From contig JAAUSO010000045.1 in the NCBI GenBank assembly GCA_012033205.1, positions 1-42,132 on the forward strand: 42,132 nucleotides of DNA, written 5' to 3'. Source of the stretch: Richelia sp. SL_2_1 (GTDB taxonomy: Bacteria > Cyanobacteriota > Cyanobacteriia > Cyanobacteriales > Nostocaceae). The notes under the pieces were generated by a model. The model made no database searches, was not told the origin of the DNA, and worked only from the letters and a program-made list of their open reading frames with translations. Of this stretch, positions 1-42,132 are shown in pieces (within the stretch, counting starts at the first letter, position 1; each line of letters begins with the position of its first letter). Both the position numbers and the translations under genes were made by a program.

Positions 1-161
1 CTCTAACCTCTAACCTCTAACCTCTAACCTCTAACCTTTAACCTCTAACCTCTAACCTCTAACCTTTAACCTCTAACCTCTAACCTTTAACCTCTAACCT
101 TTAACCTTTAACCTTTGACCTTTAACCTTTAACCTTTGACCTTTAACCTTTGACCTTTAAT
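1..161. repeat. Heptanucleotide tandem array, 23 units
   Basis: Twenty-three back-to-back 7-bp units with no slippage of phase. The units are CTCTAAC, CTTTAAC and CTTTGAC, with a last unit CTTTAAT. CTCTAAC dominates the left half, CTTTAAC the middle, and CTTTGAC appears only in the right third, so the array is graded rather than random. The last unit runs into the SH3-protein gene, whose stop codon (minus strand, 157-159) lies inside it. Short tandemly repeated heptamers are well known in heterocystous cyanobacteria. The array may begin before the window. Confidence 0.95.
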
Positions 162-762
162 TTTTCTGATATTCACTACCACTAGCACGGAAACCTTTTT
201 CTCTAAGGATAATATTACCGTTGTTGGCATTGTTAATAATAAAATCTACTTCACCGAAAGGAATAAATCGGACATAGTAAGCTGAATTATCCTTGATTGC
301 GACATAGCTTTTCCATTTGCTCTGAGCATCAACTTGGGGTAATCTCGCAGCTTCTACAGCATATAATTCTGTCTTTTCACTACGATTGTCATAAACATTC
401 ATATAAATCTGTCCTTCTTCGGCATAAATTCTTACTGTTCTGCTATTGGTAGCAAAAAGTAGTTGAGTGGAAGCAGGAGAAGGATTTGTGTAAGTTACTT
501 CAATTACATCTTCCCGTACCCAACCGATATCATCTGGTTGAGAACCGAATTTTACTTTATACCAAGAGCGGGTATCTCCAGCAGGTTTGGTTTGGTCGAG
601 AATTTTGACTTTATCACCTTTTTTTCCCTCGTGAATGACGCGATTATTCAGCGAAGGTCCGGAACGAATGTTAACTGTATTGATAGTATTATTGTTAGTC
701 TTGAGAATGCCATCGCTAGCTGTAGCAGTTTGTATTGGTGTAGGTTGATTAGCGTCTGTCAT
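157..762 (-). CDS. SH3-domain protein (bacterial SH3), 201 aa
   Basis: Residues about 25-95 form a bacterial SH3 domain: the NIRSGPSLNNRVI opening, a KGDKVKIL strand, a SWYKVKF strand and the closing IGWVREDVIEV. Such domains usually bind peptidoglycan or peptides. The second half (about residues 100-200) is a strand-rich region I do not recognise. No signal peptide or membrane segment is visible, so the location is uncertain. The start is set at 762 because GGAGA lies 8 nt upstream of that ATG; an in-frame ATG at 819 lacks such a site and would add 19 residues. The 3' end lies in the heptamer array, so the last residues may vary among strains. The SH3 call is firm; the role is unknown. Confidence 0.8.
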   Translation of the reverse strand: MTDANQPTPIQTATASDGILKTNNNTINTVNIRSGPSLNNRVIHEGKKGDKVKILDQTKPAGDTRSWYKVKFGSQPDDIGWVREDVIEVTYTNPSPASTQLLFATNSRTVRIYAEEGQIYMNVYDNRSEKTELYAVEAARLPQVDAQSKWKSYVAIKDNSAYYVRFIPFGEVDFIINNANNGNIILREKGFRASGSEYQKN

Positions 763-960
763 TAGTTTATCTCCAATTATTAATACATGGGGGTACTCAA
801 ACATCGTAGTAACTCTCATTGCAATTGGAACGAAGCATGAAAGAATGTAACTTTGTATAAATTAATTATTAGCTAAAAGTATTCTGGTTTACTACTATTA
901 TTTGCTACAAATTTGTCAGAATGCATTTTTTGCAACATTCTGAAATGTTTGAGGAGATTT

Positions 961-1084
961 GGGTATAAATAACCTTACGAGACGCGGAGGTGCGGAGGGA
1001 AGAGGTAGTAGAGAGACGCTCATAGTATCGCGTCTCTACAAGGTTTCTGGATGACGCATATTTATTTTCCGGAGATGTCTAATA
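961..1084. repeat. Small palindromic repeat cluster
   Basis: Intergenic stretch with a hairpin AGAGACGC (1012-1019) / GCGTCTCT (1030-1037) and, at its end, GGAGATGTCTAATAG (1070-1084) butting onto the mazF stop codon. The second motif recurs in reverse orientation at 14557-14569, and the GAGACG palindrome is related to those near 13000 and 32090. This looks like remnants of dispersed repeats; the hairpin could also act as a weak terminator for mazF. Confidence 0.45.
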
Positions 1085-1085
1085 G

Positions 1086-1433
1086 TTATAAACCCAAGCA
1101 ATAGCGAACAGCAGCTTCCACTTCTAGTATTTTTGACTCTGAAATTTGACCTGCTGATTGAGCGGGAAACCGACTTTTATCCAAAGAGCGTATTTGAAAA
1201 CACATGAAAACTGTTTCTATTGGTAATCCGCTTTCATCTGAAGAAACACGTACATTTGTTGCATAATTACGCTCAATATTAGACCCTTTAGTTCCTACTA
1301 TTACGGTGACAACTAAAGGCAAATGATTAATGCTGTTAATAGACAATACTAAAACTGGGCGTTTACCAGCTTGCTCTCTTCCTTCAACAGGATTAAGATT
1401 GACGAAAAAAATTTGACCTCGTTCAATACTCAC
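1086..1433 (-). CDS. PemK/MazF-type endoribonuclease toxin, 115 aa
   Basis: Toxin of a type II toxin-antitoxin pair; MazF-family toxins cut mRNA at short motifs. Full family length. The N terminus RGQIFFVNLNPVEGREQAGKRPVLV is the typical beta-strand and loop signature of MazF/PemK, with the GREQAGKRP segment that carries the conserved catalytic arginine. The middle (about residues 38-60) has the usual VVTVIVGT strand. The start codon overlaps the upstream antitoxin stop by 4 nt (ATGA), so the two are co-translated, as expected for such operons. Nothing suggests inactivation. Confidence 0.9.
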   Translation of the reverse strand: MSIERGQIFFVNLNPVEGREQAGKRPVLVLSINSINHLPLVVTVIVGTKGSNIERNYATNVRVSSDESGLPIETVFMCFQIRSLDKSRFPAQSAGQISESKILEVEAAVRYCLGL

Positions 1434-1681
1434 TGCTTTTCCAAACCATCCATTTGGGTAATAGCAAATTCTTGATCGATAACATGAATTTCAGTTTGAA
1501 TATCATGATCATTTGCCATGTCAGCCATTTCTTTTTCGATGTCTTGAGAATTTAACGGGAAAGAATTCGTATTTGTCTTCTGTCGCAAGTTTTTTACCAA
1601 ACTTTCTAAAAGCCACATTTGCTCTTCTAGAGATAAGTTGCGGATGGAGCGGTCAATTTCTAGTAATTTAGGTGATATCAT
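1430..1681 (-). CDS. Antitoxin of the MazF-type toxin, 83 aa
   Basis: First gene of the pair, overlapping the toxin start by 4 nt. The N-terminal half is helical and Leu-rich (LLEIDRSIRNLSLEEQMWLLESLV), resembling small cyanobacterial antitoxins that begin with a short helical dimerisation or DNA-binding segment. The C-terminal half is acidic and probably disordered (KEMADMANDHDIQTEIHVIDQE), the usual toxin-wrapping tail. No AbrB-type swapped-hairpin signature is obvious. The assignment rests mainly on size, order and overlap with the toxin. It is likely to autorepress its own promoter, as related antitoxins do. Confidence 0.75.
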   Translation of the reverse strand: MISPKLLEIDRSIRNLSLEEQMWLLESLVKNLRQKTNTNSFPLNSQDIEKEMADMANDHDIQTEIHVIDQEFAITQMDGLEKQ

Positions 1682-1720
1682 TCTTCAGCTATTTAACAAG
1701 GTTCTTAAATTAAGTTTATC

Positions 1721-2026
1721 TTAGGAAAAATAGAACCTGAGACATATAAGCCTGACGGCATAGCTTCGCGTACCGCCAATCTCACAGAAGCATCTCACAG
1801 AAGCAACATGAGTGTATTTGGAAGAGTTTCCTTCCCAGTAGTGAATGATATTTATGTAACCGTATTTACCAAAAGACACTAAAAGTTTCCGTAAACCTGC
1901 AATTTCATCGGAAGAGACAATTACTTGTACTGCACGCGCTGCGGCATCAGGATTATTAAGTTTTATAAAATTATAATGGCGATTTAAATCTTCTGTTGCT
2001 GTTTGACTCCATACTACCTGGGACAT
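1721..2026 (-). pseudogene. Decayed ParE/RelE-family toxin
   Basis: The N terminus (VVWSQTATEDLNRHYNFIKLNNPDAAARAV) matches the opening helix hairpin of ParE-type toxins, and LRKLLVSFGKYGYINIIHYWEG matches the later core strands. The linker between them, normally about 15 residues holding the P-x-x-G-R region, is missing. After VASVR the expected C-terminal H-Q-x-E-x-G-Y tail is replaced by a run-on into a short repeat (CTCACAGAAGCA occurs twice, near 1783-1806). I read this as an internal deletion plus a repeat-caused 3' truncation, so the toxin is probably inactive. It overlaps the 3' end of its antitoxin gene by 13 nt. Confidence 0.6.
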
Positions 2027-2345
2027 GGGCGTTCTTCGTCAGTTCCTAAACTATCAGCCCATTCCCGTACAACATTATGTGCTATTCCAGAACCTTTACG
2101 ACGGTAATCTTCAAAGGCTAATTTACTTTGTTGAACCATTTCAGCTTCAGAAACAGGTTGAAAATTTAACCCTGCGTCTATCTCACCGTACTCAAATGAT
2201 TTTTCTATAGCTTGAGTCGGTTGATTTGCAAGTAACTGTTCAAAATCTTTTAAGTTTCCAGATGAATTTGTTAGCCATGTTAAAAGAAGAGTTTTAACTT
2301 GTTCTGATGGTAATGCTTCAAGATGTTCTAATATTTGCTGGTCAT
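2014..2345 (-). CDS. Antitoxin partner of the ParE-like toxin, frame broken near its start
   Basis: An open frame from 2352 down to the stop at 2014 encodes a helical start (ILEHLEALPSEQVKTLLLTWL), a long acidic middle and an ending in REWADSLGTDEE. It has no usable start codon in that frame. The ATG at 2345 reads M-T-S-K-Y-stop. Adding one A to the 3-base tract (plus-strand T at 2334-2336) gives M-T-S-K-I-L-E-H-L-E and a 110-residue protein. Its 3' end overlaps the toxin start by 13 nt, the usual antitoxin-toxin order. The frame break resembles the other single-base homopolymer changes in the window, so the gene may be intact in the cell. Antitoxin by context and layout; family not named. 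Confidence 0.55.
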
Positions 2346-2448
2346 GATTTTCTCAGTTTTGTAGTTTTTACCTGACTATTCCCTTCATACTTAAAATTAA
2401 TACAATACCATCAAAATATCACTCACAAACCCAGGAGAATATCTCAAC

Positions 2449-3114
2449 GTGCAGCCAGATTTAATCGGTTTAGAAATCACTAAAGGTGAATTAAGACGCT
2501 TAACGGGGGTAGACTCTGAAGATGTTTTTCGTCCTTCGATTCTCAAAAACCGCGAACAACGATTTGGTTTTTTGATCAATGAAGTAATCACAGCCCTAGC
2601 TCTGACTCCTATTATTGTCGGTTTTATTTATGCATTTATTATTTTACCTACTATTGGTTCCTCAATTCTTCTCGGAGTAGGATTGTTAGTAATTGTACCA
2701 ATATTAGTAGTATTAATACGGTGGATTTGGCGCAAAAAAAGTTGTCCTCAATCCTTAACGAAACTTCTCGATGAAGTCGATCAATATCACGAAGTCATTC
2801 AAGCTATTGATATTAACGACCAATTAGATACAGCGGGAAATACCCAAAGTCATATTGGCGATCGCCATCAACTTATTGCCGCATTGCAACTGATTCGAGA
2901 AGATTTGGTACGGGCTTTGAAAACGGAACGAATTTTACGCGATAATAAAAAGTTACTTGTGAACAATCAAGATTTATTTGTTAATAATTTAGCTCATCTA
3001 CAAGCTTTGCAAGTTAGTGCAGAGGCTGGGGAATACGCTCAACTTCTGAATCAATCATTGCAAATAGCTGTTGATGTTCAATCTCAAATTAGAAACTTAC
3101 AGTCCCCCCGATGA
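2449..3114 (+). CDS. Two-TM protein of unknown function, 221 aa
   Basis: Starts at GTG with AGGAG about 10 nt upstream. A cytoplasmic-looking N terminus (about residues 1-45) is followed by two hydrophobic segments: about 46-68 (ALALTPIIVGFIYAFIILP) and about 72-92 (SILLGVGLLVIVPILVVLI). A basic stop RWIWRKK follows, then a long mostly helical tail rich in Q, L and E (about 100-221) that may form coiled coils. I do not recognise the family. It ends only 7 bp before the kinase-like gene on the same strand, so the two are probably co-transcribed, though no functional link is evident. Confidence 0.75.
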   Translation: MQPDLIGLEITKGELRRLTGVDSEDVFRPSILKNREQRFGFLINEVITALALTPIIVGFIYAFIILPTIGSSILLGVGLLVIVPILVVLIRWIWRKKSCPQSLTKLLDEVDQYHEVIQAIDINDQLDTAGNTQSHIGDRHQLIAALQLIREDLVRALKTERILRDNKKLLVNNQDLFVNNLAHLQALQVSAEAGEYAQLLNQSLQIAVDVQSQIRNLQSPR

Positions 3115-3121
3115 TTAAAAT

Positions 3122-4461
3122 ATGACTAATAAACCTAAAATAATTGTTCTCGATGATGATCCTACTGGTTCTCAAACTGTCCACAGTTGCTTGCTTTTAA
3201 TGCAGTGGGATGTTGATACTTTGCGTTTGGGGTTAAGAGATGATTCCCCAATTTTTTTGTTTTAACTAACACTAGAGCCTTAACTCCAGACAAGGCTGCA
3301 TCTATAACTAAAGAGGTTTGCCATAATTTAAAGTTGGCGTTGGATGCCGAACAAATTCAGGATTTTCTCGTTGTTAGTCGTAGTGACTCTACATTACGGG
3401 GACATTATCCAGTTGAAACTGATGTGATTGCTGAAGAATTAGGTCCTTTTGATGCTCATTTTTTAGTACCAGCATTTTTTGAAGGAGGACGTATTACACG
3501 CGACAGCGTACATTACTTAATGATTAATAATGTTCCTGTTGCAGTTCATGAAACTGAATTCGCTCGTGATTCAGTATTTAGTTACAATCACAGTTATTTA
3601 CCCAAATATGTCGAAGAAAAGACTCAGGGACGTATTGCAGCCGATTCCGTAGAAAGATTTTTACTTGATGATATTCGGGGCGGTAGTCTGGAACGGTTGC
3701 TCAAACTCAGCGGTAATCAATGTGCTGTTGTCGATGGTGAAACCCAAAGGGATTTAGATCAGTTTGCTGAAGATGTATTAACGGCAGCAAGTCAAGGAAA
3801 ACGCTTTTTATTCCGTTCTGCTGCAAGTATTTTAACCGCTTTAGCGATGCTACCGGACCAACCAATTTCCCCCGAAAACATGGCTAAATATGTCATTACG
3901 GGTAAACCGGGAGCGGTGATAGTTGGTTCTCACGTGAAAAAAACTACTCAGCAGCTAGAAGCGCTGTTGCAAGCCCAAGGTATTGTGGGAATCGAAATAG
4001 ATGTAACCCAGTTGCTTGAGAAAGGGAATCAATCTGCTACACTGCTAACCCATATACTCAAAAATGTTCATGAGGCACATAATGCTGGAAATACACCAGT
4101 AGTTTATACCAGCCGTCAGGAATTAACTTTTGAAGATATTACTACTCGGTTGCAATTTGGGGCTAAGGTTTCAGGCTTATTAATGGATGTTGTTCGCGGT
4201 TTACCTGATGATATCGGATTTTTAATCAGTAAGGGAGGTATCACCTCTAACGATGTTTTAAGTACTGGTCTGGCTTTACAAACAGCACGTTTACTCGGTC
4301 AAGTTCATAAAGGTGTTTCTATGGTAAGAACTCCAGAAAATCATCCTCAGTTTCCTAATTTACCAGTGGTACTATTCCCTGGTAATGTTGGCGATCGCGA
4401 TGCTGTCTTCACTGTTTATCAAAGACTAAGCAAAAATATTCGTGATGGTTTAACAATTTGA
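3122..4461 (+). CDS. Four-carbon acid sugar kinase family (DUF1537/OtnK-like), frameshifted
   Basis: Family members phosphorylate four-carbon sugar acids such as threonate or erythronate; the substrate here is unknown. The N-terminal part from ATG 3122 reads MTNKPKIIVLDDDPTGSQTVH, whose D-D-D-P-T-G is the family's N-terminal motif. The frame hits a stop just after a run of seven T (3252-3258). With eight T the reading continues VLTNTRALTPDKAAS and joins the long frame containing SRSDSTLRGHYP, the family's substrate-site motif. Near the C terminus, a Gly-rich loop and GGITSNDV match the nucleotide-binding domain. The repaired protein is 446 aa, normal family length. The single lost T is either a real mutation or a sequence error. 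Downstream of the two-TM gene by 7 bp. Confidence 0.75.
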
Positions 4462-4506
4462 GGTTTTAATTGCAATTGTCGATGTTAAAGTTTACACATT
4501 GTTTGA

Positions 4507-4621
4507 TATAGGAATCCTACTTGAAAATTGAAAAAACTCAGTACACCTTAATCTTCTAGAATCATGAAAGCCTCTTCCCTCTCTACACAAATAATTTCAA
4601 AAATCAAACCGGATTCCTATA
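4507..4621. repeat. Foldback element with 11-bp terminal inverted repeat
   Basis: Perfect inverted repeat TATAGGAATCC (4507-4517) / GGATTCCTATA (4611-4621) enclosing about 93 bp with TTGAAA and TTTCAA-like inner arms. It sits between the kinase-like gene and minC and encodes nothing. The form fits a small non-autonomous foldback (MITE-like) element; it could also terminate the upstream transcript. No target duplication could be defined. Confidence 0.55.
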
Positions 4622-4654
4622 ATTGCTTGATGTTCGTGTTTTGGCTGGTGTTGC

Positions 4655-5779
4655 ATGACTATTGATTCAGCTATTCCAGATTTTAATTCTAACGATGATG
4701 TTTCTCAGACAGATTCCCAAGTTACTCAGGAGGAAACTGAGGAATCTACCGTGACAGAAGTGACTTTTATTTCCAGTGTCAATAATGTCTATGTTTCTTC
4801 GGAACCAGTTTCCCAGCAAACTAGTATTGAAGAAAATTCTCCAGTTAATCCCGATCAAGAATTTATCTCAGACCAAAGGAATGTTGAAGAAAATTCTCAT
4901 CAAACAAACAACGATGAATCAGTTTCTCCTCAAATAGAGGTAGAAGACAATTCTGCTGTTGAACAACAAATTGATCATTTAAATGATCAGCAAATAAGTA
5001 TTGATATTCCCTTGCTAGAAAATGCAGTTGTAGCTAATCAAAAAATTCAAGTAGAAATCAGGAATGCAAAAGATAAATTAGTATTAATTTTACCAACCAT
5101 ATCGGAAGCTTCCATATCCGAGTACACTTGGTCTGAAATTTGGCAACAAATGAAACTGCGGCTTTTAGCACAGCAACGCTTTTTTAATTCTAAGATAAAC
5201 GTACACGTGGTAGCCCACGACCGCTTACTTGATAGCAGACAACTGCAAGACATTGCCGAAACCTTAAGCGAAATGTCCTTACAACTCAAATCAGTGGGTA
5301 CGAGCCGTAGACAAACTGCGATCGCGGCTGCCGGTGCCGGTTATTCTGTAGAACAATTACAGCCGAAAACCGCTTTTAACTTTGAATCAAAAACTGCTAC
5401 ATTGCCTCCAGCAGAACCACTCTATCTGGAAACAACAGTACGTTCCGGTGTAGAAATTCGCCATAGAGGTAGTGTAATTATCTTGGGAGATGTAAATCCA
5501 GGTGGTATTGTAGTCGCAGATGGCGATATTCTAATTTGGGGCCGCTTACGGGGAATTGCTCACGCGGGCGCTCAAGGTAACAGCGAATGCACGATTATGG
5601 CTTTACAAATGGAACCAACTCAGTTAAGAATTGCCGATGCTTTAGCTAGAGCTCCAGAAAAATCGCCTACGCAAATTTACGCTGAAGTTGCGTATACAAG
5701 CAAACAGGGAATCCGCATCACCAAAGCTAATGATTTTTCTAGACTTCAATTAGCGAGGTTGAATCAACAGCAAAATTAG
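4655..5779 (+). CDS. minC: Septum site-determining protein MinC
   Basis: Inhibitor of FtsZ ring assembly that works with MinD on the membrane. The C-terminal domain (about residues 262-340) is the right-handed beta-helix of MinC, with VEIRHRGSVIILGDVNPGG, DGDILIWGRLRGIAHAG and the closing MALQMEPTQLRIA. The middle region (about 115-200) corresponds to the FtsZ-inhibiting MinC_N domain. The first ~110 residues are an acidic, Gln/Ser/Asn-rich disordered extension; with it the protein is 374 aa, longer than E. coli MinC (231 aa). Extended MinC N termini occur in cyanobacteria. First gene of minCDE, with 174 bp before minD. Confidence 0.93.
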   Translation: MTIDSAIPDFNSNDDVSQTDSQVTQEETEESTVTEVTFISSVNNVYVSSEPVSQQTSIEENSPVNPDQEFISDQRNVEENSHQTNNDESVSPQIEVEDNSAVEQQIDHLNDQQISIDIPLLENAVVANQKIQVEIRNAKDKLVLILPTISEASISEYTWSEIWQQMKLRLLAQQRFFNSKINVHVVAHDRLLDSRQLQDIAETLSEMSLQLKSVGTSRRQTAIAAAGAGYSVEQLQPKTAFNFESKTATLPPAEPLYLETTVRSGVEIRHRGSVIILGDVNPGGIVVADGDILIWGRLRGIAHAGAQGNSECTIMALQMEPTQLRIADALARAPEKSPTQIYAEVAYTSKQGIRITKANDFSRLQLARLNQQQN

Positions 5780-5850
5780 ATACTTCAGTAATTTACTCAA
5801 TAATCTGCTCTATGAAAAATAAATTTGACCAAAAGCGCCTTACTCAATAA

Positions 5851-5896
5851 TCAACTGCACCCTGGGGATGATTATTGATCAACTGCACCCCCTGGG
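5851..5896. repeat. Direct repeat in the minC-minD spacer
   Basis: TCAACTGCACCCTGGG at 5851-5866 recurs as TCAACTGCACCCCCTGGG at 5879-5896, separated by a short AT-rich spacer containing ATTATTGA. It lies 58 bp upstream of the minD start. It may be a small duplicated spacer or a paired binding site; no regulator is implied by the sequence. Confidence 0.5.
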
Positions 5897-5953
5897 TGAA
5901 AACTAATTAAACATTGTGTATTTTTTAATGCCATCACCAGCGCATTCGTAATC

Positions 5954-6760
5954 ATGACTCGAATTGTTGTCATTACCTCCGGTAAAGGAGGAGTTGGGAA
6001 AACAACCACTACAGCCAATCTGGGCATGGCTTTAGCCAAAATCGGTCGTCAAGTAGCCTTAGTTGATGCGGATTTCGGTCTGCGAAATTTAGATTTGTTG
6101 TTAGGACTAGAAAACCGCATTGTTTATACTGCGGTGGAAGTTTTGGCAAGAGAATGCCGTTTAGAACAAGCTTTGGTTAAAGACAAACGGCAACCCAACT
6201 TAGTACTGCTACCTGCTGCCCAAAATCGTACCAAAGAAGCAGTCACCCCTGACCAAATGAAATTGCTGGTAAATGCTTTAGCACAAAAATACCAGTATAT
6301 TATTATTGACTGTCCTGCCGGAATTGAAATGGGGTTTAAAAATGCGATCGCCCCCGCAAACGAAGCTTTAATTGTTACAACTCCCGAAATAGCAGCCGTC
6401 CGTGATGCTGACCGGGTAGTAGGGTTATTAGAAGCACAGGGGGTAAAGAAAATTCACTTAATAATTAACCGGATCAAGCCCGCAATGGTTCGGTTAAATG
6501 ATATGATGTCAGTGCAAGATGTTCAAGAACTTCTCGCAGTTCCCTTAATCGGGGTAATTCCCGACGACGAACGAGTAATTGTTTCTACCAATCGTGGCGA
6601 GCCTCTGGTTTTATCAGAAAATCCTTCTTTGGCAGCCACAGCTTACACTAATATTGCTCGTAGATTGGAAGGGGAAACGGTAGATTTTCTTGACTTTGAC
6701 TCGTCCCAGGACAACCTATTTTCCCGCCTCCGAAGGTTATTGTGGACAAAAATTATTTAA
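5954..6760 (+). CDS. minD: Septum site-determining ATPase MinD
   Basis: Membrane-cycling ATPase that recruits MinC and is released by MinE. The deviant Walker A motif GKGGVGKT is at residues 10-17 and VALVDADFGLRNLDLLLGL follows as the ParA/MinD switch region. IIIDCPAGIEMGF (about residue 115) is the Walker B region. The C terminus NLFSRLRRLLWTKII is an amphipathic membrane-targeting helix, as expected for MinD. Length 268 aa is normal. It sits between minC and minE (30 bp) on the same strand. No good ribosome-binding site precedes the ATG, but the conserved MTRIVVITSGKGG start fixes it. Confidence 0.97.
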   Translation: MTRIVVITSGKGGVGKTTTTANLGMALAKIGRQVALVDADFGLRNLDLLLGLENRIVYTAVEVLARECRLEQALVKDKRQPNLVLLPAAQNRTKEAVTPDQMKLLVNALAQKYQYIIIDCPAGIEMGFKNAIAPANEALIVTTPEIAAVRDADRVVGLLEAQGVKKIHLIINRIKPAMVRLNDMMSVQDVQELLAVPLIGVIPDDERVIVSTNRGEPLVLSENPSLAATAYTNIARRLEGETVDFLDFDSSQDNLFSRLRRLLWTKII

Positions 6761-6790
6761 CCAAATCCAGTATGCGCTCATACAGCTGCA

Positions 6791-7102
6791 ATGATTCTTG
6801 AACTTTTGGAACGACTTTTTTTTCGCAGTCACGATAACAGTCGTAATGATGTTAAACGTCGGTTGCAATTAGTTATTGCTCACGATAGGGCTGACTTAAG
6901 CCCTCAAATGATCGAAAAAATGCGGCAAGAAATTCTCGAAATTGTTTGTCGTTACGTGGAAATTGAAGCTGATGGCTTGGAATTTTCTTTGGAAAGTAAC
7001 CAACGTACAACAGCTTTGATTGCTAATGTACCTATCCGTAGAGTCAAAGGTTCTACTTTGGAAACCGAAATGACTGAAAAAACTGAAGAAAAAACTGAGT
7101 AA
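6791..7102 (+). CDS. minE: Cell division topological specificity factor MinE
   Basis: Stimulates MinD ATPase and confines the division inhibitor away from mid-cell. The N-terminal [11 protein letters not shown] is the membrane/MinD-binding helix. [17 protein letters not shown] (about residues 23-39) is the family signature leading into the dimerisation domain ([11 protein letters not shown]). Residues 1-86 cover the usual MinE; the last ~17 residues are a Thr/Glu/Lys-rich tail ([12 protein letters not shown]) that looks like repeat expansion. Third gene of minCDE. No clear terminator follows. Confidence 0.95.
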
Positions 7103-7317
7103 ATAACTAGGTAAAAAACTAGGTAAATACATACAAATATAAGTTGAATGGAACGAGCAGAGCAATCGTTAGAAGTTGGGTTTTAATAAAATTTATAAGG
7201 CTGTTATAGATAAGCTAAAACACATCTAAATTACAGATTGTCAAAATCCATCAGGTTTGTAGTGCAAGCCGAAAAGCTTGCTAGTGTATTACAAATTAAA
7301 TGTGGAATAGCTGACTT

Positions 7318-7337
7318 ATTCTAAAAACCCGACTTCT
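7318..7337 (+). repeat. Dispersed 20-mer, single arm
   Basis: ATTCTAAAAACCCGACTTCT occurs here once. Its exact reverse complement is at 27013-27032 and a near copy at 27054-27076, where the two form a hairpin. Here only one arm is present, so it looks like a solo end of a dispersed palindrome. Confidence 0.7.
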
Positions 7338-7452
7338 TCCGGTAGTTCTGACATTGATGGAGGAGGTAAGCTAAAAAGCGTTTAAGAAAGTATATTCAAA
7401 TTTTATTCAAGTCGCCGGTACTCCGGCGATTCTCGGCAGGCAGTCTTGTAGT

Positions 7453-7519
7453 GCGGGCATCCCTTCACGGGGAGTTTACCCTTGAACGAAGTGAAGGGTT
7501 CGAGGGCAAGCCTGCCCGC
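7453..7519. repeat. Nested foldback repeat
   Basis: Outer arms GCGGGCA (7453-7459) / TGCCCGC (7513-7519); inner arms CCCTTCAC (7461-7468) / GTGAAGGG (7491-7498). It is GC-rich compared with its surroundings, as is common for mobile palindromic repeats in cyanobacteria. No coding content. Confidence 0.6.
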
Positions 7520-7797
7520 CAGAAAAATATAAATTAAATGCGCGACAGCTTAGTAACAGTTCTCGTTAGTACGTATTTAAAGAAGCTTTACAAAATTTGG
7601 GATCGGAAATTGGTATCCATATAGCAATCCGAATTGAGATGTGAGAAAATACTTGGATTTAAAGAGCTACTGCTTGATTTTAATTTTCCGAATTAAGATT
7701 TATTTTTTCCGTAATTTAACTATATTTCTTGTATTCTAAAATGACTAGCTGATTAATAGTTAATTTTTCGGTCATTATATAGATTAAAAATAAAATC

Positions 7798-8729
7798 ATG
7801 ATAAAAATGCAGAAGAAGTTGTATTCAACATTTGGGAAAAAGTAATTTTACAAGTCTCTCCATTTGTTGCTACCTCAATGTTAGCAAGTTCACCTACTTT
7901 AGCTGCAACTTTTGCTGGTTCCTTTGGGGAGTTAACTTTCACAAATTTCAATCGAGAAAATGCAGCATTTGAAGCAATTAATGATGCTAATACTTCAGCT
8001 GAAACTAATGCGGATGATAGCATAGTAAATTTTCGGAACTTTTCTGAAACTAATGCTGAACCAACTCCATTAGAAATATCTAATGTTGCAGAAAGTTTAA
8101 TATTTGGTCAGGGTTCAGCTTACAGTGCTTCTGCGGAAACTATGCCAAGATTTTTGGCAAATTTTGATGTGAGTCGCAACGATACTTTATCATTTGACTT
8201 TACAACTATTCTTGATTTGGAGGCTTCGGTAGATAAACCAGGAGTTGAGACTGCGAATGCTGCTGCAAATATTGCTTTTTATCTTTTAGATACAACTGGT
8301 ATTTCTACAGAAAATCGGTTTGATTTTCTCAACTCAACACAATTAGAACCCTTGCAGATTAGCCAAAATAATATATTAGAATATTTTACCCTTTCAGCAA
8401 ATATTGATGCTTTAGGTAAAATTGATTTTTTTAATAACACTAAAAGTAAAAATATTGATATTAGCAGTGATTTCAGTTATTCTGATGTCGAAGAAATTGG
8501 CGATTTGGGTAGGAATAGAGCAATTAGCACTTCTATAAATAAGGGTTCTGTAAAAAGATTTTTTGATATTGATAGAAATGTAACTTTGTTGGCATTTAAA
8601 AATACAAAATCTAATGTTAAAGTCCCCGAACCTGGAACTAGTTTATGGTCTGCTTTATTTGCACTATTGATTACTTTAGGTATTAAAATAAAAAATAAAT
8701 TTGAGAAAAAATCTACTTATAAGATGTAG
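7798..8729 (+). CDS. PEP-CTERM exported protein, frame broken in its signal peptide
   Basis: The C terminus has the PEP-CTERM sorting signal: VPEPGT, then a membrane helix (SLWSALFALLITLGI) and a basic tail (KIKNKFEKK). Such proteins are cut and sorted by an exosortase, not seen here. The long frame starts only at ATG 7878 (MLASSPTLAA), too short for an export signal. Starting at 7798, MIKMQKKLYSTFGKK stops at once after a run of five A (7837-7841). With six A the reading continues VILQVSPFVATSMLASSPTLAATFAG, a good signal peptide with AxA-type cleavage. The repaired protein is 310 aa. The middle is Asn/Asp/Phe-rich and of unknown role, perhaps an outer-layer protein. A second ATG at 7807 is an alternative start. 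Confidence 0.7.
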
Positions 8730-8946
8730 ATAAATTAAGACTACAAATAATAAACTAATGCATACGGGCGGAAATAAGGCAACTATTTTTGACGTTAAGC
8801 GGGTAGGGAGGAAAGGGTAGGTTTAATGTACTAGTACGAGGCTACTAACGTTACTTACGGTAAATATCGTTACTTAAAGAAAAATCGCGTTCCTTGTTCT
8901 TAGCGTCGTCCGAAAAACTGTATTCTATTTACCGAAAAATTGGGTC

Positions 8947-8974
8947 TAAAGCCCCGCCCATAAGCGGAGGTTTA
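8947..8974. repeat. Hairpin resembling an insertion-sequence end
   Basis: TAAAGCCCCGC (8947-8957), loop CCATAA, then GCGGAGGTTTA (8964-8974): 9 of 11 positions pair. AAGCCCCGCCC hairpins are common at the right end of IS200/IS605-type elements, but no TnpB or TnpA remnant can be read beside it. The link is tentative. Confidence 0.3.
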
Positions 8975-9492
8975 GTGTATTTAACGAGAAAGATGGGCTA
9001 TACCATCCGATTAAATAAGGAAATGGGTTAAGCATTTGGGCAACATCGTTATTATTACTATCCCGAATTTTCCTGAATATCCATAACTGAGAGCATCACA
9101 TAGTTTTTATATTTATATTTATAATTTTTATAAACTATTTATTACCTTTCATGAAAATTTGTTTTTACTCAATATTAATCTCATTTCTTTTCAGAAAATT
9201 TCATATACATCTACATATTGATTGTATGATTTATCTTAGCTATTTTAAGTATTTTCCTTTGATTTTACAGGGAGATAAAGAAATAGTAAATCAACAGTTT
9301 TTAGGATGACATTTCTTCGTAAGTGGAAATACTATATAAATATGGTTGAGCAATCTTAAAGCAAGTAAAATCAACCATAATGAAAATTCAACCCGCAATA
9401 AAAAGGAGATAAAAGATAGTATAAAAAAATCATTGTTTCGGATTAATTTTTAATATTAATATTTTAATTCCCTTCTCTTTATTATTAGATAT

Positions 9493-9549
9493 GGAGTAGT
9501 ATGAGTCACTAATTGCAGAAATTAGGCATCCTCATCTACTCCTTTTTTT
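9493..9549 (+). terminator. Strong rho-independent terminator, no gene attached
   Basis: The outer stem GGAGTAG-T-ATGAG (9493-9505) pairs with CTCAT-CTACTCC (9531-9542): 12 bp with one bulged T, directly followed by seven T (9543-9549). Inside is a second hairpin CTAATT (9509-9514) / AATTAG (9520-9525). The nearest upstream same-strand gene ends 760 bp away, so the terminator may close an unannotated small RNA transcribed rightward. Confidence 0.6.
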
Positions 9550-9732
9550 GTTTTATAGCTGATTAAATTTATCAGAAGGCAGAAGTACGGAGGCAGTCCC
9601 GATGAAAAACAATTTACACCACCAATTGTCTAAGTCTTAATATTTCTTCCCACTGCTGCTCGAATCCAGCTTTTGAGTTCTAAAACCAAAAAAATAGGTC
9701 TAATCTAAAAAACCTACCCTTGAAAGCATCTT

Positions 9733-11220
9733 CTACCCCCCAATCCCCAATCTTCCTGCTAAACCGGGACTTAAGGGTATTAAAGTTGCAACCATCAAAA
9801 ATAACGCTAATAATCCTAATGCAGCTCGTGCATCATCGGGTTCGGTGATTTCGTTCAAACTCGGACGCTCCAAGTCTCTTTGTAAAAAGAAAATCACAAT
9901 CGCCCAATATAAAGCCAGAGAATTGGCTAAACCAACTATTCCTAAAATAACTAAAGTTGCGAATGTTGTACGTCCGGCAATTTTACGTCCATAAATAGCT
10001 TGGACAATTCTACCACCATCTAATTGTCCGGCTGGCATTAAGTTTAAAGCTGTAACTACTAAACCCAACCAACCAATTATCACCAAAGGATTTACGTCTA
10101 CTAAAGGTGATTTTAAAGCCTCACCCATGACAACTCGCGCTAAACTTCCCACAAGAATCGAACCTTGAAAAAACTGGTTTGGTAATTGAAATAAACTTCC
10201 TTGGTGGGAAAGCAGTAATCCGACAATTAACATGATAAATGAAACAATTCCTCCTACTGCAGGTCCAGCTAAAGCAATATCAAATAAAACTTTACGATTG
10301 GGTAACAATGATTCAAAGCGGGTAATTGCACCGAAAGAACCAATTTGCACGGAAGGAAGTAGATAAGGTAGACTCAATTTGACTTGATGACGACGAGCAA
10401 TTATCCAATGTCCTAATTCGTGAGCGATTAAAATTGTCAAAAAGCCTGCTGTAATGGGTAAAGCTTCTTGAAACCTTCCGGGATTGGAAAAGAAATCGAA
10501 ATTTAATAGGATTCCCCCAGCTTCTAAAGTTGTGCCAATAGTTGCTAATAAAAGGATACCAGCAAAGGCTTTTTGTCCCGGAGTCATGGAACGCGGATCA
10601 TTACGACTGGGTAAGACTATAATAGTCGGTTTCCCTTCAGGACTTTCCACTAAAAATAGGCGATATTTATCACCAACACGTTCGCGTAAACTCGCACTCA
10701 AACGGTTGTGAACGTCTTCTGCTTCTCCCCTCAAATTACCTTTAAAAATAGCTCCTTCTTGATAAGCAATAGTTTCGGTGGCAAAATATGTATCGATACC
10801 GAAAATACTTCTAATAGTACTCAAATCTTCTTCGGGAATCGGAATTATTTCCGGTTGTAATGACTGATTTTTCGCTGGTGGCTGAGTAGAATTTTCCAGG
10901 GATGCTTGTTCAGCAATTTTTTGAGATGCTCTTTTTTTGAGCATTTCTTCTTGTCCCATGGCTCGCAATTGTCTGCCGATGGCAATGTACAAAGCAGCAG
11001 AAACAATGACAAGTCCAAGTATACCTGCAATGTTAATATAAATTCCGGCAGCAAGCAAACCGAAAAACAACAGCCAAGGAGTTATCAACACCACCGATTG
11101 AAACCAAGCTAGGATGCCCAATTTACCATAAGGTTTAGCGCGAACAAAACCCCATCCCAAAATCCCTAAAGCAACCAATACAATTGCAGCTATAATTGCC
11201 GTTTCTGATGAATTAAACAT
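9733..11220 (-). CDS. Site-2 protease family (M50) membrane metalloprotease, 495 aa
   Basis: Intramembrane zinc protease family that cuts membrane-bound substrates such as anti-sigma factors. The zinc motif HELGH lies in TILIAHELGHWIIARRH (about residue 265), and the third ligand motif in LNLMPAGQLDGGRI (about 385-398), both intact. There are hydrophobic segments at about 8-27, 38-60 and 62-85, several around the catalytic sites, and a last one near the C terminus. The 90-200 region is a soluble Gln/Glu-rich linker plus a small domain. Cyanobacteria and plant plastids share this longer type (EGY1-like). The ATG at 11220 has AAGG 8 nt upstream; the upstream TTG at 11226 is less likely. Specific substrate unknown. 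Confidence 0.9.
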   Translation of the reverse strand: MFNSSETAIIAAIVLVALGILGWGFVRAKPYGKLGILAWFQSVVLITPWLLFFGLLAAGIYINIAGILGLVIVSAALYIAIGRQLRAMGQEEMLKKRASQKIAEQASLENSTQPPAKNQSLQPEIIPIPEEDLSTIRSIFGIDTYFATETIAYQEGAIFKGNLRGEAEDVHNRLSASLRERVGDKYRLFLVESPEGKPTIIVLPSRNDPRSMTPGQKAFAGILLLATIGTTLEAGGILLNFDFFSNPGRFQEALPITAGFLTILIAHELGHWIIARRHQVKLSLPYLLPSVQIGSFGAITRFESLLPNRKVLFDIALAGPAVGGIVSFIMLIVGLLLSHQGSLFQLPNQFFQGSILVGSLARVVMGEALKSPLVDVNPLVIIGWLGLVVTALNLMPAGQLDGGRIVQAIYGRKIAGRTTFATLVILGIVGLANSLALYWAIVIFFLQRDLERPSLNEITEPDDARAALGLLALFLMVATLIPLSPGLAGRLGIGG

Positions 11221-11810
11221 ATGCAAAACCTTATGACAGCTATCAGTTTACAGCTATCAGCGTCACCGATAACTGTTTTCCCACCGTCTTCATCTCTGAA
11301 TTCGGTTGTAACGGATATTAATAATTTATAACGATGACTGTGTATGAAGAAATTTATATCGAGGAAATTAACAAGTTTTTTCAACTTTTGTCACAAATTC
11401 GGGTTGTGAGGGGCTGCGGTTGTGGAAAGTTAGGGACGAGATAGCACTTCTGCTTTTGCTACGGTACTCGCTAATCTCCGCTGATGAGGGGCAGTTTTAC
11501 AATGGGCAGTCGGCAGTCGTAACTCCATAAATTAATAAGCGCGAAAAGTTTAAACCCTTGAGTTCGTCAAAACTATTTTTTCTACTGCCGACTGCCTTAA
11601 AACGACTATTTAATTAGCATGAACTTGTACGGATGAGCCAACAAATTTGACTTTTTCAGACTTTGTAGTATACTTGTAGCATAAAAATGTTTTAGCTAAG
11701 TTATAGTTGATGATTATCATCACCAAGTTATGATTCGCGAATAATCTAAAATCTAAAGCTTGTACTGAGCAAAGCGAATGTATCTAAAATCTAAAATCTA
11801 AAATTGTCTT
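11221..11810. other. 590-bp intergenic region with heptamers and small palindromes
   Basis: Divergent promoter region between the protease and rtcB. It contains a 12-bp direct repeat CAGCTATCAG-type at about 11236-11262, a GGCAGTCGGCAGTCG / CTGCCGACTGCC inverted pair (about 11505-11595), and ATCTAAA heptamers (11744-11757 and 11782-11802) directly upstream of the rtcB start. No gene seen. Confidence 0.6.
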
Positions 11811-12992
11811 ATGCCTTATAAAGAGTTAGAAATATCAACAGAAACCCCGGTTTTATCGTGGGCAAATCACGAATTGAAAAGCGATGAAACCAAAATGGCT
11901 AAAAACGTGGCATCGCTACCTTTTGTATTTAAACACGTAGCTTTAATGCCGGATGTTCACTTAGGAAAAGGAGCTTTAGTAGGTTCAGTAATAGCGACAA
12001 AAGAAGCGATAATTCCGGCGGCTGTCGGGGTTGATATAGGATGTGGAATGGGTGCTATCAAAACTCCATTTAAAGGCGAACAATTAGAAGGGAAGCTAAA
12101 GAAAATTCGTCTGGATATTGAGGCAGCAATTCCTACTGGTTTTAACGAAAATAAAGATGTTGAAAAAGCCGTAACTAACTGGCAAAATTGGCGTGATTTC
12201 CAAGATTTGCATAGTGGAGTGCAAGATTTGGAAAGTAAAGCGATGAAACAATTAGGTTCCCTTGGTGGTGGAAATCATTTTATTGAAGTTTGTCTGGATA
12301 CAGAAAATCAAGTGTGGTTGATGCTGCATTCTGGCTCCCGTAATATTGGCAATAAACTGGCGCAGTATCATATTAGTACAGCGAAGGATTTAGCTAAAAT
12401 GGCGGGTAATAGTTTACCAGACCCAGATTTAGCTCATTTTATCGCCGGTACGCCAGAATTTGCTCGTTATTGGCATGATTTGCAATGGGCGCAGGAATAT
12501 GCGCGTTATAATCGCAATGTGATGATGGCAAGATTTAAGCGGATTATCGAAAAGCACTTGGCTGGTGGGAAGGCTTTTAAACCTTTATTAGAGGTGAATT
12601 GTCATCACAATTATTCCGAGAAAGAAGTGCATTTTGATGAGGATGTGTACGTCACTCGTAAAGGTGCGGTAAGAGCGCAAAAAGAAGATTATGGAATTAT
12701 TCCTGGTTCCATGGGGGCAAAATCTTATATTGTTAAGGGAAAAGGTAACGTTGAAAGTTTTTGTAGTTGCTCTCATGGAGCGGGGCGTTTAATGTCAAGA
12801 AGTAAAGCAAAAAAAGCTTATACACTTGATGATTTGATTGAACAAACAAAGGGTGTAGAATGTCGTAAAGATGAGGGAGTTTTAGATGAAATTCCTGGTG
12901 CTTATAAGCCGATTGAACAAGTTATGAACAATCAATCAGATTTAGTCGAAATTGTTGCGACTTTGAAGCAAGTTCTTTGTGTCAAAGGATAA
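11811..12992 (+). CDS. rtcB: RNA-splicing ligase RtcB
   Basis: GTP-dependent ligase that joins 2',3'-cyclic phosphate RNA ends to 5'-OH ends, in tRNA splicing or RNA repair. Metal and catalytic motifs are in order: MPDVHLGKGALVGSVIA (about residue 46), GVDIGCGMGA (about 73), LGGGNHFIEV, LMLHSGSRNIG, EVNCHHNYSEK and CSCSHGAGRLMSR, the last carrying the histidine that takes up GMP. Length 393 aa matches the short bacterial RtcB type. No RtcA or RtcR and no archease are next to it. The ATCTAAA heptamers end 8 bp before the ATG, so they lie in the leader. Its stop codon is part of the palindromic element that follows. Confidence 0.95.
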   Translation: MPYKELEISTETPVLSWANHELKSDETKMAKNVASLPFVFKHVALMPDVHLGKGALVGSVIATKEAIIPAAVGVDIGCGMGAIKTPFKGEQLEGKLKKIRLDIEAAIPTGFNENKDVEKAVTNWQNWRDFQDLHSGVQDLESKAMKQLGSLGGGNHFIEVCLDTENQVWLMLHSGSRNIGNKLAQYHISTAKDLAKMAGNSLPDPDLAHFIAGTPEFARYWHDLQWAQEYARYNRNVMMARFKRIIEKHLAGGKAFKPLLEVNCHHNYSEKEVHFDEDVYVTRKGAVRAQKEDYGIIPGSMGAKSYIVKGKGNVESFCSCSHGAGRLMSRSKAKKAYTLDDLIEQTKGVECRKDEGVLDEIPGAYKPIEQVMNNQSDLVEIVATLKQVLCVKG

Positions 12993-13051
12993 CTTATGTA
13001 GAGACGTTGCACTGCAACGTCTCCTTGTATTTTGAATTGTATCGAGAATTT
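12988..13051. repeat. Palindromic dispersed repeat, copy A
   Basis: Core perfect palindrome GAGACGTTGCA (13001-13011) / TGCAACGTCTC (13013-13023) around a single C. Flanking GATAACTTATGTA and CCTTGTATTTT plus GAGAATTT match copy B at 32068-32130. It begins inside the rtcB stop codon and ends 10 bp before the next start, filling the gap. It could act as a terminator or a processing hairpin. Confidence 0.85.
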
Positions 13052-13060
13052 AGTAATATC

Positions 13061-14185
13061 ATGACTACAGAAGCAACTTTAAAAAGATTATTTACCGAAG
13101 AAGATATCAAAGCTGAATGGTTTGTACCAGAATTTTTAGCACAAGTGCCTATTACCCAGGTAAAAATTATCATCAGCGATGTAAAAAAACAACTCGGTTC
13201 CTATCAAGGAGTGCAAAAAAAGGGTAACGACTATGTAGTAAATTTTATTCAAGGTGATCTACCAACTAAAATAGTTTTAAATAACGAAGGAAAAATTACA
13301 GGATTACTGCTGCAACCACCAAACTTAAAGGTAAATAATTTATCAGATGCAGTTGCCGAATTTACAAAATTACCTGGTCAAGTTAACTTTATAGTTAAAG
13401 AAGACTCTTCAACAATTGCTGAGTTAAATTCTAAAACACCATTAGCCGTTGGTTCAGCCTTTAAACTTGCCGTTCTCAAGACATTAAAAACCCAAATAGT
13501 CTCCGGTAAAAAAGCATGGGAAAATGTAGTTAGACTACAAGCTGAGGATAAAAGTTTACCATCTGGAATATTACAAAATTGGTCTGATAATTCACCTCTA
13601 ACATTACAAACCCTTGCTAGTTTGATGATATCTATCAGCGATAATACAGCTACAGATATTTTAATTAAACAAGTTGGCAGAGAATCTATTGAATCTAGCT
13701 CATTTCGTAATATTCCTTTTTTAACTACTCGCGAACTATTTATTTTAAAAAGTTCTCAAAATCGTCAGTTATTGCAACGTTATCGTGATAGTAATGAACA
13801 ACAACGTCGCATATTGTTAGCAGAATTAGCAGGAAAATCACTTCCTGATGTGAGTGAATTTGAAGGAACCTTGCCTAATGCATTGGATGTGGAATGGTTT
13901 TACACTGCTGAAGAACTTTGCGAATTAATCAAAGAAGTTGCAGATTTACCATTGATGAGTATTAATCCTGGAGTTGCTAATCCGAATGATTGGCAACGCA
14001 TAGCATATAAAGGAGGTTCCGAATCTGGTGTTTTAAATTTAACGACTTGGTTAAAAGGAAAAAATGGTAATAAATATTGTGTAGTTGCTACTTGGAATAA
14101 CAGTGATGCACCAGTGGATGAAGGGAAATTTTTTGCCTTATACGGTGGAGTGATTTCTTTCTTAGCTACTGATAGAGAAAATTAG
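13061..14185 (+). CDS. Serine hydrolase of the class A beta-lactamase fold, 374 aa
   Basis: The penicillin-recognising fold is supported by three motifs in order. S-x-x-K is in AVGSAFKLAVL (about residue 130). S-D-N is in MISISDNTATD (about 190). A K-G-G variant of K-T-G is in IAYKGGSESGVLNL (about 315). The first ~110 residues form an extra N-terminal domain (DUF-like, with VKIIISDVKKQLGSYQGVQ). I see no signal peptide, so a periplasmic drug-resistance role is doubtful; a cytosolic esterase or peptidase-like role is possible. The start is set at ATG 13061. A longer frame reaches back to 12977 but would run through the palindromic repeat. Confidence 0.8.
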   Translation: MTTEATLKRLFTEEDIKAEWFVPEFLAQVPITQVKIIISDVKKQLGSYQGVQKKGNDYVVNFIQGDLPTKIVLNNEGKITGLLLQPPNLKVNNLSDAVAEFTKLPGQVNFIVKEDSSTIAELNSKTPLAVGSAFKLAVLKTLKTQIVSGKKAWENVVRLQAEDKSLPSGILQNWSDNSPLTLQTLASLMISISDNTATDILIKQVGRESIESSSFRNIPFLTTRELFILKSSQNRQLLQRYRDSNEQQRRILLAELAGKSLPDVSEFEGTLPNALDVEWFYTAEELCELIKEVADLPLMSINPGVANPNDWQRIAYKGGSESGVLNLTTWLKGKNGNKYCVVATWNNSDAPVDEGKFFALYGGVISFLATDREN

Positions 14186-14292
14186 ATATACAGACAAAGA
14201 AAGACCACTATAAGTAAGCTAATATCAGAAAGAAAAATCCAAGTGTGTCAAAAATATAAAGACTCAAAAAATTAACATCAACGGAGTTAAGT

Positions 14293-14502
14293 ATGACACC
14301 TCAAGAATTTTTAGAAAGTTTGGCTTTAGCTGAAACAGATTCCCAGAGACTAGTAATTTTTGCGCGATACTTGGATACAACTGCCCTAGATAATGCTACT
14401 ACTAAAATGTGGAGAAAGCTTTCCTACAGCAACGAAATTGAAATGTCACTTAATAATCTGGCTTTTCATCTAGAAGCACTTGCTGAGACACCAGTAATAT
14501 AA
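14293..14502 (+). CDS. Small conserved-looking protein, unknown function, 69 aa
   Basis: Preceded by GGAG 6 nt before the ATG, which supports translation. The sequence is helical and acidic (MTPQEFLESLALAETDSQRLV) with no membrane segment, Cys pair or known motif. It lies between the serine hydrolase and a methyltransferase with gaps of about 107 and 190 bp, so it may have its own transcript. The stop is directly followed by the GGTTCGTAG hairpin element. Confidence 0.65.
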   Translation: MTPQEFLESLALAETDSQRLVIFARYLDTTALDNATTKMWRKLSYSNEIEMSLNNLAFHLEALAETPVI

Positions 14503-14555
14503 GGTTCGTAGTTGCGCTTCAGCGAAGACAGCGCAACTACAAACAAATTTTTTTT
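14503..14555 (+). terminator. GGTTCGTAG hairpin element, copy A (terminator-like)
   Basis: Starts at the base after the stop codon. Stem GTAGTTGCGCT (14508-14518) / AGCGCAACTAC (14530-14540), 11 perfect base pairs, then AAACAAA and eight T (14548-14555). The gap before the T run makes it an imperfect terminator. Copy B with the same edges is at 21102-21160. Confidence 0.65.
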
Positions 14556-14556
14556 A

Positions 14557-14630
14557 ATAGACATCTCCGACAAAGAATATAAAAGCCTTGTGCAGTCAGG
14601 CTTGATACCTCATTTTTAGAAATGTCTAAT
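14557..14630. repeat. Small foldback upstream of the methyltransferase
   Basis: Outer arms ATAGACAT (14557-14564) / ATGTCTAAT (14622-14630); inner stem AAGCCT (14583-14588) / AGGCTT (14598-14603). The left end AATAGACATCTCCG matches, in reverse, the motif at 1070-1084. A dispersed small repeat lying 60 bp before the next start. Confidence 0.5.
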
Positions 14631-14692
14631 AGATATATTTTGAAAAGTATATACGATAAAAAGTAATACAAACCGAAAAACTCGCTAATGTC

Positions 14693-15517
14693 ATGCAAAA
14701 TAACTCTAAAACAGCTTACAAACAGCAGTTACTAAATGATTTTAATTCAAGAATTAACTATGATAAAGGTAGATTTTATATTCCTATTGCAAATAAATTA
14801 GTTGAATTTGCTGATTTACAAAAGGGACAGAAAATATTAGATGTCGCCACGGGGACGGGAATTGTGGCGCTGAATGCTGCGGAAAAAGTAGGTAGTGAAG
14901 GTAAAGTTATTGGAATTGATATTTCCACAGGAATGTTGAATAATGCTAAACAAAAGTTAGCCGAAACTGATTTACAGAATGTTGAATTTATAGAAGCCGA
15001 TGCGGAAAATTTGAATTTTGCTGAGAATAGTTTTGATGCTATATTATGCTCTTTGGCTATTTGTTATTTAACTGATATTCCCACAGCTTTGCGAAAGTGG
15101 TATAAGTTTTTAAAAACCGATGGATTTGTAGCATTTAATGTTTGGTCAAAAAACGCTTTTCCACCTTCTGTATTATTTAGAGAAGTTGCTAATAGATATG
15201 GTGTAAAAGTTCCCAATCCTAATGAACCAATGGGAAGAATAGAGAGGTGTAATCAATTATTAAATAAAATAGGTTTTAAAAATATAAGCATCGAAACCGA
15301 GCAGTTTGGTTGGTATTTTAAACTAGATGCTAACATTGCTGAAAATATTTGGCAGATAAATGCAAATAATGTTTTCGGTTATCAAGTTTTTCAGCTTTCA
15401 GTAGATAAATTAGCAGAATGCAAAGCAGAATATATCAAAGAGATGCAGACTTTACCAACAACAGAAAAAGGTGTTTGGTGTGATGCACCGATATTTTTTA
15501 TCCGTGCAGTCAAGTAA
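14693..15517 (+). CDS. Class I SAM-dependent methyltransferase, 274 aa
   Basis: Rossmann-type methyltransferase of the UbiE/Methyltransf_11 style. Motif I ILDVATGTGIVALNAA (about residues 49-64) binds SAM. The acidic loop end VIGIDIS follows, then IEADAENLNFAENSFDAILCSLAICYLTD is the post-motif region typical of this superfamily. The C-terminal half (about 160-274) is a substrate cap I cannot assign. No neighbour indicates the substrate; a quinone or small-molecule methyltransferase is possible. Followed by a short terminator at 15554-15580. Confidence 0.85.
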   Translation: MQNNSKTAYKQQLLNDFNSRINYDKGRFYIPIANKLVEFADLQKGQKILDVATGTGIVALNAAEKVGSEGKVIGIDISTGMLNNAKQKLAETDLQNVEFIEADAENLNFAENSFDAILCSLAICYLTDIPTALRKWYKFLKTDGFVAFNVWSKNAFPPSVLFREVANRYGVKVPNPNEPMGRIERCNQLLNKIGFKNISIETEQFGWYFKLDANIAENIWQINANNVFGYQVFQLSVDKLAECKAEYIKEMQTLPTTEKGVWCDAPIFFIRAVK

Positions 15518-15553
15518 TTTATAATTTGAATTAATCTTAATTTATAAATATAG

Positions 15554-15580
15554 AGATGTTACAAAGCAACGTCTTTTTTT
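15554..15580 (+). terminator. Rho-independent terminator after the methyltransferase
   Basis: AGATGTT (15554-15560) pairs with AACGTCT (15568-15574) with one G-T pair, then a run of T through 15580. It lies 37 bp after the stop. It resembles a worn copy of the GAGACGTTGCA palindromes at 13001 and 32081. Confidence 0.6.
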
Positions 15581-15598
15581 ATATATGAAAATTAAAAC

Positions 15599-15958
15599 TC
15601 AACTTAATACCCAACAACGGGCTTTACATTTATCTTGAAATGTAAAATATTCTATTTTCACACTCGTAGTAAGCAAATAACGAATTTGTTCTAACTGGGA
15701 AATCAAATTTTTATCGATGACTATCGCTTGTTTTTCAAATCGGTGAAAATGACTTAAAGTAAATTCCAAATTTTTAAATAAATCTTCTAGATAAATTTCT
15801 TTAACATCTTGGATTTCTACATATATACGAAGAAATTCATAATGTATTTCTACTTCTGCAATAAAATTGGTAACTAATTCAAAATCTTTAATATTTACAT
15901 GACCTTTGATTAAAATACCTATAACATTGTTAGCATCCATCGATAGTAGTTTTATCAT
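15599..15958 (-). CDS. STAS/SpoIIAA-like protein, 119 aa
   Basis: Resembles the small single-domain SpoIIAA-like (STAS/SEC14) proteins. It has an N-terminal strand pair (NVIGILIKGHVNIKDFELV), a Y-V-E-I central strand, a helix LEDLFKNLEFTLSHFHRFEKQAIV, and a final VKIEYFTF strand ending with the usual R-C-W region. Full family length (~120 aa). In related proteins this fold binds small hydrophobic ligands or partners; no role can be given here. Convergent with the methyltransferase. Ends in a short Cys-containing tail. Confidence 0.65.
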   Translation of the reverse strand: MIKLLSMDANNVIGILIKGHVNIKDFELVTNFIAEVEIHYEFLRIYVEIQDVKEIYLEDLFKNLEFTLSHFHRFEKQAIVIDKNLISQLEQIRYLLTTSVKIEYFTFQDKCKARCWVLS

Positions 15959-16810
15959 TTTTTTACCAAAAATAATTTAATATACTTTTTCATCTCAAAA
16001 CTGAATATTTAGAAAATATGACGCTACCCTGTACTGCTTTGTTCACACATTTCACAATGCATCCTAACTTACTTATGCAGTAAGTTTTATCTCCAGTTAG
16101 ATTCAAGCATACAAAACCCATAAGCGAAAATCAGATTTTTCTCACTTTCACTTTCTCTTCTAATACTTATATGGGTTTTAAATCTATAACTTATGCACTT
16201 AATTTAGATGCATTTTCCCTGTACAACTTATATTATGTCCGGATGTTATTATTCTTTGTTGACTGGTAATTGGTAATTGGTAATTATTGACTGCTCCCGA
16301 ACCAACTTTATTACAAGTTTTTAACCGGACTTAATATTAATTACTACAAAATTTTAATTTAAATGATTTGCAGTACATTAGTATTAAAATTTTCATTAAA
16401 AGTGGTTTTCCAGATTTTTTCTCAGACTTGTATGACTTATATTAATTTGTTTTAATTAAAGCTTGAACCTCAAAAAACTTAAATAACTATACGGAGAAAA
16501 TCTGAGTTTGTAAATGTTAAATAATACAACTTTTTTTTTCAACAAAACACACAGCAAATAACTAGCTAGTTTTAGCTATAAATTAATATCATAACAAATA
16601 ACAGTAATTGTACTTATTCTTTTATTTATTGATGATTTATTCTCCGTAAAATCCTCATATTTAATTTGTAAGAAATCGATTTTGTATATTTATAATTAAG
16701 CTAAATCCTTTGCTAAATCTAGGTTCTGTAATTTGATAAACTAAATCCACTTTTTCCGGAAGGTTATCATGGCATTGTGTTGTTAAAAATACTGTGAAGC
16801 TGAAAATATT
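15959..16810. other. 852-bp AT-rich intergenic region
   Basis: No credible gene. Visible are a hairpin AACTTAC/GTAAGTT (about 16067-16085), an inverted repeat AAAACCCAT (16113-16121) / ATGGGTTTT (16171-16179), three GGTAATT heptamers (16265-16285), and poly-A/T-rich stretches up to the next gene. It holds divergent promoters for both neighbours, but no clear -35/-10 pair can be chosen. Confidence 0.6.
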
Positions 16811-17812
16811 ATGTCAGCAAGTATAAATGTTAAAAAGACAAGTCGTTTTATAAACCCTGCACTTTATGTTGCTTTTGGTGCTACAGGTTTAGTCTTTCTA
16901 GCGCTAATTGCATCTGTATTTTTGGAAAAAGTGCTTTTTTCTAAAAATGTTGCGGTTAGTGAAGAAGAAGTAACAAAACTTCAAGCCTTGAAAATCGAAC
17001 CTCAAGGAATTGGAGCATTGCGGATTGACGCTAAAGCGATAATACCTGATAACCGTTGGGTTGCTTATGAGATTCAATTGCTCGATAAACAAGGTAAACT
17101 GATTGCTTCTGCACAAAAGCAAGCATGGCGAGAATCTGGTACTTGGTATGAGGATGGGGAGTCTGGCACTTGGAACGAAGATGATTTGGAAGCCGGTTTA
17201 GATGTCCGTGCTAAAAAAGGTGAACAGGTGACGATCGCAATTTCTGTATTAGGTTACGGTGATACAGCAGGAGTCGAATTTACAGAACCAGTAAGTTTTA
17301 ACGTGAAAGTTTCCAATGGAGTTATAGATACTCGCCATTTATTCCCCGGTTTATTCGGAACTTTCGCTTTCGCAATCATGAGTGCTATCGCGACTCCCCG
17401 TAGTGGAAAAAAAGTGATTTCTAAAACCATTAACGATAGCGACCCCAGCGAACGTGGTACTGTTGGTGGTGCGTCGAAATTAGTGCGGGTAAAAATCAAT
17501 ATGGAATCTGACGAAACTAGTCCTCAGACAATGAAAGCTCGACTAGTAATCAAAAATTCTTATGGGGAACTTATATACAGTGAGCATCTTTATTTAAATC
17601 TAACTTTTCATAAAGAAGACGGGAAACTTGAGAAAGTAACTGGTAAAGCAGAAAAGTTTTTTATACTAGAGCCGCAAGATTCCTACGGTTTTTACGTAGA
17701 AATTATTCCAGATGCACCAGTAGATAAAACAACCCTCACCGTTCTTGATGGTACAAGTACTTGTAGAGCTGTCGAAGCTATACATATTAGTTCTTCAATA
17801 ACTGATCGCTAA
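16811..17812 (+). CDS. Membrane-anchored beta-rich protein, unknown function, 333 aa
   Basis: Residues about 16-38 (ALYVAFGATGLVFLALIASVFLE) form one membrane segment. A second hydrophobic stretch is at about 173-195 (LFPGLFGTFAFAIMSAIATP). The regions before and after the second segment are strand-rich; they include a repeated GTWYEDGESGTWNEDD motif and a closing beta-sandwich-like part with VRVKINMESD. The family is not recognised. It opens a same-strand run that includes a membrane spermidine synthase and a DUF4178 protein. Genes of this sort occur in polyamine/envelope neighbourhoods, so a surface or periplasmic role linked to that cluster is an inference only. Confidence 0.75.
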   Translation: MSASINVKKTSRFINPALYVAFGATGLVFLALIASVFLEKVLFSKNVAVSEEEVTKLQALKIEPQGIGALRIDAKAIIPDNRWVAYEIQLLDKQGKLIASAQKQAWRESGTWYEDGESGTWNEDDLEAGLDVRAKKGEQVTIAISVLGYGDTAGVEFTEPVSFNVKVSNGVIDTRHLFPGLFGTFAFAIMSAIATPRSGKKVISKTINDSDPSERGTVGGASKLVRVKINMESDETSPQTMKARLVIKNSYGELIYSEHLYLNLTFHKEDGKLEKVTGKAEKFFILEPQDSYGFYVEIIPDAPVDKTTLTVLDGTSTCRAVEAIHISSSITDR

Positions 17813-17816
17813 TGGA

Positions 17817-17844
17817 ATTTTAGATTTTAGATTTTAGATTTTAG
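17817..17844. repeat. ATTTTAG heptamer array, 4 units
   Basis: Four exact 7-bp units starting 5 bp after the stop codon of the previous gene. The unit is the reverse complement (rotated) of the ATCTAAA heptamers found before rtcB. Confidence 0.9.
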
Positions 17845-17889
17845 ATTGTTAGGACATATAAATAGGATAAATAAATAGGATCAAAAATC

Positions 17890-18126
17890 ATGGTTGCAAA
17901 AATTTTTGCTGGAACAGCGGTTTTCATTGCAATATGGTCAATTACTGACGCTTACACGCAGAAATCAGCTTTTGTATTACGGTCCGAAAAACAAGCAAAC
18001 TTCTCTCCTCGTCGAGGAACTAGTTTATCAGGTAATTACGGTCGTGGTGGAACGTGGATATTTTATTCTTCCGAACGCTCTTCCTACAGTGGTTTTCAAG
18101 GTGGAGGTCCCGGTAGTGGGAAGTAA
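17890..18126 (+). CDS. Small Gly/Ser-rich exported protein, 78 aa
   Basis: The N-terminal hydrophobic stretch VAKIFAGTAVFIAIWSITDAYT (about residues 2-23) looks like a signal peptide or anchor. The rest is Arg/Ser/Gly-rich: SPRRGTSLSGNYGRGG and YSGFQGGGPGSG. A frame 4 bp downstream (17894) reaches across the heptamer array but has no such signal and is rejected. It lies between the membrane-anchored protein and the spermidine synthase-like gene on the same strand. It is probably part of the same functional block; the role is unknown. Confidence 0.65.
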   Translation: MVAKIFAGTAVFIAIWSITDAYTQKSAFVLRSEKQANFSPRRGTSLSGNYGRGGTWIFYSSERSSYSGFQGGGPGSGK

Positions 18127-18166
18127 GAGGAGATGGGGAAGGGGGGATGGGAGGAAAAGAGAAATT

Positions 18167-18201
18167 AACTGTCAACTGTCAACTGTCAACTGTCAACTAT
18201 C
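18167..18201. repeat. AACTGTC heptamer array in the leader of the spermidine synthase gene
   Basis: Five 7-bp units (four AACTGTC, one AACTATC) ending 6 bp before the ATG at 18208, so they occupy the position where a ribosome-binding site would be expected. The unit is the reverse complement of the AGTTGAC unit at 22854-22909, which closes the same gene block on the other side. Confidence 0.9.
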
Positions 18202-18207
18202 AACCTT

Positions 18208-19788
18208 ATGGAAGCGAATAATTTTTCTGAATCACTTGAAATTACTGATAAAAACAGTATTTTTTTTAACTCAACTCAACGTAAATTATTGTTAATTGCG
18301 GCGGCTGTTTCTTCTGGCTGTGGACTTGCGGTAGAATTGCTTTTAGGAACTTTAGCTAGTTATTTAGTCGGGAACCAAGCTCTAGCTTTCGGTATTGCGA
18401 TAGGTGGTTTCTTGGCAGCAATGGGTGCTGGTTCTTACTTGAGTCAGTTTATTGCACCGCACCTAAATGGTAGATTGTTGCAACGGAAATTGTTGTTAGC
18501 TTTCGTCGGTGTGGAATTGGCGATCGCTCCTCTAACTGCCTTGCTACCTCTGGGATTGTTCGCTTTATTTGTAGTGAATGGTTCGATTTGGTTGGCATTA
18601 TTTCTAGTAACTATTTTGCTGGGAATACTCGCGGGTTTGGAGGTGCCAATTTTAACGCGGGCTTTGGAAATGGAAGAAGGTGTTAGGGAAGCTTTAGCGG
18701 GTGTGTTAGCGCTCGATTATGTAGGGGCGCTTTTCGGTTCCCTGGCTTTTCCAGTTATCTTGCTACCGATGTGCGGAATGTTTCCCACAGCTTGTATTTT
18801 GGGTGCATTACCGGCTTTGATGGTGTTTTTAATCGGACGCAGTTTTCCCCATTTACGACGTTGGGGTTATCTGGGTTTGGTTTTGGGTATACTGCTATTG
18901 ACCTTAGCACCTGCAACTATACCCATCAGTAACAATTTAGAAAATAACTTATATTCAGCACCGATAATTAAACGAGTACAATCTTCTTATCAAAGAATTG
19001 TCTTAACCCGCAAAGGTCAAGATGTCAGACTGTTTCTCAACGGTGACTTGCAACTATCAACCCTGGACGAATACCGCTATCATGAAGGATTAGTACATCC
19101 GGCGATGAGTGCAACACCGAATAAGAAAAATGTTTTAGTCTTGGGTGCTGGGGATGGAATGGCTCTAAGAGAAGTACTCAAGTGGAAAGAAGTGGAAAAG
19201 GTGGTATTAATTGAACTAGATCCAGAAGTTGTGAAATTAGCGAGCCGTCACCCGCAATTAAGAGTTTTAAACGATAATTCTTTGCAAGATTCCCGCGTAG
19301 AAGTAATCAACGCCGATGCATTCATCAGCGCACCAGCACTCAAAGACAACTTTGATGTAATTATTGCAGACTTCCCCGACCCAGATCAAGATATCATTGC
19401 CAAACTTTACTCAGAAGGTTTTTACCGACGTTTATTAGGAAGACTTACAGATACAGGGGTTTTAGTAACGCAAGCATCAAGCTCATTTTTTGCACCTAAA
19501 GTTATCGGTTGTATTGCCGCAACACTTTCAGAGGTAGGATTAAAAGTGAATCCCTATACTGTAGAAGTTCCCAGTTTCGGACCTTGGGGTTTTGTGTTAG
19601 CATCCCGTCATCAATTAAACTTGGATAAATTGCAACTTCCTGTCGAAACACGCTTTTTAACCGAACCGATATTACATCACTTGTTTGAACTACCCAAAGA
19701 TGTCGAGTTAGGAAACGTCGAAATCAATCGACTTTCTCATCCCGTAATTGTTAACTATCAATTGCGATCGCGATGGTTGAATTATTAA
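18208..19788 (+). CDS. Membrane-fused spermidine synthase-like protein, 526 aa
   Basis: Residues about 25-235 hold seven likely membrane helices (for example LLLIAAAVSSGCGLAVELLLG and LFVVNGSIWLALFLVTILLGILAG). The C-terminal half (about 260-470) is a spermidine synthase-type domain. It has a QRIVL entry strand, LFLNGDLQLSTLDEYRYHEGLVHPA (the polyamine-site segment), the SAM-site motif VLVLGAGDGMALRE, IELDPEVV and the active-site region FDVIIADFPDPD. It would transfer aminopropyl groups at the membrane, though substrates are unproven. No SAM decarboxylase gene is in the window. The first ATG after the heptamer array is used. Confidence 0.85.
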   Translation: MEANNFSESLEITDKNSIFFNSTQRKLLLIAAAVSSGCGLAVELLLGTLASYLVGNQALAFGIAIGGFLAAMGAGSYLSQFIAPHLNGRLLQRKLLLAFVGVELAIAPLTALLPLGLFALFVVNGSIWLALFLVTILLGILAGLEVPILTRALEMEEGVREALAGVLALDYVGALFGSLAFPVILLPMCGMFPTACILGALPALMVFLIGRSFPHLRRWGYLGLVLGILLLTLAPATIPISNNLENNLYSAPIIKRVQSSYQRIVLTRKGQDVRLFLNGDLQLSTLDEYRYHEGLVHPAMSATPNKKNVLVLGAGDGMALREVLKWKEVEKVVLIELDPEVVKLASRHPQLRVLNDNSLQDSRVEVINADAFISAPALKDNFDVIIADFPDPDQDIIAKLYSEGFYRRLLGRLTDTGVLVTQASSSFFAPKVIGCIAATLSEVGLKVNPYTVEVPSFGPWGFVLASRHQLNLDKLQLPVETRFLTEPILHHLFELPKDVELGNVEINRLSHPVIVNYQLRSRWLNY

Positions 19789-19895
19789 ATTGGTAATGAG
19801 TAATTGGTAATGGGGAAATAAAAAAATCGCTTATTAGTGTAATTAAAAATATTATAAAGTCAAGAAAAGTACTTAGTAGACCCTACGCAAACCCT

Positions 19896-21101
19896 ATGAC
19901 TACCACACCCCTAAGCTGGGAAGAACTAAAAACCCTCACGGACTATCAAATAGATACCGTCAATGGTTCCACTAACTCTAGAGCTAGGTTACGCTTATTT
20001 GGAAAACCTGAATCTGATGTGCGGGTAACACTTTACCGTGATAATCATGCTTGGTGTCCTTACTGTCAAAAAATTTGGTTATGGTTAGAGGAAAAACAAA
20101 TCCCCTACCGCATTGAAAAAGTAACCATGTTCTGCTATGGGGAGAAAGAAAGTTGGTACAAACGTAAAGTTCCATCGGGAATGCTGCCTGCAATCGAGTT
20201 GGATGGACGGATTATCAAGGAAAGCGACGATATTTTGATCGCGTTGGAAAAAGTTTATGGTCCATTGAATCAAGGAATGGAAGAGCGCACCGTGCTTCCT
20301 CTACGTCAATTAGAACGACTTTTATTTAGAGCTTGGTGCGCTTGGCTGTGCTATCCCACAGTTTCCGCTCAACAGGAACAACGCAACCGAGAACAATTTA
20401 CAGAAGTAGTGGCTAAGGTTGAGGAGGCTTTGGCTAGTACTCCAAGTCCTTACTTTCTGGATAATTTCGGCATCGTTGATGTCATCTTTACGCCCTATGT
20501 GGAACGGATGAATGCCAGTCTTTACTACTACAAAGGTTATTCCCTGCGCGAGGAAAACCCTCACTTGAGCGCATGGTTTGACGCAATGGAAACCCGATCG
20601 ACCTACCGGGGTACCCAGAGCGACTTTCACACCCATGTACATGATTTGCCGCCCCAGATGGGTGGTTGTTGGGAAAACGGTGAACCCCAGATGCTAATTA
20701 ATAAAGCGCGGGTGGATAACGGTTCTTGGTTCGGGCTACCAGATGTGACTTATCCAGAACCCGAAAACTCCCCCATGGAAGCTCTGCACAGAGTTATCGA
20801 ACACCGCATCAATATTATCCGAGTTAATCCCTTAGATGATAAATTGTTCGATCAAGCTTTGCGCTGTGCTTTAACCCACATGATGACTGGTAAAGATTGC
20901 GTACCTCCACAGAGTTCTGATGTTGCTTTACGGTATTTGCGCGATCGCATTAATGTACCACGAGATATGTCAATTTATGCAGCCAAGCGATTGCGGGAAT
21001 CCCTAGAAAAAACCGCAGCCCTTGTAGGTGATGCACAGCCAGAACCCATTCCCACTAAGCATCGAAGAGACCAAAACCCAGTTAATTTTATGAATAATTA
21101 A
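19896..21101 (+). CDS. Glutathione S-transferase family protein, 401 aa
   Basis: The N-terminal thioredoxin-fold domain (about residues 30-120) has the redox motif C-P-Y-C (Cys54, Cys57) and the cis-Pro/SD features [13 protein letters not shown] and KESDDIL, as in GST/glutaredoxin-like proteins. The middle (about 130-250) is the helical GST C-terminal domain. The last ~150 residues ([13 protein letters not shown] to the end) are an extra helical extension seen in some cyanobacterial members. A role in glutathione-dependent detoxification or reduction is inferred. It follows the spermidine synthase gene by 107 bp and precedes the DUF4178 gene on the same strand. Confidence 0.85.
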
Positions 21102-21160
21102 GGTTCGTAGTAAGCGATTAATCGCTCGCATTTAAGTACTAAAGTCCTGACTACAAACAA
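21102..21160. repeat. GGTTCGTAG element, copy B
   Basis: Begins at the base after the stop codon with GGTTCGTAGT and ends with ACTACAAACAATT, the same edges as copy A at 14503. Between them is a different hairpin, the perfect palindrome AGCGATTAATCGCT (21113-21126). Edges conserved while the core varies is typical of a small mobile palindromic repeat. Confidence 0.65.
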
Positions 21161-21258
21161 TTATTTTTAGGGGACAGAGAATTATTTATTTCCCCTTGTT
21201 TTCTTGTCTCTTTGTCCCTTTATCTTCCACTCTATAAAAAACATTTAAAGTAAAAACT

Positions 21259-21849
21259 ATGACACTATTACTATGGCTTGGAGTTTTCGCAATCATCGCT
21301 GGTGGAGCTTATTTACTTGTACTTCAACAGCGGGGTGCATTACCTGGTAATAAAGCCAAAGAATTGCCATCGTTAAAACGCAATATATTTAACTTACAAA
21401 TTGGCGATATTGTGCAACATATGGGTATTGATTGGGTAGTGGAAGGAAAGCTTACTTACACAGTTGATGAATACACCTGGTTTGAATATATGTTGCAGGA
21501 TGATAATCAAATTCGCTGGTTGAGTGTAGATGAAGATGACACTGTGGAAGTTGCATTACTCGAAGCTACTAATCAGTTAGATGTCAGCCAAACACCACCA
21601 CAACAGTTAAATTTTGCTTCGGATAATTATAAATGCATTGACTCTGGAGTAGCGAGTATGAATCGTCTTGGTACAGTACAAAGACGTACTGCTCAAACTT
21701 GCCAATACTTTGACTACGAGGCTTCTGGGGATAAAGTGCTTTCGATTGAAATTTGGCATGGAGAAACCGAAGTTACTGTCGGACACCGGATAAATCCCAG
21801 GTCATTGACTATTTTACCCGGAGATGGAAATCGGGTTTATGGGATTTGA
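21259..21849 (+). CDS. DUF4178 domain protein, 196 aa
   Basis: The N-terminal segment TLLLWLGVFAIIAGGAYLLVL (about residues 2-22) is a membrane anchor. The rest, from LQIGDIVQHMGIDWVVEGKLTY to VGHRINPRSLTIL, matches the DUF4178 pattern: a G-D-x-V strand, E-Y-x-W-F-E-Y-x-L, W-L-S-V and a late I-E-I-W. DUF4178 proteins are often encoded near spermidine synthase-type genes and DUF350 membrane proteins, which agrees with this neighbourhood. The biochemical role is unknown. Confidence 0.8.
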   Translation: MTLLLWLGVFAIIAGGAYLLVLQQRGALPGNKAKELPSLKRNIFNLQIGDIVQHMGIDWVVEGKLTYTVDEYTWFEYMLQDDNQIRWLSVDEDDTVEVALLEATNQLDVSQTPPQQLNFASDNYKCIDSGVASMNRLGTVQRRTAQTCQYFDYEASGDKVLSIEIWHGETEVTVGHRINPRSLTILPGDGNRVYGI

Positions 21850-21985
21850 AATCAAAATTAAAATCAAAATTAAAATCAAAAAAATACAATCCAATTTTCG
21901 GAATATACATATTTAACATTGTATAAAAAACTGTTTGCAGTTAAAGTTAAAAGTCTACAATATTTTATAGGATTTGATAAATAGT

Positions 21986-22849
21986 ATGAAAAAGCCAATC
22001 TTCACAACTGCATTGTTAGTTATTTCTTTATTAACAATTGGTTGTAATCAAACTGAAACAGCTAATACTGACAGTAATAATCAAGTTGAAACTAGCAATT
22101 CAGAAGTAGCTTCAGTAAATAAAAAACCCATCGATAATTCCTCTTCAAATAGCAATAATCAAGATTCTAATATCACCGAAAAGCCTCCCGTTGAGACTGG
22201 TAGCACCAGTGAAAAAACACCAGCTAATAAAACTAGCAAAACTCCAAAAGCCGGAGAAGGACAACCAAAAGTTGGGACTATAAAAGATATCGTTCAAGGT
22301 GATTTAAAGTGCTATGTAACTTTAACAGATGAACAAGGTCAAGAGCAAAATCTTAGTGCTAGTTTTGAAATTTGCGCTCAAGATAAAGAATTTTTAAATA
22401 AAAAAGTTAATCTGAGTTATGACATATTAAGCTTCAACGACTGTGAAAGTAACGAACCTTGTGGAAAGACCAAAAAAGAATCTGCTATTGTCAAAATGAA
22501 TGTTATTGGTAGTTCCAAAAATTCGCAAAAATCTTCCGGTGATGCTTTAACTTTGAGTAATGGTGAATGGACTGTTAAACTCAGCAATTACGATTCTTGG
22601 AATGGTACTAATGGTACAGGGAATGTTAATTATTATGGATGTGATTCTAAAAATAATTGTATTAAATTAACAGGTGGTAAAGTATTTTGTCGGGATGGTA
22701 AATGTGTAACTGGTTGGCAAAATGGAGAATATGGTTACGCTATAGAAAGTGCAATTACTGAAGATAATAATGATAACCAAACATCAACTTTAATAGTTAA
22801 TCAAGGTGGTAAAGTTATTCTCAGAGCAGAAGGATTGAAGCGGGTTTAA
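21986..22849 (+). CDS. Lipoprotein, unknown function, 287 aa
   Basis: Signal sequence MKKPIFTTALLVISLLTIGC with a lipobox-like LTIGC, giving a lipid-anchored Cys at residue 20. Then follows a ~70-residue disordered Asn/Ser/Thr/Lys linker. Domain one (about 90-165, VGTIKDIVQGDLKCYVTL to VKMNVIG) holds paired Cys (FEIC, DCESNEPC) and resembles an OB-like strand set. Domain two (about 180-287) has NGEWTVKLSNYDSWNGTN and a Cys pair (CRDGKC). The start is taken at ATG 21986 rather than an upstream TTG, because the signal peptide is complete from there. Last gene of the same-strand block. Confidence 0.75.
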   Translation: MKKPIFTTALLVISLLTIGCNQTETANTDSNNQVETSNSEVASVNKKPIDNSSSNSNNQDSNITEKPPVETGSTSEKTPANKTSKTPKAGEGQPKVGTIKDIVQGDLKCYVTLTDEQGQEQNLSASFEICAQDKEFLNKKVNLSYDILSFNDCESNEPCGKTKKESAIVKMNVIGSSKNSQKSSGDALTLSNGEWTVKLSNYDSWNGTNGTGNVNYYGCDSKNNCIKLTGGKVFCRDGKCVTGWQNGEYGYAIESAITEDNNDNQTSTLIVNQGGKVILRAEGLKRV

Positions 22850-23292
22850 TAATAGTTGACAGTTGACAGTTGATAGTTGACAGTTGATAGTTGACAGTTG
22901 ACTATTGACTGTTCCCTTTTCATAATTCCTCTACTTCTTCCATTGATAAACTAAGTGCTTGGGCATCTACTGCGTTAAGTCCTCTGTTATTGTTAGTGGG
23001 ACTTTATTTTTGATTTTATTATAAAAGAATTATCCAATATCGGGTATTGGTAACAAAATTAGACTTTGGGATAGATGACTCAAGTTTACGAAATAGCACT
23101 TGTCGCAATTGTAGATAATATAACGCCGGCTTGTAAATGCCATAGCAACGAGCTTGCACTACGCGATCGCAATGTCTACTGATGAACAGCAATCAATCGA
23201 TGTCAACTTCTCTCATTAAAAATTATATAATGCAGACAAGGGACTTTATTTAATTAGACTGGGACTTACAGCCCCAGACAACTGTATAAAAA
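22850..23292. other. 443-bp intergenic region with an AGTTGAC array
   Basis: Eight heptamers (AGTTGAC, AGTTGAT, final TATTGAC) at 22854-22909 begin 4 bp after the lipoprotein stop. Beyond them is ordinary spacer with a HIP1 site near 23164 and no gene. Both flanking genes converge here. Confidence 0.75.
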
Positions 23293-24324
23293 CTAAGCTA
23301 AAAGTTGCTCGCACAATTTATCAAGTTCTCTACTTTGTTCTTGAATAATGGTATGTGCAGCTTTCTCCAACAATGCGATATTTTCTTCAGTAGTATTATC
23401 CAAATCATCGTTTGCTTCAGTCAATTCTTTTTGAAAGCGATAATACTGTTTTTTACTATTCTGAGCTTCGGGTAATAATTGTCTTAATTGATAATTTGCA
23501 ACTTCGCTAGCACCATCAAGAAAAATATTAATTAGTGGCTGTATCCATTGCAATTTTCCCCAATTAACCGCTTGTTCATAAGCAAATCTTCGAGTTAAAG
23601 AACCAGTACCCAGAGAAGTAACTAAAATATCTTCTAAAGTGACGCTTTCTCCATTATTTTGAGTATAGATAATCGCTTCTACAATTGCTAAAGCTGTAGG
23701 ATTATTAGCAAAAACGGCACCATCAACTAATGCATAAAAATCATCCTTATCGCAACCGCGCATTGCTAATTTATATGGTTCAAAAAATGTTGGAGCGGCA
23801 GAAGTTGCCATTGCTGCTTCTATCATTTTGTAATCATTACAAAGTTTACGAAAATTAGTTCCTGTATGTCTTTGAAATGTAGGATTATTGATAAAAAATA
23901 CAGGTAATCTTATCTGTATATCATAGCTAGTTATAACAATATTAGTCAGTGCATCTTTAAGAAAAGCATCTTGAAAATATTTTTTAGCAATTCTTTCTCT
24001 ACCCTCAGAAGAATATTTTGGTTTTAACAAATCATCAACATCAGTTAATCTTTCTAAAAATGGTTCATGAAAGATGTTTTTTCCATCCAATCGGTACATA
24101 TTAATGATATCTTCCATCGAGTACCGAGCGACAGTTTTATCCTGAGAATTTGGCATAGTTAAAATCATTGCCAAGAAACCTCCAGTTGAAGTTCCAGCGA
24201 TTAAATCAAACAATTGCCAAATCCGTTTTTGCGTCCGTTGTTCAATTTCCTTGAGTATGATTGACGGAATAATACCGCGAATACCACCACCATCAATTGA
24301 TAATATTTTGTATTTAAAAGACAT
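23293..24324 (-). CDS. Patatin-like phospholipase, 343 aa
   Basis: Acyl hydrolase with a Ser-Asp dyad. The oxyanion loop is DGGGIRG (residues 11-17). The nucleophile elbow is G-T-S-T-G with Ser46. The catalytic Asp is in YALVDGAVFANNP (about residue 195). All are intact. The length and the DGGGIRGIIPSIIL start place it in the CapV/plant-patatin branch that acts on membrane lipids. In defence systems such lipases pair with a nucleotide cyclase; none is next to it, so a defence role has no support here and a housekeeping lipid turnover role is equally possible. No signal peptide. Upstream of it, the heptamers at 24422-24470 separate it from the PDH E2 gene. Confidence 0.88.
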   Translation of the reverse strand: MSFKYKILSIDGGGIRGIIPSIILKEIEQRTQKRIWQLFDLIAGTSTGGFLAMILTMPNSQDKTVARYSMEDIINMYRLDGKNIFHEPFLERLTDVDDLLKPKYSSEGRERIAKKYFQDAFLKDALTNIVITSYDIQIRLPVFFINNPTFQRHTGTNFRKLCNDYKMIEAAMATSAAPTFFEPYKLAMRGCDKDDFYALVDGAVFANNPTALAIVEAIIYTQNNGESVTLEDILVTSLGTGSLTRRFAYEQAVNWGKLQWIQPLINIFLDGASEVANYQLRQLLPEAQNSKKQYYRFQKELTEANDDLDNTTEENIALLEKAAHTIIQEQSRELDKLCEQLLA

Positions 24325-24421
24325 AATTTTCCCTTGTTTTCTTTAATTTATCCTACAACTTTGAAGCTACTCATTCCTGATCACGGATTAAGAAGGATTA
24401 CACTGATTACACGGATTTAAT

Positions 24422-24470
24422 TTGACAGTTGACAATTACCCATTACCCATTCCCAATTCCCAATTCCCAA
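24422..24470. repeat. Mixed heptamer array between patatin and E2 genes
   Basis: Seven 7-bp units that change in pairs: TTGACAG, TTGACAA, TTACCCA twice, TTCCCAA three times. The period is kept across three unit types, as if the array grew by stepwise change. Confidence 0.85.
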
Positions 24471-24532
24471 TCAAAAAACTTGGAGTTAAAAACCCCAAGT
24501 TTAAAAGATTACTATTGCATGATTATTATCTA

Positions 24533-25828
24533 CTACATTGTCAAAGATTGAGAATTAGTTTCAATCAACTTGGCTAAATCTTGTAAGAATGCTGCTGCAT
24601 GAGCGCCGTAAATAACTCTATGGTCACAAGTAATGTTTACTTTCATTTGCTGACGTATACCCATCATACCGTCAGGGGTGGCTACTACGGTCGGACGAGA
24701 TGCAGCGATCGCCAATATTGAACCTTGTCCGGGTGGTAATATAGCATCGAATGTATCTACGCCAAACATACCCAAGTTGGATATGGTAAATGTGCCAGTG
24801 CTATATTCGTGGGGCTGTAACTGTTTTGTGCGAGCGCGTTCTACTAAGGATTTCCAGTTACGGGATAAGCTGTAAATATCTTGTTGGTCGGCATTTTGCA
24901 ATACTGGTGTAATTAATCCTCCATCATCCATTGCTACTGCTACGGCAATGTTAATGTTGGCAGGATGTACCATTCCCTGTTCGGAATAGTTGGTATTCAA
25001 TAATGGGTGTTTTTGTAATGTCATTGCTACAGCTTTGGCTAGCAGCGCTGTCATTGTTACACCTTTAGATTTGATTTGTTTGTAAAGTTTATTTAACTCG
25101 TCGGTGGCAATTGTGTAACCTACATGGAAGGTAGGTACGGATAAACTATGCAGCATAGTCCGCACTACAGCATTTTGTAAGGTAGTCAAAGGTACTGTTT
25201 GTCCTGGTGTTACTGCTACCGGCATCGGTGCAGGTGTTGCCGCAGGGGTGACTGTGGGAGCGCTGGGGGCGGGTATAACTACTGGTTGAGGGGTAGACTT
25301 ACCAGCAGCATTTTCCACGTCTTCAGCAATTATACGACCGTGAGGACCGCTACCAGAAATGCCGCTTAAATCAATTTTGAATTCCTTTGCTAACTTACGA
25401 GCGCGGGGAGAAGCAATTGTTCTACCGCTGCGGGGGCTCGAACCATTTTGAGCGCTACCGTTTGCTCCAGCCTCTACAGCCGCCGTTTGCACTGCTGTTT
25501 GTCCAGGGGCTGTAGCCGCAACTTCGACTTTTGCTGGTGCTGCACCTTGAGATTTAGCTTTAGCTACTGCTGTTTCAATTTCGGCTTCGGTTTCTGCGAG
25601 GAAAGCTATGGCAGAACCTACCGGAGCGCTTTCTCCCGCTTCTACTAAAATATGAGCCATGTATCCTTCATAAAAGGATTCCACATCCATATCAGCTTTA
25701 TCCGATTCAACGATTACCACCGTTTCGCCCTTTTCAACCTTGTCACCGGCTGCTTTTTCCCAGGATACTATTTTACCTTCTGTCATCGTGGAACTCAGCG
25801 CTGGCATAAATATTTCGTGAATACTCAT
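24533..25828 (-). CDS. Dihydrolipoamide acetyltransferase (E2) of pyruvate dehydrogenase
   Basis: Core subunit that moves acetyl groups to CoA. An N-terminal lipoyl domain carries the lipoyl Lys44 in VESDKADM. A Pro/Ala-rich linker (about residues 80-130) is followed by the E1/E3-binding domain ASPRARKLAKEF...GRIIAEDV (about 138-175). A second Pro/Ala-rich linker follows, then the catalytic domain (about 205-431) ending with CDHRVIYGAHAAAF, the H-x-x-x-D/G-type active site. Length 431 aa is normal. In cyanobacteria the PDH genes are often unlinked, as here, where no E1 or E3 is nearby. The paired linkers are repeat-rich and probably flexible. Confidence 0.93.
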   Translation of the reverse strand: MSIHEIFMPALSSTMTEGKIVSWEKAAGDKVEKGETVVIVESDKADMDVESFYEGYMAHILVEAGESAPVGSAIAFLAETEAEIETAVAKAKSQGAAPAKVEVAATAPGQTAVQTAAVEAGANGSAQNGSSPRSGRTIASPRARKLAKEFKIDLSGISGSGPHGRIIAEDVENAAGKSTPQPVVIPAPSAPTVTPAATPAPMPVAVTPGQTVPLTTLQNAVVRTMLHSLSVPTFHVGYTIATDELNKLYKQIKSKGVTMTALLAKAVAMTLQKHPLLNTNYSEQGMVHPANINIAVAVAMDDGGLITPVLQNADQQDIYSLSRNWKSLVERARTKQLQPHEYSTGTFTISNLGMFGVDTFDAILPPGQGSILAIAASRPTVVATPDGMMGIRQQMKVNITCDHRVIYGAHAAAFLQDLAKLIETNSQSLTM

Positions 25829-26243
25829 AAGGAATATGGTGAATTGAATTTGTAATTTAGGGACTTTAATAGTTTTTGACAGATTGCATTGTATCGCGAT
25901 ACGCGAAGCGTCATACCCAAGACATATCGCGATCGCAACAAATTATCTTAAAACCACATTTATCAGCTAATCTGTATTTTTGCGTACTGAGTTCATAAGT
26001 TTTATGTCGTTCTTATGAAGAAATTTTAAGTAGAAGAAATTATATCAAGTCCAAATGATTAATTATTGTTCCCTATTCCCTCTTCCCTCTTCCCTACATA
26101 ATATTACTTAATTCTTTACCGACAAATTTTTAGACAAATCTTGCGGAAACTCCACTGAAGGTATGAAGTTATAATTCATGTCTCGATTTAAAATTCAAGA
26201 TGGATAAATAAAAACAAACCGTTTAAGATTCCCTTTAAATTTT
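25829..26243. other. 415-bp intergenic region
   Basis: Divergent promoter region. It holds a TATCGCGATA palindrome next to ACGCGAAGCGTC (about 25891-25911), a HIP1 site (about 25930), and TTCCCTC-type heptamers at 26069-26096. No gene seen. Confidence 0.55.
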
Positions 26244-26762
26244 ATGTCGGCAAAGTTCAAGATTTTCCTGGTATTAACGCTTTCGCTGTTTGCGAGTGCT
26301 GTTGTTGCTGGAGTTTACATAATTAAACGATGGCATTTTAGTGAAGTTTCTACTAGCGAAGAGCAACAGCAAATTAGAGCAAAAGAAATCTCAAGTCAAA
26401 ATATTGACACAAATCCTTACAGAGCGAAATATAAATCAATACCATTAACTCGTTTAAAATCCGTACTCAAAGGTACAGATCCAGCGACTCTTGCTGTTAA
26501 CGCTTTTGATCCAAATTACTCGAAGCAATTAACTCGTCAAGTAGAAGTGTCTTATCCACAACCGGATCGAGCAATGGTAACAATAACCCAAACTAATTTT
26601 GCTTTGTCTAAACCCAAACCAATTAAATATCGAGTTGAACTTACAAGTTTTGGACGTTCACTGTTTGTCAGTTCACCTCCTTTGTGGCAAATTGTTTGGG
26701 CTGGTTATTACGAGCAATGTTTTGCAAATGGAACAACTTTATCAAACTCAAATTGTCGGTAG
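26244..26762 (+). CDS. Membrane-anchored or exported protein, unknown function, 172 aa
   Basis: Residues about 5-28 (FKIFLVLTLSLFASAVVAGVYII) form a signal anchor. After a charged linker the rest is a compact soluble region, with TDPATLAVNAFD, VEVSYPQPDRAMVTITQ and a C-terminal YEQCF...NCR Cys pair that could form a disulfide outside the cytoplasm. The family is not recognised. It stands alone, with long spacers either side. No ribosome-binding site is evident, but the signal anchor supports the start. Confidence 0.7.
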   Translation: MSAKFKIFLVLTLSLFASAVVAGVYIIKRWHFSEVSTSEEQQQIRAKEISSQNIDTNPYRAKYKSIPLTRLKSVLKGTDPATLAVNAFDPNYSKQLTRQVEVSYPQPDRAMVTITQTNFALSKPKPIKYRVELTSFGRSLFVSSPPLWQIVWAGYYEQCFANGTTLSNSNCR

Positions 26763-27012
26763 AAAGTCAATTAATCTGAATCTCTTTTGTATATTGGTGT
26801 GAATTATATTCCTGGGTTAAGATTGCTTGAAAATGGAATATAAAGTGTGTGTGAGGAGCAATAAAATTTGACTGCTTTGCCATAACAGCAGCATTTTTAC
26901 GAGTCAAAATATCCGATAAATTTAGATGCAGTATTTTGACCACATCTAAAATTTTCGACAATTTTTAGCTAATAAAAACTCTTAATTCTGAGGTGAATTC
27001 GACGATTAGCAC

Positions 27013-27076
27013 AGAAGTCGGGTTTTTAGAATAAATGTCTGTAGTCACAGGCAATTCTTATAAAAACCCGACTTCT
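27013..27076. repeat. Long hairpin of the ATTCTAAAAACCCGACTTCT repeat
   Basis: Arms AGAAGTCGGGTTTTTA (27013-27028) and TAAAAACCCGACTTCT (27061-27076), 16 perfect base pairs, with further pairing GAAT/ATTC after a small bulge. One arm recurs alone at 7318-7337. The T run inside the arm on either strand would make a poor terminator; a dispersed palindromic element is more likely. Confidence 0.8.
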
Positions 27077-27131
27077 AACCCCAGGAAAAATCAAGGTTTT
27101 ACAGTTTACTTATTATTATCGAACTCACGTT

Positions 27132-27163
27132 AATTCTGAATTCATCATGGTGAATTCAGAATT
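27132..27163. terminator. Perfect 13-bp hairpin at a convergent gene end
   Basis: AATTCTGAATTCA (27132-27144), loop TCATGG, TGAATTCAGAATT (27151-27163), then ATTATTTTG on the plus strand. It lies 11 bp beyond the stop of the minus-strand coiled-coil gene. Bidirectional terminator is the likely role, though the T run is weak. Confidence 0.5.
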
Positions 27164-27173
27164 ATTATTTTGT

Positions 27174-27625
27174 CTAAATATCGCCGCGAATTTCTTCAAT
27201 AACACCGTCACGCAGCACAATTTCAACCTGCATTTTGCTAATTAAGTTATCGCCTTTTTCTGCTCGGAAAAAGCCTTCTAACTGAAATTGATTAACTTCT
27301 TGATTCAATTCAAGCATTTGTACTTGTTGCAGGTTTTGCAAGCTTTGGTTTTTTTTGTTCTAGCATTTCGCTTTTTTTTCTCATTTACCTGACCTTGAAT
27401 ATTCTCAATTTGTTGTAGAGTCTGAGGTCCGGGAGGTTGTAAACCTTGCTTTTGAATTTCAGTAATTGCTCGCTGTCCTTGGACATCGATTTGTTGTAGC
27501 TGCTGGTCAACTTGATTAATTTGAGTTTGTAGTTGCTGCGTTACTTCCTCTTTCCATAGAGGTGTGACAATGGCTTTAACGTTAATAACGCGCTTTAGCA
27601 GCAATTGAGGGTTGGAGATGTCCAT
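27174..27625 (-). CDS. Coiled-coil protein, unknown function, frame broken at two A8 tracts
   Basis: From the ATG at 27625 the frame reads about 82 residues with a Gln-rich coiled coil (TQINQVDQQLQQIDVQGQRAITEIQKQG), then breaks down into Lys/Asn-rich nonsense. Removing one A from each of two runs of eight (plus-strand T at 27372-27379 and 27349-27356) gives SEMLEQKNQSLQNLQQVQMLELNQE, then QLEGFFRAEKGDNLISKMQVEIVLRDGVIEEIRGDI and a stop at 27174. The repaired protein is 149 aa, with a helical start and a compact strand-rich end. The clean C-terminal domain in the shifted frame supports the repair. Function unknown. It lies 41 bp downstream of the acyl-ACP synthetase gene on the same strand. 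Confidence 0.65.
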
Positions 27626-27666
27626 AAAAGTGTGTTTTTTTCCTTTTTAATTCAATACATGGTGGA

Positions 27667-29670
27667 TTAGTTACTGTTATACATCCGCTCGATTGTATCG
27701 TGATAGCTTTCCATCACAACGTGTCGTCGGACTTTAAGAGTTCGTGTCATCATGCCATTTTCCATAGAAAACGGTTCTAGAATCAACTTAAACGGTCCAA
27801 TACGATCATCCGGACGATATCCCGGACGATTTCGCACTTCTCGAATCAACTCTTGTCGAAACAAATCCTGGATCATTTTACTCTCAAGGTTGATTTTTTG
27901 GCTGGTGGATGTCGTAACATTGTCTTCTTTAACACATAATTCCAATTTTTGAGTTTTTGCCCATTTTTCTAATGCTTCCAGATTCGGGACAATCAAAGCA
28001 CCGAGACTTTTTTTATCTTGCCCCACAAGCATTATTTGGTCGATAAATGGCGATCGCAAACAAGCATCTTCAACGGGAAGCGGTTCAATGTTTTCTCCGT
28101 TCGTTAAGACGATGGTGTCTTTTGCTCTTCCGGTTAAAACTATATCCTGACGGGGTGTTAACCAGCCCAAATCACCGCTATTAAACCATCCCTCGGAATC
28201 GATAGCTTGTTGTGTCGCTTCGGGATTTTTATAATAACCCTGCATGATTTGCGGTCCTTTGAGCAATACTAAACCTTTTTCTCCGGTTGGTAATTCTTGA
28301 CGAGTTTCTAAATCGACAATTTTTGCTTGGGTACCCGGTATCGGTAATCCCGCAGAACCGCGTAAATTAGTCCAATGACGACGAGCATGAGTAACTGGAG
28401 AAGTTTCGGTTAAACCGTAACCAACAACGATGGACACACCAATAATCTCATAGAAATCATCTATATGTTTGGCTAAGGCACCACCACCGCTAATCAATTG
28501 CTTGACTCTTCCTCCGGTAGCTTCTCTCACTTTGCTGTAAACGATTTTCTCAGCCAAAGCTTGTATTGGGGAAAGAACTGTTGCTTGAATGCTTGCGGCA
28601 ATTTTTTCTCCCATGGAAGGATTGAGATTTTCTAAATCCAATTGTTGAGTAATTCGTCGCGCTTTAATATATTTATTACTAATACCTAAAAACCGATTAA
28701 TTAAAGCTTGTTTGGATGCTGGTTGTTCGCGAAATTGCTTTTGTACTCCTTCATAAATTGATTCCCAAATACGCGGTACTCCAATCATGTAATGAGGTTT
28801 AAATGTTTTTAAATCATTTTTGATCGAGCGCAAATTTGTATAAACTTGGGTACAGCCTTGAGAAAGCAAAAAATACTCGCCAGTACGTTCAAATACGTGC
28901 CAGGTAGGCAGAATACTCAAAACCACATCTCCTACTTCCGGTTGAACTATGGTACGTAAACTTGTTACTTGATGCATCAAATTTCCGTGGGAAAGCATTA
29001 CACCTTTGGGCTTTCCTGAAGTACCGGAAGTGTAAAGTAAAGTTGCTAAAGCATCGCGGTTTTGCTTAACTGGCTCTAAATTATTTTTTGCACCAATTTC
29101 CATCAATTGCTCGTAGTTTAGTACCTTGATAACCTCTTCATTAGGTACTTTTTCAACTGTCAACAAAATTACTAATTTAATTGGTAAATCATCCAAACGC
29201 GATGGAGACAGCATAGCTGAACGCAATTTCTCAAAGGTTTGTAAATCTTGAGCGACTAACACCGTACTATCACTATTTGCCAAGATATACGCCAATTCAT
29301 CAACATCTGCTTGAGAACTGCGTACCGCATTTACAGCCCCGGCAGTCATTATACCTTGGTCGGCAATCAGCCAGCGAGGACTATTATCAGCAATCAACGA
29401 AATCCGTTGTTCTGGTTTGACTCCTAATGCTTGTAAACCGGCAGCAAATTGTTGAATTTGCTGATGAAGCTCAGTATAAGTTATTATCTCCTCTTTGGGT
29501 CGAACGTGAGGATTATGCAGTGCGATTGTATCACCAATACGACTTGCTAGTATTCCCCAAATTTCCGGGAAAAACTCCACATTTGAGTAATCTAACCGGC
29601 TTTTTAAAGACTTCCGGTCTTCTTCTGCAAACTTAGAAAGTAAATTATTTGTACCCTTAGTTTTAGACAT
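27667..29670 (-). CDS. aas: AMP-forming long-chain acyl-ACP/acyl-CoA synthetase, 667 aa
   Basis: Activates free fatty acids; in cyanobacteria the single enzyme of this type (acyl-ACP synthetase) recycles fatty acids from lipid turnover. The adenylation signature LLYTSGTSGKPKGVMLSHGN lies at about residues 190-210. The GYGLTE motif is at about residue 410, GWFNSGDLG at about 480 and LTGRAKDTIVLTNGENIEP at about 495-513. The C-terminal Lys region is present near MTRTLKVRRH. Length matches the cyanobacterial enzyme. The start is taken at ATG 29670; an upstream TTG at 29679 is less likely. Choice between ACP and CoA as acceptor rests on the cyanobacterial context. Confidence 0.9.
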   Translation of the reverse strand: MSKTKGTNNLLSKFAEEDRKSLKSRLDYSNVEFFPEIWGILASRIGDTIALHNPHVRPKEEIITYTELHQQIQQFAAGLQALGVKPEQRISLIADNSPRWLIADQGIMTAGAVNAVRSSQADVDELAYILANSDSTVLVAQDLQTFEKLRSAMLSPSRLDDLPIKLVILLTVEKVPNEEVIKVLNYEQLMEIGAKNNLEPVKQNRDALATLLYTSGTSGKPKGVMLSHGNLMHQVTSLRTIVQPEVGDVVLSILPTWHVFERTGEYFLLSQGCTQVYTNLRSIKNDLKTFKPHYMIGVPRIWESIYEGVQKQFREQPASKQALINRFLGISNKYIKARRITQQLDLENLNPSMGEKIAASIQATVLSPIQALAEKIVYSKVREATGGRVKQLISGGGALAKHIDDFYEIIGVSIVVGYGLTETSPVTHARRHWTNLRGSAGLPIPGTQAKIVDLETRQELPTGEKGLVLLKGPQIMQGYYKNPEATQQAIDSEGWFNSGDLGWLTPRQDIVLTGRAKDTIVLTNGENIEPLPVEDACLRSPFIDQIMLVGQDKKSLGALIVPNLEALEKWAKTQKLELCVKEDNVTTSTSQKINLESKMIQDLFRQELIREVRNRPGYRPDDRIGPFKLILEPFSMENGMMTRTLKVRRHVVMESYHDTIERMYNSN

Positions 29671-29796
29671 CACACGCAACTTTTATAGTCAATAATTTGT
29701 ACTTCCAGCATATTCCTTCATTTACTAAAAATAGACAACTTGTTATATATACAAGAGATAAAACTCTTTCGTTCTCAATTAATACTTACACTGCAT

Positions 29797-29859
29797 AAAC
29801 CCGGTTTCCATACAAAAACGTTGTTTTTACAAGCAGATATCGACGAAACAAGCGGGTTT
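29797..29859. repeat. Inverted repeat with an inner hairpin
   Basis: AAACCCG-GTTTC (29797-29808) faces GAAAC-AAG-CGGGTTT (29845-29859). Between them AAAAAC-GTT-GTTTTT forms an inner hairpin. Resembles the AAACCCG-type dispersed palindromes common in filamentous cyanobacteria. Confidence 0.6.
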
Positions 29860-30163
29860 CTGGCTTCACCTGGGTAATTTCTGTTAATCTGGATTAAGTC
29901 TGAGTCCAAATGTAAAATTATATGGATAAAAATTTAGTTATATAAACCGACATATACATACTGAAGATTAGTTTGATTTTTCCATGTCATATATAAGACT
30001 GAGATAATTTAATTAACAAAAACTAACAAGCAATAAATAGATTTAAAAATAGATTAAAAAAGAAATTTCAACTTAAAAATCGTTTATGCTAACCAAAAGA
30101 AACTCAAAAGTTGATACTGATTTAATTATCACGATTTTGCTTCACAATAGAATAAGTACTTAG

Positions 30164-30326
30164 GCAAAATTAATTGTGTATTTGTCATTGCGAGTGGAAC
30201 GAAGTGAAACGAAGTGAACGAAGCATTCACCCTACGGGTGAATGCTGAGTCCTGACGGACACGCTGCGCGTTTACGCAGTATAGCGAAGCTAACGCTGTA
30301 GCTCGCAATGACACAATTAATTTTGC
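30164..30326. mobile_element. 163-bp foldback (MITE-like) element
   Basis: The left arm is GCAAAATTAATTGTG (30164-30178), TATTT, then GTCATTGCGAG (30184-30194). The right arm is CTCGCAATGAC (30302-30312) running into CACAATTAATTTTGC (30312-30326). Both arm segments match perfectly; the left arm has 5 extra bases. Inside are shorter hairpins (AAGCATTCACC-CTAC-GGGTGAATGCT and GCTGCGCG-type) and repeated CGAAGTGAA. It encodes no protein. Such structure fits a non-autonomous element moved by an absent transposase. Confidence 0.75.
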
Positions 30327-30368
30327 ACACCCACTTATGAGGATTTTTTCGCAAAAGGAGACCTGAAG

Positions 30369-30527
30369 ATGAGTTTAACTAATATCGTATTACTCACCCT
30401 CGTCAATACTGTTACTTGCCTTGTCTTACCCAAGACAATATCTTCAGTATTCAGTGTCAAAAGCAAACCTAAAATTCTTTCCGAAACAACTACCATAGCT
30501 TTAAAAAAGCAAGCTAAAACTACTTAA
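30369..30527 (+). CDS. Small single-TM protein, 52 aa
   Basis: An ORF of 52 codons with a strong ribosome-binding site (AAAAGGAG 9 nt before the ATG). The protein begins MSLTNIVLLTLVNTVTCLVLP, a hydrophobic segment of about 18 residues, followed by a Lys/Ser/Thr-rich basic tail (SVKSKPKILSE...ALKKQAKTT). The layout suits an inner-membrane small protein with its tail in the cytosol. I recognise no family. It lies 131 bp before the carotenoid oxygenase gene on the same strand and just after the foldback element. Confidence 0.6.
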   Translation: MSLTNIVLLTLVNTVTCLVLPKTISSVFSVKSKPKILSETTTIALKKQAKTT

Positions 30528-30658
30528 CTTTGTGTAGTGTAATTAATTACTATTTGAATCTTTAGTGGTTTTGATAGTGTAACCAAGTTAAAATCGTCAA
30601 TCTAAAATAAAAATTAAAATAAAAATTAAAATAGATTGACCTTCAAACTTTAACTAAA

Positions 30659-32056
30659 ATGGGAACATTAACAGTAAATCCTTTTCTCGACGGTAATTTT
30701 GCCCCAGTGCGTGAAGAAATCACCGCTGATGACTTGAAAATAATTGGTGAATTACCACCAGATTTATCCGGGATGTTCGTAAGGAATGGTCCCAATCCCC
30801 AATGGAATCCCAAAGGACAGTATCATTGGTTTGATGGGGATGGAATGTTACATGGGGTGCGGATTTCTGACGGTAAAGCCAGTTATCGTAACCGTTACGT
30901 GCGGACGAAAGGATGGCAAATCGAACAAGAAGCGGGTAAAGCCCTATGGAGTGGGTTATTAGAACCGCCACAAATGGATAACCCCCACGGTGCATCTAAA
31001 AACGTTGCCAATACCGCCTTAGTATGGCACGCAGGTCAATTTTTGGCACTTTGGGAAGGAGGTGCGCCTCATGCTATAAAAATTCCAGAATTAGATACTT
31101 CAAGTGAATTTACTTACAATACTCAATTAAAATCTGCATTTACAGCACATCCCAAAGTAGACCCGATAACGGGTGAAATGATGTTTTTCGGTTATTCATT
31201 TGCTCCGCCATACTTACATTACAGTATAGTTTCACCTGAAGGCGAACTTGTAAAAACAGTACCCATTGAACTACCCATGGGAGTAATGATGCATGATTTC
31301 GCCATTACGTCAAACTATACAATCTTTATGGATTTGCCAATGACATTCAATCCCATGCGGATGGAGAAAGGTGAACCCGGTATGATGTTTGAGAAAGATA
31401 GAGCCAGTCGTTTTGGTGTTGTACCACGTCACGGCGATAATAATGATATACGTTGGTTTGAAACTCCTGCTTGTTTCGTATGGCATACCCTCAACGCTTA
31501 CGAGCAAGGAGATGAAGTAGTACTTGTGGCTTGTCGGATGAATTCCACAACCGTTTTTGCGACAGAGGATGTTGAAAGCGGTGGGGAAGATAATATTCCC
31601 AGACTGCACCGTTGGCGATTTAATATGAAAGATGGTAGCGTGCGCGAAGAAATGCTTGATGATGTACCTTCAGAATTCCCCCGTATTAACGACAACTTTT
31701 TAGGACAACCAACGCGCTACGGTTATGCTGGCAAAATGAAACAAGGTGTAATGCCTTTATTTGATGGTGTAATTAAGTATGACCTCAACAGCGGTAAATC
31801 CCAAACTCATGAATTTGGTGAAGCACATTATGGTGGTGAAGCTGTATTTGTACCTCGTGCTAGTGGAAGTGGAGAAGATGAAGGTTGGGTAATGACTTTC
31901 GTTTATGACTCAAATCAGGATACATCTGAATTAGTAATTGTAGACGCTCAAGATATGACATCGGAGCCAGTTGCAAGAGTACTGATTCCCCAGCGTGTTC
32001 CTTATGGTTTCCACGGTGATTGGGTTAGTGAGGAGAAATTGCACAAATCGAAGTGA
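30659..32056 (+). CDS. Carotenoid oxygenase (RPE65/apocarotenoid-15,15'-oxygenase family), 465 aa
   Basis: Fe(II) enzyme that cleaves carotenoids or apocarotenoids, giving retinal-like products in cyanobacteria. The four iron-binding His of the seven-blade propeller are visible: His164 (FTAHPKVD), His212 (GVMMHDFAITSNY), His276 (CFVWHTLNA) and His452 (YGFHGDWV). The N terminus PDLSGMFVRNGPNPQW is the family start. Length is close to the known cyanobacterial apocarotenoid oxygenase, so the function is well supported although the exact substrate is not. No beta-carotene or rhodopsin gene is beside it. Confidence 0.93.
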   Translation: MGTLTVNPFLDGNFAPVREEITADDLKIIGELPPDLSGMFVRNGPNPQWNPKGQYHWFDGDGMLHGVRISDGKASYRNRYVRTKGWQIEQEAGKALWSGLLEPPQMDNPHGASKNVANTALVWHAGQFLALWEGGAPHAIKIPELDTSSEFTYNTQLKSAFTAHPKVDPITGEMMFFGYSFAPPYLHYSIVSPEGELVKTVPIELPMGVMMHDFAITSNYTIFMDLPMTFNPMRMEKGEPGMMFEKDRASRFGVVPRHGDNNDIRWFETPACFVWHTLNAYEQGDEVVLVACRMNSTTVFATEDVESGGEDNIPRLHRWRFNMKDGSVREEMLDDVPSEFPRINDNFLGQPTRYGYAGKMKQGVMPLFDGVIKYDLNSGKSQTHEFGEAHYGGEAVFVPRASGSGEDEGWVMTFVYDSNQDTSELVIVDAQDMTSEPVARVLIPQRVPYGFHGDWVSEEKLHKSK

Positions 32057-32067
32057 TAGGTAATACA

Positions 32068-32130
32068 GATAACTGATGTAGAGACGTTGCAGTGCAACGT
32101 CTCCTTGTATTTTCGGTTGTACGAGAATTT
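32068..32130. repeat. Palindromic dispersed repeat, copy B
   Basis: Core GAGACGTTGCA (32081-32091) / TGCAACGTCTC (32093-32103) around a single G, with the same flanks as copy A at 12988-13051 (GATAACT-x-ATGTA, CCTTGTATTTT, GAGAATTT). It begins 12 bp after the carotenoid oxygenase stop, again directly behind a gene. Confidence 0.85.
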
Positions 32131-32226
32131 GCTGAAAAAATTGTTAGACTTTGTTCTTATCTACCCGGAAATAATTACTATTTTTAGTGCGAATCAATTT
32201 AAACTTATGGATTGGAGTTAATTATT

Positions 32227-32532
32227 TTACTTCCCACCATAATAAAAAGCGATTTCCTTATCCTTCAAAGGCGCAAAATCAGCTTCTTCAAGCATTTGAT
32301 TAAGTTCAACTTGAGAAATATGTTTAGCTCCAATTCTAACTATACGAGACCTCATAGTATTTTTTACACCACTACGCTGTCTATTACCTTCAAGCGCCAT
32401 GACTTGATTGTACAAATCTAATTTTGCAGGTTCAATAGGAGAACCATCTAAATCAATTCCATTAGCAATAGCTTCGTCAACAGCATCCGCACCCTTGGTT
32501 GAGGCATCCATTTGATTAGTTTGGGCAGTCAT
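32227..32532 (-). CDS. Conserved-looking cyanobacterial protein, unknown function, 101 aa
   Basis: A soluble, charged protein. The N terminus MTAQTNQMDASTKGADAVDEAI is Ala/Asp-rich and probably flexible. Residues about 35-75 contain PAKLDLYNQVMALEGNRQRSGVKNTMRSRIVRIG, a helical basic region. The C terminus VELNQMLEEADFAPLKDKEIAFYYGGK is neat and looks folded. No motif known to me. Convergent with the carotenoid oxygenase gene. Confidence 0.65.
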   Translation of the reverse strand: MTAQTNQMDASTKGADAVDEAIANGIDLDGSPIEPAKLDLYNQVMALEGNRQRSGVKNTMRSRIVRIGAKHISQVELNQMLEEADFAPLKDKEIAFYYGGK

Positions 32533-32713
32533 AGCAAAGGATTTTTATTTTCTGATTTAATTTATTAATATTAAATTTTACCAGTTAACGGTACCGTTAC
32601 TCACTTTAAATCTTAACATTAACATTTAGATGCCGTAATTTTTCGTATGCACTTGTCAGGAATCGGTTCTATAGTTTAATCTCAAAGCAATGCTATAGCA
32701 ATATGGTGAAGCT

Positions 32714-33093
32714 ATGTCAGAGCATCCTATTCCCGAACAAAAAACCGTAGATTAGAAAGGGCTTTAAGCAATACAATTGTCGATATATATTTCGGCACTT
32801 CTGAAAGCTGGCTGCGAGCCATCCTCCGGATGTGCATTTTTTCATTAGGCTACATAGATTCCGAGCCAGTGTTTATTGTTGAATGTCCCAACCAAGCTGT
32901 AGCAAAACGGTTAAGCCGCAAAACTTATCCTTTTAGAGAAATAGTCTATTGGTTTACCGATAACCTACAAGCCGGCGAACGCACTTTATTTTGCTATCAA
33001 GAATTAAAAAATGGTTCGTGGCAATGCTTCGACACCAACAGCAATTCTTGGAAAAACTGGAACAGTCTATATATCCCCCAACGCTTGATTTGA
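32714..33093 (+). CDS. Small protein, unknown function, 126 aa after repair of an A tract
   Basis: The frame from ATG 32714 (MSEHPIPEQKTVD) stops after 13 residues. Adding one A to the run of six (32739-32744) reads MSEHPIPEQKNRRLERALSN and joins the long open frame TIVDIYFGTSESWLRAILRMCIF that continues to 33093. The downstream frame alone begins at ATG 32830 (MCIFSLGYIDSEPVF). The repaired protein has a helical start and then a beta-rich region with YPFREIVYWFTDNL and FCYQELKNGSWQCF. Family unknown. Confidence 0.6.
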
Positions 33094-33100
33094 CAAGATT

Positions 33101-33149
33101 GGGAATTGGGAATTGGGAATTGGGAATTGGGAATTGGTAATTGATAATT
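33101..33149. repeat. GGGAATT heptamer array
   Basis: Five exact GGGAATT units then GGTAATT and GATAATT, starting 7 bp after the preceding stop codon. Confidence 0.92.
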
Positions 33150-33323
33150 GGTACTCCTATTCCGCTAGAAAATTACCTATTTCTCTTTATCTCTTTACGA
33201 ATGCGTTCTCTGCGTCTAGTAAGGGTTTTTTTCGGTAATCTTTTAACGGGAAGGGAGTAGTTATGAGTTAATAATTATCTATCCCCCACCTTCCCCAAAC
33301 CCCATCCCCCACCTCCCTATCTC

Positions 33324-33587
33324 TTACTCCTTCCGAGTTACTAACCCAGCGAAAAAGGCACCTAAAACACTTCCAGTCCAAATTCCCGTAGTGCTACCTT
33401 GCCACATTGCACCCGGTGCCACTACGAATTTACAACCTGTTTTAAATAACTCCCAACGTTGGTTTTGACAATTTTGACTGTGAGCTTGTACGCTAATTTG
33501 TCCTCCAACATAACCGCCGAAAAAGCCAGATGCAAGGGCTAAGAAAGTACAAACTAATAATCTTTTTCGTGATGATTGTTTACTCAT
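33324..33587 (-). CDS. Small membrane protein, 87 aa
   Basis: An N-terminal hydrophobic segment of about residues 9-32 (LLVCTFLALASGFFGGYVGG) and a second at about 66-83 (GIWTGSVLGAFFAGLV), with a short loop between them holding two Cys (QNCQNQRWELFKTGCKF) that could pair outside the cytoplasm. The GxxxG patterns suggest helix packing. No family recognised. Downstream of ppc on the same strand? No: it lies after the ppc stop by about 100 bp and is separated from ppc by a heptamer array, so co-transcription is unclear. Confidence 0.65.
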   Translation of the reverse strand: MSKQSSRKRLLVCTFLALASGFFGGYVGGQISVQAHSQNCQNQRWELFKTGCKFVVAPGAMWQGSTTGIWTGSVLGAFFAGLVTRKE

Positions 33588-33624
33588 TGTTAGGAGTTAG
33601 TACCACCTGAGTTTGGAGTTAAAG

Positions 33625-33680
33625 TTACCAATTACCAATTACCAATTACCCATTACCCATTACCAATTACCTATTACCAA
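33625..33680. repeat. TTACCAA heptamer array at the ppc 3' end
   Basis: Eight 7-bp units, mostly TTACCAA with TTACCCA twice and TTACCTA once, ending 6 bp before the ppc stop codon (minus strand). Confidence 0.92.
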
Positions 33681-33686
33681 TTCTCA

Positions 33687-36600
33687 TCAACCAGTATTTC
33701 TCATCCCAGCCGCAATTCCGTTAATCGTTAACAGCGCACCTCTGAGCAATTCTCCTTTGCTGTAACGCGAGTGGATTACTCCAGAACTTGCGCTGGTTTT
33801 ACTGTGCCGCAAACGTTTAAGTAAAGATACCTGAATAAATCCAAGAGGTACAATAGTACCATTTCTTAACTGTACCGAACGCTGTAAAACTGGATCTCCA
33901 TCTAAAAGTCTTTCGTGTCCGGTGATTTGTAAGACTAAATTTTTTGTCAGATAGTATTCGCTGGAAATTTGGTTAAATACCCCATCAAAGCGCTGCTTAT
34001 CTTCGGGTTTAGATAGTTCCTCTACATAGTGTCGAGCCATTTGTAAATCGACTTTTGCCAAGGTCATTTCTACTTTGGAAATCACCATTTTGAAAAATGG
34101 CCACTTTCTGTAAAAGCATTGTAGTAACTGTATGTGGTCGTCGGGAGCTTCGTTTAAAAATTCTTGTAAAGCTGTACCGACTCCGTACCATGCAGGTAGT
34201 AAAAATCTGGTTTGCGTCCAGCTAAATACCCAAGGAATTGCCCGTAAACCGCTTAAACCCTTATTACCCGATGGACGACGAGCGGGACGAGAACTGATTT
34301 GTAGTTGACTAATTTCTTCAATGGGCGTAACTTGATGAAAAAAGTCTATAAAATCGGGTTGTTCGTAAATTAAATCCCGATAATGCGATCGCGATCGCGC
34401 TGATAATTCTTCCATAATTTGGTTCCAGGGTTCGATATTGTCAAACCCAGCACTGAGTAGACTGGCTTGAATTACCGCAGTGGTGATTGTTTCGAGATTG
34501 TACAGCGCCAAATTAGGTAAGGAGTATTTGGAAGCTAAAACTTCTCCTTGTTCGGTAATTTTGATCCGTCCATTAATACTTTTACCTGGTTGGGCTAAAA
34601 TTGCTTCGTAAGCGGGACCGCCACCGCGTCCAACTGAACCACCCCGTCCATGAAAGATTCGTACGCTTAAGCCATGTTCTTCGGCTATTTGCTGCAATGA
34701 TTTTTGGGCTTTGTGAATCTCCCAATTACTACTCAGAAAACCGGAGTCTTTATTACTATCGGAATACCCCAACATGATTTCTTGTAAATTGGGATTTAAG
34801 GGAGAAGCTGGAGAAGAAAATGACTCTTTATCCCCTTGTCCCCTTGTCCTCTTCTCTTCTTCATAGACTTCATACCCTCCCGCGAGTAGTGCGCGATACA
34901 GAGGAAGGGAAAACAAGTCTCGCATGACTTGTCTCGAACGCTGTAAGTCTTCTACTGTTTCAAATAAGGGGACTACTCGGATTGTACCGATGGCGGTTCC
35001 GGGATCGTAAAGTCCTGCTTCTTTGGCTAAGAGTAATACTTCAAGTACGTCGCTCACCGAGCGACACATACTAATAATATAAGTTTGACAGATGTTGCAA
35101 CCAAATTCTTGTTGTAGCGATCGCAATACACGCATCGTTTCTACAACTTCGTTGGTTTTATCTGCAAACGCTAACTGTGCGGGAATTAATGGTCTTCTGG
35201 TTTGTAGTTCTTCTATTAACCAAGCAATTTTCTGCTCTTCTGGTAGTTCTTCGTAATTTGTCTGTAAAATTCCTAGATATTCTAAAATTTCGCCGATTGC
35301 ACTGCTGTGACGGGTTGATTCTTGGCGAATATCTAGTTGTGTCAAATTAAAGCCAAAAATTTCCACTTGGGTGAGCAGATTTTCTAACTGCTGACACTTT
35401 AAACCCGTTTGTGATAAGTTGCGTTGAATTAACCTTAAATCTGTTAAAAATTCAGCTTCGGAAGGGTAAATTGGAGCTTTATCGTCTTTAATAATCTCGC
35501 GCTTCCACAATGCTGAATTACGTTCCCGTGTATTTTCCAGTCGCTTAACTACATAAGCGAGTTTCAACCGATAAGGTTCCTGACGATAGCGTAAAGCCAA
35601 TGCGTCGTATACTCCGCTCATCTGGGACTGTTCGATTTCCAACGATTCTAATAAGTCCGGTAGAACATCGCTCCAGTGCAGCGACACGCTTAATAATTCA
35701 ATTAATGCTTTCCCAGATTCGATATATTTTTCTAACACCATATGGCGTTGATAACAAGCCGTCTGCCAAGTTATTTCTGGTGTTACTGATGGATTCCCGT
35801 CTCGATCGGAACCAACCCAAGAACCAAATTGACAAAAGCTTTTGATTGGTGGCTCAAGTCTGGGAAAGGTTGAATTCAAAGCGTATTTGAAACGCTCGTA
35901 CAATTGCGGGATAGCATCAAACAATACTGATTGAAAATAGTGCAGCGCATAATCTACTTCATCCAGTACGCTGGGTTTAAACTGATGTAGTTCGTCAGTA
36001 CGCCACCATAAACGAATATCTTCTAATAATTGAGAGCGAAGTTGGGTTGTTTCCCAAGAATATCCCCCTGCGGTCATATTGCCAGAACGCTTTTCTGATG
36101 CATCGAGTTTTGCAGTAAATCTACTACTCGCCGCTGTTTATCTCGAATCGTTGGACGGACAATTTCAGTTGGGTGAGCTGTAAACACTAAACGCACGTCC
36201 AATTGTGCAATTAAGCGTTGAATTTGTCCTGGTGGTACATTTAATTTAAATAACTTGGGGAATAGTTCGGCAAAGGTTCCTTTGTCTTTTACATTAGGTT
36301 TAGATTGCCAATTTTTGACTAGTAAATCTGCATTAACTCCGTTGTTTAAATGAACTTCCTCTTGTTGATGATTGCTCGAATAAATAATATTGGGTAAAGT
36401 TTCTGTTTGCCGATCTTCTTCATAGCGAGTCAATTGTTGCTGCTGTTCGTAGTCTTGTTCTACGATATTGATCAACTGAAAATACAAAGCAAATCCACGA
36501 GCTGCCCTAATTGCTTCATTAATATTTAATTGTTCAATTAAGCTCGATACTGAAGCCGCTTGGTTATCCGTTGCTTGTCCTTCTGGGGAACATAAATCGC

Positions 36601-36757
36601 GTAACTGTTTGAGGAGATCTACCATTTGTTGTCCGCATTCTTCGCGGAGAACCAATTCCCACATTTCCTCAACGATTTGCAAGCGATGGCGCAAAAACAA
36701 ATCTGATGCGGGGTAGATACTTACAGCCTGAGTTGAAGGGTATAAAACGGTACTCAT
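33687..36757 (-). CDS. ppc: Phosphoenolpyruvate carboxylase, frameshifted near residue 215
   Basis: Makes oxaloacetate from PEP and bicarbonate, a main anaplerotic step. The N-terminal frame (36757 to 36074) carries [19 protein letters not shown] with the catalytic His, then stops. The rest of the enzyme lies in another frame (from 36077 to 33687), with [38 protein letters not shown] and the final GMRNTG. Adding one A to the 4-base run (plus-strand T at 36108-36111) makes [20 protein letters not shown] continuous and gives 1,023 aa, the usual cyanobacterial size. It is expected to be needed for growth, which argues that the break is a sequence error. There is a repeat-like insert ([20 protein letters not shown]) before the GYSDSNKD motif. 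Confidence 0.9.
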
Positions 36758-36875
36758 ATCCTAAATAATATATAGAGCTGATTACTGTTTATTATTTTTT
36801 CGTGGTTCTGCACCCACATCTGATAAATTTTACATCCAAAGACGGCTTCACACTTTTTATACTGCGTATGCTGCT

Positions 36876-37109
36876 TTAATCTGCCGAATTTGAAGTTGGA
36901 AAATCAAGTAGGGGTAGGCGTTCGCCTCGAAATAATTCTTCACTGGCTTGTCCTACGGCTATGAGTGCTTCTCGCGTAGCTTTTTCTGCTAATACTAATG
37001 TTAGGACAGAAACGGTACCAGCTTGCAGGATGACGGACTGGGAAATTGAGAATAAGCCCAAATTCAATTCGGCTTGAGATGACTTAGAATTAACAGACTC
37101 AGTTGACAT
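36876..37109 (-). CDS. Small protein, unknown function, 77 aa
   Basis: Taken from ATG 37109 (MSTESVNSKSSQAELNLG); an upstream in-frame start at 37151 would add 14 less likely residues. After a Ser-rich start comes one helix-forming stretch, FSISQSVILQAGTVSVLTLVLAEKATREALIAVGQASEELF, with a hydrophobic half. The tail is short. No motif known to me. It lies upstream of ppc on the same strand (118 bp gap) and divergent from the DUF1574 gene. Confidence 0.6.
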   Translation of the reverse strand: MSTESVNSKSSQAELNLGLFSISQSVILQAGTVSVLTLVLAEKATREALIAVGQASEELFRGERLPLLDFPTSNSAD

Positions 37110-37342
37110 AGATATTTTTGACGATGCAGTAAGATAAGTTAAATAAAACACAAAAATTCACAAGTGGAGAGTTTAATCGTTGTTTACTCCGTTAATATGG
37201 GCAAATTAAATCAGTCAACAAGTAAACCAATAAGATCACAAAAGTGTAAAAAAACTTTCTAGCTAAATAGTTCGATAATTCTAGTTTACTAGTACTCGCC
37301 AGCCCTTTGTGCGTCTGCTCAATTTCTTTTCGTCCACAACAG

Positions 37343-40256
37343 ATGAAAACAGCCTTTATACAAACCCAACAATCATTAGCACAGTGGGTAAGCCAAGCAA
37401 CAGGAATCAACTCTTTGGGGGTAAAAGTCCGGTTGCGAGGAAATGACCTGCACATTCTCTGTGAATCACAATCTGGACCTGCTCGTTGGCAAACTTTATC
37501 CGATTTGCTTAAAGCACTACAGCAAACTGATTTAGATGCTTTAGCAAAAAGCGAACAGTCTTCAATATACCAAGTTTTCGTTTATGGAAAGAAAAAAGCG
37601 AAAAACGCCCCCAATGGTGTCACAAGGTTTACTTAAATCAACTTGACAAGCACTTAGAAGAGGTAAATCAGGCGCTTTTAACAGCCCAAAAGCCGACGGG
37701 AGCGCTAATTTTATCGAACGAAAGTTTAGCCCGTCAAGGAGATCCTTCGGCAATTGCTCGCTATCTTAGCGAAACCCTGAGTACTTTTGGTGTGGCAGTG
37801 CAAGTCAAGGTCAGAAAACAACAGCCATCAGACAGCATTGCTCAAAATAAAAGCCGTTTATGGGTTTTTGTCAATCAAATTACACACCAGATCCATCATT
37901 AATTGCTGAACCTGTAGCAGCGAAATTACGACATCTGGAGTTATTGGGCTATCAAGATGCAGTTATTTCTACACAAGTTGTTGGCGAAACTCAACCAGAT
38001 TGGCTGCTGCTGATTGATTTAACGCCCCCAGAGGTGATGCTCAAGGAATGGGCTAGGTGGGGAGATGTACAAGCTATTGTCAGGCTTTTAAACCTGGGAT
38101 TTGCTAATTCTAAGGTGGAGGTGCAAGCTTCTTTAAAAGATTCAACGCTACATATATTTTGTACCCCAGGATCTGAATCTTCAGAAGCTTCAGTGATTCC
38201 ACCTAAAACATTGTGTTTGGATAAAATTGTTCCGACTTTAGAGGCACTAGCTCCCCAAGGTATATTATCGGCAGCGATTTACGGACAACAAACTGTTTCA
38301 TCTTCCGAACCTGCTTGGATCGATTGGCTATCTTTACCAGCTAAGGAGCATCCAGCTTTAGCAACACCAGCGATTGAATTAGCTAATTCGGGCGATATTG
38401 AAGCAATTACTTTTTTACTCCAACGTTTACTCAATCCCAATTTAGACAACCGTTTAAAAACTGGCGGTATTCGCGTAATTTTGCGGCGTAAACAAGATTT
38501 ATTACACATCATGTGCGATGCTCCAGTATGTCCAGCACGCAAACAAGTAGCTGCCAAGGTGATTAATTTTATTCAACATTTGCAGTTATCTGACCTTGGA
38601 GGAGTGCGCGTTTACGGACGACGGGCTGGTAATAAAAAACCATTTTGGCAATTAGGTACAGACTTCAAGCAGCGTCAACGAGTAGTACCCGAAGCGACTC
38701 CAGAATTTGCTGCAACTTCTGCCTACGTACAGGAACTGTTACCCAACGACGACGAACCCTTATTGCGTACCGATTTAACCAGCGAAGAAATCCATGCATT
38801 TGTTACTGATGTAAGCAAAGATTGGGGTGAAATTGTCAAAAACTGGTTTTTAAGAACCCAGTTATTTATTGAAAAACAGCCATCTGAATCAAACTCGGAA
38901 ACAAGAGTACGTCGCGTTGCTTTAATTTGGGGTACTCTCGGATTATTGCTCAGTTTACAAACGGATTGGCTATTAGGTTCAATTTTGACTACCTTTGCAT
39001 TCCCAACTGCAACAGTTACTCAATCCCAGGCAAATACAACCACCGAAGAAACAAAAACGGCGTATCTTTCCAACACCAGCCAAGAAAAACCCAACCCTAA
39101 CTCAAACTCAGTATTTAACGGTTCTAACTTCACCACCCAAAACAACTCCAACCGAGGTAAAGCAACAGCAACCGCTATACTTTTAGCAGCGCGATCGCAA
39201 CTTCCCAGTTTTAATGCTCGGCAGTTAGATGAACAATTGGCTTTATATAAACAGCGTCTGGTAAAAAATGGTGCGCCACCCGATGTATTAATTATCGGTT
39301 CTTCCCGTGCTTTACGAGGTATAGATCCAGATGCGTTGAAAAAGGGTTTAGCAACAGAAGGTTATCCAGATGTTGATGTTTTTAATTTTGGTATTAACGG
39401 TGCCACAGCCCAAGTTGTAGATTTTGTAATTCGTCGCGTACTCCAGCCATCGGAATTACCTCATACAATTATCTGGGCAGATGGTTCTCGTGCCTTTAAT
39501 AGCGGTAGAGGAGATAATACCTTTGATACGATCGCCGCATCACCTGGTTATCAATATGCTCTCAAAACATCTTTAGCAAGAGTTGGCTCGACAAATCAGC
39601 CAAAAACTCTTAAAGAAGCAGAAATTGCCAAACAAAAAAGCAATGGCTATGAAATTATTAACGACAAACTAAATCAAGGATTCGCTACTATTTCAAATTC
39701 CTACAACAAACGCGACCAATTAAAAGGTCAGATTAACAAGATATATAAATCTCTACCCATAATTAGCGGTTTGAAGGCAGATTATGCAAGGGATTCCACA
39801 AATCTTTCCGAAGATGTTGACAATTATGCAGTAGACTTTGATGGATTTTTACCTTTATCCATCCGCTTTGAACCCAATACTTATTATCAAAAACACCCAA
39901 GAGTTGGGGGTAATTACGATCAAGATTATCAAAACTTTGATTTAGTTGGCGAGCAAAACGCAGCTTTACAAGCATTACTCAACTACACAGAATCTCAAAG
40001 TATAAATGTAGTATTCGTAAATATGCCCTTGACGGCAGATTATTTAGATCCTGTACGTACAAAATACGAACAAAAGTTTGAGGAATATATGCTGAGTTTT
40101 GCAAATCGTTCCAACTTCGTTTACCGCAACTTAAGTCAAATATGGCTGGAAGCCAACGATTATTTTTCCGATCCCAGTCACCTCAACCGTTACGGTGCAT
40201 ACGAAGTATCTAAAAAACTCGCCAAAGATCCGATGATTCCCTGGAGTGGGAAGTAA
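37343..40256 (+). CDS. DUF1574 SGNH-like protein with four N-terminal modules, frame broken twice
   Basis: Repairing a run of six A (37592-37597) and a run of five T (37865-37869) by one base each joins three frames into 971 residues. Residues ~1-440 hold four copies of a ~100-residue module (a helix with G-D-x-x-A-I, a strand with LHI-C, and a VYG(R/K) strand). A membrane segment follows at about 525-550 (ALIWGTLGLLLSLQTDWLLG). The rest is an SGNH-hydrolase-like domain with the Ser motif VLIIGSSRALRG and the D-x-x-H motif DPSHLNRYG. Related domains add acyl groups to extracellular polysaccharides. It lies 69 bp upstream of the MBOAT gene. The ATG at 37343 is chosen over TTG 37307. Confidence 0.8.
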
Positions 40257-40325
40257 GAACAAAATGGGGAGACAAGGGGAGAGGTTTTATCCACCAACAA
40301 CTATCCACCAACAACTAACTCAAAG

Positions 40326-41831
40326 ATGAATTTCATTTCCTTCGCCTACGGACTATTTTTACTGAGCGTATTGGGAATTTATTGGTCTGTAGAACAACAA
40401 AAGTTGCGACTGTGGACTTTAATAATTGCCAGCTTAATTTTTTATGCGTCTAACCAAATTTACTATGTACCGTTGTTGTTGACACTAACTTATATTAATT
40501 TTCGTTTGGGGTTAGCCCTCGGACAAAATACTTCCCCCGGAAAACATACTCTTGATTGGCGAATTTCTAATGAGCAGTGGCAATTTGCTCAAGCTGATTG
40601 GAATCGTCATCGTTTGAAAGTTTTATGGCTAGGTATTAGTTTAAATATTCTGTTGCTATTTGGTTTCAAGTATTTACCGCCTTTATTCAACTTCTTTAAC
40701 CCCAGCGTTGCTAATTCTGTGGGAAGTGGAAGTACTTTTAAAGCGATGGCACCTTTAGGGATATCGTTTTTCACTTTTGAGTGTATTGCTTATCTAGTAG
40801 ATGTTTATCGCGGCGCACCTGCTGCGGAGCAGTTTATTCTATTTGCTAGTTACAAATCTTTCTTTGCCAAGTTGATTTCGGGTCCGATTACTCGCTACCA
40901 TCATTTGGAGAACCAGTTTAATAATCTGAAGCTTCCTCATGCCAATACCATCGCTGAAGGATTGTGGTTAATTGCTAGGGGTGCCGCAAAAAAAGCTCTT
41001 TTAGCAGATAACTTAGGAATTTTTGTAGATTTATCTTTCAGCAGCTTGCAAAGAGCGGGTAGCGTCGATTTGTGGTTGGCTACCTTTGCTTATGGCTTAC
41101 AACTATATTTAGATTTTAGCGGTTATGTAGATATCGCTCGCGGTAGTGCTTTACTTTTCGGTTTAGTGTTGCCAGAAAACTTCAATCATCCTTATTTCAG
41201 CACGAGTATTGCCGACTTTTGGCGACGCTGGCACATGACTTTAGGTGATTGGCTGCGTAATTACCTTTATTTTCCTCTCGGAGGTTCCCGTAAAGGTTTA
41301 GCTCGCACCTGCTTGAACTTAATGATTGTTATGGTTATCGCCGGAATCTGGCATGATGCAGCTTTAGGATGGGTTGTTTGGGGTGCTTATCACGGTTTTG
41401 CATTAGTCGTACATCGTTTAACTGATGTGATTAGCGATCGATTCGAGGCTCTGGAAAACTTTTGGCAAAATCCCGCAGGGGTAATTTTAGCTTGGCTGCT
41501 TACCCAGTTAATGGTTTTCACTTCATGGATATGGTTCCGCTTACCTAATTTACAAGATTCTTGGTTAGTAATTACTCATCTGTGGGGTCATTCTGCCGAT
41601 GCACAATTTGCTCAAAAAGTCTATATCGAAGCTCTTAATATTAGTCAATATCAATTAGCTGCTTTATTAATTGGTATTGCAGCTGTGATGGGCATAAGCT
41701 ACGCCTTCAGCAATCGTCTGAAACTAGAGCTTAATTGGCATTTAAAACTCCTATTCATCCCACTATGCCTCTGGGCAGTTTGGGTTTTAGCTCCCGAAGG
41801 TCGATTACCTTATATTTACTTTGATTTTTAA
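40326..41831 (+). CDS. MBOAT-family O-acyltransferase (AlgI-like), 501 aa
   Basis: Multi-pass membrane acyltransferase that moves acyl groups across the membrane for polysaccharide O-acetylation. The MBOAT signature regions are visible: FFTFECIAYLVDVYRG, KSFFAKLISGPITRYHHL, LDFSGYVDIARGSALLFG, and NYLYFPLGGSRKG. The catalytic His lies in GIWHDAALGWVVWGAYHG. About ten hydrophobic segments run through the chain. It directly follows the DUF1574 gene; the same pairing of an MBOAT protein with an SGNH/AlgX-type partner is known in alginate and cellulose acetylation systems. The polysaccharide is unknown. Confidence 0.92.
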   Translation: MNFISFAYGLFLLSVLGIYWSVEQQKLRLWTLIIASLIFYASNQIYYVPLLLTLTYINFRLGLALGQNTSPGKHTLDWRISNEQWQFAQADWNRHRLKVLWLGISLNILLLFGFKYLPPLFNFFNPSVANSVGSGSTFKAMAPLGISFFTFECIAYLVDVYRGAPAAEQFILFASYKSFFAKLISGPITRYHHLENQFNNLKLPHANTIAEGLWLIARGAAKKALLADNLGIFVDLSFSSLQRAGSVDLWLATFAYGLQLYLDFSGYVDIARGSALLFGLVLPENFNHPYFSTSIADFWRRWHMTLGDWLRNYLYFPLGGSRKGLARTCLNLMIVMVIAGIWHDAALGWVVWGAYHGFALVVHRLTDVISDRFEALENFWQNPAGVILAWLLTQLMVFTSWIWFRLPNLQDSWLVITHLWGHSADAQFAQKVYIEALNISQYQLAALLIGIAAVMGISYAFSNRLKLELNWHLKLLFIPLCLWAVWVLAPEGRLPYIYFDF

Positions 41832-41843
41832 AGTCAGGGAATT

Positions 41844-41890
41844 GGTAATGGGTAATGGGTAATGGGTAATGGGTAATAGGTAATGGGTAA
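41844..41890. repeat. GGTAATG heptamer array
   Basis: Six 7-bp units (GGTAATG, one GGTAATA) beginning about 12 bp after the MBOAT stop codon. Confidence 0.92.
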
Positions 41891-41896
41891 ATTAAT

Positions 41897-42002
41897 AACT
41901 CCGAACTCCGAACTCCGAACTCCGAACTCCGAACTCCTAACTCCTAACTCCTAACTCCTAACTCCGAACTCCTAACTCCTAACTCCTAACTCCTAACTCC
42001 TA
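41897..42002. repeat. AACTCCG / AACTCCT heptamer array, about 15 units
   Basis: A second array of different unit, with AACTCCG first and AACTCCT mostly later, one AACTCCG reappearing in the middle. It follows the GGTAATG array within 7 bp. The final 130 bp of the window is AT-rich with no gene seen. Confidence 0.92.
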
Positions 42003-42132
42003 AATTTATATAAAATTTACTTATACCTTAAATAAGTGATAAATATTTAAGCAAATGCTCCTAAGTGAATAAACTAATGTATAGTGATAAATAAGAGGCA
42101 AGAGAAATCGCGCCTAATTATTAAAACAAATA

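Follow-up and report, generated by a model that had tools for sequence, protein, structure and literature searches.

Single-base A/T homopolymer differences breaking genes across a draft Rivularia-group genome are most likely consensus errors

Eight single-base differences in A/T tracts break six genes in the window, that is, in the whole stretch of 42,132 nucleotides that was analyzed. Judging from sequence comparison, these breaks are most likely homopolymer-length errors in the assembled consensus that affect the draft as a whole (probability of about 0.87). We favor error over biology because the same fault recurs across the draft in genes that are hardly dispensable to the cell. The breaks are single-base tract differences, occur on several contigs, depend on tract length, are confined to A/T, and are blind to coding status. 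The window is the entire contig C50 of a 7,551,214-base draft genome of a Rivularia-group cyanobacterium, assembled into 359 contigs (completeness, 98.29%; contamination, 1.99).

We compared this genome with the genomes of seven relatives (G001 to G007), of which the two near relatives, G001 and G002, were used for three-way alignments. Mean DNA identity across the window is 94.8% to G002 and 93.4% to G001. The best named matches of the protein encoded by the window's ppc gene are those of Rivularia sp. T60_A2020_040 and Plectonema cf. radiosum LEGE 06105, both at 98%. A tRNA scan and an Rfam scan (gathering threshold) of the window returned no feature, and a search of positions 30000-42132 for plasmid matches returned none.

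The original prediction placed nine single-base tract changes in at least seven genes of the window. All nine tracts are present, some of them as T runs on the + strand where the gene lies on the minus strand. When the same genes were compared with those of related strains, eight of the nine changes were borne out: the proteins of the relatives align with the window in two or three frames, with the switch from one frame to the next at the predicted sites, while the relatives' own frames are unbroken (Table 1). At 3252, 27349, 27372, 32739, 36108, 37592, and 37865, the alignment shows a one-base length difference from both G001 and G002. At 7837, where G002 is unaligned, there is a one-base difference from G001, and the frame is unbroken in G003, G006, and G007. 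The changes at 7837 and 37865 are not placeable to a single base because the relatives differ from the window at different bases: at 7837, G001 differs within the A run and, in G003, G006, and G007, the differing base is a T lying a few bases further on, and, at 37865, the base that differs from the window is not the same in G001 as in G002. The ninth claim, at 2334-2336, fails. The run is equally short in G001, which carries 16 more bases alongside it (near 2340), and the 114-amino-acid (aa) frame of G001 matches 2349-2032 in a single frame. Therefore, the evidence for single-base breaks extends to six genes and not to at least seven. The predicted directions, seven tracts too short and two too long, stand at the eight confirmed sites, where six tracts are shorter and two are longer than in the relatives.

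TABLE 1 Genes of the window in which tract changes were predicted
Gene	Position	Strand	Frame change
Small gene beside a presumably ParE/RelE-like gene	2032..2349	-	None; the claimed break at 2334-2336 is no tract change
DUF1537-type (four-carbon acid sugar / D-threonate-like) kinase	3122..4458	+	T run 3252-3258
Putative PEP-CTERM-like secreted protein	7798..8729	+	At or just after A run 7837-7841
YlqD family (PF11068)	27177..27625	-	+ strand T runs 27349-27356 and 27372-27379
Uncharacterized, 126 aa	32710..33093 (start approximate)	+	A run 32739-32744
ppc, phosphoenolpyruvate carboxylase (PF00311)	33690..36757	-	T run 36108-36111
DUF1574 protein	37307..40256	+	A run 37592-37597 and T run 37865-37869

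Three of the six genes have an unbroken frame of the same length in G001 and G002 and counterparts in G003 to G007 that match the window in several frames. The DUF1537-type kinase, with SBD_N and NBD_C domains, is 446 aa long in both near relatives, has a T run one base shorter in the window than in either of them, and is matched in two frames. The YlqD-family protein (149 aa) is also matched in two frames, and both of its T runs exceed those of G001 and G002 by one base. The DUF1574 protein (983 aa) is matched in three frames, and its counterpart in G003 continues beyond the end of its contig. In ppc, the break falls after approximately residue 216 of 1023, at a tract that lacks one base relative to both G001 and G002; the frame is unbroken (1015 to 1033 aa) in six of the seven relatives, namely, G001, G002 (joined contig), G004, G005, G006, and G007. 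The uncharacterized gene has an unbroken frame of 126 to 127 aa in six relatives (G001, G002, G003, G004, G006, and G007) and an A run with one base fewer than its counterparts in the two near relatives; a Pfam search with its G002 counterpart gave no match. The gene at 7798..8729, whose product we read as PEP-CTERM-like from its C terminus, is unbroken in G001 (277 aa) and in G003, G006, and G007 (307 to 310 aa); neither the window piece nor the G001 protein had a match in a Pfam search.

The same fault is found in other contigs. When 20-kb stretches were placed in G002, contig C350 could be placed well, C250 in part, and C80 hardly. Relative to G002, C350 has one-base losses in genes for a glycosyltransferase, a copper-type P-ATPase (twice), and a TPR protein and in dnaN, sufR, and sufD. 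The dnaN gene has 376 codons here versus 390 in G002 and is broken about 19 codons from its end. Further one-base breaks occur in C250, which was compared with G002 alone. On C174, mutS1 is split at a T run, and, on C65, the gene for ribosomal protein bL25 is split at an A run. The tract fault is thus present in all four contigs aligned three ways (C50, C350, C174, and C65) of the 359 in the assembly, and C350, C174, and C65 together contribute 7 of the 13 coding A/T tract changes with a reference length of at least 5. Genes ppc, sufD, bL25, and dnaN are expected to be required for growth in cyanobacteria. Three breaks are exceptions to the tract pattern and count against the error reading: a lone G is missing from sufD, the difference in mutS2 falls within a C-rich stretch, and the housekeeping gene guaB3 (on C29) lies in two frames, with an A and a G missing 12 bases apart.

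Among the G002 genes of at least 120 codons that map to the sampled stretches, 103 of 126 are whole in this genome. Restricted to the G002 genes that also map in G001, 65 of 78 are whole here versus 76 of 78 in G001 (Fisher's test, P = 0.005). The reciprocal test, which starts from G001 genes, is weaker (62 of 74 whole here versus 70 of 74 in G002, P = 0.06), and, in both comparisons, some of the genes scored as not whole are only short of a few end codons or carry longer indels and are not broken at a tract.

The frequency of tract changes depends strongly on tract length. In a three-way alignment of 123,494 bases over the four contigs, we considered homopolymers whose length is equal in two of the three genomes. 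For coding A/T runs of 3 to 8 bases, the proportions changed only in this genome are 1/3183, 1/994, 1/341, 4/94, 6/26, and 2/7, respectively. Pooled over lengths 7 and 8, the proportion is 8/33, a steep climb from that at length 3. Among coding A/T runs of at least 5 bases, 13 of 468 are altered in this genome alone, compared to none in G001 alone and 1 in G002 alone. None of the 883 coding G/C runs is altered in any of the three genomes. Coding status makes no difference: A/T runs of at least 5 bases are altered here in 13 of 468 coding and 4 of 154 non-coding cases (P = 1.0). Among the same 154 non-coding runs, 2 are altered in G001 and 4 in G002, so that the changes of the relatives lie mainly in non-coding sequence. 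The prediction had argued for error from ppc and from short A3-A5 tracts; the first part of that argument is strengthened by the other housekeeping genes that are struck, but short tracts are a minority, with runs of 3 to 5 bases making up 3 of the 15 coding tract changes at reference runs of at least 3.

Counts of isolated one-base indels on C50 and C350 give a similar picture. The ratio of indels in genes to indels outside them is 10:9 here, 2:30 in G001, and 1:20 in G002 (10:9 versus 3:50 for the pooled relatives; Fisher's test, P = 3.2e-5), in a count that dropped longer indels, indels less than 30 bases apart (such as 27349 and 27372), and places uncovered in either relative (such as 7837). 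The count of 10 is conservative at two places, since the dnaN break was scored as non-coding and 37865 was scored as two non-coding events specific to the relatives, and one of the 10 (C350:29467) is doubtful, the frame being longer in this genome. Private one-base indels in non-coding sequence are less numerous in this genome than in either relative (9 versus 30 and 20), which counts against the error reading. So does a two-way list of C350 against G002, in which 12 rows have a shorter frame in G002 and 7 have a shorter frame in this genome. However, those 12 rows represent a handful of frames, several of them with clustered indels, and only one was scored as a G002-private coding indel in the three-way comparison. 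Because antisense and short frames made the two-way list too crude, we replaced it with the three-way counts.

Substitutions, unlike frameshifts, carry the mark of selection. The ratio of private nonsynonymous to synonymous substitutions (N/S) is 0.45 in both intact and broken genes here, compared to 0.49 and 0.35 in G001 and 0.44 and 0.37 in G002. A larger sample gives an N:S of 395:1024 for this genome versus 1115:3143 for the two relatives combined, with no significant rise (P = 0.22). There are no private stop codons in this genome and six in G001. Frameshifts that are blind to selection, combined with substitutions that obey it, are the pattern expected of consensus errors.

If the breaks are consensus errors, A/T homopolymer lengths would have been mis-called across the draft, mostly one base short and at times one base long, by a read type that measures homopolymers imperfectly, such as 454, Ion Torrent, or unpolished long reads. 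The error probability would grow with run length, and the errors would have been left uncorrected. We infer that the origin of the breaks lies in sequencing or assembly instead of in the cell, and features of the assembly point to a type of platform. Of the 38 sampled contig ends, 17 lie on short dispersed or tandem repeats, compared to 8 of 300 internal controls. In addition, an exact 56-base end is shared by two contigs, and this pattern suggests a short-read assembly. Such contig ends, together with homopolymer errors, would be more consistent with Ion Torrent or 454 than with nanopore. A study of flow sequencing (PMC3623719) reports that deletions exceed insertions as runs lengthen and that the A and T flows are error-prone. 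The length-dependent one-base indels in A/T runs of this genome are alike; that literature, however, concerns errors in reads, whereas the errors here would be in the consensus. Homopolymer indels in nanopore assemblies likewise break gene calls, even in assemblies graded as high quality, according to another study (PMC9262707). Such unpolished assemblies resemble the present one in their consensus indels, but, unlike a typical long-read assembly, the present one is cut at short repeats. By title or abstract, none of the papers found on Rivularia with Nanopore or Ion Torrent was recognizable as describing this genome. If Illumina reads had been used, homopolymer errors at such a rate would be unexpected, which counts against the error reading.

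Alternatively, the cell itself could be a mutator, in which mutS1 was lost and one-base A/T slips then accumulated throughout the genome. We consider this unlikely. The match of mutS1 to its family does change frame between two segments, and a T run in the gene lacks one base; mutS2 is also in two frames. In a Vibrio study (PMC5854121), mutS loss increased single-base homopolymer indels in a length-dependent manner, as seen here. Additionally, this genome shows a slight excess of fourfold-site transitions (314:234 versus 902:824, P = 0.044), in the direction that a mutator predicts, although this genome also has the shortest branch. In contrast, mutL is whole, and, with a break rate of 13 in 78 genes overall, breaks in mutS genes are occasionally expected, making a split mutS1 unremarkable; the mutS breaks may themselves be instances of the consensus error. 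The frameshifts are equally common inside and outside genes and strike ppc, sufD, and bL25, where selection in a living lineage should purge them. A mutator also predicts many extra, poorly filtered substitutions. In the same Vibrio study, mutS-deletion lines had substitution-to-indel ratios of 4313:382 (V. fischeri) and 1022:273 (V. cholerae), mostly with transitions, whereas N/S is not significantly raised here; this test excludes a mutator with a higher ratio of substitutions to indels better than one with a lower ratio. It is similarly improbable, and we rate it slightly lower, that this is a mutator cyanobacterium, natural or cultured, whose mutS1 is genuinely broken and whose A/T runs have slipped genome-wide, with polyploidy or slippage masking the frameshifts even in housekeeping genes.

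Recent, widespread gene decay without a mutator, as under the relaxed selection of a symbiont-like lifestyle, would account for the excess of genes that are not whole, yet it is very improbable. A decaying symbiont should show nonsense substitutions and a raised N/S in its broken genes, but private nonsense substitutions are lacking and N/S, even in the broken genes, is as in the relatives (0.35 to 0.49). Moreover, single-base A/T tract changes predominate, housekeeping genes are struck, and genome size and completeness resemble those of the relatives.

We give little credence to two further explanations. In one, the tract lengths are real and slippage of the RNA polymerase or the ribosome restores the frames. 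Two of the window's tracts are T8/A8, one run has a length of 8 in the relatives, and slippage is reported at runs of this kind. Slippage has a run-length requirement. Most of the broken runs, however, are only 3 to 7 bases long, and relatives have other tract lengths at the same places with unbroken frames, leaving no conserved slippery signal. In the other, a few sites are ordinary biological variation and the remainder errors, as the private coding one-base indels in G001 (2) and G002 (1) and the non-tract breaks in sufD, guaB3, and mutS2 would allow, but long A/T runs are where the excess over the relatives is concentrated. We also rejected phase variation as an explanation for all sites, given the shortness of most runs and the housekeeping nature of the genes.

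The original preference for error over decay or slippage is therefore upheld by the recurrence of the fault in other contigs, its length dependence, its disregard of coding status, the housekeeping genes struck, and the normal purifying selection on substitutions. In all likelihood, the breaks are an artifact and not a real biological feature. If so, this draft over-reports pseudogenes, given that 13 of the 78 sampled three-way genes are not whole, compared to 2 of 78 in a near relative. Setting the number of private one-base changes in coding tracts against that in non-coding tracts, with two near relatives as the reference, would then offer a cheap, read-free test that separates errors from decay, and claims of gene loss, a mutator phenotype, or phase variation derived from this draft would need read support.

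One-base differences also occur in the two near relatives used for alignment. At window positions 1405-1411, relative G002 has one base fewer, a break private to G002. The affected small gene lies on the minus strand (1086-1433), and both the window and the further related genome G005 keep its frame unbroken. At 8648-8649, close to the 3′ end of the PEP-CTERM-like gene, relative G001 has one extra base, and this private break of G001 gives the protein a shorter C-terminus.

The product of a second small gene (Table) presumably resembles a ParE/RelE-type protein; G002 lacks alignment across 1744-2412, which overlaps this gene. The short dispersed repeats of the window have many copies across related genomes. 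The left end of the contig falls inside one of them, and similar repeats were found at contig ends in 17 of the 38 sampled.

Small gene and short dispersed repeats in the window
Feature	Position	Strand
Small gene	1721-2026	minus
Repeat	1-160	
Repeat	4504-4620	
Repeat	7444-7555	
Repeat	26994-27118	
Repeat	30152-30340	
Repeat	33153-33260	
Repeat	33590-33690	

Elsewhere in the same genome (G000), mutS1 (G000:C174:71490-74068, L244) is split over two frames, with the switch at a T run, and mutS2 (G000:C29:16775-19226, L246) likewise lies in two frames, switching within a C-rich stretch. The TdeIII-type restriction endonuclease gene (G000:C174:69635-70485) is not whole in this genome; it differs by two bases from the G002 copy, in which PF09520 was found.
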